A stretch of DNA of 64,000 nt, taken from positions 2,046,001 through 2,110,000 of the forward strand of contig NZ_FNSM01000001.1 of assembly GCF_900105415.1 (NCBI RefSeq), written 5' to 3'. The position numbers and the translations under genes were made by a program. Positions 1-64,000 of the stretch are shown one piece after another (within the stretch, counting starts at the first letter, position 1; each line of letters opens with the position of its first letter). The notes beneath the pieces were generated by a model. The model saw only the letters and a list, made by a program, of their open reading frames with translations, did not search any database and was not told the origin of the DNA. This stretch comes from Streptomyces sp. TLI_105 (GTDB taxonomy: Bacteria; Actinomycetota; Actinomycetes; Streptomycetales; Streptomycetaceae).

Positions 1-157
1 CCTCATGGGCAAGATCGGCCAGGAGCGGATCGGTGGACCGCTCTCCTGGCGGAACTCCCAGCAAGCCCTGCTCGCCGCCTACGCCGCAGCCTGCCGGCCC
101 CACGCTCCGGCGTCGGCGGGCGACCCCGACGGGGAAGGGACGAGGCCGCTCCGTTGA
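1..157 (+). CDS. Glycosyltransferase family 4, C-terminal end (partial)
   Basis: Only the last 51 codons are in the window, read in the frame that begins at base 2 and stops with TGA at 155-157. The stretch PLSWRNSQQALLAAYAAAC looks like the C-terminal helix of GT-B family 4 glycosyltransferases, where a Ser-Trp precedes the last helix (family knowledge). A tail rich in Pro, Gly and Asp follows. The stop overlaps the TTG start of the chain-length gene downstream, so the two are translationally coupled, and the polysaccharide operon must begin to the left of the window. The family call rests on a short fragment. Confidence 0.6.
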   Translation, partial: LMGKIGQERIGGPLSWRNSQQALLAAYAAACRPHAPASAGDPDGEGTRPLR

Positions 158-1518
158 GCGAGGACACGATACGCCTGGTCACGATCGGGCGGATTCTCCG
201 CCGGCGCCGGCGGCTCCTCACCATCCTCGTGGTGGTGGGTGCGCTCCTCGGCTACGGCACCTCCCTGCTGCTCCCGCCGCGCTACACGACGTCGGCGTCC
301 GTGCTGCTGCCGGGGGCGTGGGAGGAGCGCGAGCTGCGGACCCAGGCGGAGGTCGCCACCAGCTCGGTGGTGATCGACCGCGTGGCGTCCGCGCTCCACT
401 GGACGGGGGTCGGCACCACCGAGCTGAAGGAGCGGGTGACCGCCAAGGCCTCCGAGGGAAACATCATCGAGATCTCGGGCACCGCCGACACGCCCGAGCG
501 CGCACAGCAGCTCTCCGACCAGGTGGCCGAGCAGTTCGTCGCCTTCGCCGCGCGGATCGTGGGCGACAACGCCGACCCCGAGGCGGCGGCGCGGCTCGAA
601 ACCCTGCGGCAGACCGTCGCGCAGACCGGCCGCCGCATCACCGAACTGGCCGACGCGGCCGGTACGGGGCGGAGCGTGGAGAGCGTGCAGACCCGCACCG
701 AGCTCGAGGGGCTGCGCACCGCGCTGCAGGAGTCCATCGAGAAACTGGGCCAGGCCGACCCCACGTCGAGCAAGGCCCACATGGTCGTCATGGGCCCGGC
801 GGCCCGGCCCACCGGCGAGGCACCGCCGACGCGGATCCAACTCATCGCCGCCGGGGCGCTGTTGTTCTTCCTCGTCACGGTGACAGGCCACCTCACGGCG
901 GCGCGGAGGAACCGCCGGCTGCGTACCGAGGGGGAGATCGCCGGGGCCCTCGGCGTGGCGCTCCTCGGCTCCGTCGACGTGCCCGCCGAGCGGAACGCGC
1001 ACCGGCCGGAGGGCCGCGGCCCGCGGGCCTGGATCCGCCGGCTCCTCGGGACCGACATCCGGTGGGACGTCCCACCCCCGCGGACCTCGGGCGACGAGGC
1101 CGGCCGGCGGACCCGCTACCGGCGGGTGTGCGCCCGCCTCCGGGACCGGCTGCCGGCCGCCCGGCCGCTGCTCGTCGTCGTCCCGGACGGCGACCCGATC
1201 GCCCGCCGGGCCGCCGGGGAGCTCGTCGCCGAGGCCGGTGGCGATCCGGTGCTGCGGGTGGTGGGCGTCTCGGTGTCGGAGCCTATGGTGCCGGACCACG
1301 ACGGGTCCGGCGCGCTCGTCGTGCTCAGCGCGGGCAACTGGACGGCCGGTGAGCTCGGCGGCATCGCCGAGGCGTGCGCGGACGCCGGGCACGAGGTCGT
1401 CGGCGTCGTCCTGGCCGGCACGGTCCGGATCCGTACGAAGGGGTCCGCCGGCCGCCCCCGGGAGGCCGCGACGCCGGTGCTCGCCGTGGGCGCCGACGCG
1501 ACGGGAGGTCCGGCGTGA
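154..1518 (+). CDS. Wzz/YveK-type polysaccharide chain-length regulator (first of a pair)
   Basis: A 454-residue membrane protein predicted to control chain length or export of the surface polysaccharide. An Arg-rich N-terminus (RRRRR) is followed by a membrane helix at about 21-40, an extracellular Wzz-like domain (PPRYTTSASVLL to about 200) and a second helix at about 228-248. The cytoplasmic part ends in an alpha/beta domain (LLVVVPDGDPIARRAAGEL, near 338) arranged like the ATPase domain of bacterial tyrosine kinases. It has no Walker A lysine and no tyrosine cluster, so kinase activity is unlikely. The TTG start at 154 overlaps the upstream stop (TTGA). It is followed without a gap by a second, similar protein. 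Confidence 0.82.
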   Translation: MSEDTIRLVTIGRILRRRRRLLTILVVVGALLGYGTSLLLPPRYTTSASVLLPGAWEERELRTQAEVATSSVVIDRVASALHWTGVGTTELKERVTAKASEGNIIEISGTADTPERAQQLSDQVAEQFVAFAARIVGDNADPEAAARLETLRQTVAQTGRRITELADAAGTGRSVESVQTRTELEGLRTALQESIEKLGQADPTSSKAHMVVMGPAARPTGEAPPTRIQLIAAGALLFFLVTVTGHLTAARRNRRLRTEGEIAGALGVALLGSVDVPAERNAHRPEGRGPRAWIRRLLGTDIRWDVPPPRTSGDEAGRRTRYRRVCARLRDRLPAARPLLVVVPDGDPIARRAAGELVAEAGGDPVLRVVGVSVSEPMVPDHDGSGALVVLSAGNWTAGELGGIAEACADAGHEVVGVVLAGTVRIRTKGSAGRPREAATPVLAVGADATGGPA

Positions 1519-3035
1519 CGACACGTACGACCGCGGAGTCTCCGCTCGCCGCTCCCCTGCTCGACCTGCATTCCCTGGTGGTGGCGGTGCTCAGACGCCG
1601 CCGGCTCTGGGGTTCGCTCGCGCTGCTCGGTCTTGTCCTCGGCGCGGCGGTGGCGGTCCTGCTGCCGGCGCCGCCGACCGCGATGACGAAGGTCCTCGTC
1701 GCCCGGCAGGAGGACCAGCCGAACGACCCCGGGACGCTGATCCGCACCGATGTCGCGCTGCTGCAGACCACCCGGATCGCCGGTGACGCCCTGAAGACCC
1801 TCAAGTCCTCGGAGAAGCCCGAGGACTTCATGAAGGACTACGAGGGACTCGGTCTCACCAACAACCTGCTGCAGATCAACGCGACGGGTGACAGCGACGC
1901 CGACGCGGTCGCCCGCGTGAAGGCGCTGGCCGACGCGTTCGTCGCGGACCACGTGCGGCGGATACAGCAGGCCGCGAACGCCGACGCCAAGGCCCTGCTC
2001 GACCAGCGGGACCGGCTGAAGGACGAACTCGCCGAGGTCAACAAGGAGATCGGGGACGAGTCGCCACAGGGCGCGGCGAAGGCCTCGGCGAACACGGAGT
2101 CGCTTTTCTCCCGCCGGGCCGAACTCACCTCGCGCATCTCCGACTTCAGCCAGCGCGCCGAGGAGGCCCGCATCGGCACGCCCCGGCTGGTCTCCGGCAC
2201 GCAGATCGTCGACGACCCGCGCCCGGTCAAGCGCTCCCTTCCCAAGGCCCTCGCCAAGGACGCCGGGATCGGGCTGGTCCTCGGGCTCGCCCTGGGGCTC
2301 GCGGTGGCGGCCGTCGGCACGGTGGTGGCGGACCGTCCCGTGCTGCGCCGGGAGATCGCGGCGCACCTCGGGGCCTCGGTGATCGCGGAGCTGCCCGGCC
2401 GGCCGGGCCGGCGGTGGCAGCGCCGCAGGACCCGGACGGCACGGGCCCGGCTCACCGCGTCCCTGGCCCGCACTGCGCGCGACTCCGCGGAGCCGATGTC
2501 CCTCCTCGAACTGGGCTGCGCGGACGGCGCGCGCGTGATCGCGCTCGACCTCGCCGGGTCCCTGGGCGCGGAGGGGCCGGTGGTCGTCGTCGACGGTCTG
2601 CCCGGCCCGGAACTCTCCGGCCACCGGCCGCGGCCCGGGGACCCGACCGTGGTCGGTCTGGAGCGTGCCGCGGCCGTGGCGCACCAGGAGCGCCGGATCG
2701 GCGTCGGCTCGGTGGGGCCCGGCGCGGCATGGACCGACCTGCCGTACCTGGGGACGCGGACCGTGCTCGTCGTCCGGGCCGGACACGGCAGCGCGGCCTG
2801 GCTGCACACCGTGGCGCGGCAACTCGCCGACCAGCGCATCCTCGTGCTCGGTGTGGTGCTGATCGACCCCGATCCGCGTGACCGGACCGACGGCACGCTG
2901 TGGGACGGGGGGCCGCAGGCCGCGCCGCGCGGCCGGAACGAGGGGCCTGCCCGGGCGAACGGCACGGGCCGGCGGCAGAGGGAGCGTCTGCCCGCGTGGG
3001 CGACGGTCCCGGACAGCGACCAGGAGGCGCGGTAG
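1515..3035 (+). CDS. Wzz-like co-polymerase with degenerate BY-kinase-like C-terminus (second of a pair)
   Basis: 506 residues from the GTG at 1515, which overlaps the upstream TGA (GTGA) and has GGGAGGT about 6 bases before it; longer starts in this frame run into the preceding gene. Membrane helices lie at about 28-50 and 249-272. The extracellular loop between them has coiled-coil character (DQRDRLKDELAEVNKEI). The cytoplasmic tail (near 332-460) keeps the strand order of a BY-kinase-type ATPase (VIALDLAGSL, VVVVDG, TVLVVRAG, VLGVVLID) but lacks GxxxxGKT. It probably pairs with the preceding protein as a chain-length or export complex at the inner side of the membrane. The tail after about 470 is basic and low-complexity. 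Confidence 0.78.
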   Translation: MTTRTTAESPLAAPLLDLHSLVVAVLRRRRLWGSLALLGLVLGAAVAVLLPAPPTAMTKVLVARQEDQPNDPGTLIRTDVALLQTTRIAGDALKTLKSSEKPEDFMKDYEGLGLTNNLLQINATGDSDADAVARVKALADAFVADHVRRIQQAANADAKALLDQRDRLKDELAEVNKEIGDESPQGAAKASANTESLFSRRAELTSRISDFSQRAEEARIGTPRLVSGTQIVDDPRPVKRSLPKALAKDAGIGLVLGLALGLAVAAVGTVVADRPVLRREIAAHLGASVIAELPGRPGRRWQRRRTRTARARLTASLARTARDSAEPMSLLELGCADGARVIALDLAGSLGAEGPVVVVDGLPGPELSGHRPRPGDPTVVGLERAAAVAHQERRIGVGSVGPGAAWTDLPYLGTRTVLVVRAGHGSAAWLHTVARQLADQRILVLGVVLIDPDPRDRTDGTLWDGGPQAAPRGRNEGPARANGTGRRQRERLPAWATVPDSDQEAR

Positions 3036-3038
3036 CAC

Positions 3039-4973
3039 ATGTGTGGCATCGCAGGCACGTACCGATGGCCTGACGGGAAGGAAGTGACCGACCGGCTCAC
3101 CGAGACCCTCGCGCATCGCGGGCCGGACGGGGCCGGCCGGTACGGCCACCCCGTCGGTGACGCGGAAGTGCACCTGGGGCACCGCCGGTTGTCGATCGTC
3201 GACCTGTCCGAGACCGGCGCCCAGCCGATGGTCTCGGGCGGCCTCGTCCTGACGTACAACGGCGAGCTGTACAACGCGCCCGAGCTGCGGGCCGAGCTGG
3301 CGGCGGCGGGTGTGCGCTTCCGGGGGACCTCCGACACCGAGGTGGTCCTGGAGGCCTGGCGGCGCTGGGGCACGGACTGCCTGCCCCGGCTGCGCGGCAT
3401 GTTCGCGTTCGGGATCTTCGACGAGCGCACCGGTGAGCTGGTGCTCGCCCGCGATCAGCTGGGCATCAAGCCGCTGTTCCTGCTGCGGCGCGGCGAGGGC
3501 CTGGTGTTCGCCTCCGAGCTGAAGGCGCTCGCCGCCGTGACCGGCGGATCCCTGGAGGTGGACCACGCGGCCCTGGTGGCCTCGCTGCTCTACTACTGGG
3601 TGCCGGACTCGCGGTGCGCGTTCCGCGAGGCGGAGAAGCTGCCGCCGGGGAGCTGGCTGCGGTGCCGGCCCGACGGGCGGGTGGAGCGCGGCCGGTTCTG
3701 GCATCTGAAGGACGTCGCCGCCGAGGGCCGGGAGCGGGCCCTGGCCGGCGAGCGGCCGGATCTCGCCGCGATCGTCGAGGAGTCGACCCGGCGTCATCTG
3801 CTGTCCGACGTGCCCGTGGCGACCTTCCTCTCGGGCGGGCTCGACTCCAGCTATCTGACGGCGCTCGCGGCCCGCGAGCAGCCCGGGATCTCGGCCTACA
3901 CGATCGGGTTCCGCGCCGAGGACGCCAAGTTCGAGGCGATGCCGGACGACCTGCGCTATGCCCGGCAGGTGGCCGAGCGGTTCGGCGTCGACCTGCACGA
4001 GATCGAGATCGCCCCGGACGTGCTCGACCTGCTGCCGCGGATGACGTACCACCTGGACGAGCCGATCGGCGACCCCGCCGCGATCAACACCTTCCTGATC
4101 TGCTCGGCCGCCCGGGAGGCCGGGGTGAAGGTGATGCTGTCGGGGATGGGTGCCGACGAACTGTTCGCCGGGTACCGCAAGCATCTGGCCAACCTGATCG
4201 CGCTGCGCTACCAGCGCGTGCCGCGGCCCCTGCGGAGCGGCGTGTCCAAGGCCGTCGACCTGCTGCCGGTCGCCTCGGCCCGCCGCGGGTACCGGTCGGT
4301 GCGCTTCGCGAAGCGGTTCCTGTCGTTCGCCGATCTGCCGGAGGAGACGGCGTTCCGGCGGAGCTACACCATGTACGACCGGGACGAGCTGCTCGGCCTG
4401 ATCGATCCGGACCTGGCCGGGACGGTCGACGACGTGCTGACCGAGCACGCGGACGTGTACGAGGACAACGCGCTCGACGACTTCGTCAACCGCATGTGCC
4501 TGGGCGACGCCCGGATGTTCCTGCCGGGCCTGAACCTGGCGTACACGGACCGGTCGAGCATGGCCGCGTCGACCGAGGTGCGGGTGCCGTACGTGGACGT
4601 CGAGGTGGTCAAGGCGGCGTTCACCGTGCCCGGCGACCGCAAGATCGTCGGCCGTCAGGGCAAGGCCGTCCTCAAGGAGGCGGCCACCTCGATCCTGCCC
4701 CGGGAGATCGTGTACCGGCCCAAGGGCCTCTTCAGCGCCCCGCTGCGCGCCTGGATGAGCCGCGACCTGGCCCCGCTGGTGCGCGAGGTGATCCACGACG
4801 GCGAGCTGGTCCGCTCCGGTTTCCTGCGCCGCGACGCCCTGGCGCGCCTCGCCGCCGAGGACGCGGCCGGGCACCAGGACCACTCCAAGCATCTGTGGCA
4901 CGTGCTGACCCTCGAGTACTGGTACCGCGGCGCCACCTCCAAGGCCGGCCAGAACGCTTCCTTGACCTCGTAG
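3039..4973 (+). CDS. Glutamine-dependent asparagine synthase family amidotransferase
   Basis: 644 residues, normal length for class B asparagine synthetases. Cys2 of MCGIAG is the N-terminal glutaminase nucleophile, and the class II glutaminase domain runs to about 215. The synthetase domain follows with the ATP-binding PP-loop FLSGGLDSS near 264-271. In housekeeping metabolism AsnB makes asparagine. Paralogues inside O-antigen clusters (the WbpS type) are known or proposed to amidate uronic acids, and the location in a polysaccharide operon favours such a carbohydrate or aminoacyl substrate here (inference). The start is 3 bases after the upstream TAG. Confidence 0.9.
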   Translation: MCGIAGTYRWPDGKEVTDRLTETLAHRGPDGAGRYGHPVGDAEVHLGHRRLSIVDLSETGAQPMVSGGLVLTYNGELYNAPELRAELAAAGVRFRGTSDTEVVLEAWRRWGTDCLPRLRGMFAFGIFDERTGELVLARDQLGIKPLFLLRRGEGLVFASELKALAAVTGGSLEVDHAALVASLLYYWVPDSRCAFREAEKLPPGSWLRCRPDGRVERGRFWHLKDVAAEGRERALAGERPDLAAIVEESTRRHLLSDVPVATFLSGGLDSSYLTALAAREQPGISAYTIGFRAEDAKFEAMPDDLRYARQVAERFGVDLHEIEIAPDVLDLLPRMTYHLDEPIGDPAAINTFLICSAAREAGVKVMLSGMGADELFAGYRKHLANLIALRYQRVPRPLRSGVSKAVDLLPVASARRGYRSVRFAKRFLSFADLPEETAFRRSYTMYDRDELLGLIDPDLAGTVDDVLTEHADVYEDNALDDFVNRMCLGDARMFLPGLNLAYTDRSSMAASTEVRVPYVDVEVVKAAFTVPGDRKIVGRQGKAVLKEAATSILPREIVYRPKGLFSAPLRAWMSRDLAPLVREVIHDGELVRSGFLRRDALARLAAEDAAGHQDHSKHLWHVLTLEYWYRGATSKAGQNASLTS

Positions 4974-4990
4974 AGAACAAGAGGACTTCG

Positions 4991-7183
4991 GTGAAACAGG
5001 TCGTACAGAACTACAAGAGCGGCGAACTGGCCGTGCTCGACGTCCCGGTGCCGGGGTGCAAGCCGGGCGGTGTCCTCGTCCGGACCGCCTACTCGCTGAT
5101 ATCCACGGGCACCGAGCTCATGAAGGTTTCCGAGGCCGGGATGTCGATGCTCGGCAAGGCCCGCTCGCGCCCGGACCAGGTCGCCAAGGTCGTGCAGAGC
5201 GTGGCCACCAACGGCGTGCCCGCCACGTACCGCAAGGTGATGGGCAAGCTCGACTCGTACACGCCGCTCGGGTACTCGCTGTGCGGGGTGGTCGAGCAGG
5301 TCGGCGCCGGGATCGACGACGTGAAGGTCGGCGACCTCGTGGCCTGCGCCGGCAACGAGCACGCACTGCACGCCGAGCTGAACTGGGTGCCGAAGAACCT
5401 CTACACCCCGGTCCCGGACGGCCTCGCGCCCCGGCACGCCGCCTTCGGCACCGTCGGGTCCATCGCGCTTCAGGGCGTCCGCCAGGGCGAGCCGCAGCTC
5501 GGCGAGGTGGCGCTCGTCATCGGCCTCGGGCTGATCGGGCAGCTGGTGGTGCAGCTCCTCGCCGCCGCGGGCGTCCGCGTCGTCGGCGCCGACCCCGACC
5601 CGGCGCGCTGCGAGCTCGCCGAGCGCCTGGGCGCCGAGGCCTGCGGCGATCCCGGATCGGCCTCCGTGGAGGCCGCCGTCGCCGAGCTCACCGGCGGTCA
5701 CGGCGTGGACCAGGTGTACCTGGCGGCCGGTGGCAGCAGCAACCAGCCCGTCGAGCTGGCCGCCCGGCTGTGCCGGGACCGCGGCCGGGTCGTCGACATC
5801 GGCAAGTGCCGTCTGGACCTGCCGTGGAACGCGTACTACGAGAAGGAACTCGACGTCCGGTTCTCCCGCAGTTACGGCCCGGGGCGCTACGACCCGGAGT
5901 ACGAGCTGGAGGGGCGGGACTATCCGATCGGCTACGTGCGCTGGACCGAGCGCCGGAACCTGGCGTGCTTCCTCGACCTCATGGCCCGGGGCAGCGTCGA
6001 CGTGGAGCCCCTGGTGTCCCACGTCGCCGCCTTCGACGACGCCGTCGAGACGTACCGGTCGCTGAAGGACGGCGAGCTGAAGGCCGTGGCCGTACTGTTC
6101 CGGTACCCCGAGCAGACGGAGGAGGCCCCGGAGGCGCCGGCGGTGGCCGTGCCCGCGGTGAACGTGACGCGCACGACGGCCAGGGCCGCCGGGACGCCGG
6201 TACGGGTCGCGTTCATCGGGGCGGGCAACTACGCCACCTCGATGCTGCTGCCCCACCTGGCCGAGCGCGAGGGCGTCGAGCTGTCCACGGTCGTCACCAC
6301 GACGGCCCTGTCCGCGGCCAACGCGCAGCGGAAGTTCGGCTTCGCCCGCGCCACCACCGATCTCGACGCCGTGCTCGGCGACGAGTCCGTCGACGCGGTG
6401 TTCGTGGTCACCCGGCACAGCTCGCACGCCGACCTGACCCGGAAGGCGCTGCTCGCCGGCAAGTCGGTGTTCGTGGAGAAGCCGCTGGCGCTCGGCGAGG
6501 ACGAGCTGGCCGGTGTGCTCGCGACCGTGGAGGAGACCGGCAACGACCGGCTCCAGGTGGGCTTCAACCGCCGGTTCGCACCGCTGCTCCAGGAGGCGAA
6601 GCGGCGGTTCGGTGCCCGGACCGGTCCTGCGAACCTCCGCTACCTGGTCAACGCCGGCCGTCTGGAGCACGGCAGCTGGTACCTCCGGCAGGGCAGCGAG
6701 GGCTCGCGGTTCGCCGGCGAGGGCGGTCACTTCATCGACACCGCGAGCTGGCTCCTCGACGCCGATCCCGTCTCCGTTTACGCGGTGGCTACCCCCGGCA
6801 ACGAGGACCTCCAGGTCGTGCTGCGCTACCCGGACGGGTCCACCGTCACCATCAGCTACGTCACCACCGGCGCCTCCGGCTTCCCCAAGGAGACCCTCGA
6901 CCTGGTCGCCGACGGCAAGGTGCTGCGGCTCGACGACTTCGTCCGCGCCTCGGTGTATTTCGAAAAGAGCACGGCCGGTCGGAAGCGGTGGGTCAGTTCG
7001 CGGCTGCCCAAGGCCCGCGACAAGGGCCAGAACGCCGAACTGGCCGCGTTCTTCCGGGCCGTACGGACCGGCGGGCCGATGCCGGTGCCGCTGGAATCGC
7101 TCGTCGCCACCACGGCGGCCACCCTCGCCGTGCCGGCCGGCCTGGCGGGCGGCGCGCCGGTGACGCTGGCGAGGCACCGATGA
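4991..7183 (+). CDS. Fused zinc-type alcohol dehydrogenase / Gfo-Idh-MocA oxidoreductase
   Basis: 730 residues in two catalytic modules. Residues 1-370 resemble medium-chain dehydrogenases, with a nucleotide-binding stretch ALVIGLGLIGQLVVQLLAAA. Residues from about 404 are a Gfo/Idh/MocA oxidoreductase with Rossmann motif VAFIGAGNYATSMLL and the family's EKP motif (VFVEKPLALGE, near 493). Such bi-domain enzymes are typical of O-antigen and capsule clusters next to heparinase II/III proteins and probably oxidise or reduce an activated sugar. GTG at 4991 is chosen because an AAGAGG site precedes it and the reading frame further upstream overlaps the amidotransferase. The stop overlaps the ATG of the heparinase gene (ATGA). 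Confidence 0.9.
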   Translation: MKQVVQNYKSGELAVLDVPVPGCKPGGVLVRTAYSLISTGTELMKVSEAGMSMLGKARSRPDQVAKVVQSVATNGVPATYRKVMGKLDSYTPLGYSLCGVVEQVGAGIDDVKVGDLVACAGNEHALHAELNWVPKNLYTPVPDGLAPRHAAFGTVGSIALQGVRQGEPQLGEVALVIGLGLIGQLVVQLLAAAGVRVVGADPDPARCELAERLGAEACGDPGSASVEAAVAELTGGHGVDQVYLAAGGSSNQPVELAARLCRDRGRVVDIGKCRLDLPWNAYYEKELDVRFSRSYGPGRYDPEYELEGRDYPIGYVRWTERRNLACFLDLMARGSVDVEPLVSHVAAFDDAVETYRSLKDGELKAVAVLFRYPEQTEEAPEAPAVAVPAVNVTRTTARAAGTPVRVAFIGAGNYATSMLLPHLAEREGVELSTVVTTTALSAANAQRKFGFARATTDLDAVLGDESVDAVFVVTRHSSHADLTRKALLAGKSVFVEKPLALGEDELAGVLATVEETGNDRLQVGFNRRFAPLLQEAKRRFGARTGPANLRYLVNAGRLEHGSWYLRQGSEGSRFAGEGGHFIDTASWLLDADPVSVYAVATPGNEDLQVVLRYPDGSTVTISYVTTGASGFPKETLDLVADGKVLRLDDFVRASVYFEKSTAGRKRWVSSRLPKARDKGQNAELAAFFRAVRTGGPMPVPLESLVATTAATLAVPAGLAGGAPVTLARHR

Positions 7184-9150
7184 CGATGAGCGCGGGCTGG
7201 TACCTGCGGCGGCTGTCCGCGATGGGGCCGCGGGAGGTCGGCGGCCGGGCGGTCGACGCGGTGCGCAGGCGGCGGTGGCGGTCGGCGCGGCCGGAGTTCC
7301 CGGGCGTGACCGGCGCCCGGTTCACCGCCGTGTTCCCCGTCGGGACGATCGACGGGGTGGCCCCGGACGCCGCGAAGCGTCTCGTGGCCGAGGCGGACCG
7401 GTTGATGGCCGGGCATGCCGAGTACTTCGGGGTGGAGCGCGACGACCTGGCCGACCCGGACTGGTGGTACGACCCGAAGACCGGGCGCCGGGCACCTTCG
7501 GGGTACGCCTTCGACGTGCCGTACCGGGACGAGGAGACGGTCGGGGACATCAAGCAGATCTGGGAACCGTCCCGGCACCAGTACCTCACCGTGCTCGCCG
7601 CCGCCTACGCGGTCACCGGGGACGAGCGGTACGCGGAGCGGGTGGCCGGCCATCTGCGGTCGTGGTGGGCGGCCAACGCGCCGCTGCGCGGGGTGCACTG
7701 GACGAGCGGCATCGAGCTGGGGATCCGACTGCTCTCCTGGGTGTGGATCCGCCGGCTGCTCGACGGCTGGCAGGGCGCGGCCGGTCTCTTCGAGGAGAAC
7801 CCGGTGGCGCTCCGCCAGATCTGGTACCACCAGCGCTGGCTGGCCGCCTTCCCCAGCCGGGGGTCCTCGGCGAACAACCACGTCGTCGCGGAGGCCGCCG
7901 GGCAGTTCGCCGCGGCCTGCGCGTTCGGCTGGTTCCCCGCCTCGGCGCGCTGGCGGGACGACGCGCTGCGGTCGCTCGACCGGCATCTGCGGAGCAACAC
8001 CTTCCTGTCCGGCCTCAACCGCGAGCTGGCTTCCGAGTACCACGGCCTCGTCCTCGAACTCGGCCTGGCCGCGCTGGCCGAGGCCGACGCCGCCGGCGTG
8101 CCGGTGCCCGCGACCACCCGGCTCGTCCTGCTGCGGATGACCGACGCGCTCGCGGCCGTCGTGGACGACCGGCTGCGGCCGCCCCGCCAGGGGGATTCGG
8201 ACGACGGGCACGGTCTGATCGTGGACGGCGCGGGCAGCGACCGCTGGGGCTCGCTCCTCGCCACCGGCGACGCCGTGTTCGGTCGGCTCGCCTGGTGGCC
8301 GGAGGTGACCGGCACCGATGTGCGCACCCCGCTGCTGGCCGCGCTCATCAGGACCGGCGGACCGGCCGTGAAGCGGCCGGCGAACCGGCCGGTCCATTTC
8401 CCCGACGCGGGCATGACGATCATGAGGGCGCCGGGGGAGATCTGGGTCCGCTGCGACGGCGGCCCGCACGGCTTCCTGTCCATCGCCGCGCACGGGCACG
8501 CGGACGCCCTGTCCGTGGAGGTCCGGCACGACGGCGTCGACGTGCTCGCCGACCCGGGGACGTTCTGCTACCACGGGCAGCCCGAGTGGCGGCAGTACTT
8601 CCGGTCGACCCTCGGCCACAACACCCTGCGGCTCCACGGCCGTGACCAGTCCGTCTCCGGCGGCCCGTTCCTGTGGACCCGGCACGCCGAGAGCCGCGTC
8701 CTGGTCGCGGACACCTCGAACCCGGCGGTGTCCCGCTGGTGCGCCGAGCACGACGGCTACCGGCCCTCCGTGCACCGCCGCCGGGTGGAGCTGACGGCCG
8801 CGAGCCGGGAGCTGCGGGTGGTCGACGAGGTGCGGGGCCCGGGCACGGCCGTGGAGCTGGCGTTCCACCTCGGCCCGGCGATCTCCGCCGAGCTCGTGGG
8901 GAACCGGGCGGTGCTCGCCTGGACCGTGGACGGCGAGGACCGCTCCGCGGTGCTCGACCTGCCCGCGGGGCTCTCCTGGCGGGCGCACCGCGGCGAGAGC
9001 GAGCCTTCCCCGAGCTCTTCGGGCAGGGAATACCCCATGCTCGGCTGGTACTCCGAGGGCTTCGGGCGCAAGGAGCCCGCCACCACGCTGCTCGGCACGG
9101 GTCTCGCCGACGGCGCGGAGTTCGTCACCGTACTCGCGTTCCACGGCTAG
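7180..9150 (+). CDS. Heparinase II/III family protein
   Basis: 656 residues. The N-terminal two thirds are helical, as expected for the alpha/alpha toroid. The C-terminal beta domain carries the family signatures AAHGHADALSVEV (near 436), VLADPGTFCYHG and LGHNTLRLHG. Family members are polysaccharide lyases that cleave uronate-containing chains by beta-elimination, while homologues inside capsule operons have no proven substrate. No clear signal peptide is visible, which argues for a cytoplasmic or precursor-linked role rather than a secreted lyase. The ATG overlaps the preceding stop by 4 bases. Confidence 0.87.
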   Translation: MTMSAGWYLRRLSAMGPREVGGRAVDAVRRRRWRSARPEFPGVTGARFTAVFPVGTIDGVAPDAAKRLVAEADRLMAGHAEYFGVERDDLADPDWWYDPKTGRRAPSGYAFDVPYRDEETVGDIKQIWEPSRHQYLTVLAAAYAVTGDERYAERVAGHLRSWWAANAPLRGVHWTSGIELGIRLLSWVWIRRLLDGWQGAAGLFEENPVALRQIWYHQRWLAAFPSRGSSANNHVVAEAAGQFAAACAFGWFPASARWRDDALRSLDRHLRSNTFLSGLNRELASEYHGLVLELGLAALAEADAAGVPVPATTRLVLLRMTDALAAVVDDRLRPPRQGDSDDGHGLIVDGAGSDRWGSLLATGDAVFGRLAWWPEVTGTDVRTPLLAALIRTGGPAVKRPANRPVHFPDAGMTIMRAPGEIWVRCDGGPHGFLSIAAHGHADALSVEVRHDGVDVLADPGTFCYHGQPEWRQYFRSTLGHNTLRLHGRDQSVSGGPFLWTRHAESRVLVADTSNPAVSRWCAEHDGYRPSVHRRRVELTAASRELRVVDEVRGPGTAVELAFHLGPAISAELVGNRAVLAWTVDGEDRSAVLDLPAGLSWRAHRGESEPSPSSSGREYPMLGWYSEGFGRKEPATTLLGTGLADGAEFVTVLAFHG

Positions 9151-9161
9151 GGAGGAGGACC

Positions 9162-10706
9162 TTGCAGATCACGTGGCGGCACCGGGCGGTGCCGGCGGCA
9201 CTGCTCGCGCTGCTCGTGGCGACCGGCTGCGAGAGCGGCGGCGCGCCGGACGCCCGGCCGAAGCCGGACGGCCGGCCGAAGGCCACCGCCGCTCCGTCCG
9301 CGTCCACGGCCGTGGCCCGGGTGTGCGCCGAGCCCCCGGCCGGACCGGCGCGGGCGCCGGCGGGCGCGGTGACGGTCGACCCCTCGGTGACCGGTGACCT
9401 GACCGCGAAGACCGAGGACAGCCCGCCGGGCACCACGTTCTGGCTGCGGCCGGGCAGGCACAGGCTGGACCCGGGCGAGTACGACCAGGTCCTCGCCAAG
9501 GAGGGGAACACGTACATCGGGGCGCCGGGCGCGGTGCTCGACGGCGCGAAGACCAACCAGTACGCGTTCGGCGGCACCGCCCGCGACGTCACGATCAAGT
9601 ACCTGACCGTGCAGGGTTTCGTCGCGCCGCAGGACGAGGGCGTGGTCAACCACGACATGGCCGACGGGTGGGTGATCGAGCACGCGACGATCCAGCACAA
9701 CTCGGGTGCCGGGCTGATGGCCGGTGCCCGCCAGCAGGTCCGCGCCAGCTGTCTGCGCGGCAACGGCCAGTACGGCATGAACGCCTACAAGACCGGTGAC
9801 TCCATCAAGGGCCTGGTCGTCGAGGGCAACGAGATCACGGGCAACAACACCGACGACTGGGAGCGGAAGCAGCCGGGCTGCGGCTGCACGGGAGGCATCA
9901 AGTTCTGGGCGGTCGACGGCGCCGACATCCGCGGCAACTGGGTGCACGACAACCGCGGGACCGGGCTGTGGGCGGACAACAACAACAACGACTTCCTCTT
10001 CGAGGACAACGTCCTCGAAGAGAACGACGGCGCCGCGCTGATGTACGAGACCAGCTACAACGCGGTCGTCCGGAACAACACGATCCGGCGGAACAACTGG
10101 GTCGAGGGCCGCGCGGGCGCCGAGGACGGCGACGACTTCCCGTACGCGAGCGTCTACGTGTCCGAGGCCGGCGGCGAGCCGCGGATCCCCGCCCGTACGG
10201 ACAGGATCGAGATCTACGGGAACGTGCTCGAGGACAACTGGTCGGGGATCACCCTGTGGGAGAACGCCGACCGGTTCTGCAACAGCCCGGCCAACACCTC
10301 GACCGGCTACTGCACCCTCCTGGTGAAGGACACCGGACGCTGCGCGCAGCCCGGGATCGCCGGCGCACCGCTCTACGCCGACTGCCGGTGGAAGACCCAG
10401 CGGGTGGACATCCACGGCAACCGCTTCGCCCTCGACAAGTCCGTCCTCGACTGCACGGTCCTGTGCGACCGAATGGCGGTGCTCTCCAACGACGGGACCT
10501 CTCCGGGCTGGTCGCCGTACAAGGGCGACCGGGTGGCCCGGGCGATCACGCTCCGGCAGGACAACCGCTGGCACGACAACGTCTACGTCGGGCCGTGGAC
10601 GTTCGTCGCGCACGACGCGGGCCGGACGCTCGGCGCCGGGCAGTGGCAGGGCGCACCGTACGGGCAGGACGCGGGCAGCACCTTCCGTACGCGGGACGGT
10701 GGTTGA
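9162..10706 (+). CDS. Right-handed beta-helix lipoprotein
   Basis: 514 residues from a TTG at 9162, with GGAGGAGG just upstream. The N-terminus is a lipoprotein signal: basic residues, a hydrophobic core (VPAALLALLVATGC) and a lipobox ending at Cys23, so the protein should be anchored outside the membrane. A Pro/Ala linker leads to repeated short beta-strand coils with many Asn ladders (DNNNNDFLFEDNVLEEN, YNAVVRNNTIRRNN), the mark of parallel beta-helix carbohydrate-active proteins. Related folds are epimerases, lyases and hydrolases. Several Cys residues in the C-terminal third suggest disulfides. It could trim, modify or hold the polymer at the surface (inference). Confidence 0.85.
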   Translation: MQITWRHRAVPAALLALLVATGCESGGAPDARPKPDGRPKATAAPSASTAVARVCAEPPAGPARAPAGAVTVDPSVTGDLTAKTEDSPPGTTFWLRPGRHRLDPGEYDQVLAKEGNTYIGAPGAVLDGAKTNQYAFGGTARDVTIKYLTVQGFVAPQDEGVVNHDMADGWVIEHATIQHNSGAGLMAGARQQVRASCLRGNGQYGMNAYKTGDSIKGLVVEGNEITGNNTDDWERKQPGCGCTGGIKFWAVDGADIRGNWVHDNRGTGLWADNNNNDFLFEDNVLEENDGAALMYETSYNAVVRNNTIRRNNWVEGRAGAEDGDDFPYASVYVSEAGGEPRIPARTDRIEIYGNVLEDNWSGITLWENADRFCNSPANTSTGYCTLLVKDTGRCAQPGIAGAPLYADCRWKTQRVDIHGNRFALDKSVLDCTVLCDRMAVLSNDGTSPGWSPYKGDRVARAITLRQDNRWHDNVYVGPWTFVAHDAGRTLGAGQWQGAPYGQDAGSTFRTRDGG

Positions 10707-10707
10707 G

Positions 10708-11961
10708 ATGCGTACGGACATCGGGGCGGGCACGGAGCGCGCCCCCAAGGCGGTCGGGATCGCCTGGGCGCTCCTCGCGCTCAACGTGCTGGGCTCCGCC
10801 GGGGCGAAGACGATCGTCCCGATCCCCCGCTCCCTGATCCAGATGGTCACGATGGGCGCGCTGGTCGGCGCGTTCACGCTGGCGCTCACGGTCAACCGGC
10901 CGCTGCGGATCCGGCCCAGCGCGTTCGTGTTCCTGCTGACCCTGCTGCTCGTGCCGAGCCTGATCTCCAGTGTGGACGCCGGGGCGGGCGCGCTGTTCCG
11001 CTGCGCGCGGCTCGCGCTCTTCGTCGGCACGCTGTGGCTGCTCAGCCGCTGGTGGGACGGCAGCCTGCGGTTCGTCCACCTCCACATCCGGTGGTACTTC
11101 GCGGTGCTCGTCCTGGTGGCCGCCGGACTGGTCGTCTCGCCGGGCACGGCCATGCCCGAGTACTACGGCGGGCGTCTCGTGGGCGCGCTGTGGCCGCTCA
11201 CGCCGCCGCAGATCGGGCAGTACTCCGCGGTGATCATCGGGCTCTCCGTGCTGCTGCTCCTCGGCCGCCGGACCACCCTGGCCGGCGCGGCGGTGGTCGT
11301 CGTGCCGTCGTTCGTGCTGCTCGCCATGACCCACACCCGAACGGCGACGCTCGGCATGATCATCGGTCTGGTCCTGGCGATCGGCTCGCTCTTCCTGACC
11401 AGTGCCGCCGCGCGCAAGTTCTTCGCCTGGGCGGTGCTGTGCGCGACGGTGGCCGCGGTGGTGTTCGGCTCCGCGCTGCGGGCCTGGTTCCTGCGCGGGC
11501 AGAGCCAGGAGAACTTCTCCAACCTCACCGGCCGGGCGAAGGTGTGGGACTCCCTCCTCTCGGCGCCCCGGACGACCGGGGAGACGGTCTTCGGCCTGGG
11601 CCTGGGCGACAAGTCGTGGGACGGGCTGCCGATCGACAACAGCTGGCTGGCCGTCTACAACGAGCAGGGGCTGCTCGGCGTCGGCATCGTGGCGGCGTTC
11701 CTCCTCGCGCTCGGCGGCATCGCGCTGCTGCGGCCGCCGTCGCTGTCGAGGGCCTGCGCGATCTTCCTGATCAGCTACTGCGCGATCTCGTCGTACACCG
11801 AGGTGGGTCTCGGCGACGCCTCGGCGTATCTGCTGCACCTGGCCCTGGCCGCCTCGCTGCTCGCGGCGCCCGCCGCGGCCGCGCCGCTCCCGGCGGCCGG
11901 CATTCCTCGTCAGAGGTCCGACATTCCCCGACGACGTGTCCCGCGATGGGCCCGGAGGTGA
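10708..11961 (+). CDS. O-antigen ligase / Wzy-type polymerase membrane protein
   Basis: 417 residues, about ten to twelve hydrophobic segments and a larger extracellular loop (FLRGQSQENFSNLTGRAKVW) that contains the R-x-x-x-W type feature seen in O-antigen ligase/polymerase families. It is the likely polymerase of the repeat unit, working with the flippase at 18165 and the Wzz-like pair. The ATG at 10708 is preferred over the in-frame GTG at 10699 because GGTGG lies at a better distance; the evidence is weak. The C-terminus is basic and overlaps the excellent ribosome site of the next gene. Confidence 0.85.
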   Translation: MRTDIGAGTERAPKAVGIAWALLALNVLGSAGAKTIVPIPRSLIQMVTMGALVGAFTLALTVNRPLRIRPSAFVFLLTLLLVPSLISSVDAGAGALFRCARLALFVGTLWLLSRWWDGSLRFVHLHIRWYFAVLVLVAAGLVVSPGTAMPEYYGGRLVGALWPLTPPQIGQYSAVIIGLSVLLLLGRRTTLAGAAVVVVPSFVLLAMTHTRTATLGMIIGLVLAIGSLFLTSAAARKFFAWAVLCATVAAVVFGSALRAWFLRGQSQENFSNLTGRAKVWDSLLSAPRTTGETVFGLGLGDKSWDGLPIDNSWLAVYNEQGLLGVGIVAAFLLALGGIALLRPPSLSRACAIFLISYCAISSYTEVGLGDASAYLLHLALAASLLAAPAAAAPLPAAGIPRQRSDIPRRRVPRWARR

Positions 11962-11968
11962 TCTGAGC

Positions 11969-13180
11969 ATGCATGTCCTGGTGGTGCACAACCGCTACTC
12001 CTCGGCGCAGCCGAGCGGGGAGAACAGGGTGGTCGACGAGGAGGTGGCGCTGCTGCGCGCGGCCGGCCACCGGGTCGACCTGTTCGAGCGGCGCAGCGAC
12101 GACATCGCCGGCCGGTCCCTCCTCGGCAAGGCCGCGGTGCCACTCCTCGTGCCGTGGAACCCGGCGGTCCGCACGGAACTCGCCGCCCGGCTCCGCGCCG
12201 ACCGGCCGGACGTGGTGCACGTCCACAACGTCTTCCCGCTCCTGTCGCCGGCGGTCCTCGCCGCCTGCGCCGACGCCGGCGTGCCCGTCGTCGCCACGCT
12301 GCACAACTACACCCAGGTCTGCCCGCCGGGCACGCTGCACCGGGACGGCAGGCCGTGCACCGAGTGCGTCGGGTCGACGGCGTCGCTGCCCGCCGTCCGG
12401 CACGGCTGCTACCGGAACTCCCGGCTCGCGACGGTTCCCCTCGCGGTCAGCCTGTCGGTCAACCGGCGGCGGTGGTGGTCCGGCGTGGAGCGTTTCTTCT
12501 GCATCTCCGCGGCGCAGCGCGACATCCTGGTGCGGTCCGGCATGCCGGCCGAACGGCTCGCGGTGAAGCACAACTTCGTGCCCGACCCGGGCACCTGTCG
12601 GACGGGCACCGGCGAGCACCTGCTCTTCCTCGGCCGGCTCGCGGAGCCCAAGGGCGTACGGCTGCTCATGGCCGCGTGGGACGAGCTCGCGGCGGACGGC
12701 GGGGCGGGCGTGCCGCTCGTGCTCGCCGGCGCGGGGCCGCTGGAGCGTGAGGTGGCCGCCTGGGCGGAGGGCCGGGACGACGTGCGGTACGTCGGCCTGT
12801 ACGACCCGGAGGAGTGCCGGCAGGCCCTCGCACGGTCGGTCGCCGTGGTGGCCCCTTCGACGGCCAGGGAGACCTTCGGCCTGGTGGTCGCCGAGGCGAT
12901 GGCGGCCGGGGTCCCGGCCGTCGCCGCCGGGCACGGCGCCTTCGTCGAACTCGTCGACGAAGGGGTGACCGGGCTGCTGCACCGGCCGGGCGAGGCCGCC
13001 TCGCTCGCGGACTGTCTGCGCCTGATCACGGCCGCGCCGGCCCGGAACCGGGAGATGGGGCTGGCGGCCCGGCGCCGGTACGAGCAGCGCTTCAGCCCGG
13101 CCGTCGGGCTGGAGCGCCTGCTGGAGGAGTACCGCACCGCGATCGCGGTGCGGGCGGAATCAATGGGGGGCAGTAAATGA
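11969..13180 (+). CDS. Glycosyltransferase family 4
   Basis: 403 residues. The N-terminal GT-B half begins MHVLVVHNRYSSAQPSGEN. The C-terminal half has HLLFLGRLAEPKG and the family 4 nucleotide-sugar motif ARETFGLVVAEAMAAGVP, with the E-x7-E pair near residues 300-308. A CPPG...C..C cluster (CTECVG) sits in the acceptor half. The ATG at 11969 follows GGAGGTGATC, an almost full match to the 16S anti-SD, giving one of the strongest ribosome sites in the operon. It probably adds one sugar of the repeat unit on the inner membrane face. Confidence 0.93.
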   Translation: MHVLVVHNRYSSAQPSGENRVVDEEVALLRAAGHRVDLFERRSDDIAGRSLLGKAAVPLLVPWNPAVRTELAARLRADRPDVVHVHNVFPLLSPAVLAACADAGVPVVATLHNYTQVCPPGTLHRDGRPCTECVGSTASLPAVRHGCYRNSRLATVPLAVSLSVNRRRWWSGVERFFCISAAQRDILVRSGMPAERLAVKHNFVPDPGTCRTGTGEHLLFLGRLAEPKGVRLLMAAWDELAADGGAGVPLVLAGAGPLEREVAAWAEGRDDVRYVGLYDPEECRQALARSVAVVAPSTARETFGLVVAEAMAAGVPAVAAGHGAFVELVDEGVTGLLHRPGEAASLADCLRLITAAPARNREMGLAARRRYEQRFSPAVGLERLLEEYRTAIAVRAESMGGSK

Positions 13181-14427
13181 CACGATGCCGACTCTGCGGC
13201 TCGGCGGCGCTCACGAGCGTCGTCGACCTGGGGGCGACGCCGCCGTGCGAGAGCTTTCTCGCCGCGGACGAACTGGACCGGCCGGAGCCCGCGTACCCGC
13301 TGCACCTGCGGGTCTGCACCGACTGCTGGCTCGCGCAGCTCCCTCCGCTGATCACGCCGGAGGAGACCTTCAAGGAGTACGCGTACTTCTCCTCGTACTC
13401 GACCTCCTGGGTGGAGCACGCGCGCACGTTCGTCGCGGCCGCCGTGGAGCGGCTCGCCCTCGGCGGCGACGCCTTCGTGGTCGAGGTCGCGAGCAACGAC
13501 GGGTACCTGCTGAAGCACGTGGTGGACCGCGGGATCCGCTGCCTCGGCATCGAGCCCTCGGTGAACGTCGGCGCCGCGGCGCGGGGCGCCGGTGTGCCCA
13601 CGCTCACCGAGTTCCTGAGCCCGGAGACGGGCGCGGCCGTCCGCGCCGAGCACGGCCCGGCGGACCTGGTCGTCGCCAACAACGTGTACGCGCACATCCC
13701 CGACGTCGTCGGCTTCACCCAGGGGCTGCGCGCCCTGGTCGCCGACGACGGCTGGGTCTCCATCGAGGTGCAGCACCTGCTGACCCTGATCGAGGAGAAC
13801 CAGTACGACACGATCTACCACGAGCACTTCCAGTACTACACGGTCGCGTCCGCGGCCCGGGCGCTCGCGAGCGGCGGACTCACGCTCGTGGACGTCGAGC
13901 TGCTGCCCACGCACGGCGGCTCCATCCGGCTGTGGGCCCGGCCGGCGGAGGTGGCCGGCGAGCCCACGGCGCGTGTGGCCGAGGTCCTCGACCGGGAGAA
14001 GGCCGCCGGGCTCCAGGACCTGTCCGGGTACACCGAGTTCTCCGACCGGGTGGCCAAGGTGCGCCGGGACCTGCTGCGCTTCCTCATCGAGGCGGCCGAG
14101 CGCGGCGAGACGGTCGTCGGCTACGGCGCCCCCGGCAAGGGCAACACGCTGCTCAACCACTGCGGCATCCGGCCCGACCTGCTCTCGTACACGGTCGACC
14201 GCAACCCCTACAAGCACGGCAGGTTCACCCCGGGCACCCGAGTCCCGATCCTGCCGCCCGAGCGGATCGCCGCCGACCGGCCGGACTACGTCCTCGTCCT
14301 CCCGTGGAACCTGCGGGCCGAACTGGTCGAGCAGCTGTCCTTCGTGGGCGACTGGGGCGGCCGCCTCGTCTTCCCCATCCCGGAACTGAGCATCGTCGAG
14401 GTGCCCGCGAAAGAGGTCACAGCATGA
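13177..14427 (+). CDS. SAM-dependent sugar C-methyltransferase (TylC3/NovU type)
   Basis: 416 residues with the three-part layout of NDP-sugar C-methyltransferases. A zinc-binding N-terminus has Cys4, Cys7, Cys47 and Cys50 (CRLC, CTDC). A SAM-binding core has VVEVASNDGYLLK. The conserved YHEHFQYY segment carries the catalytic His/Glu pair known in this family, and a C-terminal Rossmann-like domain has VGYGAPGKGNTLLNHCGI. Enzymes of this type methylate a ring carbon of a 4-keto sugar nucleotide. Start and stop overlap neighbours by 4 bases, linking it tightly to the nucleotidyltransferase downstream. The cluster may thus make a branched-chain sugar. Confidence 0.9.
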   Translation: MTRCRLCGSAALTSVVDLGATPPCESFLAADELDRPEPAYPLHLRVCTDCWLAQLPPLITPEETFKEYAYFSSYSTSWVEHARTFVAAAVERLALGGDAFVVEVASNDGYLLKHVVDRGIRCLGIEPSVNVGAAARGAGVPTLTEFLSPETGAAVRAEHGPADLVVANNVYAHIPDVVGFTQGLRALVADDGWVSIEVQHLLTLIEENQYDTIYHEHFQYYTVASAARALASGGLTLVDVELLPTHGGSIRLWARPAEVAGEPTARVAEVLDREKAAGLQDLSGYTEFSDRVAKVRRDLLRFLIEAAERGETVVGYGAPGKGNTLLNHCGIRPDLLSYTVDRNPYKHGRFTPGTRVPILPPERIAADRPDYVLVLPWNLRAELVEQLSFVGDWGGRLVFPIPELSIVEVPAKEVTA

Positions 14428-15218
14428 AGGTCGTCCTGTTCTGCGGCGGTTACGGAATGCGGATGCGGAGCGGCGCCGCGGACGACGTGCCCAAGCCGAT
14501 GGCGATGGTCGGCCCGCGCCCGCTGATCTGGCACGTCATGCGCTACTACGCGCACTACGGGCACACGGAGTTCATCCTGTGTCTCGGATACGGCGCGCAC
14601 CACATCAAGGACTTCTTCCTCAACTACGAGGAGACGACGTCAAACGACTTCGTGCTGCGCGGCGGCCGGACCGAGCTGCTGTCCACCGACATATCCGACT
14701 GGACGATCACGTTCGCCCAGACCGGCATCGAGTCGCCGATCGGGGAGAGGCTGCGCCGGGTGCGGCACCACCTGGACGGCGACGAGATGTTCCTCGCCAA
14801 CTACGCCGACGTGCTCACCGACGCGCCGCTGCCGGAGATGATCGAGCGGTTCTCCCGGCGTGACGCCGGCGCGTCGATGATGGTGGTGCCGCCGCAGTCC
14901 TCCTTCCACTGCGTGGAGTTGGGCGAGGACGGGCTCGTGGGGGGCATCACCGCCGTCAGCGAACTGCCGCTGTGGGAGAACGGCGGCTACTTCGTGCTCC
15001 GCCAGGAGGTCTTCGACCACATACCGGAGGGCGGGGACCTGGTCGCCGACGGCTGCGCCGGCCTGGCCAAGGAAGGCCGGCTCGTGGCGCACCAGCACCG
15101 CGGCTTCTGGAAGCCGACCGACACCGTGAAGGAGCGGGCCGCGCTCGACGAGGCCTACGCCCGGGGCGACCGCCCGTGGGCCGTGTGGGAACGGAACACC
15201 ACGGGGGTGACCGCTTGA
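14424..15218 (+). CDS. Sugar-1-phosphate nucleotidyltransferase, RfbF (glucose-1-P cytidylyltransferase)-like
   Basis: 264 residues, the usual size of glucose-1-phosphate cytidylyltransferases. The N-terminal FCGGYGMRMR corresponds to the GGxGTRL nucleotide signature, followed by the conserved KPM Lys region (DVPKPMAMVG) and LCLGYGAHHIKDFF, which is typical of RfbF. It should activate a hexose-1-phosphate, most likely with CTP, for the methyltransferase, SDR and deacetylase encoded beside it. Choice of CTP over other nucleotides is by resemblance only. ATGA overlap with the methyltransferase stop. Confidence 0.85.
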   Translation: MKVVLFCGGYGMRMRSGAADDVPKPMAMVGPRPLIWHVMRYYAHYGHTEFILCLGYGAHHIKDFFLNYEETTSNDFVLRGGRTELLSTDISDWTITFAQTGIESPIGERLRRVRHHLDGDEMFLANYADVLTDAPLPEMIERFSRRDAGASMMVVPPQSSFHCVELGEDGLVGGITAVSELPLWENGGYFVLRQEVFDHIPEGGDLVADGCAGLAKEGRLVAHQHRGFWKPTDTVKERAALDEAYARGDRPWAVWERNTTGVTA

Positions 15219-15862
15219 TCCGCCTCGGCGCCGGGCGCCTGGACCGGATCGTCGCGGTGGGCGCCCACTGCGACGACATCGCCATCGGCACCGGCGGCAC
15301 GCTCCTCGCGCTGTGCCTCGCGCGGCCGGGCATCCGCGTCGACGCGCTGGTGCTCTCCGGCGGAGGCGGCGAGCGGGAGCAGGAGGAACGGGCCGCGCTC
15401 GCCGCCTTCTGCCCGGGTGCCGACCTGCGGCTGACCGTGCTCAAGCTGCCGGACGGCCGGCTGCCCGCGCACTGGGAGGAGGCCAAGGCGGCGGTCGAGG
15501 AGCTGCGCGAGCGGACCGAGCCGGATCTGATCCTGGCCCCGCGCACCGAGGACGCGCACCAGGACCACCGCACCCTGGCGAAGCTGATGTCCACCGCGTT
15601 CCGCGACCATCTCGTGCTCGGCTACGAGATCGTCAAGTGGGACGCCGATCTCGGCCGCCCGGTGGCGTACCAGCCGCTGTCGCCGGAGATCGCCGAGGAG
15701 AAGGTGCGGCTGCTGCAGGAGCACTACCCCTCGCAGCGGCACCGGCCCTGGTACGACCGGGAGGCCTTCCTCGGCCTCGCCCGGATCCGCGGCATCGAAT
15801 GTCACGCGCGCTACGCCGAGGCGTTCGCCGTCACCAAACTCACTCTCGACCTGGGGGATTGA
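15215..15862 (+). CDS. PIG-L / LmbE family N-deacetylase
   Basis: 215 residues from a TTG at 15215 overlapping the previous stop (TTGA). The zinc-binding signature appears as AHCDDIAIGTGGT; the usual form is AHPDDExxG, so the Pro and Glu are changed while the His and Asp ligands stay. The second metal site is DAHQDHRT. Family members remove N-acetyl groups from sugars (GlcNAc-PI, mycothiol precursor, teicoplanin-type sugars). Here it probably deacetylates the activated or lipid-linked amino sugar. The altered AHxDD motif and the sugar-cluster context resemble the subgroup found beside cytidylyltransferases. Confidence 0.85.
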   Translation: MIRLGAGRLDRIVAVGAHCDDIAIGTGGTLLALCLARPGIRVDALVLSGGGGEREQEERAALAAFCPGADLRLTVLKLPDGRLPAHWEEAKAAVEELRERTEPDLILAPRTEDAHQDHRTLAKLMSTAFRDHLVLGYEIVKWDADLGRPVAYQPLSPEIAEEKVRLLQEHYPSQRHRPWYDREAFLGLARIRGIECHARYAEAFAVTKLTLDLGD

Positions 15863-15865
15863 ACC

Positions 15866-16891
15866 TTGCGCGTACTGCTGACCGGACACCAGGGCTACCT
15901 GGGCACCGTCATGGCTCCCGTCCTCACCGCCGCCGGGCACGAGGTCGTCGGCCTCGACTCCGGCCTGTTCGCCGACTGTGTGCTCGGCCCGGCGCCGGCG
16001 GACCCGGCGGGCCACCGGGTGGACCTGCGCGACGTCACGGCCGAGCACGTGGCCGGGGTGGACGCCGTGATCCACCTGGGCGCGCTGTCCAACGACCCGC
16101 TGGGATCGCTGGCGCCGGAGCTCACCTACGACATCAACCACCACGCGTCCGTGCGCCTCGCCCGGCTGGCCCGCGAGGCCGGGGTGAAGCGTTTCCTGTA
16201 CGCGTCGACGTGCTCCGTCTACGGAGCGGCGGGCGGCGACGAGCTGGTGTCCGAGGACGCCCCGCTGCGGCCGGTGACGCCGTACGCGGAGTCCAAGGTG
16301 CGGGTGGAGGACGACCTGCACGCCCTGGCCGACGACGGCTTCACCCCGGTGTACATGCGCAACGCCACCGCCTTCGGCTACTCCCCCAGGCTGCGCGCCG
16401 ACATCGTGCTGAACAACCTGGTGGGCCACGCGCTGCTGTCCGGCGAGGTGCTCGTGCTCTCCGACGGCACCCCCTGGCGCCCGCTGGTGCACGCCGCCGA
16501 CATCGCCCGGGCCTTCACGGCCGCGCTCGAGGCGCCCCGGGACGCGGTGCACGACCGGGCGTTCAACATCGGCAGCGAGGTCAACAACGTCACGGTCGCC
16601 GAGATCGCCGCGCAGGTCGCCGAGGCGGTGGACGGCTCGAAGGTGGTGATCACCGGCGAGACCGGCGCCGATCCGCGGTCGTACCGGGTGGACTTCTCCC
16701 GGTTCCGCTCCGCGATCCCCGGCTTCGACTGCGAGTGGACGGTGAAGCGGGGGGCGCTGGAACTCGCCGACGCCTACCGGAAGCACGGTCTCACCCGGGA
16801 GGACTTCGAGCGGCGCTTCACCCGTCTCGCCGTGCTGCGCGCGGCCTCCGACACCGGCGCCGTCGACGACACCCTGCGGTGGCGCCGATGA
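15866..16891 (+). CDS. NAD-dependent epimerase/dehydratase (extended SDR)
   Basis: 341 residues. The nucleotide-binding glycine motif is GHQGYLG (7-13), and the active site is STCSVYG with YAESK (Tyr-x3-Lys) about 30 residues later, so all SDR catalytic residues are present. The substrate half includes RNATAFGYSPRLR and PWRPLVHAADIA, as in UDP/CDP/GDP-sugar epimerases and dehydratases. It starts at a TTG with GGGGGA upstream. It probably epimerises or dehydrates the nucleotide sugar made by the preceding enzymes; the exact reaction cannot be read from sequence. Confidence 0.9.
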   Translation: MRVLLTGHQGYLGTVMAPVLTAAGHEVVGLDSGLFADCVLGPAPADPAGHRVDLRDVTAEHVAGVDAVIHLGALSNDPLGSLAPELTYDINHHASVRLARLAREAGVKRFLYASTCSVYGAAGGDELVSEDAPLRPVTPYAESKVRVEDDLHALADDGFTPVYMRNATAFGYSPRLRADIVLNNLVGHALLSGEVLVLSDGTPWRPLVHAADIARAFTAALEAPRDAVHDRAFNIGSEVNNVTVAEIAAQVAEAVDGSKVVITGETGADPRSYRVDFSRFRSAIPGFDCEWTVKRGALELADAYRKHGLTREDFERRFTRLAVLRAASDTGAVDDTLRWRR

Positions 16892-18168
16892 CGGCGGCCG
16901 ATCTCGGGGAGGAGATGCACGCGCTGGTGGAGCGGTTGTACCCGCTGTGCCGGAGCATCACGGGCGACGGTGTGCGCGCCACCCTGGAGATCGTCGGGGA
17001 GTACCTCCCGCTGGAGGTGCACGAGGTGCCGACCGGGACGCAGGTGCTGGACTGGACGGTGCCGCAGGAGTGGAACATCCGGGACGCGTACGTCGCCGAC
17101 CCGGCCGGCAACCGGGTCGTCGACTTCGCCGCGTCCAGCCTGCACGTGCTCGGCTACAGCGTGCCGGTGTCGGCGACCATGCCGCTGAGCGAGCTGCGCG
17201 GGCACCTGCACACCCTGCCGGACCACCCGTCCTGGGTGCCGTACCGCACCAGCTACTACAAGCCGGAGTGGGGCTTCTGCCTGGCCCAGGAGACCCTGGA
17301 CGCGCTGCCGGACGGCGAGTACGAGGTGTGCGTCGACTCCACGCTCGCCGACGGCCACCTCACCTACGCCGAGCACGTGGTCCCCGGCCAGGTCGCCGAC
17401 GAGGTGATCGTCTCCTGCCACGTCTGCCACCCGTCGCTGGCCAACGACAACCTGGCCGGCATCGCGGTGGCGACGTTCCTCGCCCGGGCGCTCGCGGAGG
17501 GGACGCCGTACTACACGTACCGGTTCCTCTTCGCGCCCGGCACCATCGGGGCGATCACCTGGCTGGCCCGGAACAAGGAGCGGATCGACCGGGTCAAGCA
17601 CGGCCTCGTACTGGCCTGCGCCGGCGACCGGGGCAGCCTGACGTACAAGCGGAGCCGGCGCGGCGACGCGGAGATCGACCGGGTGATGCGGCACGTGCTC
17701 GAAGCCTCCGAACGGCCGCACAGCATCGTCGAGTTCACTCCGTACGGCTACGACGAGCGGCAGTTCTGCTCGCCCGGCTTCGATCTCGGCGTGGGCTCGC
17801 TCACCCGTACCCCGTACGCCGGCTATCCCGAGTACCACACCTCGGCGGACAACCCGGACTTCGTCTCCCCGGAGGCGATGGCGGACACGCTCGCCGTCTG
17901 CCGCGAGGCGTTCGCCGTCCTCGACCGCAACCGGCGCTACCTCAACCTCAGTCCCTACGGCGAACCACAGCTCGGCCGGCGGGGGTTGTACGACGCGCTC
18001 GGCGGCCGCAGCGACACCAAGCAGGCCCAGATGGCCATGCTCTGGGTGCTCAACCTCTCCGACGGCGAGCACGGTCTGCTGGACGTCGCCGAGCGGTCCG
18101 GGCTGCCGTTCGACACCGTCGTCGCCGCCGCCGACGCCCTGGGCGCCGCCGGGCTGATCAAGGCATGA
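16888..18168 (+). CDS. DUF4910/DUF2172 putative zinc aminopeptidase-like protein with C-terminal winged helix
   Basis: 426 residues, full family length. The central part shows SCHVCHPSLANDNLAG (near 175), with His, Cys and Asp residues at the place of the zinc ligands of M28-like peptidases, and GYPEYHTSADNPDF further on, the second metal segment. The last 40 residues (LDVAERSGLPFDTVVAAADAL) form a winged-helix-like end. Family members recur in antibiotic and surface-sugar gene clusters, yet their substrate is unknown. Overlap with the SDR (ATGA) and with the flippase (ATGA) shows it is an integral part of the pathway. It could hydrolyse an amide or aminoacyl-sugar bond (inference). Confidence 0.85.
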   Translation: MTAADLGEEMHALVERLYPLCRSITGDGVRATLEIVGEYLPLEVHEVPTGTQVLDWTVPQEWNIRDAYVADPAGNRVVDFAASSLHVLGYSVPVSATMPLSELRGHLHTLPDHPSWVPYRTSYYKPEWGFCLAQETLDALPDGEYEVCVDSTLADGHLTYAEHVVPGQVADEVIVSCHVCHPSLANDNLAGIAVATFLARALAEGTPYYTYRFLFAPGTIGAITWLARNKERIDRVKHGLVLACAGDRGSLTYKRSRRGDAEIDRVMRHVLEASERPHSIVEFTPYGYDERQFCSPGFDLGVGSLTRTPYAGYPEYHTSADNPDFVSPEAMADTLAVCREAFAVLDRNRRYLNLSPYGEPQLGRRGLYDALGGRSDTKQAQMAMLWVLNLSDGEHGLLDVAERSGLPFDTVVAAADALGAAGLIKA

Positions 18169-19463
18169 CTCCGATGACCACCGAGGAGGAGAAGACGACG
18201 GCACCGGCCCGCTCCGTCCGGCGGGCCGTCGTCGGCCGGCTGTCCTGGGGACTGGCCGACCAGGCGGCCTCCAGCATGTCCAACTTCGTGGTGGGGTTCT
18301 ACGTGGCGCGCTCGCTGGGGGTGACCGCCTTCGGCGTGTTCAGCCTCGCGTGGGTGACCTACGGCGTGGTGCTCGGCGCCTCCCGGGGGCTCGCCACCGA
18401 TCCGCTGGTGGTGCGCTTCAGCGGCGTGTCGCACACGGTCTGGCGCGGGGCGGCGGCCCGGTCGACGGGCGCCTCGCTCGCCGTCGGTGCCGCCGTCGGC
18501 GCGGTGTGCCTGCTGGTCGGGCTCGCCCTCGGCGGCGGCGTGGGGGCAGCGTTCGCCTGCCTGGGCGTCGTCCTGCCGGGGCTGCTGCTGCAGGACGCCT
18601 GGCGGTTCGCCTTCTTCGCCGCCGGCGCCGGCCGAAAGGCGTTCGTCAACGACCTGGTGTGGGGCGTCGCGCTCGTCCCGGCCCTGGTCGTGGCGGCCCG
18701 CGTGGACAGCGTGGCCGCCTTCGTACTCGCCTGGGGCGCGTCCGCCGCGGTCGCCGCGGCGTACGGCCTGCTCCAGTCCGGCGTCCGGCCCCGGACGACC
18801 GAGGCGCGCGGGTGGCTGCGCGAGCAGCGCGATCTCGGCTACCGGTACCTGGTCGAGAACGGCAGCCTCAGCGGTGCGGGCCAGCTGCGGTCATACGGGC
18901 TCGGCGTGATCGTCGGAGTCGGCGCGGTGGGCGCGGTCCGCGGCGCCGAGCTCCTGCTCGGCCCGTTCCTCGCCCTGCTGATGGGACTGTCGCTCGTCAC
19001 CGTCGCGGAGGCGGCACGGGTGCTGCGCCGGGCCCCGCACCGCCTCGGCGGGTTCTGCCTCCTGCTCGGCGGCGGGCAGGCCGTCGCCGCGCTGCTCTGG
19101 GGCGCGGCGCTGCTGCTCGTACCGGACCGGCTCGGCGAGCTCGTGCTCGGCGGCGTCTGGCCCTCCGCCTCCGAACTCATCGTGCCGGCCACGCTCGGCG
19201 TCGCGGGCGCCGGCCTCGGCACCGGCGCGGCGGCCGGGCTGCGCGCGCTCGGCGCGGCCCGGCGCAGCCTGCGCGCCCAGCTGTTCGCCTCCGCCTGCTA
19301 CGTCGCCGGCGGGCTCGGCGGGGCCGTCGTGGCCGGCACCGTCGGCTCGGCCTGGGGCGTCGCCGCCGCGACCGCCGCCGGCTCGGCCGTGTGGTGGCTG
19401 CAGCTGCGCTCCGCCCTGCGCGAGCGCCACCGGAACTCCATCCCCGAAGTGAGGACCTCATGA
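18165..19463 (+). CDS. Wzx-type polysaccharide flippase (MOP superfamily)
   Basis: 432 residues with about twelve hydrophobic helices and the N-terminal pattern LSWGLADQAASSMSNFVVGFYVARSLG typical in kind of Wzx/MATE-like exporters. It should move the lipid-linked repeat unit across the membrane before polymerisation by the Wzy-like protein. The ATG at 18165 overlaps the upstream stop; a second ATG three codons later is possible. Ala/Leu/Gly-rich composition is normal for this class. It is the only flippase in the window. Confidence 0.88.
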   Translation: MTPMTTEEEKTTAPARSVRRAVVGRLSWGLADQAASSMSNFVVGFYVARSLGVTAFGVFSLAWVTYGVVLGASRGLATDPLVVRFSGVSHTVWRGAAARSTGASLAVGAAVGAVCLLVGLALGGGVGAAFACLGVVLPGLLLQDAWRFAFFAAGAGRKAFVNDLVWGVALVPALVVAARVDSVAAFVLAWGASAAVAAAYGLLQSGVRPRTTEARGWLREQRDLGYRYLVENGSLSGAGQLRSYGLGVIVGVGAVGAVRGAELLLGPFLALLMGLSLVTVAEAARVLRRAPHRLGGFCLLLGGGQAVAALLWGAALLLVPDRLGELVLGGVWPSASELIVPATLGVAGAGLGTGAAAGLRALGAARRSLRAQLFASACYVAGGLGGAVVAGTVGSAWGVAAATAAGSAVWWLQLRSALRERHRNSIPEVRTS

Positions 19464-20425
19464 CCGCCCGACCCAGGCTGACCGTCGGCCTGCCCGTGTA
19501 CAACGGCGAGGAGTACCTCGCCGAATCGCTCGACGCCCTGCTCGGCCAGACCTACGAGGACTTCGAGCTGGTCATCTCCGACAACGCCTCGACCGACGGG
19601 ACCCGGGACATCTGCCGGAAGTACGCGGCGCGGGACTCGCGCATCCGCTACCTCCGGCTGCCCCGGAACATCGGCGCGACGCCGAACCACAACCGGCTGT
19701 TCGCCGAGTGCCGCACCGAACTGTTCAAGTGGGCCTCGCACGACGACCTGTACGCGCGTGACCTGCTGCGGCGCTGCGTGGACGCCCTCGACGAGCGGCC
19801 GGACGTGATCCTCGCCCACGCCGATCAGGCGGTCATCGACGCCGACGGCCAGGTGAAGGTCCCGTACGAGTACAAGCTCGCCACCGCCTCCCGGCGTGCG
19901 CCGGAGCGCTTCCGCAGCATGCTGTTCGAGCCCGGCGGCGACGACTTCTACGGGGTGATACGGGCCGACGTGCTGCGCCGGGTGAAGCCGATGGACAGCT
20001 ACCACCACGCGGACCGCACGTTCGTCTGCGAGATCGGCCTGCACGGGCCCTTCCACCAGGTGCCGGAGCTGCTGTACTTCCGTCGCGACCACCCCACCCG
20101 CGCCGAGCGGGCGAACCCCTCCAAGCGCTCCCGGTGCGTCAACCTGGACCCGCGCCGGGCGGGCCCGCTGCACCCGACGCCCCGGCTGCTCGCCGAGTAC
20201 GTCCTGGGCTTCGTCTCGGCGATCCGGCGGGCGCCGCTGTCCGTGGCCGACCGGCGCGCGTGCTACGGCCACCTGGCCGCGTGGATGTCCAGCCGGGCCC
20301 GGCCGGGGGCCGGCGAGCGGGTGGAGGACCGCGCACCGGTCGACCCGGCCCGGCTCGCCGTCTCCCTCGACGCCCTCGTCGCCGGACGCGAGGGCCGTGG
20401 AGTCCGTGAAGGGGATCAGGCGTGA
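19460..20425 (+). CDS. Glycosyltransferase family 2
   Basis: 321 residues, GT-A fold. The N-terminus LTVGLPVYNGEEYLAESLDAL and the first Asp of VISDNASTDGT bind the nucleotide. The metal-binding acidic motif is seen in WASHDDLYA near residue 95, where the usual DxD is DD. The C-terminal part after about 220 (YFRRDHPTRAERAN) is variable and basic, without membrane helices. Translation is coupled to both neighbours by 4-base overlaps. It probably adds an inner residue of the repeat unit. Confidence 0.92.
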   Translation: MTARPRLTVGLPVYNGEEYLAESLDALLGQTYEDFELVISDNASTDGTRDICRKYAARDSRIRYLRLPRNIGATPNHNRLFAECRTELFKWASHDDLYARDLLRRCVDALDERPDVILAHADQAVIDADGQVKVPYEYKLATASRRAPERFRSMLFEPGGDDFYGVIRADVLRRVKPMDSYHHADRTFVCEIGLHGPFHQVPELLYFRRDHPTRAERANPSKRSRCVNLDPRRAGPLHPTPRLLAEYVLGFVSAIRRAPLSVADRRACYGHLAAWMSSRARPGAGERVEDRAPVDPARLAVSLDALVAGREGRGVREGDQA

Positions 20426-21696
20426 CGCGCGTGCGCGTCGGGGTCTTCGGCCTGCTCGGCTCCGGCAACCTCGGCAACGACGGATCGCTCGAGGCCGTCC
20501 TCGGGTACCTCCGCGCCGAGCACCCCGAGGCGCTCGTCGACGCGCTGTGCGGCGGGCCCGAGGCCGTGACGGCCCGGTACGGGATCCCCGCGACCCGGCT
20601 GCACTGGTACCGCGGGGAGTACCGGACCGCGTCGCGCGCGGGCGCGATCGCGGGGAAGGGCCTGGGCAAGCTCGTCGACGTCTTCCGCACCGCCGCCTGG
20701 GTGCGCCGGCACGACGTGGTGATCGTCCCGGGCATGGGCGTCCTGGAGGCCACGCTGCCCCTGCGGCCGTGGGGCTTCCCGTACTCGCTGTTCCTGCTCT
20801 GCGCGGCCGGCCGGCTCCTCGGCACCCCGGTCGCGCTCGTCGGCGTCGGCGCCGCCGCGATCCGCGACCGGCCGACCCGGGCCCTGGTCCGCTGGTCGGC
20901 GCGGCTCGCCGCGTACCGCTCGTACCGGGACGCCCAGTCCCGCGACGCCATGCGCGCGATGGGCGTGGACACCGCACGCGACGAGGTGTATCCGGACCTC
21001 GCGTTCTCCCTGCCGACGCCGCCGTCCCCCGAGCGCCCGGCTTCTCCCCCAGCCTCCGGCCGGGAGGGACCCCCGGAGCAGGGAGGTGCCCCCGCCCCGG
21101 CGGGCACGCCGGGTCCGGTCTGCGTCGGCGTCATGGCCTTCCACGGCGGCAACGACGACCGTGCCCGGGCCGAGGAGATCCACCGGCGCTACCTCGACGG
21201 GACGATCCGCTTCGTCCGCGCGCTGGTCGAGGACGGCAGGCCGGTCCGGCTGCTCACCGGCGACGACGTCGACGCGACGGTGGTCGCCGCGATCCTCGGC
21301 GCGGTGGACTCGCCGCTGGTCACCGCCGCCGAGACGGCCTCACTGGCCGATCTGATGAAGGAGATGGCGGCTGCCGACACGGTGGTGGCGATCCGCTACC
21401 ACAACCTGATCTGCGCGCTGAAGACGGGCACTCCGGTGCTCGCGGTCACCTACGCGGCGAAGAGCGACGCCCTCATGGCGCAGATGGGCCTCGCCGAGTA
21501 CTGCCACCCGGCGCGCGAGGTCGACGCCGACCGGCTGCTCGAACAGTTCCGGGAGCTGGAGAAACGCTCGGCGGAGCTGCGGCAGACGCTCACCGAGCGG
21601 AACGAGACCGCCGCCCGGCGACTCGACCACCAGTTCACCGCCTTGACGGCGGCCCTGTTCCCCACGACCACCCCCACCACGCGGAAGGCTCCATGA
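20422..21696 (+). CDS. Polysaccharide pyruvyl transferase family protein
   Basis: 424 residues from GTG. The glycine-rich start VFGLLGSGNLGNDGSLEAVL and the later VAIRYHNLICALKTGTPVLAV match the GT-B-like pyruvyl transferase family (PF04230), which adds pyruvate ketals from phosphoenolpyruvate to sugars, giving acidic polymers. Residues about 201-235 are a Pro/Gly/Ser-rich stretch found at an otherwise compact position between the two domains. Its DNA looks like a palindromic repeat inserted in frame (see repeat at 21044). The enzyme likely still folds, since the insert sits at an inter-domain linker. Confidence 0.87.
   Translation: MTRVRVGVFGLLGSGNLGNDGSLEAVLGYLRAEHPEALVDALCGGPEAVTARYGIPATRLHWYRGEYRTASRAGAIAGKGLGKLVDVFRTAAWVRRHDVVIVPGMGVLEATLPLRPWGFPYSLFLLCAAGRLLGTPVALVGVGAAAIRDRPTRALVRWSARLAAYRSYRDAQSRDAMRAMGVDTARDEVYPDLAFSLPTPPSPERPASPPASGREGPPEQGGAPAPAGTPGPVCVGVMAFHGGNDDRARAEEIHRRYLDGTIRFVRALVEDGRPVRLLTGDDVDATVVAAILGAVDSPLVTAAETASLADLMKEMAAADTVVAIRYHNLICALKTGTPVLAVTYAAKSDALMAQMGLAEYCHPAREVDADRLLEQFRELEKRSAELRQTLTERNETAARRLDHQFTALTAALFPTTTPTTRKAP
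21044..21098. repeat. Palindromic GC-rich repeat element inside a coding sequence
   Basis: The bases around CCCCCAGCCTCCGGCCGGG and the following GGAGGTGCCCCCGCC contain two nested inverted repeats (CCTCC/GGAGG around GGCCG, and CCCCC/GGGGG-type arms). The pattern recalls a small palindromic repeat that I remember as frequent between Streptomyces genes. Here it lies inside the pyruvyl transferase gene, keeps the frame and encodes the low-complexity linker SPPASGREGPPEQGGAP. Confidence 0.5.
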
Positions 21697-22244
21697 AAGC
21701 GACCGAAGTCCCGGAGATCGCCGGCGCATACCTGTTCGAACCGACGCCGTACGCCGACGAGCGCGGCTTCTTCTGCCGCACCTTCGACGCCGACGTGGTC
21801 CGCTCGGTCGGCATCGACCCGGCCGCCTTCGTCCAGGACAGCCTGTCCCGCTCGGTCCGGGGCGTGCTGCGCGGCCTGCACCTGCGCTCCGGCGAGGGCG
21901 AGGCCAAGCTGGTGCGCTGCTCGTACGGGAAGGTCTTCGACGTCGTCGTCGACCTGCGCCCGGACTCGCCGACGTACCTGGGCCGGGCCTTCTTCGAGCT
22001 GTCCGGCGAGACGCAGGCGACGCTGTACATCCCGGCGGGCTGCGCGCACGGCTTCCAGGCGCTGACCGAGACCGCCGACACCTCCTACCGGATCGACCGC
22101 CCGCACGATCCGACGGAGGACGTGACGATCGCCTTCGACGACCCGGAGCTCGCCATCCCCTGGCCGCTGCCGGTCACGTCGATGTCCCCACGGGACCGGG
22201 AGGCGCCGAGCCTCGCCGAGGTCCTGAAGCACGGAGAGAAGTGA
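21693..22244 (+). CDS. dTDP-4-dehydrorhamnose 3,5-epimerase (RmlC) family protein
   Basis: 183 residues, the usual RmlC length and cupin fold. Conserved segments are the start region YADERGFFCRTF, SVRGVLRGLHLR with the catalytic-type His, YIPAGCAHGFQAL, and DTSYRID. In standard RmlC the motif is RGLHxQ; here the Gln is Arg. No rmlA, rmlB or rmlD lies nearby, so this protein may act on the cluster's own nucleotide-4-keto sugar. ATGA overlap with the pyruvyl transferase. Confidence 0.87.
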   Translation: MKATEVPEIAGAYLFEPTPYADERGFFCRTFDADVVRSVGIDPAAFVQDSLSRSVRGVLRGLHLRSGEGEAKLVRCSYGKVFDVVVDLRPDSPTYLGRAFFELSGETQATLYIPAGCAHGFQALTETADTSYRIDRPHDPTEDVTIAFDDPELAIPWPLPVTSMSPRDREAPSLAEVLKHGEK

Positions 22245-22251
22245 GGTCGGC

Positions 22252-23571
22252 GTGGACACCGAAGAGTTCGAGCTCCCCGGGTCGCGGAGGGCGAACGAGC
22301 GCCTGCACGCCCTGATCCCCGGGGGCGCGCACACCTACGCCAAGGGCGACGACCAGTACCCCGAGAACCTGGCCCCGGTCATCAGCCACGGCCACGGCGC
22401 CCATGTGTGGGACGTCGACGGCAACCGCTACATCGAGTACGGCTCCGGCCTGCGGTCGGTCAGCCTCGGCCACGCCCACCCGCGCGTGATCGAGGCGGTG
22501 CGGCGGGAACTCGACCGGGGCAGCAACTTCGTCCGGCCGTCGATCATGGAGGCCGAGGCGGCGGAGCGCTTCCTCGCCACCGTCCCGACCGCCGAGATGG
22601 TGAAGTTCGCGAAGAACGGCTCCGACGCCACCACGGCGGCGGTACGCCTGGCCCGCGCGGCCACGGGACGCACGCGGGTGGCGCTCTGCGCCGACCACCC
22701 GTTCTTCTCGGTCGACGACTGGTTCATCGGCACGACACCGATGTCGGCGGGCATTCCGGCCACGGACCTCACGGTGACGTTCCCCTACGGAGACCTGCCC
22801 GCCACGGAGGAGCTCCTCTCCCGCCACGAGGGCGAGATAGCCTGCCTGATCCTCGAACCCGCCACCCACGCCGAGCCGCCGCCCGGCTACCTCGCAGGCC
22901 TGCGCGAACTGGCGGACCGGCACGGCTGCGTCCTGGTCTTCGACGAGATGATCACCGGTTTCCGCTGGTCCGAGGCGGGCGCCCAGGGCCTGTACGGAGT
23001 CGTCCCCGACCTCTCCACCTTCGGCAAGGCGCTGGGCAACGGCTTCGCGGTCTCGGCGCTGGCGGGCCGCCGCGAGCTGATGGAGTGGGGCGGCCTGCGT
23101 CACTCCGGCGACCGGGTGTTCCTCCTCTCCACCACGCACGGCGCGGAGACGCACTCCCTGGCGGCCGCGATGGCCGTGCAGACCACCTACACGGAAGAGG
23201 GCGTCACCGCCCGACTGCACGCCCTCGGCGAGCGCCTGGCCGCCGGGGTCCGCGAAGCGGCGACCGCCATGGGCGTCGGTGACCACGTGGTCGTACGGGG
23301 CCGGGCCAGCAACCTGGTCTTCGCCACCCTCGACGAGAACGGACAGCCCTCTCAGGAGTACCGCACCCTGTTCCTGCGGCGACTCCTCTCGGGCGGGGTA
23401 CTGGCCCCGTCGTTCGTGGTGAGCAGCGCGCTGGACGACACCGACATCGACCACACCGTCGACGTGGTGTCCCAGGCCTGCGCGGTGTACCGGAAGGCAC
23501 TGGACGCCGGAGACCCGACTCCCTGGCTGGCGGGCCGACCGGTGAAACCGGTCTTCCGCCGCCGAGCATGA
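22252..23571 (+). CDS. Class III aminotransferase, glutamate-1-semialdehyde aminomutase-like
   Basis: 439 residues, fold type I PLP enzyme. The N-terminal AKGDDQYPENLAPVIS and the central LVFDEMITGFRW are typical of the glutamate-1-semialdehyde aminomutase branch, and the PLP lysine is Lys259 in TFGKALGNG. The true hemL belongs to tetrapyrrole synthesis; this copy closes a polysaccharide operon and probably aminates or isomerises a cluster intermediate (inference). GTG at 22252 is preceded by GAGGT that overlaps the upstream stop. It ends 7 bases from the convergent PAP2 gene. Confidence 0.88.
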   Translation: MDTEEFELPGSRRANERLHALIPGGAHTYAKGDDQYPENLAPVISHGHGAHVWDVDGNRYIEYGSGLRSVSLGHAHPRVIEAVRRELDRGSNFVRPSIMEAEAAERFLATVPTAEMVKFAKNGSDATTAAVRLARAATGRTRVALCADHPFFSVDDWFIGTTPMSAGIPATDLTVTFPYGDLPATEELLSRHEGEIACLILEPATHAEPPPGYLAGLRELADRHGCVLVFDEMITGFRWSEAGAQGLYGVVPDLSTFGKALGNGFAVSALAGRRELMEWGGLRHSGDRVFLLSTTHGAETHSLAAAMAVQTTYTEEGVTARLHALGERLAAGVREAATAMGVGDHVVVRGRASNLVFATLDENGQPSQEYRTLFLRRLLSGGVLAPSFVVSSALDDTDIDHTVDVVSQACAVYRKALDAGDPTPWLAGRPVKPVFRRRA

Positions 23572-23578
23572 CGCGACG

Positions 23579-24238
23579 TCACCGACCGGAGTCGACGACC
23601 CGATCGACGCCCCACGCGACCGCCGGCACCACCGCGAGCGCGGTGCACCAGCCGCCGAGGGCGTCGGTCGGGTAGTGCGCGCCCAGGACGACCTGCGCCC
23701 AGCCCATGGCGGTGCCGGCAACGAGCGCCGCGGTGAACACGAACAACACGCCCACCGTCCTGCCGAGGCCGAGCCGCCCGGCCAGGAGCAGCGCCACCAC
23801 AACGGCGAAGGCGGTGAGAAAGGCGGTGTGCCCGCTCGGAAAAGACAGGTTGTCACCGTGAATGGTGCGCCCCACCAGGAACTTGAGCAGCCTGGCCACC
23901 CCCACGGCCACACCGACCCCGACACCGAGGAGCACGGCCGCCCGAGGCCACCGAAGCAGCAGGCACCCGATCACGGCGGCCAGGACGAGCGCGGCCGCGC
24001 CCACGGGCTCCCCCAGGAAGTCCAAGCCCAGAGCGACGTCCCGCCAAGGCGACGCCACCCCGCCGACCACCGTCCAGACCCGTGCGTCCACCACACCGGG
24101 CTGACCGTCGCCGGCGTACAGCACCCCGAGTGCGGCGACCACCACCGCGGCAAGACCCGCGATCCCTCCGAGCCCCACCCGTACCGCCGAAGGCCACACC
24201 ACGGCAGCAGAAGCCCCCTTCACCCGCCCACGCCGCAT
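23579..24238 (-). CDS. PAP2 superfamily phosphatase (membrane)
   Basis: 219 residues with about six membrane helices. The three PAP2 phosphatase motifs are visible: KFLVGRT-x-H (Lys and Arg of motif 1), SFPSGH, and WAQVVLGAHYPTD. In motif 3 the usual Arg is Gln or Val, a possible weakening. Members dephosphorylate undecaprenyl pyrophosphate or phosphatidate; recycling of the polymer lipid carrier would fit the neighbourhood (inference). ATG at 24238 is chosen over 24298 because GGAGGGTGGGGGAG precedes it and nothing ribosome-like precedes the longer form. Confidence 0.85.
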   Translation of the reverse strand: MRRGRVKGASAAVVWPSAVRVGLGGIAGLAAVVVAALGVLYAGDGQPGVVDARVWTVVGGVASPWRDVALGLDFLGEPVGAAALVLAAVIGCLLLRWPRAAVLLGVGVGVAVGVARLLKFLVGRTIHGDNLSFPSGHTAFLTAFAVVVALLLAGRLGLGRTVGVLFVFTAALVAGTAMGWAQVVLGAHYPTDALGGWCTALAVVPAVAWGVDRVVDSGR

Positions 24239-24683
24239 TCTCCCCCACCCTCCGGACGCAACACCGGCCCCTGGACCGACACTTGCCACCCTATTCAAGA
24301 AGGCGGGCGCGGACGGGCAGGCAGCCGCACACGGGCCGGCGCCCGCCTCCTCGGCGTCAGTCGTCCGGGTTCTCGAAACCGGGGTCGAGCGCCGGGCCCG
24401 TCGGCGGCGGTCCGGTCCGTAAGGGCACCGCTGTCGACCTCACGGCCGTCGAGGACGTACCGGCCCACGATCCGGCGCCCGACCGACCCTGCCGAGCACG
24501 ATTGCGCAGAGAGGGGCCGGCCCGTGTCCTCGTGCCCGCGGCCCGGACGCTCGCGGCCCGCTCCGCGGCCGGGAGCGGGACTCGCGAGGTTTCTCAGTGG
24601 GCCTCGGCGGCCTGGCTGGTCCAGGTGGCGTACATCCGGGTGTCCCTGCCGTGGGCGGCGAGGCAGGGATCGAGCGAGAGAAG
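24239..24683. other. Intergenic stretch without a recognisable gene
   Basis: About 445 bases between the divergent PAP2 and Clp-N genes. All open frames are Arg/Pro-rich shadows without a ribosome site or family motif. The promoter of the PAP2 gene should lie next to 24250-24300. Apart from the operator region at the right end nothing specific is seen. Confidence 0.5.
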
Positions 24684-24732
24684 TGACAACCTCGGGTTGA
24701 CGCCGCCCGACTGACAACCTAAGGTTGACACC
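24684..24732 (+). promoter_or_regulatory. Putative leaderless promoter with two tandem CAACC-N3-GGTTG operators
   Basis: Two copies of TGACAACC-N3-GGTTGAC lie at 24684-24701 and 24712-24729, with centres 28 bases apart. A -35 like TTGACG (24697-24702) and a -10 like TAAGGT (24720-24725) have a 17-base spacer, which puts the transcription start on or next to the ATG at 24733. The palindromes cover the -35 and the -10, a layout suited to repression. The binding protein is not known. Confidence 0.6.
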
Positions 24733-25437
24733 ATGACGCAGATCACTCCGCCGATCAAGCTCGATGAGCTGATCACGGCGATCACCGAGAACCACACCAC
24801 CGCACTCGACCAGCTCACCGGCGCCATCCTGCTGGCCGACCACATCGGCGAGGTCGCCGACCACCTCATCGGCCACTTCGTCGACCAGGCCCGTCGTTCC
24901 GGCGCGTCCTGGACCGACATCGGCCGCAGCATGGGCGTCACCCGGCAGGCGGCCCAGAAGCGGTTCGTCGGCAAGCCCGACGCCAAGCCGTCGAACGCCT
25001 TCGAGAAGTTCTCCCAGCCCGCCCGCAGCGCCGTCATCGCCGGCATGAACGAGGCCAAGGCGGCCGGCAACGCCGAGATCGTCCCCGCGCACGTCTTCCT
25101 CGGCCTGCTCGGCACCGAGGGCAGTGCGGTCGGCGCCCTGCGGGCGCAGGGCATCGACCTCGACCAGGCGCGGAACGCCGCGGTGGCCGCCCTGCCGGCG
25201 CGCAGCGACGCCGATCCGGTGCTGATTCCGTACGACGCCCACGCGAAGAAGGCGCTGGAACTGGCGCCGCGGGCGGCCCTGCGGCTCGGCCAGGACAGTG
25301 TCAGCACCGGCCACGTCCTGCTGGGGCTGCTGGAGCAGGAGGACGGCGCCGGGGTCCTGTCCTCGCTGGGCGTCGACGCGGCGGCGGCCGAGCGTTTCGT
25401 GGCGGAAGCCGCCGACGAATCGTCCGTCGCCTCGTAG
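24733..25437 (+). CDS. Clp N-terminal domain protein with HTH
   Basis: 234 residues in two parts. Residues 1-85 include a helix-turn-helix-like segment SWTDIGRSMGVTRQAAQKRF near 60-80. Residues from about 95 hold two Clp-N repeats (EIVPAHVFLGLLGTEGSAVGAL and SVSTGHVLLGLLEQEDGAGVL), the substrate- or adaptor-binding module of ClpA/ClpC. No AAA+ ATPase domain follows. It may recruit substrates, sequester ClpC partners, or act as a regulator sensing misfolded protein. The HTH and the palindromes over its promoter suggest self-regulation (inference). There is little room for a leader, so translation is probably leaderless. Confidence 0.8.
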   Translation: MTQITPPIKLDELITAITENHTTALDQLTGAILLADHIGEVADHLIGHFVDQARRSGASWTDIGRSMGVTRQAAQKRFVGKPDAKPSNAFEKFSQPARSAVIAGMNEAKAAGNAEIVPAHVFLGLLGTEGSAVGALRAQGIDLDQARNAAVAALPARSDADPVLIPYDAHAKKALELAPRAALRLGQDSVSTGHVLLGLLEQEDGAGVLSSLGVDAAAAERFVAEAADESSVAS

Positions 25438-25615
25438 CGGAACCGACCGCGTCCGTCCGCGGACGCCGGCCGACAGCGGTGGGGTCCCGGAACGGGAACG
25501 GCACGGGTACGGAACGGGAGCTCCGGGCGAGGTGGAGCCGGTCGAAGGCGACACCCCGCCCGGATGCCCCCGCGCCGCGCCGGTCGGCCGGCGCGCGTAC
25601 GGGAGTGCCGGTCTG

Positions 25616-25803
25616 GTGGCGGCGGGCACCGACGGCCGTGTCGCTCTCGTCACCGGCGCTTCGGGAGCGCTCGGCGCCGCCGTGGCACTGGTCCTCGACC
25701 ACCGTGGCTACCGGCTGGCGTTGCACTACACCAGCGGTGAGGACCGGGCCCGCAAGGTAGCAGCCGAGCTCAGCGGGCCGAGCGCCCTCGTGCGGGCGGG
25801 CGG
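25616..25803 (+). pseudogene. Truncated short-chain dehydrogenase fragment
   Basis: From the GTG at 25616 the frame reads a clean SDR N-terminus: RVALVTGASGALGAAVALVL with the TGxxxGxG cofactor motif, then HYTSGEDRARKVAAEL. About 60 residues in, at VRAG, homology ends exactly where the inverted rpsR gene begins (25810). The catalytic Ser, Tyr and Lys are missing, so this is a remnant. The break marks a recombination border of the ribosomal-protein cassette. The remaining bases 25438-25615 show no gene. Confidence 0.7.
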
Positions 25804-25809
25804 GTGCCG

Positions 25810-26046
25810 TCAGCGGACGGCGTACGGCAGCAGGGCCATCTCGCGCGCGTTCTTGACGGCGGTGGCGAGGGCTCGCTGCTGCTGGGCGGTCACGCGGGTG
25901 ACGCGGCGGCTGCGGATCTTGCCGCGGTCGGAGACGAACTTCCGCAGCAGGTCGGTGTCCTTGTAGTCGATGTACGTGATGCCGGCCGCGTCGAGCGGGT
26001 TGGGCCGGGACTTGACGGGCTCTCGGGGGTCGGTGCGTCGGGCCAT
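25810..26046 (-). CDS. rpsR: 30S ribosomal protein bS18, zinc-independent paralogue
   Basis: 78 residues, full S18 length, with the conserved core [20 protein letters not shown] and [16 protein letters not shown]. It contains no cysteine; the zinc-binding S18 form of actinobacteria carries Cys residues near the N-terminus. It is thus the C-minus paralogue made under zinc starvation. AGGAG lies about 8 bases before the ATG. It is the last gene of the minus-strand unit rpmG-rpmE-cobW-like-rpsR and lies 50 bases after the CobW-like gene. Confidence 0.93.
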
Positions 26047-26096
26047 GGCGGCGTCTCCTGTGAGGTGGCGGTGGGGATGGTCGTACGGGGTGGGTG

Positions 26097-27251
26097 TCAG
26101 GCGGCGTCGAGGAGCGAGTCGAAGGCGGCGGGCAGGCGCTTCCAGGCCTCGCGCCCCGACCCGTACTCCGCGTCCGTCAGCAGGCAGGAGTCGAGGAGCC
26201 GTTCCAGTCCGTCACGGTCGAGGCCGGGCGAGGTGAACACGAGGTGCTGGCAGCAGTCGCCGTGGTCGGGATGCCAGTCGAGCGCGGCTGCCGCACGGCG
26301 CACGGGAGGGACCAGCTCCCAGGCCGCGTCCGGCAGCGACGCCAGCCAGGGGCCTGCGTTCTCCACGCACAGCGCGCCCCCGGCCGCGTCCCAGGCGAGA
26401 AGGGTGTCGGGGCGGTCGGCGAGCCAGAACCGGCCGCGACTGCGGGCGGCGGCGCGGCACAGGTCCTCAAGCGCCTCGTAGAGGCGTTCGGGATGGAACG
26501 GACGCCTACGGTGCCACACGAAGGTGGCGACGCCGGCGTCCTCGGCTTCCTGGGGCAGCAGCGCGCACGCGGGGTGCTGGGCGGCCGCGGCGGCCTCCAC
26601 GTCGAAGCCGGCGAACGCGGCCCGGGCGAGCTCGACGGAACCCGCTGGTACTCGCCGCGCGGTGGGGTGCAACTGCGCGAGCAGGGCACGGTCTTCGTCG
26701 TCGGCGGCGTCGCTGTCGACGACGGCGAGGACGGGCGCGTACTCCAGCTGACGGGCCCAGGTGTCCCCGACGGTCCGCTGGTCGGTGGCGGCCGCCGCGA
26801 GGCCGGCTTCGGCCAGGTCGTCGCCGTTGGCGAGGTAGGGCAGGACGAGCGCGGGGTCCACGGCGGTGATCACGTTCGTCAGGGCCAGGCAGTCGCCGCC
26901 GTGAGCGGCGATCACCTCCGCCATGGCCTTCGGTTCGACGGAGTCCCACAACTCGACCACGGCGAGCCGGGTCAGGCCGCCGTCCGCCATCCGCTCCAGT
27001 TCCGGGACGAGGTCCTCGCGCAGTGCGCAGCACGCGCAGTCGTCGACCAGGGGCGTCTCATCGCGGGAGACCGTACCGGCGGCGTCGCGGATCAGCCGGA
27101 GGACGCTGCCGTCGGGCGCCCCCGCCAGGTCGTGGTGCAGCGCCACACTCCCGGGGACGGCCTTCAGGAGGCGGTCGACGACCTCGGTCCGGGCGTCGGC
27201 GTGCAGGCCGGCGACGATGACGACGGGGAGCTGGTGATCGTGGCGCTCCAT
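26097..27251 (-). CDS. CobW-like protein lacking GTPase motifs (probable pseudo-GTPase)
   Basis: 384 residues. The CobW/COG0523 metal motif CxCC is intact (Cys72, Cys74, Cys75 in [11 protein letters not shown]). The C-terminal CobW domain is recognisable ([20 protein letters not shown]), and it ends in a CC-containing segment [10 protein letters not shown]. The Walker A motif that should read GFLGAGKTT is GLHADART (15-22), and no NKxD guanine motif is present ([11 protein letters not shown] instead). GTP hydrolysis is therefore doubtful; it may bind zinc or act as partner of the intact CobW at 29063. ATG overlaps the rpmE stop by one base (TGATG). Confidence 0.85.
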
Positions 27252-27496
27252 CAACGGGCTCCGTAGCGGCGCTGGAACTTCTCGACGCGGCCGGCGGTGT
27301 CGAGGACGCGCGCCGTGCCCGTGTAGAAGGGGTGGCTCGCCGAGGAGATCTCCACGTCGACGACCGGGTAGACGTTGCCGTCCTCCCACTCGACGGTCTT
27401 GTCACTCGTCATCGTGGAGCGGGTGAGGAAAGCGGTGCCGGAGGCGGAGTCGCGGAAGACGACGGGCTCGTAGGCGGGGTGGATTCCGGGCTTCAT
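27251..27496 (-). CDS. rpmE: 50S ribosomal protein bL31 type B
   Basis: 81 residues, [16 protein letters not shown] at the start and [11 protein letters not shown], typical of type B L31. It has no cysteine, whereas the zinc form of L31 carries four. It replaces zinc L31 when zinc is low. AAAGG lies 7 bases before the ATG. Second gene of the minus-strand unit, 64 bases after rpmG and coupled to the CobW-like gene by TGATG. Confidence 0.95.
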
Positions 27497-27560
27497 GACA
27501 GGGCCTTTCGATGGTCGTTCGACAGTCGGGGGGCGGGTGGGGTCGCGGGACCGGGCGGGG

Positions 27561-27725
27561 TCAGCGCTCTTCGCGGAAGTCGACGTGCCGGCCGACGAGG
27601 GGGTCGTACGTGCGCAACACCAGCCGGTCGGGGTCGTCGCGCCGGTTCTTGCGCGTGACGCAGGTGAAACCGGTGCCCGCGGTGGAGCGGAGCTTGAGGA
27701 CGGGGCGGATCTCGGTGCGTGCCAT
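27561..27725 (-). CDS. rpmG: 50S ribosomal protein bL33, zinc-independent
   Basis: 54 residues: [17 protein letters not shown], then [17 protein letters not shown] single Cys remains where zinc L33 has two CxxC pairs, so this is the C-minus form. It is the first gene of the minus-strand unit, and its start lies only 13 bases from the Zur-box-like palindrome at 27738. Confidence 0.95.
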
Positions 27726-27737
27726 GCTGGGTAGTAT

Positions 27738-27754
27738 ATGACAACGGTTTTCAT
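27738..27754. promoter_or_regulatory. Zur-box-like operator in the rpmG-rpmB divergent promoter
   Basis: The bases ATGACAACGGTTTTCAT form a near-palindrome (ATGA-x-AA, TTxTCAT) that fits the actinobacterial Zur pattern TGAxAATGxxTTxTCA known for zinc-repressed genes. It lies between the divergent rpmG and rpmB genes in an AT-rich island (TAGTATATG nearby) that can serve as -10 for rpmG. One bound Zur dimer could silence both directions when zinc is plentiful. Confidence 0.7.
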
Positions 27755-27804
27755 TACCAATACGCGCGTGGTCACGCGCACCAGCGAGAGAGGCGGCACC
27801 ACCC

Positions 27805-28041
27805 ATGTCGGCCCACTGCCAACTGACCGGCACCAAGCCGGGATTCGGCAACACCATCTCCCATTCGCATCGGCGCACCTCCCGGCGCTTCGACCCGAAC
27901 ATCCAGCGCAAGCGCTACTGGCTGCCCAGCGAGGGACGGCACGTCCGTCTGACGCTGAGCACCAAGGCGATCAAGACGGTGGACGTGATCGGCATCGAGG
28001 CCGCCGTGGCCCGGATCCGCGCGCGCGGAGGGAAGGTCTGA
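27805..28041 (+). CDS. rpmB: 50S ribosomal protein bL28, zinc-independent
   Basis: 78 residues: [19 protein letters not shown] and [20 protein letters not shown], clear L28. It has one Cys rather than the two CxxC pairs of a zinc-bound L28, so it is the C-minus paralogue. First plus-strand gene after the Zur-like site; its stop overlaps the rpsN start (TGATG). Confidence 0.94.
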
Positions 28042-28346
28042 TGGCGAAGAAGAGCAAGATCGCGCAGAACGAGAAGCGCAAGGAGATCGTCGAGCGCCAC
28101 GCCGAACGGCGGGCGGAACTCAAGGAGATCATCCGCCACCCCTCATCCACCGCGGCCGAACGCGAGACCGCCCGGGCGGAGCTCCGCCGGCAACCGCGCG
28201 ATGCCAGTGCCACCCGCGTACGCAACCGCGACAGCGTGGACGGCCGCCCCCGCGGCCACCTTCGCAAGTTCGGACTCTCCCGAGTCCGGGCCAGGCAGCA
28301 GGCCCACGCCGGACTCCTGCCGGGAGTGACCAAGTCGTCCTGGTAG
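28041..28346 (+). CDS. rpsN: 30S ribosomal protein uS14, long zinc-free form
   Basis: 101 residues, the long form of S14, which has no zinc ribbon. Typical segments are [43 protein letters not shown] and [14 protein letters not shown]. The short zinc form of about 61 residues carries CxxC-CxxC; this one has none. Translation is coupled to rpmB. Confidence 0.95.
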
Positions 28347-28372
28347 ACGAGAACGCGACCGCGACCGCCCAT

Positions 28373-28388
28373 TGAAAATGGATGCCAT
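28373..28388 (+). promoter_or_regulatory. Zur-like half-site copy, left
   Basis: TGAAAATGGATGCCAT is the exact inverse of bases 28830-28845. The first eight bases match the actinobacterial Zur half-site TGAAAATG; the second half-site is degenerate. No gene starts directly beside it, so it may be the relic of a promoter. Confidence 0.45.
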
Positions 28389-28824
28389 GAGCGTTTAAGG
28401 GCGCTCTCGTCCGCGTGCGGCACCCCGCGGACCCGCGAGGGGGACCAGGGGGGCCGCGCGCGGACACCCGAGAGGCCGAGGCCGCCCAGCACCCATGACC
28501 GCCGGACACCCCTCCCCCTCCATGGGGGCGCGCGCCCCATCCGGGCGACAGGGGCCCCGACGGCGATCCCGCGACAGGACCTGGCCGCGCTGCGGCGGGC
28601 CAAGAAGGACACACGCACCCCCCGCCCTCCCCCAGGAGATCGACAGCATCCCCTTCCTGTCGCGGCTGTGGCGCAACAGGGCCGCGGCCGCCGACGCACT
28701 CCTCATGGCCGCCCCGGACGGCGCACGGGTCACGGACGCCGAGCCGTCGCCGGGCCGCGCGAGGTGGAGCGGGCGGCCGGGCCCCCTCTCCAGCCGCACA
28801 GCCTTCAGCCACGCGACGTCATAT

Positions 28825-28845
28825 TGATAATGGCATCCATTTTCA
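28825..28845. promoter_or_regulatory. Zur-like operator upstream of rpmF
   Basis: TGATAATG, five spacer bases (GCATC) and CATTTTCA form an inverted repeat of two Zur-type half-sites, with spacing a few bases longer than the usual 15-bp box. It lies 42 bases upstream of rpmF, followed by the AT-rich TCATATAG, which can act as -10. It would place rpmF and the CobW GTPase under the same zinc control as the rpmB and rpmG units. Confidence 0.6.
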
Positions 28846-28887
28846 TATAGCGTCTCCGTGTCAGGTACCGGACCGAGGAGTCTCACG

Positions 28888-29058
28888 ATGGCCGTCCCCA
28901 AGCGGAAGATGTCCCGCAGCAACACCCGCCACCGCCGCGCCCAGTGGAAGGCGACCACGCCCCAGCTGGTGCCGATCACTGTCGACGGCGTCGTCCACCA
29001 GGTCCCGCAGCGTCTGGTGAAGGCGTACGAGCGCGGCCTCGTCCGCCCCGAGGGCTGA
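28888..29058 (+). CDS. rpmF: 50S ribosomal protein bL32, zinc-independent
   Basis: 56 residues beginning [20 protein letters not shown], the L32 signature. Zinc-type L32 has a CxxC-x9-CxxC-like ribbon after this; here there is no cysteine ([20 protein letters not shown]). GAGGAG lies 8 bases before the ATG; the start at 28858 in the same frame has no ribosome site. It is cotranscribed with the CobW gene 4 bases downstream. Confidence 0.95.
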
Positions 29059-29062
29059 GCGC

Positions 29063-30223
29063 ATGGCCTCGTACGACCGCCTGCCGGTGACCGTGCTGTC
29101 CGGCTTCCTCGGCGCGGGGAAGACCACCCTCCTCAATCATGTGCTCGGCAATCGCGAAGGACTGCGCGTCGCGGTCATCGTCAACGACATGAGCGAGGTC
29201 AACATCGACGCGGCGCTCGTGCGGGGCGGAGAGGCGGCCCTGTCCCGCACCGAGGAGCGACTGGTCGAGATGACCAACGGGTGCATCTGCTGCACCCTGC
29301 GCGACGACCTCCTGGAGGAGGTCGACCGGCTCGCCCGCGAGGGCCGCTTCGACCACCTGCTCATCGAGTCCAGCGGCATCTCCGAGCCCATGCCGGTCGC
29401 CGCGACCTTCTCCTTTCCCCGGGACGACGGCGCCACCCTCGGCGACCTCGCCCGCCTGGACACGATGGTGACCGTCGTGGACGCCGCCGGCTTCCTGCCG
29501 GAGCTCGACGGCGGCGACGAACTCGTCGCGCGCGGCCTCGATCAGTACGAGGACGACGAGCGCACCGTCAGCGATCTCCTCATGGACCAGGTCGAGTTCG
29601 CGGACGTCCTCGTCCTCAACAAGCTCGACCTGGTCGGCCCGGAGGAGGCGCGTCGGCTCCGTGCCACGCTGTCCCGGCTCAACCCGGAGGCGCGGATCGT
29701 CCCGGCCGTGCGCGGACAGATCCCGCTGGAACACATCCTGGGCACCGGCCTGTTCGACGTCGAACGCGCCCAGCAGGCCCCCGGCTGGGTGAAGGAGCTC
29801 AACGGGGACCACGTGCCGGAGACCGAGGAGTACGGCATCTCCTCGCTGGTGTTCCGCTCCGATCTGCCGTTCCATCCCGGACGGCTGTGGACCTTCGTCA
29901 CCAAGGGCCTTGACAGCGGCACCTTCGGCCGCGTCCTGCGCTCCAAGGGATTCTTCCGGCTCGCCAGCCGGCCCCGGGTGACGGGCCTGTGGTCCCAGGC
30001 CGGTGCCGTCGCCCGGTTCGAACCGTCCGGTGCCCTCGGTCCGGAGACCACGCAGGGCCAGGAACTGGTCTTCATCGGCACCGGCCTGCGCGCCGAAGCC
30101 CTGCGCGCGGCGCTGGAAGCCTGCCTGCTGGTGCCGGGCGAGGCCGTTCCCGCCGACGACGAGTTCCCCGCGTGGGAAACGTACGGCATCGAGGACGCCT
30201 GCGAGCACGAACAGGCGGCCTGA
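29063..30223 (+). CDS. CobW/COG0523 family GTPase, putative zinc chaperone
   Basis: 386 residues with the full set of G3E GTPase motifs. Walker A is GFLGAGKTT (14-22, Lys20), the metal motif is CICC at 74-77 in [23 protein letters not shown] is the Walker B region, and LNKLDLV gives NKxD. The C-terminal CobW domain follows ([11 protein letters not shown]). Members next to Zur sites are zinc metallochaperones (ZigA, YciC or ZNG1-like) that feed zinc to essential enzymes in starvation. The end is acidic with His and Glu ([10 protein letters not shown]). It contrasts with the motif-less paralogue at 26097. Confidence 0.93.
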
Positions 30224-30304
30224 CACATCGGCCCCACACACTCCGGGCCGAACGGTGGTCGCAGCCACGGCACCGTCCGGCCCGGCCTTTTCGTGGAGGG
30301 AGGC

Positions 30305-30608
30305 ATGAAGGTGGAGGAAGGCATGAAGGACGAGGCACGGCCCTTTCCGGGACGCGGTCCAGGAGACACTCCTCATCCCGCTCCACGGACGGACGGTGGA
30401 GCACCGCGAGAAGGACGCCGCGTGCCTATCGCGGCCCGACGCAGAGGACGCCGACGCTGTCGCCGACCAGGGGAGGGGCGCGGTCGGCCTCGGCGGCGCG
30501 GGCGAGGAGCGCAAGGAGTTCGCCGCCTGGGTGAGCACCCGCCGCGGCGTACTGGCAGACGCTCACGGCCTCCAGCAGCTTCCCGGCACTGCCCGGTACG
30601 TGAAGTGA
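30305..30608 (+). pseudogene. Frameshifted SAM-methyltransferase N-terminal remnant
   Basis: An ATG at 30305 with GGAGGGAGG upstream begins MKVEEGMKDEARPF. Switching frame near 30350 gives RDAVQETLLIPLHGRTVEHR, which resembles the N-terminus of TcmP/PPM1-like class I methyltransferases (the usual pattern is VQxTLLIPLYxRAxE). The frame then runs to a TGA at 30606-30608 without the SAM-binding glycines. A single frameshift plus C-terminal loss would explain this. Identification rests on one short block, so it is tentative. Confidence 0.4.
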
Positions 30609-30632
30609 CCCGTCCCAGGAAGGATGTATCCG

Positions 30633-31085
30633 ATGACGCACGATGACGACGGCCGGACCACGTTCTTGTTCTACGCCCCGGAGCGGGAGCCGCATGCCTG
30701 GGGCCTCGACCTGGCCGCCCTGGGCGAAGCCCTGCGGGAATCGTTCTCCGAGGTCCGCTACAAGGTCCGCCAGGACCGCACCCACCAGGGCGAGCCGTAC
30801 CTCTCCTTCTGGGCGGCCACCGACGAAGGCACCGAGTACGACGGCACCGCCACCGTCCACGGGCGGGACTGCGTGATGCTGGCCGACACCACGGCGGGCG
30901 AGGCGGCCCCCTTCCTTCTCTGGCTGCGCGACACCTACCTGCCCACCCCCGACCTCGTCCGCTTCAGCAGCGAGTCGGCCGTGGAACAGGGCATCGAAAC
31001 GGACTGGCGCCTCCCCGCCGACGGCGACACGGCACGAGTGGCCGACGAGCTCCGCCACCACCTCTCGGTCATGGAAGGAGCCTGA
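30633..31085 (+). CDS. Hypothetical protein, 150 residues, cytoplasmic
   Basis: No family recognised. The protein is soluble, acidic and rich in aromatic residues (TTFLFYAPEREPHAW, EPYLSFWAATDEGTEYDG), without signal peptide, membrane helix or Cys pair. The pattern of short strands and C-terminal helices (FSSESAVEQGIETDW, ADELRHHLSVMEGA) resembles small antitoxin- or immunity-like proteins, but no partner toxin lies beside it. ATG at 30633 is preferred over 30624 because AGGAAGG touches the earlier ATG directly and is correctly spaced (about 9 bases) for the later one. Confidence 0.7.
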   Translation: MTHDDDGRTTFLFYAPEREPHAWGLDLAALGEALRESFSEVRYKVRQDRTHQGEPYLSFWAATDEGTEYDGTATVHGRDCVMLADTTAGEAAPFLLWLRDTYLPTPDLVRFSSESAVEQGIETDWRLPADGDTARVADELRHHLSVMEGA

Positions 31086-31258
31086 CTCACTCCACCGGAG
31101 GGGAGGGCAGTGCATGGTGTTGGTCGGGCCTGGCAGACCCCCCGTCCTGACTCCCCATCAGAACGAGCGTCACATGGGCGTCACGAGCTTGATCTCAGCG
31201 TCAAGACATCGCCCGTAACGCCCACACCACACATAAAGCGCACCCGCAAAACAGCAGG

Positions 31259-32587
31259 TCATGCGTCCTTCTTCGCCGGCTCCAGAATCGCCACGCACTC
31301 CACATGATGCGTCATCGGGAACAGGTCGAACGCCCGCAGGGTCCGGACCTTGTAGCCGCGTTCCGCGAAGTAGGCGAGGTCTCGGGCCAGGGCTGCCGGG
31401 TCGCAGGCCACGTAGGCGATGCGGCGGGCGCCCAGGCCGGCCAGGTGGTGGACCGTCTGCTTGCCGGCGCCCGCGCGGGGCGGGTCCAGGACGATGAGGT
31501 CGACCTCGGTGATGCCGGTGCGCGGGAGGACCGACTCGACCTTGCCCTGTTCGATGCGGACGCGCGGGAAGCCGGCCAGGTTGTGGCGGGCGTCCTCGAC
31601 CGCGCGCTTGCCGGACTCGATGCCGAGGACCGCGCCCTGGTCGCCGACGCGGTCGGCGAGGGCGCCCGCGAAGAGGCCGACGCCGCAGTAGAGGTCGAGG
31701 GCCGTCTCGCCCTTGCGGGGGGTGAGGCCCTGCATGACGGCGAGCATCAGGGTCTGCGCGGCCTTCGGGTGGACCTGCCAGAAGCCGCCGCTGCCGACGC
31801 GGTAGGTGCGGTCGTCGGCGCGCTCGCGGACGAAGGCGCGGCCGTGGACGCGGTGGACGCCGCCGTCCTTCTCGTCGACGCGCATCACGGAGACCGGCTT
31901 GTCCAGCTCCACCAGGGGCAGGCGGGCGCCCGGGCGGGGGGTGAGGATGACCTGGCGGTCGTTGGAGCCCGAGGCCGCGATGGCCTCGACGGCGGCCATG
32001 CCCGCCCAGTCGCGCTTCTCGATGCCCAGCTCCGAGACGCCCTCCGCCGCGATCATGCAGTGGTCGATGATCTCGACCTCGTGGGAGCGGTGCTTGCGCA
32101 GGCCCGCGTGGCCCTCGGCGTCGACCGCGTACTGGACGCGGGTGCGCCACTGCGGGACCTCGCCCGCGGGGAGCTTGTCGCCCTCGGCGGGCATGACGGT
32201 GCCGTCCCAGCCGGCCTCCTCCGGGGTGAGCCCGGCCAGGCGCTGGAGCTGTTCCGCGATGACCTCGCCCTTCAGGCGGCGCTGGGCGCCGGGCTTGGCG
32301 TGCTGCCAGTCGCAGCCGCCGCACTTGCCGGGTCCGGCGAAGGGGCAGGGGGCCTCGACGCGGTCCTTGGAGGCGTCCAGGATCTCGATCGCGTCGGCGC
32401 GCAGGAAGCGGGAGGTCTCCTCGCCCTCGGTGACCCGCACCCGGACGCGCTCGCCGGGCAGGGCGTGGCGGACGAAGAGGACCCGGCCGGCTTCCGTACG
32501 GGCGATGCAGTGGCCGCCGTGGGCGACCGGGCCGACCTCTACCTCGTACTCCGCCCCGACCAGCGACGTAACAGGGGTGTTCTGCAT
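31259..32587 (-). CDS. Class I SAM-dependent RNA methyltransferase (TrmA/RlmD family)
   Basis: 442 residues. An N-terminal TRAM domain (EVEVGPVAHGGHCIARTEAG) is followed by a Cys cluster PCPFAGPGKCGGCDWQH of the iron-sulfur type seen in RlmD. The C-terminal methyltransferase has ALDLYCGVGLFAGAL for SAM, LDPPRAGAG, and the nucleophile VACDPAALARDL. It methylates a uridine carbon in rRNA or tRNA. No closer subtype can be told. It is a single-gene unit: a hairpin lies between it and the permease gene upstream on the same strand. Confidence 0.9.
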   Translation of the reverse strand: MQNTPVTSLVGAEYEVEVGPVAHGGHCIARTEAGRVLFVRHALPGERVRVRVTEGEETSRFLRADAIEILDASKDRVEAPCPFAGPGKCGGCDWQHAKPGAQRRLKGEVIAEQLQRLAGLTPEEAGWDGTVMPAEGDKLPAGEVPQWRTRVQYAVDAEGHAGLRKHRSHEVEIIDHCMIAAEGVSELGIEKRDWAGMAAVEAIAASGSNDRQVILTPRPGARLPLVELDKPVSVMRVDEKDGGVHRVHGRAFVRERADDRTYRVGSGGFWQVHPKAAQTLMLAVMQGLTPRKGETALDLYCGVGLFAGALADRVGDQGAVLGIESGKRAVEDARHNLAGFPRVRIEQGKVESVLPRTGITEVDLIVLDPPRAGAGKQTVHHLAGLGARRIAYVACDPAALARDLAYFAERGYKVRTLRAFDLFPMTHHVECVAILEPAKKDA

Positions 32588-32614
32588 GACCGGGGACTCC
32601 AGGGGGAAGAAGAA

Positions 32615-32655
32615 GGTGGGCTGCCGCTCGGACCACGGTCCGACGGCAGCCCACC
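32615..32655 (-). terminator. Rho-independent-like hairpin downstream of the permease
   Basis: GGTGGGCTGCCG pairs with CGGCAGCCCACC, and CGGACC with GGTCCG inside it; one bulged base interrupts an otherwise perfect stem of about 18 pairs. It lies 18 bases beyond the permease stop and before the methyltransferase start, so it should separate the two minus-strand units. No T-run follows, as is common in this GC-rich group. Confidence 0.7.
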
Positions 32656-32672
32656 AGTCTAGTTGCTGTTTC

Positions 32673-34724
32673 TCAGTTGTTCTTTGCGGTGGGTTCCTTC
32701 TGGCGCTTCTCCACCGGGCCGCGGCGGACGGAGCCCGGCGCGTTCCACTCCTGGCGCTTCCTGGCCCGCTTCTTCGCGACCTCGGAGGACTGGAGCTGGT
32801 ACGGGACGGACGTGACCATCACGCCGGGGGTGAAGAGCAGCCGGCCCTTGAGGCGGAGTGCGGACTGGTTGTGGAGCAGGTGCTCGTACCAGTGGCCGAC
32901 GACGTACTCGGGAATGTAGACGGAGACGGCGTCGCGCGGGCTCTCGCGGCGGATGTTCTTCACGTACTCGACGACCGGGCGGGTGATCTCCCGGTAGGGC
33001 GAGTCGAGGATCTTGAGCGGGACGTTGATGCCGCGCCGCTCCCACTCCTCCTTGAGCGCCTTGGTCTCGACGGGGTCGACGCTCACGGTGAGCGCCTCCA
33101 GCTCGCTGGCGTGCAGCAGCTTGGCGTAGGCCAGGGCGCGCAGGGTCGGCTTGTGGAGCTTGGAGACGAGGACGACCGAGCGGACGCGGGAGGGGCGCAC
33201 GTACTCGTCGGGGCGCTCCTCGGCGGCGGCGATCTCCTCGGCGACGGAGTCGTAGTGCTTACGGATCGCGGTCATCGTCCCGTAGAAGATCACCATGCCG
33301 AGCAGGGCGACCCAGGCGCCGTGCGTGAACTTGGTGGCGAGGACGACGACGAGGACGAGGCCGGTGAAGAAGGCGCCGAAGGCGTTGATCGCGCGGGAGC
33401 GGATCATGTGGCGGCGGTTGGCCGGGTCCCGCTCCGTCGTCAGGTGCCGGTTCCAGTGCCGGACCATGCCGATCTGGCTGAGGGTGAAGGAGACGAAGAC
33501 GCCGACGATGTAGAGCTGGATCAGTCGGGTGGAGTCGGCTCCGTAGATCCAGACGAGGAGGGCGGCGGCGCCGGCGAGGAGCACGATGCCGTTGGAGAAG
33601 GTGAGGCGGTCGCCGCGGGTGTGCAGCTGGCGCGGCAGGTACCGGTCCTGGGCGAGGATCGAGCCGAGGAGCGGGAAGCCGTTGTACGCGGTGTTGGCGG
33701 CCAGGAAGAGGACGAGGGCGGTGGCGGCGGCGAGGACGACGAACAAGAACGTTCCGTCGCCGAAGACGGCGGCCGCGACCTGGGAGATGACCGGGTCCTG
33801 GACGTAGCCCGCGCCGAGCGGGACGCCGTTGTGCAGCAGGTCCTCGCCGGGGTTCTCGGCCATCCGGACGTCGGTGGCCATGGCCAGGAAGATGATGCCG
33901 CAGAACATGGTGACGGCCAGGCCGCCCATGAGGGCGAGCGTGGTGGCGGCGTTCTTCGACTTCGGCTTGCGGAAGGCGGGGACGCCGTTGGAGATGGCCT
34001 CGACGCCGGTGAGGGCGGCACAGCCGGAGGAGAACGCCCGCAGCAGCAGGAAGACCAGCGCGAAGCCGGCCAGGCCCTGGTGCTCGGCCTTGATCTCGAA
34101 GCTCGCGGTGGGGGCCCTCATGGTCTCGTCGAGGACGAGTCCCCGGTACGCGCCCCAGATGATCATGATGAAGACGCCGGCGACGAAGACGTACGTCGGG
34201 ATGGCGAAGAGGCTGCCCGACTCCTTCACTCCGCGCAGGTTCATCAGGGTGAGCAGCAGGATGACGGCGATGGCCGAGGCGACCTTGTGCTCGACGACGA
34301 AGGGGACCGCCGAGCCGAGGTTCTCGATGCCCGAGGCGATCGACACGGCGACGGTCAGCACGTAGTCCACGAGCAGGGCGCTCGCGACGGTGAGTCCGGC
34401 CTTCGGCCCGAGGTTGGTGGTGGCGACCTCGTAGTCGCCGCCGCCGCTCGGGTACGCGTGCACGTTCTGCCGGTACGACGCGACCACCGTGAACATCAGG
34501 ACGACGACCGCGAGCGCGATCCACGGGCTGAAGTGGTAGGCCGACAGGCCGGCGACGGAGAGGACGAGCAGCACCTCGCCGGGGGCGTACGCCACCGAGG
34601 ACAGCGGGTCGGAGGCGAAGACGGGGAGGGCGATCCGCTTCGGGAGAAGGGTCTCTCCCAGCTTGTCGCTGCGCAGGGCCCGCCCGATCAGGATCCGTTT
34701 GGGCACGTCGGTCAGTTTGGACAC
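32673..34724 (-). CDS. APC/KUP-superfamily permease, KimA (YdaO)-like potassium transporter
   Basis: 683 residues. Twelve predicted helices follow the N-terminal block LPKRIALPVFASDPLSSVAYAP, which is shared with KimA potassium importers often annotated as amino-acid permeases; SYRQNVHAYPSGGGDY is also typical. After about residue 490 a soluble C-terminal domain (VVLVSKLHKPTLRALAYAKLL) resembles the UspA-like cytoplasmic domain of KimA, where c-di-AMP binds in Bacillus. The GTG at 34724 has no ribosome site, but TACGAT sits 7 bases upstream as a -10, so the mRNA may be leaderless. Divergent from two TrkA genes, which supports a potassium role. Confidence 0.8.
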   Translation of the reverse strand: MSKLTDVPKRILIGRALRSDKLGETLLPKRIALPVFASDPLSSVAYAPGEVLLVLSVAGLSAYHFSPWIALAVVVLMFTVVASYRQNVHAYPSGGGDYEVATTNLGPKAGLTVASALLVDYVLTVAVSIASGIENLGSAVPFVVEHKVASAIAVILLLTLMNLRGVKESGSLFAIPTYVFVAGVFIMIIWGAYRGLVLDETMRAPTASFEIKAEHQGLAGFALVFLLLRAFSSGCAALTGVEAISNGVPAFRKPKSKNAATTLALMGGLAVTMFCGIIFLAMATDVRMAENPGEDLLHNGVPLGAGYVQDPVISQVAAAVFGDGTFLFVVLAAATALVLFLAANTAYNGFPLLGSILAQDRYLPRQLHTRGDRLTFSNGIVLLAGAAALLVWIYGADSTRLIQLYIVGVFVSFTLSQIGMVRHWNRHLTTERDPANRRHMIRSRAINAFGAFFTGLVLVVVLATKFTHGAWVALLGMVIFYGTMTAIRKHYDSVAEEIAAAEERPDEYVRPSRVRSVVLVSKLHKPTLRALAYAKLLHASELEALTVSVDPVETKALKEEWERRGINVPLKILDSPYREITRPVVEYVKNIRRESPRDAVSVYIPEYVVGHWYEHLLHNQSALRLKGRLLFTPGVMVTSVPYQLQSSEVAKKRARKRQEWNAPGSVRRGPVEKRQKEPTAKNN

Positions 34725-34958
34725 GGAGAGGATCGTAAGCGTTCGAAAAGAGCCACGCGCACCGGCACCCCCGATCGGCACCGAATCTCCCTGAGTACCA
34801 CCTCGGATGCGGTCCCCGCCAGCGTTGCCGCTTAAGCTCGGACCGGGCGACCCGTCAGGGCGTTGCCCGCCACGGCCCGGGCCGATCGGGCGAGGAAAGT
34901 TGTGAGCAGGGTGGATTCGCAGGTCAGCAGGGCGATCAGGAGTGCGGGGTAAGGGGAC

Positions 34959-35627
34959 GTGCACATCGTCATCATGGGCTGCGGGCGAGTGGGAGCCGCT
35001 CTCGCGCAGACCCTGGAGCAGCAGGGGCACACCGTCGCGGTCGTGGACCAGGACCCGACGGCTTTCCGCCGTCTGGGCTCGGGCTTCGGCGGCCGGCGGG
35101 TCACGGGCGTGGGCTTCGACCAGGACACGCTGCGCGAGGCCGGGATCGAGGAGGCCGGTGCCTTCGCCGCGGTGAGCAGCGGCGACAACTCCAACATCAT
35201 CGCGGCGCGGGTCGCGCGCGAGATGTTCGGCATCGAGAACGTGGCGGCGCGGATCTACGACCCGCGTCGCGCCGAGGTCTACCAGCGCCTCGGGATCCCG
35301 ACGGTCGCGACGGTCCGCTGGACCGCCGACCAGATGCTCCGCCGGCTGCTGCCCTCGGGCGCGGAGCCGCTGTGGCGCGACCCGAGCGGTGGCGTGCAGC
35401 TCGCCGAGGTGCACACCTCCCCGGCGTGGATCGGTCACAAGGTGAGCCGGCTCCAGGAGGAGACCGGCGTCCGCGTCGCCTTCCTCACCCGACTGGGCGA
35501 AGCGATTCTGCCGACCTCGCAGACGGTGCTCCAGGAAGGTGACCTGGTGCACGTGATGATGCGTACGGACGAGATCGCGAAGGTCGAGGCGGCCTTCGCC
35601 GAGGGTCCCGAGGAGGGCGGTCACTGA
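34959..35627 (+). CDS. TrkA/KtrA-type potassium channel regulatory subunit (first)
   Basis: 222 residues. The RCK_N Rossmann domain has HIVIMGCGRVGAALAQTL and the acidic VVDQDP. A TrkA_C (RCK_C) domain follows after about 140 (VQLAEVHTSPAWIGHKVSRL). GTG start with AAGGGGA upstream. Its stop overlaps the ATG of a second TrkA gene, so the two should be made in equal amounts and may form a hetero-complex that gates a transporter, possibly the divergent KimA-like permease. No TrkH/KtrB membrane subunit is in the window. Confidence 0.88.
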   Translation: MHIVIMGCGRVGAALAQTLEQQGHTVAVVDQDPTAFRRLGSGFGGRRVTGVGFDQDTLREAGIEEAGAFAAVSSGDNSNIIAARVAREMFGIENVAARIYDPRRAEVYQRLGIPTVATVRWTADQMLRRLLPSGAEPLWRDPSGGVQLAEVHTSPAWIGHKVSRLQEETGVRVAFLTRLGEAILPTSQTVLQEGDLVHVMMRTDEIAKVEAAFAEGPEEGGH

Positions 35628-36307
35628 TGCGTGTCGCTATTGCGGGCGCGGGCGCGGTGGGCCGTTCCATCGCGGGCGAGCTCCTGGAGAACGGCCACGA
35701 GGTCCTGCTGGTCGACAAGGCGCCGACCGCCATCTCGGTGGAGCGGGTGCCGCAGGCGGAGTGGCTGCTCGCCGACGCCTGCGAGATCACCTCGCTGGAC
35801 GAGGCGGCGCTGCAGCGCTGCAACGTGGTGATCGCGGCGACCGGTGACGACAAGGTGAACCTGGTCGTCTCGCTGCTCGCCAAGACCGAGTACGGCGTGC
35901 CGCGCGTGGTCGCCCGGGTGAACAACCCGAAGAACGAGTGGCTGTTCAACGAGGCCTGGGGCGTGGACGTGGCCGTCTCGACGCCGCGACTGATGTCGGC
36001 CCTGGTCGAGGAGGCGGTGAGCGTCGGCGACCTGGTCCGGCTGCTCCGCTTCAGCCACGGCGACGCGAACCTGGTCGAGCTGACGCTGCCGCCGGAGTCG
36101 GCGGTCGCCGGCACCGCCGTCGGGGACGTGGCCTGGCCGCAGGACACCTCGCTGGTGACGATCATCCGCGGTTCGCGGGTGCTGACGCCGAGCCCCGAGG
36201 AGACCCTGGAGGCCGGCGACGAGCTGCTGTTCGTGGCCGCGCAGGCCCGCGAGGAGCAGCTGGAGGACCTCCTCCAGGTCCGCCGCGAGGCCGGGTCGGA
36301 GTCCTGA
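35627..36307 (+). CDS. TrkA/KtrA-type potassium channel regulatory subunit (second)
   Basis: 226 residues, same two-domain build as the gene before it: RVAIAGAGAVGRSIAGEL (NAD/ATP-binding glycine motif), VLLVDKAP, then an RCK_C domain near 140-220 (VELTLPPESAVAGTAVGDV). Coupled to the first TrkA by TGATG. The two copies differ clearly in sequence, so the duplication is old. It ends before a strong hairpin. Confidence 0.88.
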   Translation: MRVAIAGAGAVGRSIAGELLENGHEVLLVDKAPTAISVERVPQAEWLLADACEITSLDEAALQRCNVVIAATGDDKVNLVVSLLAKTEYGVPRVVARVNNPKNEWLFNEAWGVDVAVSTPRLMSALVEEAVSVGDLVRLLRFSHGDANLVELTLPPESAVAGTAVGDVAWPQDTSLVTIIRGSRVLTPSPEETLEAGDELLFVAAQAREEQLEDLLQVRREAGSES

Positions 36308-36317
36308 CCTCCCGACT

Positions 36318-36412
36318 GGGTGCGCAACTCGGAGGCCTGGCCTCCTGAGTGCGTACGCGGAGGCCTGACCTCCTGAGTGAGTGCGTACGCGGAGGCCTGG
36401 CCTCCTGGGTGC
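36318..36412. repeat. Three imperfect tandem repeats of about 35 bases
   Basis: The motif GGAGGCCTGGCCTCCTGAG (with G/A variation at one place) recurs about every 32-40 bases, joined by GTGCGTACGC. Each unit contains the palindrome GGAGGCC/GGCCTCC, so each could form a small hairpin. It lies between the trkA stop and the perfect terminator. Confidence 0.75.
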
Positions 36413-36463
36413 GTACGCGAAAGGGCCCGGACCTGACGGACAGGTCCGGGCCCTTTCGCGTAC
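36413..36463. terminator. Perfect 23-bp bidirectional terminator hairpin
   Basis: GTACGCGAAAGGGCCCGGAC plus CTG pairs without mismatch with 36441-36463 around a 5-base loop (ACGGA). It lies between the convergent trkA pair and the DUF3159 gene and can end transcription from both sides. AAAGGG/CCCTTT at the foot may act as a short A/T tract. Confidence 0.9.
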
Positions 36464-36469
36464 CGCTTC

Positions 36470-37219
36470 TCAGGCCTCCGGGTGGCGCTGCGCGGCGGCG
36501 GCCGCCTTGCGTTCCTTCTCGGCGCGCTCCTCGGCCTCCATCTCGGCGAAGACGTCGATCGGCGCCGGGGCCTTCGCGAGGAACACCCAGGTGAGGTACA
36601 CCGCGAGCAGGAACGGCGGGATCTTGAGGGCGACGAGCACCCAGCCGAACTTGGTGGTGTCGGCCCACCAGTACATCGGGAAGAGGATCGCGCACTTGCC
36701 GAGCAGGATCAGGCCCCAGGCCCAGCTGGCCTTGGTGTAGGCCTTCTTGCGGCCCGGGTTGCGGGTGCGCCAGGAGAGGTTCTCCTTGAAGACCGGGCCG
36801 AGGATCAGGCCGATCAGGGGCACTCCGGCGAGCGCGGTGATGATGTACGCCAGGGCGAGGCCCAGGGTGTAGAGCATGCCCGGCAGGTAGAAGTCCTTGG
36901 CGTTGCCCGTCATCATCGCGAAGACCACGCCGAAGGCGACGCCGAAGACGCCGCTGAAGGCGTGCTTGACGGTGTCCCGACGGATCAGCCGGACGGCCAC
37001 CAGGACCAGCGAGACCGCGAGCGCGGCGATGGCCGAGACGTGCAGGTCCTTGTTGATCGTGAAGATCGTGACGAACAGCAGGCCGGGCAGGACCGTCTCG
37101 ATCATGCCCCGCAGACCGCCGAAGGCCTCGAAGAGCGCGGCCTCGGTCACGGCCTTGTCCGCCTGGGCGTCCTGGTCCGGGGTCGACCGGTCCGCGGTCG
37201 GCTTGTCGAGGGACGTCAC
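36470..37219 (-). CDS. DUF3159 family membrane protein
   Basis: 249 residues, about six membrane helices starting near residue 40 (IETVLPGLLFVTIFTI). Conserved polar pieces are KENLSWRTRNPGRKKAYTKAS and MYWWADTTKFGW. The ends are soluble; the C-terminus is a charged Glu/Lys/Ala helix (EMEAEERAEKERKAAAAA). DUF3159 proteins occur throughout actinobacteria, commonly next to TrkA genes and an OB-fold gene as here. Function unknown; a role in ion balance is inferred from position only. Confidence 0.85.
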   Translation of the reverse strand: MTSLDKPTADRSTPDQDAQADKAVTEAALFEAFGGLRGMIETVLPGLLFVTIFTINKDLHVSAIAALAVSLVLVAVRLIRRDTVKHAFSGVFGVAFGVVFAMMTGNAKDFYLPGMLYTLGLALAYIITALAGVPLIGLILGPVFKENLSWRTRNPGRKKAYTKASWAWGLILLGKCAILFPMYWWADTTKFGWVLVALKIPPFLLAVYLTWVFLAKAPAPIDVFAEMEAEERAEKERKAAAAAQRHPEA

Positions 37220-37222
37220 CGG

Positions 37223-37621
37223 CTACTCCTGTCCGAGCGGTCGGAGCTCGTATTTGGGGTTGAAGAGGACCCGCCGGCCGTGGCTCATGGAGATCCGGCC
37301 GGAGGCGATCAGCTTGCGGCCCGGTTCGATGCCCACGATGGAGCGCCGGCCGAGCCACACGACGTCGAGCGGTGCCGTGCCGTCGAAGAGCTCGGCCTCC
37401 AGCGCGGGCACACCGGCCCGGGGACGCAGCGTGACCGTGCGCAAGGTACCAGTCACCTTGACTATCTGTCGGTCGGAGCAGTCGGAGATACGCGTGCACC
37501 CCGAGGCCTGGGCGTCCTCCTGGAGCTCCTCCGACTCCAGGTCCTCCGGGGAGGAGGAGAGCCGGTCGAGCATCCGGCGGAACCTTCCGGCCGGCTTCTC
37601 TGTACGTGGTGCAGCACTCAT
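37223..37621 (-). CDS. OB-fold nucleic-acid-binding domain protein
   Basis: 132 residues. The first 40 are charged; then a five-strand OB-like domain reads IVKVTGTLRTVTLRPRAG, ELFDGTAPLDVVWLGRRSI, LIASGRISMSHGRRVLFNPKYEL. Such small actinobacterial proteins are conserved upstream of DUF3159 and may bind RNA or DNA. It lies 3 bases from the DUF3159 start, so they form one unit. No catalytic residues are visible. Confidence 0.85.
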   Translation of the reverse strand: MSAAPRTEKPAGRFRRMLDRLSSSPEDLESEELQEDAQASGCTRISDCSDRQIVKVTGTLRTVTLRPRAGVPALEAELFDGTAPLDVVWLGRRSIVGIEPGRKLIASGRISMSHGRRVLFNPKYELRPLGQE

Positions 37622-37690
37622 ACAGAAAGCGTACCGGCCGCCGCTGTCACCGGAAGCGGCCCCGGACCACCCGCTCGTACTGCTCCCGGT

Positions 37691-38377
37691 TCAGCGTTCG
37701 AAGCGGTACCCCATGCCCGGTTCGGTGACGAAGTGGCGCGGGTGCGAGGGGTCGGACTCCAGCTTGCGGCGGAGCTGCGCCATGTAGACCCGGAGGTAGT
37801 TGGTCTCCGTGCCGTACGAGGGTCCCCAGACCTCCTGGAGCAGCTGCTTCTGGCTGACGAGTCGGCCGGCGTTGCGGACGAGGACCTCCAGGAGGTGCCA
37901 CTCGGTGGGGGTGAGCCGGACGTCGCGCCCGTCGCGGTGCACCTTCTTCGCGGCCAGGTCGACGGTGAAGCCCTCGGTCTCGACCACGGCGACCCCGTCC
38001 TCGGCGCCGCCGACCGGCTCGGCGCGGCGCACGGCCGCGCGCAGCCGGGCGAGCAGCTCGTCCATGCCGAAGGGCTTGGTGACGTAGTCGTCGGCGCCCG
38101 CGTCGAGCGCCTCGACCTTCTCGTCGGAGGTCTGCCGGGCGGACAGGACCAGGATCGGCACCCTCGTCCAGCCGCGCAGCTCCTTGATCACGTCGACGCC
38201 GTCCATGTCGGGCAGTCCGAGGTCGAGGACGACGACGTCGGGTTGGCGTTCGGCGGCGAGCCGGAGGGCGGTGGCGCCGTCGGGCGCGGCGTCGACCTCG
38301 TACTTCCGCGCCTTCAGGTTGATCACCAGGGCGCGGACGATCTGCGGCTCGTCGTCGACCACGAGGACCCGGGTCAT
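37691..38377 (-). CDS. kdpE: KdpE-family response regulator
   Basis: 228 residues. A receiver domain with DDEP at the start, phospho-acceptor Asp in VVVLDLGLPDMDG and Lys in YVTKPFGMDELLAR is followed by an OmpR/PhoB winged helix (TPTEWHLLEVLVRNAGRLV, LRVYMAQLRRKLE). KdpE regulates potassium-uptake genes on phosphorylation by KdpD. Here it follows kdpD by 125 bases, yet no kdpFABC pump genes are in the window. Confidence 0.92.
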   Translation of the reverse strand: MTRVLVVDDEPQIVRALVINLKARKYEVDAAPDGATALRLAAERQPDVVVLDLGLPDMDGVDVIKELRGWTRVPILVLSARQTSDEKVEALDAGADDYVTKPFGMDELLARLRAAVRRAEPVGGAEDGVAVVETEGFTVDLAAKKVHRDGRDVRLTPTEWHLLEVLVRNAGRLVSQKQLLQEVWGPSYGTETNYLRVYMAQLRRKLESDPSHPRHFVTEPGMGYRFER

Positions 38378-38502
38378 GGAGGGGGCCTGCCTTCTTCGTC
38401 GTGTCGGTAGGTACGGAGGTGAGTCACGGTGGTGAATACGGGCACGGGCCCGGCGGCCGGGTCGGGTCATGGGCCCGGCGGCCGAGGGCACGGGCCCGCG
38501 GG

Positions 38503-41049
38503 TCAGGTCACGGCGCGGGCCGGGAGGTCGGCGGCCGGGGCCCGGGGCCCGCCCGGCGCCGCGCGCAGGGTGAGCACCATGGTGAGGCCGCCGCCGGGGG
38601 TGTCCTCGGCGCCGAGCGTCCCGCCCATGGCCTCGACGAAGCCGCGGGCGACCGCGAGGCCGAGGCCGACGCCGGAGCCGCGCGGGGCGTCGCCGAGGCG
38701 CTGGAAGGGCTCGAAGATGCCGTCCTTGGCCTCGTCGGGGACGCCGGGGCCGCGGTCCACGACCCGCAGCTCGACCCGGCCCCCCAGGGCGCTGGCGGCG
38801 ACGGCGACGGGCACGTCCTCGGGGCTGTACTTCACGGCGTTCTCCACGATGTTGGCGACGGCCCGCTCCAGGAGGCCCTTGTCGACCTCGACCATGGGCA
38901 GCGTCTCGGGGACGTCGAGCTCGGCGCTGCCGTCCGGCACTCCCCCGAGGGCCATGGGGACGACCTCGTCGAGGTCGACGGCGCGGATCAGGGGCCTCAC
39001 GGTGCCGGTCTGGAGGCGGGACATGTCGAGGAGGTTGCCCACGAGGTGGTCGAGGCGGTCGGCGCCGGCCTCGATGCCCTCCAGGAGCTCGGCCCGGTCC
39101 TGCTCGGACCACTCGACGTCGTCGGAGCGGAGGGAGGAGACGGAGGCCTTGATGCTCGCGAGCGGGGTCCGCAGGTCGTGGCTGACGGCGGCGAGCAGGG
39201 AGGTGCGGATCTTGTTGCCCTCGGCCAGCTTCCGGGCCTCCTCCGCCTCGCCGACGAGCCGCTGCCGGTCGAGGACGACCGCGGCCTGGGCGGCGAAGGC
39301 ACCGAGCACCCGCCGGTCCTCGGCGGGCAGCACCCGGCCGGTCAGGGCGAGCGCCAGGTGGTCGCCGACGGGCATGTCCACGTCCGCGTCCTCCGGCCGG
39401 GCCGCGGGGTGGGGGCCGACGCTCGCCGCCCGTGTCCACGGCTCGGCCCCGCCCGCGCGCTCCAGGAGGGCCACCGACTCCATGGAGAAGGTCTCGCGGA
39501 CCCGTTCCAGGAGGGCGTCCAGGCTCGTCTCGCCGCGCAGCACACTGCCGGCCAGATAGGAGAGCACCTCGGACTCGGCGCGCAGCCGGGCGGCCTGGTG
39601 GGTGCGCCGGGCGGCCAGGTCCACCACGGAGGCGACCGACATCGCGACGCCGAAGAAGACGGCGATGGCGACGATGTTCAGGGGGTCGGCGATGGTCAGG
39701 CGGTGGACCGGCGGGGTGAAGAACCAGTTGAGGAGGAGGGAGCCGGCGGCGGCCGAGGCGAGCGCCGGCAGGAACCCGCCGAGCAGCGCGGCGGCCACGG
39801 TCAGGGCGAGGAAGAGCAGCATGTCGTTGGCGAGCCCGAGGTCGGCGTCGACGTGCGTGAGGAGCAGGGCCAGGGCGACCGGGCCCGCGACGCCGACGAG
39901 CCAGCCGCCGAGGATCCGGGAGCGGCCCAGGCGGGCTCCGCGCGCGACGGGCAGGCCCCGGCCCTTGGCGACCTCGCCGTGGGTGACGATGTGGACGTCG
40001 AGGTCGGGCCCGGAGTCGCGGGCCACGGTCTGGCCGACGCCGGGGCCGAGCACGTACTGCCAGGTCCGGCGGCGGCTGGAGCCGAGGACGATCTGGGTGG
40101 CGTTGACCCCGCGGGCGAATTCCAGGAGCGCCGAGGGGACGTCGTCGCCGATGACGTGGTGGAACGTCCCGCCGAGGTCCTCGACGAGGGTGCGCTGGAC
40201 CGCCAGCTCCTTCGGCGAGGCGGCGGTGAGCCCGTCGCTGCGGGCGATGTAGACGGCGAGGACCTCGCCGCCGGCGCCCTTCTCGGCGAGCCGGGTGGCG
40301 CGGCGTATGAGGGTGCGGCCCTCGGGGCCGCCGGTCAGGCCGACGACGATGCGCTCCCGGGCCTGCCAGGTGGAGCGGATGTCGTGCTCGCCCCGGTACT
40401 GCCGGAGGTACTCGTCGACCCGGTCGGCGGTCCAGAGCAGGGCCAGCTCGCGCAGGGCCGTGAGGTTGCCGGGGCGGAAGTAGTTGGAGAGGGCCGCGTC
40501 GACCTTGTCCGAGGTGTAGACGTTGCCGTGGGCCATCCGCCGCCGCAGCGCCTCCGGGGACATGTCGACCAGCTCGATCTGGTCGGCCCGGCGCACCACC
40601 TCGTCGGGGACGGTCTCCCGCTGCCGTACCCCGGTGATCGCCTCGACGACGTCGCCGAGGGACTCCAGGTGCTGGATGTTGACGGTCGACACGACGTCGA
40701 TGCCGGCCGCGAGCAGCTCGGCGACGTCCTGCCACCGCTTGGGATTGCGGGAGCCCGGCACGTTCGTGTGGGCGAGCTCGTCGACGAGGGCGACGGCGGG
40801 ACGGCGGGCGAGGACGGCGTCGACGTCCATCTCCGTGAAGGCCGCCCCCCGGTGCTCCAGGGCGCGGCGCGGGACCTCCTCCAGGCCGTGCAGCATGGCC
40901 TCCGTGCGCGGCCGCCCGTGGTGCTCCACGAACGCCACCACGCAGTCCGTGCCGCGCTCCACCCGGCGGCGGCCCTCGGCGAGCATCGCGTAGGTCTTGC
41001 CGACGCCCGGCGCAGCGCCGAGGTAGATCCGAAGCTTGCCGCGTCCCAT
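38503..41049 (-). CDS. kdpD: KdpD-family sensor histidine kinase
   Basis: 848 residues with the complete KdpD layout. The N-terminal KdpD domain has Walker A GAAPGVGKTYAML, followed by a UspA-like domain, four close-spaced membrane helices near 390-480, a GAF-like region, and a kinase core with His in AVSHDLRTPLASI, N box NIVENAVKYSPED and G box GSGVGLGLAVARGFVEA. The ATG at 41049 gives MGRGKLRIYL; longer starts add an unconserved Pro/Gly tail. It senses potassium or turgor. The nearby KimA-like permease and TrkA genes are natural targets if kdpFABC is absent (inference). Confidence 0.93.
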   Translation of the reverse strand: MGRGKLRIYLGAAPGVGKTYAMLAEGRRRVERGTDCVVAFVEHHGRPRTEAMLHGLEEVPRRALEHRGAAFTEMDVDAVLARRPAVALVDELAHTNVPGSRNPKRWQDVAELLAAGIDVVSTVNIQHLESLGDVVEAITGVRQRETVPDEVVRRADQIELVDMSPEALRRRMAHGNVYTSDKVDAALSNYFRPGNLTALRELALLWTADRVDEYLRQYRGEHDIRSTWQARERIVVGLTGGPEGRTLIRRATRLAEKGAGGEVLAVYIARSDGLTAASPKELAVQRTLVEDLGGTFHHVIGDDVPSALLEFARGVNATQIVLGSSRRRTWQYVLGPGVGQTVARDSGPDLDVHIVTHGEVAKGRGLPVARGARLGRSRILGGWLVGVAGPVALALLLTHVDADLGLANDMLLFLALTVAAALLGGFLPALASAAAGSLLLNWFFTPPVHRLTIADPLNIVAIAVFFGVAMSVASVVDLAARRTHQAARLRAESEVLSYLAGSVLRGETSLDALLERVRETFSMESVALLERAGGAEPWTRAASVGPHPAARPEDADVDMPVGDHLALALTGRVLPAEDRRVLGAFAAQAAVVLDRQRLVGEAEEARKLAEGNKIRTSLLAAVSHDLRTPLASIKASVSSLRSDDVEWSEQDRAELLEGIEAGADRLDHLVGNLLDMSRLQTGTVRPLIRAVDLDEVVPMALGGVPDGSAELDVPETLPMVEVDKGLLERAVANIVENAVKYSPEDVPVAVAASALGGRVELRVVDRGPGVPDEAKDGIFEPFQRLGDAPRGSGVGLGLAVARGFVEAMGGTLGAEDTPGGGLTMVLTLRAAPGGPRAPAADLPARAVT

Positions 41050-41218
41050 GGCTCGACCATACGTCCAGCCAATCGGACATTCGGTACGCGGGGAGAGGCC
41101 GGGGGCGGTATTGACGTGATCCTGATGTGCCCCGCGACCCGCCTCGCCGACGGCATGCTCTCCGCCGTCGACCTGCCCCGCCGACGGCATGCCCTCCGCA
41201 GTCGGCGCGCCCCGCGCG

Positions 41219-41947
41219 TCAGTGCTCGATGATCTCGCCGTCGCTCAGCTCCAGGACCCGGTCCGCGAGGCCCAGGAGCTGGGGGTCGTGGGTGGCGACG
41301 AGGGCCGTGCAGCCCTCGCTGCGCACCACCGCGCGCAGCAGCTGCATGACGGCGAGGCCGGTCTCCGCGTCCAGCTGGCCCGTGGGCTCGTCGGCTATCA
41401 GCAGCGCCGGCTTGTTGGCGAGGGCGCGGGCGATGGCGACGCGCTGCTGCTGGCCGCCGGAGAGCTCGCCCGGCCGCTGGTTCGCGTGGTCGGCGAGGCC
41501 CACAAGACCGAGCATCAGGGCGACCCGCTCCTCGCGCTCCTTGGGGTCCGTCTTGCGCAGCCGCAGGGGCACGCCCACGTTCTCGGCGGCGGAGAGGATC
41601 GGGAGCAGCCCGAAGGACTGGAAGATGAAGCCGATCCGGTCGCGGCGCAGCTCCAGGAGCCCGCTCTCGCCGAGCGTGGAGAGGTCGGTGCCGTCGATGA
41701 CGATCCGGCCGCCGTCGGCGGTGTCGAGTCCGCCCACGAGGTTGAGCAGGGTCGTCTTGCCGGAGCCGGAGCGGCCCTTGAGCGCGACGAGCTCGCCGCG
41801 GGGGATCTCGAAGGAGACGCCGCGCAGGGCGTGGACGGCGGCCTCGCCCGTGCCGTACGAGCGGCGCAGGCCCTCGACGCGGACCATCGGCGGTCCGGCC
41901 GGGTCCTCGACGACGGCCGTGGCGGACCTGGTGCTGCTCTCACTCAT
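41219..41947 (-). CDS. ABC transporter ATP-binding protein (MacB/LolD-like)
   Basis: 242 residues. Walker A is GRSGSGKTTLLN, Q loop FIFQSFGLLP, signature LSGGQQQRVAIARAL, Walker B ALLIADEPT and H loop ATHD, so it should be active. The closest family by eye is the LolD/MacB/FtsE group that works with large-loop permeases. No permease gene is next to it, so the partner is elsewhere or lost. ATG at 41947 is chosen because GAGGAGGGGGAG precedes it; the ATG at 41971 has no site. Confidence 0.9.
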   Translation of the reverse strand: MSESSTRSATAVVEDPAGPPMVRVEGLRRSYGTGEAAVHALRGVSFEIPRGELVALKGRSGSGKTTLLNLVGGLDTADGGRIVIDGTDLSTLGESGLLELRRDRIGFIFQSFGLLPILSAAENVGVPLRLRKTDPKEREERVALMLGLVGLADHANQRPGELSGGQQQRVAIARALANKPALLIADEPTGQLDAETGLAVMQLLRAVVRSEGCTALVATHDPQLLGLADRVLELSDGEIIEH

Positions 41948-42028
41948 CCCGTGCTCCCCCTCCTCGATCATCTGCGCGGTCAGTATGGTCCGCGGCCGGG
42001 CCCGGGGGCCAGAGCCGGGGCCCGGGCC

Positions 42029-42071
42029 TGTGGAAAACGGCGGGCGGGTCGGTGTCCGGACCTGTGGAAAA
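42029..42071 (+). repeat. Two direct copies of CCTGTGGAAAACG
   Basis: The 13-base motif occurs around 42027 and 42061, 34 bases apart. Its core TGTGGAAAA is the complement of a DnaA-box-like TTTTCCACA. Two copies alone do not make an origin; they lie between the ABC gene promoter and the terminator of the DUF3710 unit. Confidence 0.5.
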
Positions 42072-42072
42072 C

Positions 42073-42121
42073 GCCGGTGGGCCGCTTCCCGTACGAGAGG
42101 TACGGGAAGCGGCCCACCGGC
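42073..42121. terminator. Perfect 22-bp hairpin downstream of DUF3710
   Basis: GCCGGTGGGCCGCTTCCCGT plus AC pairs perfectly with bases 42100-42121 around the loop GAGAG. It lies 42 bases beyond the stop of the DUF3710 gene and upstream of the ABC gene on the same strand, so it ends the thioesterase-dut-DUF3710 unit. Confidence 0.9.
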
Positions 42122-42163
42122 CGTGTCTCGATCGGCCGGGCCGCCCGGGCGGCCCGACAGGGT

Positions 42164-42922
42164 TCAGCGGATCTCGGAGATCTCCGGACCGCGCTGGAGC
42201 TGGCCCATGCCGCCGGAGAAGCGGGAGTTCTCCTGCTCCTCCTGCTGCACGCCGTCCGGCACCATCTGCGCGTCGTTCGGCAGCTTGAGGACGATCGGGT
42301 CGCGCGGGGCCATCGGGCCGTCGCCGCGGACGACCACGGTGTCCCGGACGATCTGCTCCAGGAGGCCGGCGGCCTCGGGCTGGACCGCGCCCTGCCCGGA
42401 GATCACTCCGCGCAGGAACCAGCGGGGTCCGTCGACGCCCACGAAGCGGACCAGCTGCACGCCGCGGTTGCCGTCCGGCAGCTGCACCGGGACCTGGGCC
42501 CGCAGCTCCCAGCCGAGCGGGCCCTCGACCTCGTCGATGGCACCGCCCTGCTGGACGATGCCGGTGGCGATCTCGTCGCGGACCTCGCCCCAGATGCCCT
42601 CGTTCTTGGGCGCGGCGAAGGCCTGCAGCTGTACGGCGCTGTCGCGCAGGACGACGGTGGCCGCGACGATCGCGTCGCCCGCCACCTCGACCCGCAGTTC
42701 CATGCCCTCGACTCCGGGCACGAAGATTCCGCCGAGGTCCACGCGGCCCTCGTCGGGCTTGGCGACCTCGGAGATGTCCCAGGGCCCGTCGGGCCGGGGC
42801 GCCGGCGGAAGGTTCACGCGGCGCGGCTCGGCCGCGTCCTCGCCCTCCACCGCGTCGACGACCTGCTCGGCCTCGCCCGCCGCGTCCTCGGCGGCACCGC
42901 TCTTCTTGCGACGTCCGAACAC
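42164..42922 (-). CDS. DUF3710 family protein
   Basis: 252 residues from GTG (VFGRRKKSG), with GGGAAGG about 8 bases upstream. An acidic, Ala/Glu-rich leader to about 45 is followed by a compact beta-rich domain (RVDLGGIFVPGVEGMELRVEV, GVQLVRFVGVDGPRWFLRGVI). DUF3710 is an actinobacterial family of unknown function that regularly follows dut, as here, with one base between the genes. The C-terminus is a polar tail. No catalytic motif. Confidence 0.88.
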   Translation of the reverse strand: MFGRRKKSGAAEDAAGEAEQVVDAVEGEDAAEPRRVNLPPAPRPDGPWDISEVAKPDEGRVDLGGIFVPGVEGMELRVEVAGDAIVAATVVLRDSAVQLQAFAAPKNEGIWGEVRDEIATGIVQQGGAIDEVEGPLGWELRAQVPVQLPDGNRGVQLVRFVGVDGPRWFLRGVISGQGAVQPEAAGLLEQIVRDTVVVRGDGPMAPRDPIVLKLPNDAQMVPDGVQQEEQENSRFSGGMGQLQRGPEISEIR

Positions 42923-42923
42923 G

Positions 42924-43436
42924 TCACTGTCCTTCCCGGTCGGATACGACCGAAGCGTATCGATTCCCACCCGTTGTGCCGTCCACGGCGGCGTGACCGC
43001 CGGTGGACCCGAAGCCCCCCTCGGCCCGCGCCGAACCGGGAAGCTCCGCCACCTCGTGGAAGCGGACCTTCTCGACCTGCTGGACGACAAGTTGGGCAAT
43101 CCGATCGAATCGTTCGAACCGCACGTCCTCGCGCGGGTCGAGATTGACCACGATCACCTTGATCTCTCCACGGTACCCGGCATCCACCGTCCCCGGGGCA
43201 TTCACGAGCGCCACTCCGCAGCGGGCGGCGAGACCGGAGCGCGGGTGCACGAAGGCCGCGTACCCGTCCGGCAGGGCGATGGAGATCCCGGTGGGCAGCA
43301 CGGCGCGCTCCCCGGGGGCCAGCACGACGGCCTCGGTGGTCACGAGGTCGGCCCCGGCGTCGCCGGGATGCCCGTAGGCCGGGATCGGCACGTCCGGGTC
43401 CACTCGCCGGATCAGTACGTCGACAGGGTTGCGCAT
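42924..43436 (-). CDS. dut: dUTP diphosphatase
   Basis: 170 residues with all five trimeric dUTPase motifs: AGADLVTTEAVVLAPGE, PRSGLA, GTVDAGYRGEI with the catalytic Asp and Tyr, RIAQLVVQQV, and GFGSTGGH at the flexible C-terminus. It removes dUTP and gives dUMP for thymidylate synthesis. Normal length is about 150; a 20-residue tail follows motif 5. The ATG overlaps the thioesterase stop (TGATG). Confidence 0.95.
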   Translation of the reverse strand: MRNPVDVLIRRVDPDVPIPAYGHPGDAGADLVTTEAVVLAPGERAVLPTGISIALPDGYAAFVHPRSGLAARCGVALVNAPGTVDAGYRGEIKVIVVNLDPREDVRFERFDRIAQLVVQQVEKVRFHEVAELPGSARAEGGFGSTGGHAAVDGTTGGNRYASVVSDREGQ

Positions 43437-44020
43437 CAGGGGTTCACCTCGAAGGCGCGGGCGCGCCGGACCTGGTCGGGGTCGGACATGGCGGCCTGGA
43501 TCTCCTCCGGGCGGCCGTTGTCGATGAAGTGGTCGACCTTGACCTCGATGAAGAGGGCGTCGGCGCGGACGGCGACGGGGCCCTCGGGCCCGCCGATCCG
43601 TCCGACGGCGGTCGAGTAGATCTTGCGGCCGTGCACGGCGGTGACGGCGGCCTCCAGGTGGAGCACGGTGCCGACCGGGACGGGCCGGGCGAAGTCGGTC
43701 TCCAGGCGGCCGGTCACGGCGATGACCCGCAGCAGCCAGTTCAGGGAGCCGAGGGTCTCGTCGAGCGCGGTGGCGAGGACGCCGCCGTGCGCGAGGCCGG
43801 GGGCGCCCTGGTGGTCGGGGGTCACCGTGAACTCGGCGGTGACGGTCACGCCCTCGCCCGCGCGCGCTTCCAGATGGAGGCCGTGGGGCTGTCCGCCGCC
43901 GCACCCGAAGCAGTACTCGTAGTGCGCGCCGAGCAGCTCGCCGGGAGCCGGCGCGTCCGGGTGGCGTACCGGCGGTATGGCGTCGGCCGGCGGGGTGAGG
44001 GCGGCAGATGTTGCAGTCAC
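43436..44020 (-). CDS. PaaI-type hotdog thioesterase
   Basis: 194 residues from GTG at 44020. The hotdog domain is recognisable by GLAHGGVLATALDETLGSL, where HGG and the Asp/Glu helix form the active site, and by VTGRLETDFARPVPVG. An added CFGCGGGQPHGL segment near residue 40 is typical of the actinobacterial branch, in which Cys-Gly pairs may bind metal. The acyl-CoA substrate is unknown. First gene of the thioesterase-dut-DUF3710 unit. Confidence 0.88.
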   Translation of the reverse strand: MTATSAALTPPADAIPPVRHPDAPAPGELLGAHYEYCFGCGGGQPHGLHLEARAGEGVTVTAEFTVTPDHQGAPGLAHGGVLATALDETLGSLNWLLRVIAVTGRLETDFARPVPVGTVLHLEAAVTAVHGRKIYSTAVGRIGGPEGPVAVRADALFIEVKVDHFIDNGRPEEIQAAMSDPDQVRRARAFEVNP

Positions 44021-44078
44021 AGCCGCAGACCTTACCCGCGCGGATGGGCGCAGGTCGCGCCGTGCCAAGCTTGGACGC

Positions 44079-44570
44079 ATGCAGCCTTCCGCACCGTCCC
44101 CGGACCCCTCCCCCGCGGCCTCCGCCGCGCCGCGCTTCGACGAGCGGCTGACGGCGCCCCGCTCGTGGTGGGTGATCGTGGGTCTGATCGGCCTGTCCGG
44201 CGCCCTGATCATGTTCCCGCTGGGTACGGTCCCGATGCTGGGCGGCCTGATCGCGGCGGCGGTGATCGCCGGAGTGGTGGTCTCCTCGTACGGCTCCGCC
44301 CGGATCCGGGTGGTGGCCGGTTCGCTGGTGGCGGGCGACGCGCGGATCCCGGTGGCGGCGCTCGGTGCGGCCGAGGCGCTCGACGCGGAGGAGGCGCGCG
44401 CCTGGCGCACCCACAAGGCGGACCCGCGCGCCTTCATGCTGATGCGCAGCTACGTGCCGGGGGCGGTACGGGTCGAGATCATCGACCCGGCGGACCCGAC
44501 GCCGTACGTGTACCTGTCCAGCCGTGATCCGGAGGCGCTGATCGCGGCCCTGGAGGCGGAGCGCGCCTGA
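44079..44570 (+). CDS. DUF3093 family membrane protein
   Basis: 163 residues: a Pro/Ser-rich N-terminus, two hydrophobic helices near 30-70 (WWVIVGLIGLSGALIMF, LGGLIAAAVIAGVVV), then a cytoplasmic PH-like beta domain (RIRVVAGSLVAGDARIPVAAL, YVYLSSRDPEALIAALE). DUF3093 is actinobacterial and of unknown function. ATG at 44079 has no ribosome site; longer frames run into the divergent thioesterase gene. It ends 19 bases from the convergent EcsC-like gene. Confidence 0.85.
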   Translation: MQPSAPSPDPSPAASAAPRFDERLTAPRSWWVIVGLIGLSGALIMFPLGTVPMLGGLIAAAVIAGVVVSSYGSARIRVVAGSLVAGDARIPVAALGAAEALDAEEARAWRTHKADPRAFMLMRSYVPGAVRVEIIDPADPTPYVYLSSRDPEALIAALEAERA

Positions 44571-44589
44571 CCCGGCGCGCCCGCCCGCG

Positions 44590-45633
44590 TCAGAAGCCCA
44601 GCTCCTTGGGGTTCTCGGGCTGCTCCAGCGGGGGCAGCTCCGGGAGGGCGTCCCAGGGGATCTGGCGGGCGCGGAGGTCCTTGCGGATGTGCGCGGCGAG
44701 CTTCTTGGTGTCGCGGCGGTTCATGACGGCGCCGACGGCCGCGCCGACCATGAAGGGCGCGAGGTTCGGCAGGTTGCGCACCATGCGTTTCATGATCTGC
44801 TGGCGCAGTTCGCGCTTGAGCTGACCGCCGAGTGCGGCGTTGACCGTGGTGGGCTTGGTGGGGTCGATGCCCCGCTCCTCCGCCCAGGAGGTCAGATAGG
44901 CCACCGAGCGCTGGGTGAGCCGGCCGGGGGGCCGCTGCCCGTAGACCTCGTGCAGCTCGGCGATGAGTTTGAGCTCCACGGCGGCGACGCCGGTGATCTC
45001 GGCCGCCAGCTCGGCCGGCAGGGCCGGGGGGACGGGGAGCATGGCGGCTGCGCCGACGCCCGCGCCCACGGTCGAGCTCGCGTTCGCCGCGCCGGCGACG
45101 AGTTTGTCGGCGAGCTCCTCGGGGCCGAGCCCGGGGAACTGTCCGCGCAGGGTCGCCAGGTCGCGGACGGGGATCCGCGGGGCGAGGTCGATCAGCCGGT
45201 CGGCCAGATGGCCGAGACCGGCCTTGGCGCTGTCTCCGCCACGCCTCACGCCCTGCCGGACGCCCTGCGTGACGCCGCGCCGGACGGCGTCGATCCGGTC
45301 GGAGTCGATCCTGATCCGGTCGAGCTGGGCCCGCGCGGGGTTGGCCAGCCGCCTGACGGCGCCGAGGCGTCCGCCCTTCCGGGCATCGGCCGACGCGTCG
45401 CCCTGCCCCGCCGGCAGGCGCGCCGGATCCGCCTCGGCGGCCTCGATGACTGCTTCGAGCGAGGCCGGGAGGCCTCGCTCGTCGTCACGTGCGCCGAGGG
45501 AGGGCAGGGAGGCGGTGCGCTCGGCTTCAGGGGCCTCCTGGGCACCCTCTGCCGGGCCCGAGCCGCCCTTGTGCGTCTCCGGGCTCCAGGGGAGCCGCAG
45601 ACGCCGCTTCCGGGACGGTGTGTCGCCTGCCAC
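44590..45633 (-). CDS. EcsC-like protein, function unknown
   Basis: 347 residues. The first 120 are low-complexity and charged. The rest is helical with a glycine/alanine segment STVGAGVGAAAMLPVPPALPAEL followed by LKLIAELHEVYGQ, which recalls the EcsC family, and a basic stretch RQQIMKRMVRNLPNLAPFMVGAAVGAV that may be membrane-associated. Conserved in this core neighbourhood between DUF3093 and DUF4193. The EcsC match is by eye only. Confidence 0.75.
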   Translation of the reverse strand: MAGDTPSRKRRLRLPWSPETHKGGSGPAEGAQEAPEAERTASLPSLGARDDERGLPASLEAVIEAAEADPARLPAGQGDASADARKGGRLGAVRRLANPARAQLDRIRIDSDRIDAVRRGVTQGVRQGVRRGGDSAKAGLGHLADRLIDLAPRIPVRDLATLRGQFPGLGPEELADKLVAGAANASSTVGAGVGAAAMLPVPPALPAELAAEITGVAAVELKLIAELHEVYGQRPPGRLTQRSVAYLTSWAEERGIDPTKPTTVNAALGGQLKRELRQQIMKRMVRNLPNLAPFMVGAAVGAVMNRRDTKKLAAHIRKDLRARQIPWDALPELPPLEQPENPKELGF

Positions 45634-45645
45634 GGCCGAGCGGTC

Positions 45646-45942
45646 TCAGTCGCAGTCGCGGCAGATCGGCTGGCCGTTCTTCTCCCGCGCCAGCTGGCTG
45701 CGGTGGTGCACGAGGAAGCAGCTCATGCAGGTGAACTCGTCGGCCTGCTTGGGCAGGACCCGGACGGCCAGCTCCTCGTTCGAGAGGTCGGCGCCCGGAA
45801 GCTCCAGGCCTTCGGCGGCCTCGAACTCGTCGACGTCGACGGTCGAGGTCGACTTGTCGTTCCGGCGGGCCTTCAGTTCTTCAAGGCTGTCCGAGTCGAC
45901 GTCGTCGTCGGTCTTGCGTGGGGTGTCGTAATCCGTTGCCAT
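45646..45942 (-). CDS. DUF4193 zinc-ribbon protein
   Basis: 98 residues from MATDYDTPRK, with GGGGAGAG upstream. An acidic first half (Asp/Glu-rich) is followed by a C-terminal zinc ribbon: FTCMSCFLVHHR and PICRDCD, two CxxC pairs. Acidic tail plus ribbon suggests a protein-binding partner, for example of RNA polymerase, as with other small actinobacterial ribbons (inference). It is followed by the EcsC-like gene 12 bases downstream. Confidence 0.9.
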   Translation of the reverse strand: MATDYDTPRKTDDDVDSDSLEELKARRNDKSTSTVDVDEFEAAEGLELPGADLSNEELAVRVLPKQADEFTCMSCFLVHHRSQLAREKNGQPICRDCD

Positions 45943-46337
45943 GTCGCTCTCCCCCTCTGGGTGGTTGCGGTGTCTCCAGCGCACGTAACGCGTGAGAGGT
46001 CGGACTTGTGCCCGACCTGAGGCGGAGATTTTGCCTCACATCAAGGTCTGTTACTCAATCGACACCCGTCGCGCCCTCTCACGAGTGATCGGCTTGGGGT
46101 GGCGAACCGGACCGTACACGGTCCTCCGGGCGGCCCTCGCAGGCGCCACCCCGTGTACTTCCCGTCATTCCGGGCCCCGGAAACCCGGACTTTTCCTGGT
46201 TTTCCGAGGGTTTTCCCGGTCACGGAGAGTGGAGGGCCGAACACCCCCTCCTGTGATCGATCACACATGAGCGTCTCAGGATCGGGGCTCCGGAATTCCG
46301 CGCAAAGCGAACGGAACCGGTCGGCCCGTGCAGTGTG
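45943..46337. other. Long leader region between cutS and the DUF4193 gene
   Basis: About 395 bases without a gene. It should hold the DUF4193 promoter and the cutS terminator. Seen are an inverted repeat AGGTCGG / CCGACCT (45997-46003 and 46012-46018) just 55 bases before the DUF4193 start, an AT-richer block near 46030-46060, and the 14-base palindrome listed next. Open frames are not credible. Confidence 0.55.
46252..46265. promoter_or_regulatory. Perfect palindrome TGTGATCGATCACA
   Basis: The 14-base palindrome contains GTG-N6-CAC, the pattern of Crp-family sites in Streptomyces, and resembles the E. coli CRP site with two fewer central bases. It is about 70 bases beyond the cutS stop and 310 bases upstream of DUF4193, so its target is unclear. 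Confidence 0.4.
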
Positions 46338-47576
46338 TCAGATCGGCAGAGTGACGCGCATCACGAGCCCGCCGCCCTCGCGTGGCTCCGCGATGATACG
46401 GCCGCCGTGGGCGCGGGCCACGGACCGGGCGATCGACAGGCCGAGACCGACCCCCTTGTCGCTGCCCGTCCGCTCCTGCCGGAGCCTCCTGAACGGTTCG
46501 AAGAGGTTGTCGATCTCGTACGCGGGGACCACAGGACCCGTGTTCGAGACGACCAGGACCGCCTGGCCGTCCTTGGCCTCGGTGGTGACCTCCACCCAGC
46601 CTCCCTCCGGCACGTTGTACCGCACGGCGTTCTGGAGCAGGTTCAGTGCGATCCGTTCGAGGAGCACGCCGTTGCCCTGGACGACGGCGGGCGCGCGCTC
46701 GCCCCGGATCTCCACGCCCTTGGCCTCGGCCTCGGCGTGCACCTGGTCGACGCCGCGCTCGGCGACCTCGGCCAGGTCGACGGGTTTGCGCTCGATGATC
46801 TGGTTGTCGCTGCGGGCGAGCAGCAGCAGGCCCTCGACGAGCTGTTCGCTGCGCTCGTTGGTGGCGAGCAGGGTCTTGCCGAGCTGCTGGAGCTCGACCG
46901 GCGCCCCGGGGTCCGAGAGGTGGACCTCCAGGAGGGTGCGGTTGATCGCGAGCGGGGTCCGCAGCTCGTGCGAGGCGTTCGCGACGAAGCGCTGCTGGGC
47001 CGTGAAGGCCCGCTCCAGGCGGTCCAGCATCTCGTCGAAGGTGTCGGCGAGCTCCTTGAGCTCGTCGTCGGGGCCGTCCAGCTCGATCCGCCGGGACAGG
47101 TCGGAGCCGGCCACCTGGCGGGCGGTCCGGGTGATCCGGCCGAGCGGGGAGAGCACCCGTCCCGCCATGGCGTAGCCGAAGGCGAAGGCGATGATGCTCA
47201 GGCCGAGCAGGGCGAAGAGGGACCGGCGCAGGAGGTCGTCCAGGGCCAGGTCGCTCTGGTGTCGCAGACAGAGCGTGACGGCGTCGTTGAGCTGGTCGCC
47301 GGTGGGCGACTCGGGCAGCCGGCACCAGGAGGTGGTGGGCTGGACCGTGCCGTTGACGACCTTGAAGGGCAGCTGGGAGGTGCTGTCGCTGAGGGCCTGG
47401 GCGGTGAAGAGGTAGATGATCGACAGCAGCAGGATGCCGGCGATCAGGAACATCCCGCCGTACAGCAGCGTGAGCCGTATCCGGATGGTCGGGCGCAGCA
47501 GCGGCCGGACGGGGTCCCGGGGGTCCCAGGTCGGTTTCGGGGGCGCCTGGGGGTGGGGCGCGGGGGTCGTGGCCAT
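46338..47576 (-). CDS. cutS: CutS sensor histidine kinase
   Basis: 412 residues. Membrane helices lie at about 34-58 and 119-139, with a short extracellular loop of 60 residues carrying Cys85 and Cys103. Then come HAMP, a kinase His203 in NASHELRTPLAI, N box NLLQNAVRYN and GVGLGLSIARSVARAHGG. Order and neighbourhood match the Streptomyces CutRS pair. The two extracellular Cys could form a disulfide and let the kinase sense redox or folding stress at the surface, as proposed for CutS. It starts 4 bases after the cutR stop. Confidence 0.92.
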   Translation of the reverse strand: MATTPAPHPQAPPKPTWDPRDPVRPLLRPTIRIRLTLLYGGMFLIAGILLLSIIYLFTAQALSDSTSQLPFKVVNGTVQPTTSWCRLPESPTGDQLNDAVTLCLRHQSDLALDDLLRRSLFALLGLSIIAFAFGYAMAGRVLSPLGRITRTARQVAGSDLSRRIELDGPDDELKELADTFDEMLDRLERAFTAQQRFVANASHELRTPLAINRTLLEVHLSDPGAPVELQQLGKTLLATNERSEQLVEGLLLLARSDNQIIERKPVDLAEVAERGVDQVHAEAEAKGVEIRGERAPAVVQGNGVLLERIALNLLQNAVRYNVPEGGWVEVTTEAKDGQAVLVVSNTGPVVPAYEIDNLFEPFRRLRQERTGSDKGVGLGLSIARSVARAHGGRIIAEPREGGGLVMRVTLPI

Positions 47577-47580
47577 CAGG

Positions 47581-48234
47581 TCAGATCCGGTACCCGGAGC
47601 CGGGGACGGTGACGATGACGGGCGGCTCGCCGAGCTTGCGCCGGAGGGTCATGACGGTGACGCGCACGACGTTGGTGAACGGATCGGTGTTCTCGTCCCA
47701 GGCCTTCTCCAGGAGCTGCTCGGCCGAGACGACGGCGCCCTCGCTGCGCATGAGGACCTCCAGGACGGCGAACTCCTTCGGCGCGAGCTGGACCTCCCGG
47801 CCCTCGCGGAAGACCTCCCGGCGGTTGGGGTCGAGCTTGATGCCGGCGCGCTCCAGGACGGGCGGGAGCGGGACGGTGGTGCGGCGGCCGAGGGCGCGCA
47901 CGCGCGCGGTGAGCTCGGTGAAGGCGAAGGGCTTGGGGAGGTAGTCGTCCGCCCCGAGCTCCAGGCCCTCGACGCGGTCGCTGACGTCGCCGGAGGCGGT
48001 GAGCATCAGGACGCGGGTGGGCATGCCGAGCTCGACGATCTTGCGGCAGACGTCGTCGCCGTGGACGAGCGGGAGGTCGCGGTCGAGGACGACGACGTCG
48101 TAGTCGTTGACCCCCACGCGCTCCAGGGCCGCGGCGCCGTCGTACACGACGTCGACGGCCATGGCCTCCCGGCGCAGTCCGGTGGCCACCGCATCGGCGA
48201 GCAGCTGCTCGTCCTCGACGACGAGTACGCGCAC
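47581..48234 (-). CDS. cutR: CutR response regulator
   Basis: 217 residues from GTG at 48234. Receiver domain: VVEDEQLLADAV, phospho-Asp in VVVLDRDLPLVHGDD, Lys in YLPKPFAFTEL. OmpR-type winged helix: APKEFAVLEVLMRSEG, VVRVTVMTLRRKLG. The ATG three codons earlier directly touches the GGGAAGG ribosome site and is unlikely to be used; the GTG has the right distance of about 9 bases and gives the length I recall for CutR. It acts with CutS. Confidence 0.93.
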   Translation of the reverse strand: MRVLVVEDEQLLADAVATGLRREAMAVDVVYDGAAALERVGVNDYDVVVLDRDLPLVHGDDVCRKIVELGMPTRVLMLTASGDVSDRVEGLELGADDYLPKPFAFTELTARVRALGRRTTVPLPPVLERAGIKLDPNRREVFREGREVQLAPKEFAVLEVLMRSEGAVVSAEQLLEKAWDENTDPFTNVVRVTVMTLRRKLGEPPVIVTVPGSGYRI

Positions 48235-48596
48235 GTCGTACATCCTTCCCGTTGAGCCGCTGTCCGGGGTGGGACCGGCTGAAATCCGAGCACTGACTGT
48301 GCGTGTCCATCCTGCCCCGTACGCGCGTAAACCGGCTGTAAGACGGGGGTGCGGGGCCTCGGGCGGGCGGGGGCGCGCGGTGGGGCGCGCGGGCCGGAAC
48401 GAAGAATTCACCGGATTCGCGGGCCAGTTGAGGTTTCTCTGAGGAAGGGGTTGGGGAGGACGACTGCACACCCCGTGATCACGCCCTGTATGTGGCGCGC
48501 CACCTACCGCTCTCTGTCCCCCAGAGTTCGCAGTGCGTGATCCACCCACCCTCGGCACACCCCCGTGCCACCGGACCCACGAGGAGGGGGCGCACG
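48235..48596. other. Divergent promoter region of cutR and a small gene
   Basis: About 360 bases with no gene. It must hold the promoters of cutR (minus) and of the 57-residue gene (plus). A relatively AT-rich segment around 48402-48440 (GAAGAATTCACC, GAGGTTTCTCTGAGG) is the best candidate. No clear palindrome was found. Confidence 0.5.
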
Positions 48597-48770
48597 ATGG
48601 ACGCTTTCACCGCAGGACTGCTGCACCGCATCAGGACCACGCAGACGGACCTCACGCGGGCCCGTGAGACGGGCGACGACTACCTGGCGGAGGTGGAGCA
48701 GGCGGAGCTGGAAGACCTGCACCGGCTGGCCGCCGAGCACGGCGTGGAGGTGGCCTCGCCGGGCGTCTGA
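48597..48770 (+). CDS. Small conserved-type hypothetical protein, 57 residues
   Basis: The ATG at 48597 follows GAGGAGGGGG at ideal distance. The product is one amphipathic helical hairpin (TAGLLHRIRTTQTDLTRARETGD, EQAELEDLHRLAAEHGVEV) with regular acidic and basic residues, no Cys and no membrane segment. Small proteins of this kind recur beside cutRS in Streptomyces as far as I recall. Function unknown. Ends before a strong terminator. Confidence 0.8.
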   Translation: MDAFTAGLLHRIRTTQTDLTRARETGDDYLAEVEQAELEDLHRLAAEHGVEVASPGV

Positions 48771-48784
48771 CCCGTACACGCACG

Positions 48785-48821
48785 CGAGGGCCCCGGCGCC
48801 GTCCCGGCACCGGGGCCCTCG
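48785..48821. terminator. Bidirectional hairpin between convergent genes
   Basis: CGAGGGCCCCGGCGCC and GGCACCGGGGCCCTCG pair over 16 positions with one mismatch around GTCCC. It lies between the small plus-strand gene and the inositol monophosphatase gene that runs toward it. Confidence 0.85.
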
Positions 48822-48902
48822 TGCGTCCGTCTCCCGACCTCTTCGGCCCTGACCCGGCCTCATCCGAAGGCCCTGATCCGACCTGATCCGAAGGGCAAGG
48901 CC

Positions 48903-49703
48903 CTAGTCGTGCCAGGCCCCCAGCTCCTCCAGGAGCTCCTGGAGCGGCTCGAAGAGGCCCGGGGAGGAGGCGAGCGTCAGCTCGCCCGACTCCGGCTCCC
49001 CGGGGCGGCCGCCGGTGAGGCCGCCGGCCTCGCGGGCGATGAGCGCGCCCGCCGCGAGGTCCCAGGGGTTGAGGCCGCGCTCGTAGTACGCGTCGAGGCG
49101 GCCGGCTGCGACGTCGCAGAGGTCGATGGCGGCCGAGCCGCCGCGCCGGATGTCGCGGACGCGCGGGATGACGCGCTGGGCCACGTCGGCCTGGTGGGCG
49201 CGGCGGGCCTGGAGATACCCGAAGCCGGTGCCGAGGAGGGCCTCGTCGAGCGCGGGCGAGGGGCGGACGGCGAGGCGCCGCTCCCCCGCGTACGCCCCGC
49301 CGCCGAGGACCGCCCGGTAGGTCTCGCCGCGCATCGGCGCCTCGACGACGCCGACGACGGTCTCGCCGTCCCGCTCGGCGGCGATCGAGACCGCCCAGGT
49401 GGGCAGGCCGTACAGGTAGTTCACGGTGCCGTCGAGCGGGTCGATCACCCAGCGGACCCCGCTGGTCCCGGGGCTCGACGCGCCCTCCTCGCCGAGGAAG
49501 CCGTCGTGCGGGCGGTGCTCGGCGAGGAAGCCGATGATCAGCTTCTCGGCCGCGATGTCCATCTCGGTGACCACGTCGATGGGGCTCGACTTGGTCCTCG
49601 CCACGGCCAGGTCGTCGGGCCGGCCGTCGCGCAGCAGCGCTCCGGCCCGCAGGGCGGCCTCCAGGGCGAGGTCGAGCAGTTCGGTGAGCAGGGGGTCGGT
49701 CAC
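48903..49703 (-). CDS. Inositol monophosphatase family protein
   Basis: 266 residues from GTG, with AAGGAG upstream. Metal-binding motifs are GEEGASS (motif 1), WVIDPLDGTVNY (DPxDGT, motif 2) and LNPWDLAAGALIAREAGG (WDxAAG, motif 3), complete for a magnesium-dependent sugar phosphatase such as inositol-1-phosphatase or a histidinol-phosphatase-like member. In actinobacteria myo-inositol is needed for mycothiol and phosphatidylinositol. It starts 9 bases after the ferrochelatase stop. Confidence 0.92.
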   Translation of the reverse strand: MTDPLLTELLDLALEAALRAGALLRDGRPDDLAVARTKSSPIDVVTEMDIAAEKLIIGFLAEHRPHDGFLGEEGASSPGTSGVRWVIDPLDGTVNYLYGLPTWAVSIAAERDGETVVGVVEAPMRGETYRAVLGGGAYAGERRLAVRPSPALDEALLGTGFGYLQARRAHQADVAQRVIPRVRDIRRGGSAAIDLCDVAAGRLDAYYERGLNPWDLAAGALIAREAGGLTGGRPGEPESGELTLASSPGLFEPLQELLEELGAWHD

Positions 49704-49712
49704 GTCGGCTCC

Positions 49713-50840
49713 TTACGCGTACGGACTGTCGGCGCCGGCCGCCGCCGGCCGCTCGGCCCTGGCCGGGCAGCAGCCGATCGGGCAGAGGTCGTGGGAGGCC
49801 CCGAGCGCGCCCAGGGCGCACCGCTCCGCCTTGCCGCCCCGCTGGTGCGCCGCCCGCTCCAGGACGAGCTCGCGGACGGCGGCGGCGAAGCGCGGGTCGG
49901 CCCCGACGGTCGCCGAGCGGCGGACGGGCAGGCCGAGCTCGGCCGCCTTGGCCGTGGCCTCGGTGTCGAGGTCGTAGAGGACCTCCATGTGGTCGGAGAC
50001 GAAGCCGATCGGGACCATGACGGCGGCGGGCGCGCCGGCCTCGTGCAGCTCCTCCAGGTGGTCGCAGATGTCGGGTTCCAGCCACGGGATGTGGGGGGCG
50101 CCGCTGCGGGACTGGTAGACGAGCTTCCACGGGTGGTCGACGCCGGTCTCCTCGCGGACGGCGTCGACGATCACCCGTGCGACGTCGAGGTGCTGGCGCA
50201 CGTAGGCCCCGCCCTCGCCGTGCTCGGCGACCGGGCCGGAGGTGTCGGCGGCGGAGTCGGGGATGGAGTGGGTGGTGAAGGCGAGGTGGGCGCGGTCCCG
50301 CACGGCCGGGTCGAGCTCGGCGAGCGAGGCGAGGACGCCCTCGACCATGGGCCCGACGAAGCCGGGGTGGTTGAAGTAGTGCCGGAGCTTGTCGACCCGG
50401 GGCAGCGGGAGCCCCTCCGCCTCCAGGGTGGCGAGCGCGTCGGCGAGGTTCTCGCGGTACTGGCGGCAGCCGGAGTAGGAGGCGTACGCGCTGGTGGTGA
50501 GGACGGCGATGTGGCGCCGTCCGTCGGTGATCATCTCGCGGAGGGTGTCGGTGAGGTACGGCGCCCAGTTCCGGTTTCCCCAGTAGACCGGCAGGTCGAG
50601 TCCGGCCTGCTCGAAGTCCGTCCGCAGCGCGTCGAGGAGCGCGCGGTTCTGGTCGTTGATCGGGGAGACGCCGCCGAAGAGGAAGTAGTGCTGCCCCACT
50701 TCCTTGAGCCGTTCCTTCGGGATGCCGCGGCCGCGGGTCACGTTCTCCAGGAACGGGACCACGTCGTCAGGGCCCTCGGGGCCGCCGAAGGAGAGCAGCA
50801 GCAGGGCGTCGTACGGGGCGGGATCGTGCTGATCGGACAT
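49713..50840 (-). CDS. hemH: Ferrochelatase with [2Fe-2S] cysteine set
   Basis: 375 residues. The N-terminal [21 protein letters not shown] and the active-site His region [11 protein letters not shown] are typical, and the Glu pair region [11 protein letters not shown] is present. The C-terminus contains Cys residues in [21 protein letters not shown], the cluster ligands of actinobacterial ferrochelatases. In Gram-positive bacteria this enzyme inserts iron into coproporphyrin III (CpfC). ATG at 50840 gives the usual start; the longer frame lacks a site. Divergent from an MFS transporter. Confidence 0.93.
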
Positions 50841-50924
50841 GGCACCGATCCTCCCACCCGCCCCGACGGTGGCGGGCTCGGCCTGTCGTCCGCGCGGCCC
50901 TTCGTCCGAAAAAGGAGGATGACC

Positions 50925-50984
50925 GATCGACTTCAACACCGTAGGCTTTAGCTATTAATTACACGTGTTGACCAAGGACCTCTC
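50925..50984 (+). promoter_or_regulatory. AT-rich promoter region of the MFS gene
   Basis: Around 50941-50970 the sequence (GGCTTTAGCTATTAATTACA) is far more AT-rich than its surroundings. TTCAAC at about 50933 and TATTAA some 15 bases later can serve as -35 and -10. AAGGA lies 6 bases before the TTG start. The palindrome-like ACACGTGTTG includes ACACGTGT. Confidence 0.4.
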
Positions 50985-52247
50985 TTGCCCAGTCCCTACC
51001 GCGCGATCTTCGCGGCGCCCGGAACCGTCTCGTTCTCCGTCGCGGGCTTCCTCGGCCGGATGCCGCTGTCCATGATGGGCATCGGCATCGTGACCATGAT
51101 TTCGCAGGTCACCGGCCGGTACGGCCTCGCCGGAGCGCTCTCGGCGACGCTCGCGATGTCCGCCGCGGTCCTCGGCCCGCTCGTCTCGCGCCTGGTCGAC
51201 CGGCACGGACAGCGCAAGGTGCTCCGCCCGGTGACGCTGGTCTCGCTCGCCGCGGCCGCCGGACTCCTCCTCTGCGTGCAGCAGAAGGCCCCGGACTGGA
51301 CCCTCTTCGTCTTCACGGGCGTGATCGGCTGCGTGCCGAGCCTCGGCGCGATGATCCGCGCCCGGTGGGCGGAGATCTACCGGGGCGAGGAGCGGCGCCT
51401 GCACACGGCGTACTCCTGGGAGTCGATCGTCGACGAGGTGTGCTTCATCTTCGGGCCGATCCTCTCGATCGGCCTGTCGACGGCCTGGTTCCCCGAGGCC
51501 GGTCCGCTGTTCGCCGGGGCGTTCCTGGCCGTCGGCGCGTTCTGGCTGACCTCGCAGCGCGCCACCGAGCCGGTCCCCCACCCGCAGCGCGGCACCCGGG
51601 GCGCCTCCGCGCTCCGCTCCCGCGGCCTCCAGGTCCTCACCCTCGCCTTCGTCGCCACCGGCGCGATCTTCGGCTCGGTGGACGTGGTGACCGTGGCCTT
51701 CGCCGAGGAGCAGGGCCACAAGGCCGCCGCCAGCCTCGTCCTGGCCGTGTACGCGCTGGGCTCCGGCGTGGCCGGCGCCGTCTTCGGACTGCTCCACCTC
51801 AAGGGCGAGCCGTCCCACAGGTGGCTCCTGGGCATCTGTGCGATGGCCGTGAGTATGATCCCCCTCCTACTGGCCGGGAACCTGCCGTTGCTGGCCGTGG
51901 CGCTCTTTGTCGCGGGCCTGTCCATCGCACCGACGATGGTGACCACCATGGCCCTCGTCGAAGCGCACGTACCGCGCGCCAAGCTGACCGAGGGCATGAC
52001 CTGGACGGGTACCGGCCTCGCGATCGGTGTGGCGCTCGGCTCCTCGGCCGCCGGCTGGGTGGTCGACGCGTCGGGTGCCGAGGCGGGGTACGTGGTGCCC
52101 GTCGTCTCGGGTGCGCTCGCGGTCGCGGTGGGTCTCCTCGGACACCGCCGGCTGCGCAGGCCGGCGCCGAACCGGGAGGGGCAGCGTGAGCGGGACGACA
52201 ACAGCGGGGTCGGGGAGCGTCAGGACGGCGGGCAGCCCGTGGCGTAA
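50985..52247 (+). CDS. MFS transporter
   Basis: 420 residues, about twelve membrane helices. The loop after helix 2 carries RLVDRHGQRKVLRP, the MFS A-motif variant (D-x3-G-x-R). Central loop and C-terminal tail are soluble; the tail is charged and low-complexity. The substrate cannot be told; export of a small molecule is most common for this type. TTG start at 50985 with AAGGA. Its last 62 bases overlap the FAD oxidase gene in another frame. Confidence 0.88.
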   Translation: MPSPYRAIFAAPGTVSFSVAGFLGRMPLSMMGIGIVTMISQVTGRYGLAGALSATLAMSAAVLGPLVSRLVDRHGQRKVLRPVTLVSLAAAAGLLLCVQQKAPDWTLFVFTGVIGCVPSLGAMIRARWAEIYRGEERRLHTAYSWESIVDEVCFIFGPILSIGLSTAWFPEAGPLFAGAFLAVGAFWLTSQRATEPVPHPQRGTRGASALRSRGLQVLTLAFVATGAIFGSVDVVTVAFAEEQGHKAAASLVLAVYALGSGVAGAVFGLLHLKGEPSHRWLLGICAMAVSMIPLLLAGNLPLLAVALFVAGLSIAPTMVTTMALVEAHVPRAKLTEGMTWTGTGLAIGVALGSSAAGWVVDASGAEAGYVVPVVSGALAVAVGLLGHRRLRRPAPNREGQRERDDNSGVGERQDGGQPVA

Positions 52248-53535
52248 CTGGGCGGGGAACGTCACCTCCCGCCCGGCGCGCGAGGTGAGTCCGGCCTCGG
52301 CCGAGGAGCTCGCCGAGGCGGTGCGCCGCGCGGCCGAGGACGGGCTGCGGGTGAAGACGGTCGGCACCGGCCACTCCTTCACCTCGATCGCGGCCACCGA
52401 CGGCGTGCTGATCCGGCCGGGCCTGCTCACCGGCATCCGGCGGATCGACCGCGAGGCGATGACCGTGACGGTCGAGTCGGGCACACCGCTGAAGCGGCTC
52501 AACGTGGCGCTGGCCCGGGAGGGCCTCTCGCTCACGAACATGGGCGACATCATGGAGCAGACCGTCGCCGGCGCCACCTCCACCGGCACGCACGGCACGG
52601 GCCGCGAGTCGGCGTCCATCGCCGCGCAGATCCGCGAGCTGGAGCTGGTCACGGCGTCCGGCGAGCTGCTCACCTGCTCGGAGAAGGGGACCGACGAGGA
52701 GCGAGCAGTCTTCGCGGCCGCCAGGATCGGTCTCGGCGCCCTCGGGGTGGTCACGGCGATCACCTTCGCGGTGGAGCCGGTCTTCCTGCTCACCGCGCGC
52801 GAGGAGCCGATGACCTTCGACCGGGTCACCTCGGAGTTCGACGCGCTGCACGCGGAGAACGAGCACTTCGAGTTCTACTGGTTCCCCCACACGGACAACT
52901 GCAACACCAAGCGCAACAACCGCAGCGCGGGCCCCGCCGCTCCCCCCGGACGGATCAGCGGCTGGATCGAGGACGAGCTCCTCTCCAACGGGATCTTCCA
53001 GCTCGCCTGCTCGCTGGGCCGCGCGGTGCCGCCGGTGATCCCGTCGATCGCCAAGGTCTCCAGCCGGGCCCTGTCGGCCCGTACGTACACCGACATCCCG
53101 TACAAGGTCTTCACCTCGCCGCGCCGGGTCCGCTTCCTGGAGATGGAGTACGCGCTTCCGCGTGAGGCGGCGGTCGCCGCGCTGCGCGAGCTCAAGGCGA
53201 TGGTCGAGCGTTCGCCGCTCAAGGTGAGCTTCCCGGTGGAGGTGCGCACGGCCCCGGCGGACGACATCGCGCTCTCCACGGCCTCGGGGCGGGAGACCGC
53301 GTACATCGCCGTCCACCTCTACAAGGGAACGCCCCACCGGGCGTACTTCACCGCGGTGGAGCGCATCATGACGGCGCACGGGGGCCGGCCCCACTGGGGC
53401 AAGGTGCACACCCGCGACGCCGCCTACTTCTCCGAGGTCTATCCGCGCTTCGCCGAGTTCACGGCGCTGCGCGACCGGCTCGACCCGGACCGGCTGTTCG
53501 CCAACGACTACCTGCGCCGGGTGCTGGGCGACTGA
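52186..53535 (+). CDS. FAD-linked sugar-lactone oxidase (arabinonolactone/gulonolactone oxidase family)
   Basis: 449 residues. The FAD-binding PCMH-type domain shows KTVGTGHSFTSIAATDG, where His63 is the usual covalent flavin site, and STGTHGTGRES. The C-terminal ALO domain ends with HWGKVHTRDAAYFSEVYPRF, the HWGK signature. Family members oxidise aldonolactones or alditols with oxygen. GTG at 52186 lies behind GGGAGGGG and overlaps the MFS gene by 62 bases; no later start keeps the conserved start NWAGNVTSRP. Confidence 0.9.
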   Translation: MSGTTTAGSGSVRTAGSPWRNWAGNVTSRPAREVSPASAEELAEAVRRAAEDGLRVKTVGTGHSFTSIAATDGVLIRPGLLTGIRRIDREAMTVTVESGTPLKRLNVALAREGLSLTNMGDIMEQTVAGATSTGTHGTGRESASIAAQIRELELVTASGELLTCSEKGTDEERAVFAAARIGLGALGVVTAITFAVEPVFLLTAREEPMTFDRVTSEFDALHAENEHFEFYWFPHTDNCNTKRNNRSAGPAAPPGRISGWIEDELLSNGIFQLACSLGRAVPPVIPSIAKVSSRALSARTYTDIPYKVFTSPRRVRFLEMEYALPREAAVAALRELKAMVERSPLKVSFPVEVRTAPADDIALSTASGRETAYIAVHLYKGTPHRAYFTAVERIMTAHGGRPHWGKVHTRDAAYFSEVYPRFAEFTALRDRLDPDRLFANDYLRRVLGD

Positions 53536-53538
53536 CGG

Positions 53539-54441
53539 TCACTCGGCTCCCGTGCCGGTCCCGGCCTCGGTTGCGGCCGTCGTCGGGGCCGGGGGTGCCT
53601 CGGGCTGCTCCGTGCCGGTGGTCGGCTCTTGGGTCGGCACCGTCGGTTCCGTCGTCGGGCCGGTCGGCGTCGGGGCGGGCGTGGTCCCGTCACCGGCGGA
53701 GCCGGAGGAGGTGGGATCCGCCGAGGGCGTCCCCGTGTCGGTCTCCCCGCCGCCCGGGGTCGGTGTGGACCCCGTCGTGGGGGTGCCGACGCCGTCCCGC
53801 TGCCGCCCGGTGCCGTCGGCGGACCCCGAGGGCGTCGGCGTGGGCTCCTGGTCCCGCTCGGGCGTGTGGTGGTCGGCGCTTCCGCCGCCCCGGACGACGG
53901 AGCCGAAGGTGGTGGTGCCCTGCTTGCCGCTGAAGTCCTGTCCGGCGACCAGTTCGTAGGCGGTGATGCCGCCCATGGTGACGCCGAAGACCAGGGCGGC
54001 GGCGATCGCCGGGCGCTTCCAGCCCCGGACGCGGGTGCCGTGCGTGGTCGCCGCGCCGAACTCCTCGTCGGACGGCTGCGGGGCCGGGAGGGTGCCCAGC
54101 ATGAGGGTGCGGTCGTCCTGCGGCCCGGCCGGGACCGGGACCTGACGCGCCTTCGGCTTGGCCGCCGCGGTCACGTCGCGGACCTGTTCGCCGGTGCGCT
54201 TGAAGAGCTGCTGGAAGAGCGGGCCGCCGCAGGTCGCGATGACACTGATCACACCGGCGCCGAGGATCGTGCCGTACACGCCGAGGGTCGAGGCGAGTTT
54301 GGCGGCGATGACCGCGGCCAGGGCGCTGCCGGAGACCTGAGCCACGCTCAGCTCGATCCTTCCGCGGCTCTTCTTCCCCTCCTCCAGCTCGTCCCCGTCG
54401 ATTTCCGGCCTCTGACGCATCTCCGACCCCTGCTGGCTCAT
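53539..54441 (-). CDS. Membrane protein with Pro/Thr-rich C-terminal domain
   Basis: 300 residues. An N-terminal charged part is followed by a hydrophobic segment (ALAAVIAAKLASTLGVYGTIL and GAGVISVIATCGGPLF), a cytoplasmic stretch, a second helix near 165 (AIAAALVFGVTMGGITAYELV), and about 110 residues of Thr/Pro/Gly/Asp repeats (TPTPSGSADG, TPTPGGGETDTGTP) that may span or decorate the wall. No enzyme motif. Start choice between ATG 54441 and 54420 is uncertain. It converges with the FAD oxidase, 3 bases between stops. Confidence 0.75.
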   Translation of the reverse strand: MSQQGSEMRQRPEIDGDELEEGKKSRGRIELSVAQVSGSALAAVIAAKLASTLGVYGTILGAGVISVIATCGGPLFQQLFKRTGEQVRDVTAAAKPKARQVPVPAGPQDDRTLMLGTLPAPQPSDEEFGAATTHGTRVRGWKRPAIAAALVFGVTMGGITAYELVAGQDFSGKQGTTTFGSVVRGGGSADHHTPERDQEPTPTPSGSADGTGRQRDGVGTPTTGSTPTPGGGETDTGTPSADPTSSGSAGDGTTPAPTPTGPTTEPTVPTQEPTTGTEQPEAPPAPTTAATEAGTGTGAE

Positions 54442-54906
54442 CCGTTCGTCTTGCACCCAGAAGGGACAAACAGGCGAAGCGAATAGTTCCGTTTCTGCTG
54501 TTTCTGTGAAGAGTGACACGTATGGGGGAAGATCACGGAGACTCAACTCCCGTATCGCCCGAGAAGTTGGGCGGCGCGCCGGTCCACCCAGGTGGCCCGA
54601 ATGGAGTACATTGACGAACCCTGGGTCCGGACGCCCTCACGGGTGCCCGGGATCAAGGGGAGGGGGCCGTACATGGCGCTCGAACCGGCGGCGCCTCGGC
54701 ATCGCGCGGAAACCGGCTGCACAGAGTGACCGCCAGTCACTCCGAGTAGCGAACAGGTAACCGTGCCATAACGGCGTTCCAGGGTCCATGCCCGACACGC
54801 CGGGCAACTCGGCAAGGTAGTGGCAGGCTGCACCCGGGCAGGCCACACTCGACTAGCGGAAGCAGCGACGCACGTGACGTCGGCAGGCACCACCCGGGAG
54901 GTCCCC
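54442..54906. other. Divergent upstream region of the Pro/Thr-rich protein and sepH
   Basis: 465 bases. No credible gene. The part 54480-54540 (TTCCGTTTCTGCTGTTTCTG, GAAGAGTGACACGTATGG) is AT-richer and should contain promoters for one or both genes. TTGACG at about 54610 and the repeat-like GGGTGCCCGGGATC near 54640 may be promoter elements of sepH. Confidence 0.45.
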
Positions 54907-55950
54907 ATGCCCGAACTGCGTGTCGTGGCCGTCTCCAACGACGGCACACGACTGGTGCTGAAGGCTGCTGACAGCACGGAGTACACGCTTCCGATCGACG
55001 AGCGGCTCCGCGCCGCCGTGCGCAACGACCGCGCGCGCCTCGGTCAGATCGAGATCGAGGTGGAGAGCCACCTCCGCCCCCGTGACATCCAGGCGCGGAT
55101 ACGAGCCGGTGCCTCCGCCGAGGAGGTCGCCCAGCTCGCCGGCATCCCCGTCGACCGCGTACGCCGCTTCGAGGGCCCCGTGCTCGCGGAGCGCGCCTTC
55201 ATGGCCGAGCGCGCCCGCAAGACCCCGGTCCGCAGGCCCGGGGAGAACAGCGGCCCGCAGCTCGGCGAGGCGGTGCAGGAGCGGCTGCTGCTGCGCGGCG
55301 CCGAGAAGGACACCGTGCAGTGGGACTCGTGGCGGCGCGACGACGGCACCTGGGAGGTGCTGCTCGTCTACCGGGTCGCGGGCGAGGTCCACACGGCCAG
55401 CTGGACGTACGACCCGCCGCGGCGGCTCGTCCAGGCCGTGGACGACGAGGCACGGGCCCTGATCGGCGAGACGGACGACACGATCGCCGCCGCGCCGGAG
55501 CCGAGCTTCCCCTTCGTGCCGCGCATCGCCCGGCTGCCCCGGGACAGGCCGCTCGACCGGGCCCTGGACCGCCAGATCGACCGTTCCGACCGGCAACTGG
55601 AACGGGCGCCCGCGCCCGTCGAGCCGGAGGAGGAGCGGGACTCGCTGACGAGCCTCCTGGAGGCCGTGCCGAGCTTCCGCGGCGACATGGTCGTGCCCGA
55701 GCAGCCGGACTCCTCTGAGCCCTCGGAGGAGGCGGACGCGGAGGAGCCGCCGGCCCCGGCCGCCTCGGCGGGCGCGGGTTCGGCCTACGCCGACGTCCTG
55801 ATGCCGCGCGCGGTCTCGGGTCACCGCGACCGCCTGCACGGCGCCACGGACCGCCAGGCCGAGGCGGACGGCGTCCGCCCGGGCCGCCGCGCCGCCGTAC
55901 CGAGCTGGGACGAGATCGTCTTCGGCACCCGCAGGAAGAAGCAGGACTGA
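54907..55950 (+). CDS. sepH: Cell-division protein SepH
   Basis: 347 residues. The N-terminal DUF3071 domain is clear: MPELRVVAVSNDGTRLVLKA, YTLPIDERLRAAVRNDRARLG, with a helix-turn-helix DIQARIRAGASAEEVAQLAG and PVDRVRRFEGPVLAERAFMAE. The middle has WRRDDGTWEVLLVYR. The C-terminal half is acidic and disordered (PSEEADAEEPPAPAASAG). SepH of Streptomyces binds FtsZ and helps Z-ring assembly at sporulation and vegetative septa. The start follows CGGGAGGT. Confidence 0.93.
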   Translation: MPELRVVAVSNDGTRLVLKAADSTEYTLPIDERLRAAVRNDRARLGQIEIEVESHLRPRDIQARIRAGASAEEVAQLAGIPVDRVRRFEGPVLAERAFMAERARKTPVRRPGENSGPQLGEAVQERLLLRGAEKDTVQWDSWRRDDGTWEVLLVYRVAGEVHTASWTYDPPRRLVQAVDDEARALIGETDDTIAAAPEPSFPFVPRIARLPRDRPLDRALDRQIDRSDRQLERAPAPVEPEEERDSLTSLLEAVPSFRGDMVVPEQPDSSEPSEEADAEEPPAPAASAGAGSAYADVLMPRAVSGHRDRLHGATDRQAEADGVRPGRRAAVPSWDEIVFGTRRKKQD

Positions 55951-55959
55951 CGGCCGTAC

Positions 55960-56000
55960 GCGGGCGCGGGGTGCGGGGCCGGCCCCGCTCACGCGCCCGC
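55960..56000 (+). terminator. Long GC hairpin after sepH
   Basis: GCGGGCGCG pairs with CGCGCCCGC, enclosing GCGGGGCC/GGCCCCGC. It begins 9 bases after the sepH stop and should end its transcript. Confidence 0.75.
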
Positions 56001-56235
56001 GTGTGCGGGGCGCAGGACTGAGCCTGCCGCGCGCGTGTGCCTACGGAGTGCAGGGCGGACGGCCGTACGCGTGCGCGTGCGCGAGGGTGCGGGGCCGGCG
56101 CTCGTACACGGCCGTGGCACGAGGTGGCGGGACCGAGCCGCTCACGTGCCCGCGTGTGCGGGGCGCGGGACTGAGGCTGATGCGCGTGCGTACGGAGTGC
56201 GGGACCGGCACCCGTACGCGGTCGCGTGTGCGGGG
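55987..56235. repeat. Two diverged tandem units of about 150 bases
   Basis: The segment GCTCACGCGCCCGCGTGTGC, followed by GGGGCGCAGGACTGAG and then a TACGGAGTGC block, occurs at about 55987-56053 and again at about 56139-56202 with roughly 85% identity by eye. Between them stand shorter GTACGCG and GTGCGGGGCCGG copies. No gene is supported in 55951-56277. Confidence 0.65.
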
Positions 56236-56266
56236 AGGGCCCGCGGCGTGTGGCGGCGCGGGCCCT
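56236..56266 (-). terminator. Hairpin after the sulfurtransferase gene
   Basis: AGGGCCCGCG and CGCGGGCCCT form a perfect 10-bp stem with an 11-base loop, 12 bases beyond the sulfurtransferase stop. With the sepH hairpin it insulates the convergent genes. Confidence 0.75.
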
Positions 56267-56277
56267 GGTGTGGGTCG

Positions 56278-57105
56278 CTAGCGCGGGGTGGGGCCCTTGG
56301 CGACCGGGCGGGCGGGGTCCGAGGACCATTCCGACCAGGAGCCGGCGTAGAGGCCCGCCGGGATGCCCGCGATCTCCAGGGCGAGCACCTCGTGGGCGCC
56401 CGAGACGCCCGAGCCGCAGTAGACGGCCACCGGGGTCTCCCCGGTCGCGCCGAGCGCGGCGAAGCGGTCCCGCAGGACGTCGGCCGCCAGGAAGAGGCCC
56501 TCGGCGTCGACGTTCTCCGTCGTCGGGGCCGAGACCGCGCCCGGGATGTGCCCGCCGACCCGGTCGATCGGCTCCACGTCGCCCCGGTAGCGCTCGGCCG
56601 CCCGCGCGTCCAGGAGCAGCCCCGTATCGGGCAGCGCCGCGGCCGCGTCGGCGTCGAGCAGCTCCCGTGCGCCCGGCTTCGGCCGGAAGTCGCCCGGCTC
56701 CGGCGTCGGGACCTTCTCCGTGAGTTCCCCCGTCCAGGCCGCGAGGCCCCCGTCCAGGACCCGCACGTCCGGGTGGCCCGCCCAGCGGAGCAGCCACCAG
56801 GCGCGGGCCGCGCCCCAGCCGAGGCCCCCGTCGTAGACGACGACCGGCCGGTCCGCCGAGACGCCCGCCCGGCGCATCACGGCCCCGAAGGCCTCCGGGT
56901 CGGGCAGCGGGTGGCGGCCGCCGCTCCCGGGCGGGCCCGCGAGTTCCGCGTCCAGGTCGACGTAGACCGCGCCGGGAAGGTGACCGGCCTCGTAGGCGGG
57001 CCGCCCGGGCGGGCCGCCGAGCGTCCAGCGGACGTCCAGGAGGACCGGCGGCCGGGCCCCGGTCGACTCGCTCAGCAGTTCGCTTGCGGAGATGATGGGC
57101 TTCAT
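56278..57105 (-). CDS. Thiosulfate/3-mercaptopyruvate sulfurtransferase (two rhodanese domains)
   Basis: 275 residues, two rhodanese domains. Domain 1 has VLLDVRWTLGGPPG and HLPGAVYVDLDAEL. Domain 2 has the catalytic loop VYCGSGVSGAHEVLAL with the active Cys, and ends with YAGSWSEWSSDPARPVAKG. CGSGV(T/S) is the sequence of the mercaptopyruvate-type loop. It moves sulfur to cyanide or a protein thiol. ATG at 57105 follows GAGGA; an ATG three codons upstream is possible. Confidence 0.93.
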   Translation of the reverse strand: MKPIISASELLSESTGARPPVLLDVRWTLGGPPGRPAYEAGHLPGAVYVDLDAELAGPPGSGGRHPLPDPEAFGAVMRRAGVSADRPVVVYDGGLGWGAARAWWLLRWAGHPDVRVLDGGLAAWTGELTEKVPTPEPGDFRPKPGARELLDADAAAALPDTGLLLDARAAERYRGDVEPIDRVGGHIPGAVSAPTTENVDAEGLFLAADVLRDRFAALGATGETPVAVYCGSGVSGAHEVLALEIAGIPAGLYAGSWSEWSSDPARPVAKGPTPR

Positions 57106-57264
57106 GGGAGCCATCCTCGCGCAGCCGCACGGCCGCAGGGGACGGACTCGGCGACCTCCGACGGGATCGTGCCGCGTTCGGTGTGGCCTGGGCACGTCGC
57201 GCCCCCGTCGGTGTCACCATCGGACGGAGCACGGCCACGACGACGGTCCGAGGAGAGTGTGACG

Positions 57265-58038
57265 ATGACCGAGGCGACTCCGCGCCCGCCCGGCACACCC
57301 TGCTGGGTGAGCCTGATGGTGCACGGGATCGACGCCACGCAGGAGTTCTACCACGCGGTCTTCGGCTGGGACTTCGTCCCCGGTCCGCAGCAGCTCGGTC
57401 CGTACGTGCGCGCGCTGCTCGGCGGCAAGGAGGTGGCGGGCATCGGCCAGCTGCCGCCCGACCGGCACCTGCGGATCGCCTGGACCCCCTATCTGGCCAC
57501 GGCGGACGCCGACGAGACCGCCGAGGACATCCGCGGCTGCGGCGGCACCGTCGCCGTCGGCCCGCTGGACGCGGGCGAGGCGGGCCGTCTGGTCATCTGC
57601 TCCGACCCGTCCGGCGCGGTCTTCGGCGTCTGGCAGGCGGAGGCGCACCACGGCACGGCGGCGGCGGGACCGCCGGGGACACCGGTGTGGAACGAGCTCC
57701 TCACGTACGAGACGTCCTCGATCGGCAAGTTCTACCGGACGGTCTTCGGCTACGAGGTGGAGCCGGCCGTCTCCGCCGACCACGACTACGCGACGCTCCA
57801 CGTGGCCGGGACCCCGGTGGCCTCGCTGCACGGCGTCGGCAACGCGCTGCCCCGGGACCGGGGCCCGCACTGGATGACGTACTTCGAGGTCGCCGACACG
57901 GACGCGGCGGCGGAGCTCGTCCTGAAGCTCGGCGGTCAGGTGCTGCGCCCGCCGCGCGAGGGCACGGCGGGCCGGCTCGCCCTGGTGGCGGACCCGGAGG
58001 GCGCGGTCTTCACCCTGGTCAGGTCCGCCGGGCACTGA
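57265..58038 (+). CDS. Two-domain VOC (glyoxalase/bleomycin-resistance fold) protein
   Basis: 257 residues with two VOC repeats (GTPCWVSLMVHGIDATQEFY and GTPVWNELLTYETSSIGKFY), each followed by the FYxxVFGW/FGYE and DPSGAVFGVWQ or DPEGAVFTLV ends. Such tandem proteins in Streptomyces are often annotated as hydroxylases, without biochemical proof. Two VOC domains form one metal-binding cavity. The ATG at 57265 lies 8-9 bases after GAGGAGA; the GTG at 57259 is too close. Confidence 0.9.
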   Translation: MTEATPRPPGTPCWVSLMVHGIDATQEFYHAVFGWDFVPGPQQLGPYVRALLGGKEVAGIGQLPPDRHLRIAWTPYLATADADETAEDIRGCGGTVAVGPLDAGEAGRLVICSDPSGAVFGVWQAEAHHGTAAAGPPGTPVWNELLTYETSSIGKFYRTVFGYEVEPAVSADHDYATLHVAGTPVASLHGVGNALPRDRGPHWMTYFEVADTDAAAELVLKLGGQVLRPPREGTAGRLALVADPEGAVFTLVRSAGH

Positions 58039-58084
58039 GCACCGAGGGCGCCGGCCCCCGGCGGGCGATGACGGCTCAGGGCTG

Positions 58085-58220
58085 CCGGCCGGGGCTCAGT
58101 CGCGCCGGCTCGGGCCTCCGACCGGGCTCAGTCGCGCCGAGGCAGGTCCGTCGGCCATGGCTCAGCCGCTCCGGCTCCGGTCCGTCGGCCGGGGCTCAGC
58201 CGCGTCGGCTCCGGGTCAGG
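58085..58220. repeat. Four imperfect tandem repeats of about 33 bases
   Basis: Units with the core CCGGGGCTCAG(T/C)CGCGCCGG repeat across 58085-58220, with CCGTCGGCC spacers in the last two. The last copy covers the stop codon of the polysialyltransferase-like gene, so slippage could have moved that stop. Confidence 0.7.
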
Positions 58221-59551
58221 CTGCGGCGCAGCCGGGAGGTGCCGGTTCGCTCCGGGGTGGGGCCGCCGCCCGGGAGGCCGAGCTGGGTCAGCCGTTCCGC
58301 GGTGAAGTGGTGCGCGGTGCCGGGGTCGGCGTGGTGCTCCGCCAGGAAGGCGGCGGCCTCCTCGCGGAGCCCCGGGTGGGCCTTGTGCCGCATGCAGTAG
58401 CCGACGGCCCTGACCAGGGGCGTGAGCGAGGCGGGGGCCGCTCCGGGCACGGCGGGCTCCTCGCCGCCCTCCAGGTCCGCGACCAGGTGGTCCACGACGG
58501 TGAGCGGGATGCGGTTGCTGTTCTCGAAGGGGGTGAGCCGTTCGAGGACCTCGGCGGTGCCCACGCGCGCGATGGGGATGCCGTAGTAGACGGCGGCGGT
58601 GAGCATCGCGGTGGAGAAGCAACCGACGACGAGCTCGGGCCGGCAGCGCTCGTAGAAGGTCTCGGCGAGCAGCGGCCCGTCGAGGACCGTGAGCCTCACG
58701 CCGCTCCGCTCGGCCTCCTCGTCCAGGGCCTGGGAGTAGCGGGCGGGCGCGGTCGGGTGCGGCTTGAAGACCACCGACCGGTGGCCGGCCGCGGCGGCCC
58801 CGCGCAGCATCCGTACGTGCAGCTCCTCTTCCTCCTCGGGGGTGAGCAGGGAGAGGGCGGCGAGGTACTGGCCGAGCAGCAGGGCCGTCGGGCCGTCGGC
58901 GGCCGCCCGCGCGATCCGCGGGTCGTCGGCCGCCTCCTCGGCGAGCTCGGCGAGGACGGCCCGGAAGGCGGTGTCGGGGACGAGCTCGGGCTCGACCCCG
59001 TACTCGCTGAGGAGGAGGGGGCGGAGGCCCGGGACCAGGTCGAGGTGGAGCACGCGGCGGACGCGGCAGGCGATCGACTGCGCGAGGTCGGAGCGGGTCG
59101 GGCCGTAGCTCATCAGACCGTCGGCGTAGACGTGCACGGTGCTCTCGGGGAAGGCGCCGGCGAGCGCCTTGGCCGGGTTGACCTGGATGGATTCGACGAT
59201 CAGCTCGACCGGGCCGGTGCCGAGGTCCCAGGCGGTGCGCAGGACGCGCTGCCAGAGCGGGGCCTCCTCGGGGCGGGGGGCCCAGGCGGCGGGGTGGTAC
59301 GGGTGGATCGTCTCGTTCCAGTCGAGGGTGCCGTCGAAGCGGGCGGCGATCCGCTCGTACCCGGTCATGGTCTCCAGGCGCAGCGCGGTCTCCGGGATCT
59401 CGGCGTTGTGCGAGATCAGCAGGAGCCTGCGGGCGGAGTCGCGGGGGCCGAACTGTCCGGCGTCGAGCGCGGCGGCAAGGGTGGCCGCGCCGTACAGGGT
59501 GGACACCTGGAAGATCTGGACCGGTGTGTCGGGGGCGGCGTCGGGGGCCAT
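58196..59551 (-). CDS. Polysialyltransferase (alpha-2,8) family protein
   Basis: 451 residues. The N-terminus is TPVQIFQVSTLYGAATLAAAL, the C-terminal half has HRSVVFKPHPTAP (the HP motif of bacterial sialyltransferases) and VVGCFSTAMLTAAVYYGIP, which contains the conserved CFSTAM-type nucleotide-binding Ser/Thr. This matches the GT-B polysialyltransferase family used for capsules, and in Streptomyces probably for Kdn/Kdo-like wall teichulosonic acid (inference). The Arg/Ser-rich tail coincides with a DNA repeat. It overlaps no neighbour; the GT2 gene lies 3 bases upstream. Confidence 0.85.
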   Translation of the reverse strand: MAPDAAPDTPVQIFQVSTLYGAATLAAALDAGQFGPRDSARRLLLISHNAEIPETALRLETMTGYERIAARFDGTLDWNETIHPYHPAAWAPRPEEAPLWQRVLRTAWDLGTGPVELIVESIQVNPAKALAGAFPESTVHVYADGLMSYGPTRSDLAQSIACRVRRVLHLDLVPGLRPLLLSEYGVEPELVPDTAFRAVLAELAEEAADDPRIARAAADGPTALLLGQYLAALSLLTPEEEEELHVRMLRGAAAAGHRSVVFKPHPTAPARYSQALDEEAERSGVRLTVLDGPLLAETFYERCRPELVVGCFSTAMLTAAVYYGIPIARVGTAEVLERLTPFENSNRIPLTVVDHLVADLEGGEEPAVPGAAPASLTPLVRAVGYCMRHKAHPGLREEAAAFLAEHHADPGTAHHFTAERLTQLGLPGGGPTPERTGTSRLRRSLTRSRRG

Positions 59552-59554
59552 GGG

Positions 59555-60520
59555 TCAGGCGGTCCTTCCGGTGTCGCGCAGGCTCCGCAGGAGGGTGCTG
59601 CGCGGGGTGTCCATGGTGGCGAGGGTCTCGTCGAGGACCTCCTGCGGCATGCGGTGCAGGGCGCCCCGGACGTCGGTGCGCAGCCGCGCGGCGACGGCGG
59701 GCTCGTACTTCTCCGCTTTGCCCATGTGGAAGGCGATCATCGCGCAGTAGGTGCGGACCGCCTTCGGGAGGAAGCGGTCGGCCTCCGCGTCCCGGGAGAC
59801 CTCGTCGAGCAGGAGGTCGTACGAGGGGATGAAGTCCAGCTGCCGGTTGTCGGCGATCTGGGTGAGCGAGGTGGTGACGCCCCGCCGGTAGAAGACGCCG
59901 TGCAGGGAAAGCGCCGCGAACGTGCGCGCCTTGAGGTGGAGCCGCCACACCCAGAGCCGGTCCTCGGCGGTTCTCAGCGACGTCTCGAAGCGGGATTCCC
60001 CCTCCTCGAAAAGGCGCCCGCTGTAAATGCCGAAGGGGACGAAGGGATAGTCGACCATCGTCACCATGCTGGCCGGCGAGATTCCGTCCCTGGGATCCAT
60101 CACGGTGTCGCGCCGCTTGGCGGGGGCATAACGGATCTGCCGCTTCCTGCCCTCCGACAGGACGTGGTCGGTGCGGGCGAAATCGCAGCCCAGGCGGGAG
60201 ATTCCGGCCACGGCGGCGCTCAAGTGGCCGGGCGCGTACCAGTCGTCGCCGTCGAGGAACGTGAGGTAGTCGCCGCGCGCCGCGTCGATTCCGGTGTTGC
60301 GGGCCTGGGCGACGCCCTGGTTCGTCTCGTGCCGGATGACGGTGGCGTTCGGCAGGCGATCCTGCCAGCGGTCGAGGATCTCCGGGGTCTCGTCCGTCGA
60401 GCAGTCGTCGATCAGCAGGAACTCGAATTCCGGATCCGCGTTGTTCGCGAGACTGCGCAAGGTGTCGGGCGCGTATGCCCCGACATTGTGGAACGGCACG
60501 ACGACGGACAGTTTCGGCAC
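59555..60520 (-). CDS. Glycosyltransferase family 2
   Basis: 321 residues from GTG at 60520 (VPKLSVVVPFHNVGAYAPD), which lies behind GGGG at suitable distance; the TTG nine codons earlier has no site. GT-A motifs: LIDDCSTDET, FLDGDDWYAPGHL (DGDD as metal site), and AEDRLWVWRLHLKA (ED near the catalytic base). The C-terminal 100 residues are helical. With the polysialyltransferase-like gene it forms a two-gene unit for a second surface glycan. Genes in this pair order occur in capsule and wall-polymer loci. Confidence 0.9.
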   Translation of the reverse strand: MPKLSVVVPFHNVGAYAPDTLRSLANNADPEFEFLLIDDCSTDETPEILDRWQDRLPNATVIRHETNQGVAQARNTGIDAARGDYLTFLDGDDWYAPGHLSAAVAGISRLGCDFARTDHVLSEGRKRQIRYAPAKRRDTVMDPRDGISPASMVTMVDYPFVPFGIYSGRLFEEGESRFETSLRTAEDRLWVWRLHLKARTFAALSLHGVFYRRGVTTSLTQIADNRQLDFIPSYDLLLDEVSRDAEADRFLPKAVRTYCAMIAFHMGKAEKYEPAVAARLRTDVRGALHRMPQEVLDETLATMDTPRSTLLRSLRDTGRTA

Positions 60521-60650
60521 TCGGGATCCCCACACTGAATCGAACAATTCAACACCGTTACGGCGGGCACAGTAACGGCCGACTTTTCCCGGCGAACGAT
60601 CCGTGCGTGCACTCCGGGTGAACTCTTGTCGTCTCCGGCGGAAACCCCCG

Positions 60651-63203
60651 TCACCGCCGGGCCCGTCGGCGGTGCGGGAGCCATGTCACGGCGAGGGCGA
60701 GGAGCGCCGCCGCGCCGACCGCGCCGCCGAGCTTCAGCCCCGGCGGCCGGAAGGAGCAGCGGACGGTGCTCGCCCGTCCGTCGAGGGGGGCGGCGACGAG
60801 GCCCTCGTACGCGCGCGCGGGGCGGGCGTCCGCGTCACCGGCGGCGCAGCGCCAGCCGGAGATGCGCGGCACGGCGAGGACCGCGATTCCCCTGCTGCCC
60901 GGCGGCAGTTCGGCCGTGACGGTGTGTCCGGTGGCACGCACGCGCGTGGCGCCGCCTGCGGTGAGCTGCCGTACGGCGGAGTCGAGCCGGGCGCCGACCA
61001 GGCAGCCGACCGGTTCCCGGGGCAGCCGCACCTTGCCCTCGGGCCGCAGCTCGATCCGTACCGCGCCGGAGTCCGGGACGCTGCCGAGGGCCCGCATGGG
61101 GGCGCGGACGGCGGGCGGCCTGCCGTCGAACTCCACGGGCCCCCGCCCGGCCAGGGCCGCCGTGCCCTTGTACTCGGGCGCCCAGAACCAGACCCGGGAG
61201 CCCGCGGGGCAACTGGCGGTGAGGGTGCGTCCGGTACGGCGCGGGGCGGGCAGCTCGTACACGTCGGCGCCGAGCAGACGCTCCTGCCGGGCGAAGGCCG
61301 AGTCCCCGGGGTGCGTGGCCGGGCGCCCCGGCGGGCGGACGGTGACCAGGGGCGGCACGGGGGTGGTGGTGGCGGTGACCGTGGCGCGGGGCGCGGCGTC
61401 CTGCCGTACGGGTTCGGTGGGATCCGAGCGCAGCCGGGTGCCGATGGAGAAGAGGGCGTCCGCGACGGGGTTGTCGAGGGTGACCGGGTGCCGGCCCTTC
61501 GCGTAGTGGCCGAAGCCGAGGGAGGCCAGGGTCCGGGAGGTCACGTCCGAGGTGAGGCTGCTGTAGTAGTCGGCGCCCTGCCCTCCGACGAGCAGCACGT
61601 CGTTGCCTCCGGGGATCTCGCCGGGGTCCGTGCGGTACCGGGGCCAGGCGTCCGCGCGGGCCGCCTCCTCGGCGGCGGTCTCCTGCCAGGGGCCGATCCG
61701 GGGCGACCAGGCGACCTCGCTGCGCCGCTGCTCCTCGATCCGCTTCCCGGTGACGGCCACCTCGCCGGCCTGCGCGGCGACGAGCAGGACCAGGGCCAGG
61801 ACGGGGAGCACGCGCGCGCGTAGCGCCCGATCCGGCTGCACGCGCGTGTGGCCGCGGCGGTCGGCGGCCAGGGCGAGGGGGACGGCGGCGAGTGCGAGGA
61901 GCGCGGCCGCGCCGAAGGCGGGGAAGGTCCACCGGTCGATGTCGACGCTCCCCCGGGCCGCCCACGCCAGGGCTCCGAGCAGCGCCACGCCCCCGAGGAG
62001 CACGACCGGCCGGGGCACGCCCGGGGCGGCGGAGAACCATGCGGCGACGATCAGCAGGCCGCACAGGACGAAGGCCTGACGGTACGGAATGCCGTTGGGC
62101 GAGGCGCCCGCGTGCCACAGCAGATGCGTGGGCTCCCACTGGAGGGAGAGCGTCACCAGGACGATCGCGGCCGTCCAGGCCGCCCGGACGCGCGGGGCGA
62201 CGGCCCGGTTGAAGGGCAGCGTCAGCGCGAGCGCGAGGGCGGGCGTGCCGATGAAGAGGGCGGGGCTGCCGACGCTCGCGGTGGCGGGCAGGAACCGGGC
62301 GAGGACGTCCGTCCAGGGGGCCGGCGCGAAGACGGTCTCGGGGGTGGGGTCGGCGACCTTCGTGGCGAGGAAGACGACCATGACGAGCGGCGCGGCGAGC
62401 CCGATGCCGATGAGGACGCTCCGGGCGGCGCGCAGCGCCCCGGCGAGGCGCTGCCGGGCACCGGCGGTCTCCTCGGCGGTGAGGAGGCGGACGGCGAGGA
62501 CGACGGCGGCGCCGAGCGTCGCCATGTACGCGGTGTAGAAGTTGGCGATCCAGGCCAGGGCCACGACGAGGGGGCCGAGGACGGGACGGCGGCCGGTACG
62601 GGCCCCTTCGCCGACCAGGCAGAGCAGGGGGAAGGCGACGAGCCCGTCGAGCCACATCGGGACGGTGGCGCCGTGGTCGAGGGTCCAGCCGGAGAGGGCG
62701 TACGCGGTGCCGAGCACGGCGGCGACCGGCCACGGGCCGGGGCGCAGCCGCGGGAGCAGCAGCGCCATCGCGGCCGCCGCCGCGGCGATCTTGGTGGCGG
62801 TGACGACGTACAGCGCGAGTTCGACGCGGTCCGCCGGGAAGAGCACCACCAGCAGGTCGAAGGGGCTGCTCAGATACGTGCCGATGTCGCCGAGGAAGTT
62901 GGAGCCGAAGCCGGAGTTCCAGTTGAGGAAGGCGTCGCCGTGCGTCTCGCCGAGCAGGAAGGACCGCCAGTAGGCGTGGAACGGCAGGTACTGCTGGCCG
63001 AGGTCGACGGTGTTCCGGGTCACCGGGCCGAAGGGGTACGTGCGGGAGAGCCGGGTGGCGAGGCAGAACAGCACCGCGGTGAGCAGGGCGGCGGCGGCCG
63101 GGGCCCGCAGGGCGGCCCGTCGCCGGTCCTCGCCGCGGTGCCGCTCCGTCTCGTCGCGTACGGTCTCGTCCTCGGCGCAGACGGCCTCGACGGCGGGTGG
63201 CAC
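60651..63203 (-). CDS. YfhO family membrane protein (GT-C type)
   Basis: 850 residues, about fourteen membrane helices. The first extracellular loop has VDLGQQYLPFHAYW and GDAFLNWNSGFGSNFLGDIG, typical of YfhO, where acidic residues form a GT-C catalytic site. A large extracellular domain follows (about 510-820), with one closing helix near 830 (GAVGAAALLALAVTWLP). YfhO in other Gram-positives modifies lipoteichoic acid by glycosylation with lipid-linked sugars. GTG start with TGGAGGACGT. It could work with the preceding glycosyltransferases (inference). Confidence 0.9.
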   Translation of the reverse strand: MPPAVEAVCAEDETVRDETERHRGEDRRRAALRAPAAAALLTAVLFCLATRLSRTYPFGPVTRNTVDLGQQYLPFHAYWRSFLLGETHGDAFLNWNSGFGSNFLGDIGTYLSSPFDLLVVLFPADRVELALYVVTATKIAAAAAAMALLLPRLRPGPWPVAAVLGTAYALSGWTLDHGATVPMWLDGLVAFPLLCLVGEGARTGRRPVLGPLVVALAWIANFYTAYMATLGAAVVLAVRLLTAEETAGARQRLAGALRAARSVLIGIGLAAPLVMVVFLATKVADPTPETVFAPAPWTDVLARFLPATASVGSPALFIGTPALALALTLPFNRAVAPRVRAAWTAAIVLVTLSLQWEPTHLLWHAGASPNGIPYRQAFVLCGLLIVAAWFSAAPGVPRPVVLLGGVALLGALAWAARGSVDIDRWTFPAFGAAALLALAAVPLALAADRRGHTRVQPDRALRARVLPVLALVLLVAAQAGEVAVTGKRIEEQRRSEVAWSPRIGPWQETAAEEAARADAWPRYRTDPGEIPGGNDVLLVGGQGADYYSSLTSDVTSRTLASLGFGHYAKGRHPVTLDNPVADALFSIGTRLRSDPTEPVRQDAAPRATVTATTTPVPPLVTVRPPGRPATHPGDSAFARQERLLGADVYELPAPRRTGRTLTASCPAGSRVWFWAPEYKGTAALAGRGPVEFDGRPPAVRAPMRALGSVPDSGAVRIELRPEGKVRLPREPVGCLVGARLDSAVRQLTAGGATRVRATGHTVTAELPPGSRGIAVLAVPRISGWRCAAGDADARPARAYEGLVAAPLDGRASTVRCSFRPPGLKLGGAVGAAALLALAVTWLPHRRRARR

Positions 63204-63383
63204 ACGTCCTCCAGGGGGCGCACGGTACGGAGAGGCCCGGAGGGGTCGTCACGGGCCGACCGCCATTACCGCCGAGGCGGACGACCCGCAACCGAGCAGC
63301 AGGCGCTCTTCAGGCGCCCCCCGGGTGAACTCCGGGTGCCGGCGGCGCAGTCGGACCCGATGGAGCCGCCCTCCGAACCCGAA

Positions 63384-63455
63384 GGTGCCGATGGATCCGA
63401 AGGACCCGAAGGCGCTGATGGATCCGAAGGGCCCGAAGGGCCCGAAGGGCCCGAA
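63384..63455. repeat. 9-bp minisatellite, eight tandem units
   Basis: Eight consecutive nonamers with consensus GGNCCCGAA; the last three (63429-63455) are identical GGGCCCGAA, the earlier ones GGATCCGAA, GGACCCGAA or diverged. Read on the plus strand it encodes Gly-Pro-Lys repeats, but no gene start supports translation. The rest of 63204-63503 shows no gene. Confidence 0.85.
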
Positions 63456-63503
63456 GGTGTCGTCCTCCGGGCGTCGGTCGAACCCGACCGAGCCGCCCCC
63501 GCG

Positions 63504-64000
63504 TCACCCCACGGGTGCCGGGGCGACGAGCTCGTCGACCGTGCGGGCCACCGTGCCGAACAGGTCCCGGACCGTCGTGAGGCTCGCGGCCTGGAGGGCT
63601 TCCGCCGGCAGGGCGGTGCCGTCCGGCGCCTCCAGGGGACGGGTCGCGGTGGCCTCGGCGACCACGGTCGGCCGGTAGCCGAGGTTGAAGGCGCCCTGGG
63701 CGGTGAAGAGGACGCACATGTGGGTCATGAAGCCGGCGATGACCAGGTCGCCGCTCACGCCGAGCTCCTTGAGGGTCTCCTCCAGGTCCGTGGCGTGGAA
63801 GGCGTTGGGGAACTGCTTGACGACGACCTTCTCGCCCTCGGCCGGGGCCACTTCGTCGCTGATCGAGCCGATCTCGGCCCGGATGTCGTACGGAGTGCCC
63901 TCACCGCCGTCGTTGACGACGTGGACGACCGGGGCGCCCGCCGCGCGGGCGGCGGCGAGCAGCCGGGCGCCGGCGGCCACGGCCTCCTCGGCACCGTCGA
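63504..64000 (-). CDS. Isochorismatase-family cysteine hydrolase (5' part outside the window)
   Basis: About 165 residues visible; the frame is open to the right edge (DGAEEAVAAGARLL), so the start and probably the catalytic Asp lie beyond base 64000. The active Cys is in LVIAGFMTHMCVLFTA and the conserved Lys region is GEKVVVKQFPNAF. Family members hydrolyse nicotinamide, isochorismate or carbamoyl-type amides; which one cannot be told. The GTG at 63980 is internal rather than a true start. Confidence 0.88.
   Translation of the reverse strand, partial: DGAEEAVAAGARLLAAARAAGAPVVHVVNDGGEGTPYDIRAEIGSISDEVAPAEGEKVVVKQFPNAFHATDLEETLKELGVSGDLVIAGFMTHMCVLFTAQGAFNLGYRPTVVAEATATRPLEAPDGTALPAEALQAASLTTVRDLFGTVARTVDELVAPAPVG

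Follow-up and report, generated by a model that had tools for sequence, protein, structure and literature searches.

A conserved 21-gene operon of probable Wzx/Wzy exopolysaccharide type in Streptomyces sp. TLI_105, a likely counterpart of the S. coelicolor "deoxysugar" and Ebosin clusters

Gene content and conservation of the operon

The window analyzed here is a stretch of 64,000 nucleotides from contig NZ_FNSM01000001.1 of Streptomyces sp. TLI_105 (the host), and a dense plus-strand operon occupies its left end (Table 1). Using our own gene caller, 18 operon genes were located at positions 154 to 23571, one fewer than the nineteen that the initial annotation had counted in positions 1 to 23571; bases 1 to 157 belong to the 3' end of the GT4 gene that comes before them. 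Three further operon genes were found when the upstream stretches were read, in the order phosphoglycosyl transferase (PGT; genome positions 2042025 to 2043506), UDP-sugar dehydrogenase, and GT4 glycosyltransferase. The guess that the operon continues leftward to a phosphoglycosyl transferase was therefore correct. In total, the operon has 21 genes and, including the adjoining PAP2 gene, spans genome positions 2042025 to 2070202. Three glycosyltransferases had been claimed previously; Pfam recovered two in the window, and another, the GT4 enzyme, begins to its left. Both Wzz-like proteins matched PF02706 above the Pfam cutoff, in agreement with the earlier reading. Pfam- and TIGRFAM-type profile searches identified eleven sugar-modifying or sugar-nucleotide enzymes in the window, where seven or more sugar-modifying enzymes had been expected.

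Table 1. Features of the operon and the adjoining gene, with window positions and corresponding ste/SCO positions
Product	ste/SCO position	Location	Strand	Evidence or remark
GT4 glycosyltransferase, 3' end	ste7/SCO0383	1..157	+	gene begins left of window, after PGT and UDP-sugar dehydrogenase
WzzA, chain-length determinant	ste8/SCO0384	154..1518	+	TTG start; PF02706, 31.1 bits (cutoff, 25.5)
WzzB, second Wzz-domain protein	ste9/SCO0385	1515..3035	+	PF02706, 32.9 bits (cutoff, 25.5)
AsnB-type glutamine amidotransferase	SCO0386	3039..4973	+	PF00733, PF13537; TIGR01536 above cutoff
Bi-domain oxidoreductase, zinc-ADH + Gfo/Idh/MocA	SCO0387	4991..7183	+	PF00107, PF01408
Heparinase II/III-family protein	SCO0388	7180..9150	+	PF07940, PF16889
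Right-handed beta-helix lipoprotein	SCO0389	9162..10706	+	PF13229, PF05048; lipobox-like pattern
Wzy-like polymerase (putative)	SCO0390	10699..11961	+	9 TM by hydropathy; PF04932, 20.6 bits (below cutoff, 31.7)
GT4 glycosyltransferase	ste15/SCO0391	11969..13180	+	PF13692, PF00534
Sugar C-methyltransferase	SCO0392	13177..14427	+	PF08421/PF13489/PF08484
Glucose-1-phosphate cytidylyltransferase-like enzyme	ste17/SCO0393	14424..15218	+	TIGR02623, full length, 182.8 bits (below cutoff, 300.25)
PIG-L de-N-acetylase	SCO0394	15215..15862	+	PF02585
Extended SDR, Cj1427-like	SCO0395	15866..16891	+	PF01370
DUF4910 aminopeptidase-like + HTH_47 protein	SCO0396	16879..18168	+	PF16254, PF09940, PF16221
Wzx flippase (MOP fold, putative)	SCO0397	18165..19463	+	low-confidence structure model; Pfam, none
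GT2 glycosyltransferase	ste22/SCO0398	19460..20425	+	PF00535
Polysaccharide pyruvyl transferase	SCO0399	20422..21696	+	PF04230, 98 bits (cutoff, 25.3)
RmlC-like 3,5-epimerase	SCO0400	21693..22244	+	TIGR01221, 157.2 bits (cutoff, 155.75)
Class III aminotransferase, glutamate-1-semialdehyde aminomutase-like	SCO0401	22252..23571	+	NF004856, 714.4 bits (cutoff, 486)
PAP2 phosphatase, convergent		23579..24202	-	PF01569

The DUF4910 gene was present in 72 of 199 sampled Streptomyces genomes, host included, and the Wzy gene was found in the same 72, which we refer to as carriers. Thirty carriers were picked from the other 71, favoring large contigs and including ones that lack dehydratases, and were examined end to end; all 22 genes (operon plus PAP2) were collinear in each of them. 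The comparison of gene order that the initial annotation had proposed was also made by inspection at the best 80 of 572 confirmed loci (L010 to L089), and for the genes within the fetched stretches the order was unchanged in all 80. The PAP2 gene was seen in 73 of these loci, the other seven being incomplete stretches, and in 30/30 clusters examined end to end. Both the leftward extension and the gene order were found again at four more loci (L111 to L114). Two loci count against a strict sugar module: L110 has the DUF4910 gene and lacks the module; at L109, the SDR and the nucleotidyltransferase are matched at only 36% and 25%, respectively, and the C-methyltransferase is missing.

Five genes flanking the operon in the host were unmatched in the 80 loci and the 30 stretches, which cover at most a few kilobases of the right flank and less than about 1 kb of the left flank; the block therefore sits in differing neighborhoods. 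Comparing operon and rpoB across 30 genomes gave a Pearson r of 0.38, a value reached by 3 of 2,000 shuffles; nucleotide sequences were used for the single gene rpoB and protein sequences for the operon. Three supported splits were common to both, whereas of the 21 splits supported for the operon, 15 conflicted with supported rpoB splits. This pattern is suggestive, not decisive, of a history that combines inheritance and exchange.

Polymer-assembly and sugar-modifying enzymes

The product of the first gene is the predicted priming phosphoglycosyl transferase of a Wzx/Wzy pathway. FRTM and GPRP motifs were present in the host copy and in 30/30 carriers read, and a third pattern of this family, P.KR..D, was absent from the host copy and from all 30. 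The Wzx protein had no match in a Pfam search. Its structure model, of low confidence (pLDDT of 53), matched MATE, WzxE, and MurJ, i.e., the MOP fold, so that the flippase proposed earlier is supported as a MOP-superfamily protein by a weak model of a polytopic protein. For the claimed O-antigen-ligase-like polymerase, the polytopic, Wzy_C-like character held, but the PF04932 score fell short of its cutoff. Among the 120 relatives listed, most were named O-antigen ligase domain protein and 12 carried PF04932. A fold search with the AlphaFold model (pLDDT of 61) returned no match, which we take as evidence neither way, and a polymerase identity is only weakly suggested for this protein. The PAP2 protein probably serves in undecaprenyl-diphosphate recycling, judging from its family.

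Conserved motifs and nearest structures were also determined for the modifying enzymes. Starting AsnB at the ATG at 3039 gives back the catalytic Cys2, which was found in the host and 30/30 carriers; its score against the XrtA amidotransferase model TIGR03108 was below the cutoff. The PIG-L gene probably starts at 15215, with an overlap of 4 bases, and its product has HxDD and HxDH motifs in the host and all 30 carriers. The C-methyltransferase, whose YHEH motif is equally invariant (host and 30/30), was closest in the PDB to D-mycarose 3-C-methyltransferase (4rv9), followed by TcaB9-type enzymes. The FGKA motif of the class III aminotransferase was likewise present in the host and 30/30 carriers. 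In the RmlC-like epimerase, which has C. jejuni heptose epimerases among its PDB relatives, RGLH was seen in 23 and RGMH in 7 of 30 carriers, AHGF in all 30, and the DPxL pattern was absent from one. The nucleotidyltransferase had 1tzf as its best PDB match; the DUF4910 protein matched 3k9t across query residues 6 to 428 and showed HTSADN in 20/30 carriers. A lipobox-like pattern was present in the beta-helix protein of the host and 25/30 carriers, and no signal peptide was obvious by eye in the heparinase II/III-family protein. The amidation, C-methylation, deacetylation, and pyruvylation foreseen in the initial annotation are consistent with these domains, and conserved motifs lend further weight to AsnB, the C-methyltransferase, and PIG-L.

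What was observed directly is which genes are present, how they are ordered and conserved, which motifs they carry, and with which other genes they co-occur; the following assembly route is proposed from the protein families. The PGT would place the first sugar-phosphate on undecaprenyl phosphate, and three glycosyltransferases, two from GT4 and one from GT2, would lengthen a short repeat. The UDP-sugar dehydrogenase would supply a uronic acid, which AsnB may amidate, and the nucleotidyltransferase, SDR, C-methyltransferase, RmlC-like epimerase, PIG-L, DUF4910 protein, and class III aminotransferase would yield a C-methylated, probably amino, sugar. A pyruvate ketal would be attached by the pyruvyl transferase. 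Wzx would then flip the unit and Wzy polymerize it, with the Wzz pair fixing chain length and PAP2 recycling the lipid carrier.

The label "deoxysugar synthase/glycosyltransferase" used in S. coelicolor implies a small-molecule deoxysugar or glycoside cluster, which was considered as an alternative to a polymer operon. It would agree with the kinship of the C-methyltransferase to antibiotic-sugar enzymes of the mycarose and TcaB9 types and with published accounts that list the cluster among secondary-metabolite genes. However, a polymer set of two Wzz, Wzy-like, MOP-fold, and PGT-like (FRTM, GPRP) proteins plus PAP2 is present, none of the 21 genes encodes a PKS, NRPS, or aglycone function (domain searches; three left genes by eye), and the ste cluster is tied to exopolysaccharide in the literature considered. 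We regard the small-molecule reading as very unlikely. The domain content is consistent with the Wzx/Wzy-type exopolysaccharide originally proposed.

Correspondence to published clusters and regulation

SCO0381-0401 of S. coelicolor has been described as 21 genes that possibly form a single operon (PMC2000904). When the genes found here were set against the published product table (PMC3610822), the order of products agreed position by position (21/21). SLI0339-0359 is the S. lividans counterpart of SCO0381-SCO0401. In the S. coelicolor cluster, several genes are labeled hypothetical, and SCO0399, at the position of the pyruvyl transferase, is called a possible membrane protein. SCO0381-0401 and the ste cluster are stated to be similar (PMC4398421). 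In Streptomyces sp. 139, the product of the ste cluster is called Ebosin, and a function class is given per ste gene (PMC11078827); some glycosyltransferase, Wzz, and regulatory roles have been published for ste or SCO genes. The genes ste5 to ste24 plus ste22b number 21, and taking ste numbers as genomic order, their classes fit at 19 positions. Class agreement cannot be judged at the ste13 position (beta-helix protein), and ste22b is classed as polymerization/export, in contrast to the pyruvyl transferase gene here. The ste cluster additionally has ste1-4 (regulator, DasABC-like), ste26, and ste27 (PMC11078827); no counterparts of these were seen by eye to the left of the host operon.

Six published ste qPCR primers were also searched against the host DNA, allowing up to 3 mismatches, and three matched the expected genes. 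The ste17 pair lies in the nucleotidyltransferase gene in the right orientation, at 14772 to 14788 (0 mismatches) and 14900 to 14916 (2 mismatches), and the ste5 reverse primer lies in the PGT gene (2 mismatches). At this threshold, neither of the ste8 primers matched, and the forward primer for ste5 did not match either.

We are thus highly confident that the locus is the orthologue of SCO0381-0401 and ste5-ste24 (Ebosin), in which 21 genes form a Wzx/Wzy exopolysaccharide operon and PAP2 adjoins it, on the basis of product order, primers, and the published similarity statement rather than protein identity. A new, uncharacterized Wzx/Wzy cluster unrelated to described ones would accord with the rich modification set, with the three unmatched primers, and with the published accounts considered, which give no repeating-unit structure. 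Given the 21-position agreement with SCO0381-0401, the ste primer matches, and the published likeness of the two clusters (PMC4398421), this is extremely improbable. The initial annotation had presented a modified-sugar Wzx/Wzy system in an actinomycete whose product could not be named. That novelty does not hold, because the 21 genes match both the SCO0381-0401 list and the ste5-ste24 set; as far as could be tested, there is a characterized cluster that shares the gene order and has a named product. The cluster type had thus been described before, as the "deoxysugar" cluster of S. coelicolor, where it counts among the orphan clusters of this model organism, and as the Ebosin cluster. New here are the carrier census, the 22-gene collinearity, and the dehydratase census.

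TTA (bldA) codons are concentrated in the first two operon genes, and carriers are often TTA marked. The host has its codon in gene 1 (codon 421), whereas those of the S. coelicolor cluster are in genes 3 and 19 (PMC2000904). The latter cluster is reported as reduced in a bldA mutant (PMC2000904), and for S. lividans, nine cluster members are among the genes given as lower in an adpA mutant. Near-invariant gene order together with frequent TTA codons in carriers would fit a polymer of the genus better than a capsule specific to single strains.

Nature of the sugar and comparison with known systems

In the PDB, the SDR came closest to 6vo6, the C. jejuni protein Cj1427 (1.4e-28, 103.6 bits, residues 2 to 307). 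GalE-like and MoeE5 chains came next, at 75 to 84 bits and below, so the kinship is not exclusive. An SPRxRxD motif is shared by the 6vo6 alignment, the host copy, and 30/30 carriers. Where 4,6-dehydratases have their TDE motif, the operon SDR has STCSVYG (30/30 carriers), and TDE was found in none of the 30. By kinship and shared motif, the SDR qualifies as a predicted relative of the Cj1427-type C4-dehydrogenase.

A dehydratase census covered three types, the CDP-glucose, dTDP-glucose, and GDP-mannose enzymes. For CDP-glucose 4,6-dehydratase, the best host score was 29.9 bits against a cutoff of 278.45 (passed in 1/14 control genomes), and none of the 71 other carriers had a match at E 1e-30, leaving 0/72 with a recognizable enzyme. 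A nucleotidyltransferase of the CDP-glucose type is nonetheless encoded in the operon. For dTDP-glucose 4,6-dehydratase (RmlB), the host reached 129.5 of the required 365.1 bits (10/14 controls passed), and 55 of the 71 other carriers scored above the cutoff. Seven host matches to the RmlB model fell at five genes or more; the three places read (L118 to L120) were GalE-like and without the TDE motif. No GDP-mannose dehydratase (GMD) above the cutoff was found in the host. In profile searches, 10/72 carriers, host included, lacked both RmlB and a plausible GMD.

RmlC-like epimerases and C-methyltransferases of these families classically act on dTDP-4-keto-6-deoxy sugars. A true 6-deoxyhexose, with a 4-keto precursor from a dehydratase encoded elsewhere (RmlB, a FlaA1/CapD-type (UDP-GlcNAc) dehydratase, or a divergent enzyme), would suit these families and the 55/71 carriers with RmlB. 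Against it, none of the three dehydratases (RmlB, GMD, and the CDP-glucose enzyme) scored above the cutoff in the host, ten carriers lack RmlB and a plausible GMD, and the CDP enzyme was recognized in 0/72 carriers, in a census of these three dehydratase types. For the sugar step only, we consider this a serious possibility that stays short of probable. The name "deoxysugar" may therefore not suit the operon: with an SDR similar to C4-dehydrogenases of sugar nucleotides, a C-methyl sugar that keeps its 6-OH is possible.

Fucosyl- and rhamnosyltransferase functions have been reported for ste7 and ste22, and the fucose and rhamnose reported for Ebosin are a poor fit to a host without recognizable GMD and RmlB. 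The sugar enzymes of the operon thus fit neither the "deoxysugar" name nor the reported Ebosin sugars well. A bolder reading, in four parts, is possible as a whole but less likely than not. No deoxysugar would be made, and the SDR would oxidize an NDP-hexose, perhaps CDP-glucose, at C4 with the 6-OH kept. The C-methyltransferase and RmlC-like enzyme would use the 4-keto sugar, and PIG-L, DUF4910 protein, and aminotransferase would finish a branched amino sugar. This sugar would lie outside those reported for Ebosin in the accounts considered, in a polymer nearly invariant in about a third of Streptomyces. Finally, bldA would gate the operon via TTA codons in its two leading genes, and what has been published as the composition of Ebosin would reflect other or mixed polysaccharides. 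If many carriers cannot make the reported Ebosin donor sugars, revision is needed of the assigned donors or else of the composition of the product; the dehydratase census makes the vague "deoxysugar" label testable.

The initial annotation had called a complete modified-sugar Wzx/Wzy version much less described in actinomycetes. The imp and wps clusters of the actinomycete Actinoplanes missouriensis are also on record as Wzx/Wzy exopolysaccharide clusters (PMC13390465). According to the same source, wps-1 to wps-3 have 10 to 11 genes, with sulfotransferases in wps-1 and a bacterial sugar transferase domain in wps-2, and their named genes differ from the host set. CA_C2195-type DUF4910 genes adjoin epimerase, nucleotidyltransferase, methylase, and glycosyltransferase genes across phyla; the surroundings of these operons vary, and the account considered names no product (PMC4000134). 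The Mlgh heptose pathway of C. jejuni (Cj1427/Cj1430) uses GDP-heptose, and a C-methyltransferase, DUF4910 protein, or class III aminotransferase is not named for it in the description considered. In that pathway, C4 is oxidized with no loss of water before a C3/C5-epimerase acts, and this logic is the one proposed for the operon here, the SDR similarity being modest (103.6 bits).

Extent and gene content of the operon

The gene caller, which relies on GC frame, placed 18 tightly packed plus-strand genes at 154 to 23571, one fewer than the nineteen claimed in the initial annotation. To the left, in the 8.88-Mb host genome (of which the window is 2046001 to 2110000), three more genes share this orientation and are nearly contiguous. 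The outermost is a phosphoglycosyl transferase (PGT) gene, bearing out the predicted leftward continuation to such an enzyme. Domains of the window genes were assigned by Pfam and NCBIfam, and names for the three genes on the left come from sequence and motifs.

Genes flanking the 18-gene block (L008, stretch left of the window)
Feature	Location	Direction	Basis
Phosphoglycosyl transferase	genome 2042025-2043506 (L008:15526-17007)	same as operon	sequence and motifs
UDP-glucose/GDP-mannose-type dehydrogenase	left of window, after PGT	same as operon	sequence and motifs
GT4-type glycosyltransferase	left gene, ending at window base 157	same as operon	sequence and motifs
PAP2 phosphatase	23579-24202, right side of operon	convergent	

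In both Wzz proteins (154 to 3035), the C-terminal part beyond the second hydrophobic segment, about 200 residues, had no Pfam match and could be a degenerate tyrosine-kinase-like domain. AsnB, a bi-domain oxidoreductase (4991 to 7183), and a cytoplasmic-looking heparinase II/III protein (7180 to 9150) adjoin and are candidates for a joint role in polymer synthesis. Farther left, one block encodes an ACP, ketosynthase, FabI-like reductase, FabH-like synthase, and alpha/beta hydrolase (L008:66-4590; genome, about 2026565 to 2031089), followed by an acyl-CoA ligase (L008:5579-7081); judged by eye, these would form a cluster of type II fatty-acid or polyketide-like character. A row of GntR regulator, proline-racemase-like, and DHDPS-like proteins (L008:7094-9895; by eye) resembles a hydroxyproline utilization cluster.

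Distribution and conservation

The DUF4910 gene had a match in 73 of 199 evenly drawn genomes of the genus (completeness 90% or more; host counted), and excluding the partial match in G197 (37% identity) left 72; the Wzy gene matched in the same set. A genome-collection scan gave at least 572 confirmed relatives, of which the best 80, Kitasatospora records among them, were kept. By inspection, the order of the operon genes within the retrieved stretch was preserved in all of these best 80. Thirty of the 71 other carriers, picked for large contigs and including several without dehydratases, were read fully, and all 22 genes, PAP2 included, were collinear in every one. Their median identity to the window's proteins was 92 to 93% for the C-methyltransferase (CMeT), the CDP-glucose-type nucleotidyltransferase (NTase), and the SDR, 81% for Wzx, 76% for Wzy, and 70 to 72% for the Wzz pair. 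Since Wzx/Wzy loci are typically hypervariable, this sameness is notable. One relative, L060, in a record titled Streptosporangium nondiastaticum, carries operon genes 7 to 17, with DUF4910 at 91% identity; this points either to exchange of the operon across genera or to a wrongly named record.

Across a phylum sample of 296 genomes, DUF4910 matched in 15: five of the same genus, five near full length at 45 to 62% identity, and five weaker or partial. Among the five near-full-length loci, it lies with SDR, CMeT, NTase, PIG-L, and RmlC families (L106) or with PIG-L, CMeT, aminotransferase, NTase, and RmlC families (L108), at 34 to 57% identity over both loci. L107 has CMeT and SDR, L109 has weak SDR and NTase matches only, and none of the sugar-module families was found alongside DUF4910 in L110. 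The available part of one report already links DUF4910 to modified-sugar genes (PMC4000134). L106:11372-14548 also encodes a GDP-mannose 4,6-dehydratase (TIGR01472, 474.8 bits; cutoff, 415) and an FMN enzyme resembling lactate oxidase.

Dehydratases and the predicted C-methyl sugar

The NTase resembles CDP-glucose synthase (top PDB match, 1tzf). The operon SDR (15866 to 16891) is probably not a classical 4,6-dehydratase, because the TDE motif, which we take to mark those enzymes, is absent from it in the host and in 30/30 carriers, all of them, host included, having STCSVYG in its place. Its top PDB match was 6vo6/6vo8, presumably Cj1427, and on both grounds we propose that the C-methyl sugar may retain its 6-OH. 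Cj1427 is described, in the available parts of two reports, as a 2-oxoglutarate-dependent C4-dehydrogenase that precedes a C3/C5-epimerase (PMC10680097, PMC7949155). Against a retained 6-OH, the similarity of the SDR to Cj1427 is modest, with epimerases close behind in the match list.

The dehydratase census covered CDP-glucose, dTDP-glucose (RmlB), and GDP-mannose (GMD) models, with 14 control genomes; that carriers may have FlaA1/CapD-type dehydratases instead also weighs against the proposal. CDP-glucose 4,6-dehydratase was not recognized in the host (top score, 29.9 bits; cutoff, 278.45) or, at E 1e-30, in any of the 71 other carriers, and its model passed in 1/14 controls. The host was likewise below cutoff for RmlB (129.5 versus 365.1 bits; controls, 10/14) and GMD (32.8 versus 415 bits; controls, 6/14). 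RmlB exceeded the cutoff in 55 of the 71 other carriers, and its presence in most carriers is a further point against a retained 6-OH. GMD did so in nine, with three more slightly under at 394 to 399 bits. Counting these three as GMD, both enzymes were missing in 10/72 carriers, host included; in two of the ten, G026 and G077, the DUF4910 match is split. Donors reported in the literature, GDP-fucose for ste7 among them (PMC4347597, available part), are therefore unlikely to be general across carriers.

TTA codons and comparison with known clusters

The host operon holds a single TTA codon, at codon 421 of gene 1, the PGT gene. Among the 30 carriers, TTA occurred in gene 1 in 18 (at codon 6 in 13 of these), in gene 2 in 17, and in 23/570 of the remaining 19 genes; 20 clusters carried TTA in at least one of the first two genes, and 8 had none at all. 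Controls gave 0/51 for other host genes, 1/81 for right-flank genes, and 24/956 for later operon genes of the best 80 of at least 572 relatives. This enrichment in the first two genes suggests that bldA control is concentrated at the operon head. In S. coelicolor, by contrast, the available part of the account places the TTA codons within gene 3 and gene 19; it treats the 21 genes as possibly one operon, whose proteins were less abundant when bldA was mutated (PMC2000904).

The operon is an already known cluster, of the SCO0381-0401/ste type, and the initial claim of novelty falls: its 21-position product order agrees with SCO0381-0401, and a published account describes the ste cluster as similar. 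This likeness rests on product order, function classes, and the match of three of six ste primers. As far as the source is available, SCO0381-0401 reads glycosyl transferase, dehydrogenase, hypothetical, two exopolysaccharide transport proteins, asparagine synthetase, bi-domain oxidoreductase, hypothetical, lipoprotein, hypothetical, transferase, methyltransferase, transferase, hypothetical, epimerase/dehydratase, putative peptidase, hypothetical, glycosyl transferase, possible membrane protein, epimerase, and glutamate-1-semialdehyde aminomutase, with transcripts higher in the second mycelium (PMC3610822). Compared by product names, the host genes agree at every position with a stated function except 19, a pyruvyl transferase in the host. 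In an S. lividans adpA mutant, nine cluster members were lower (PMC4021200, available part).

The S. coelicolor cluster is reported, in the part available, to be similar to the ste cluster for Ebosin (PMC4398421). A C-methyl sugar or pyruvate was not seen in the available parts of published accounts of Ebosin composition. Neither ste8 primer had a match at up to 3 mismatches, nor did the forward primer for ste5; the ste5 reverse primer matched the PGT gene with 2 mismatches, and the published ste17 primers matched the NTase gene in the correct orientation with 0 and 2. The ste13 class gives no judgeable comparison, and ste22b, classed under polymerization/export, disagrees with the host gene. 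With ste numbers read as genomic order, 19/21 function classes agree with the host in the available part of that source, which lists experimental roles for ste5, ste7, ste8, ste9, ste15, and ste22 (PMC11078827).
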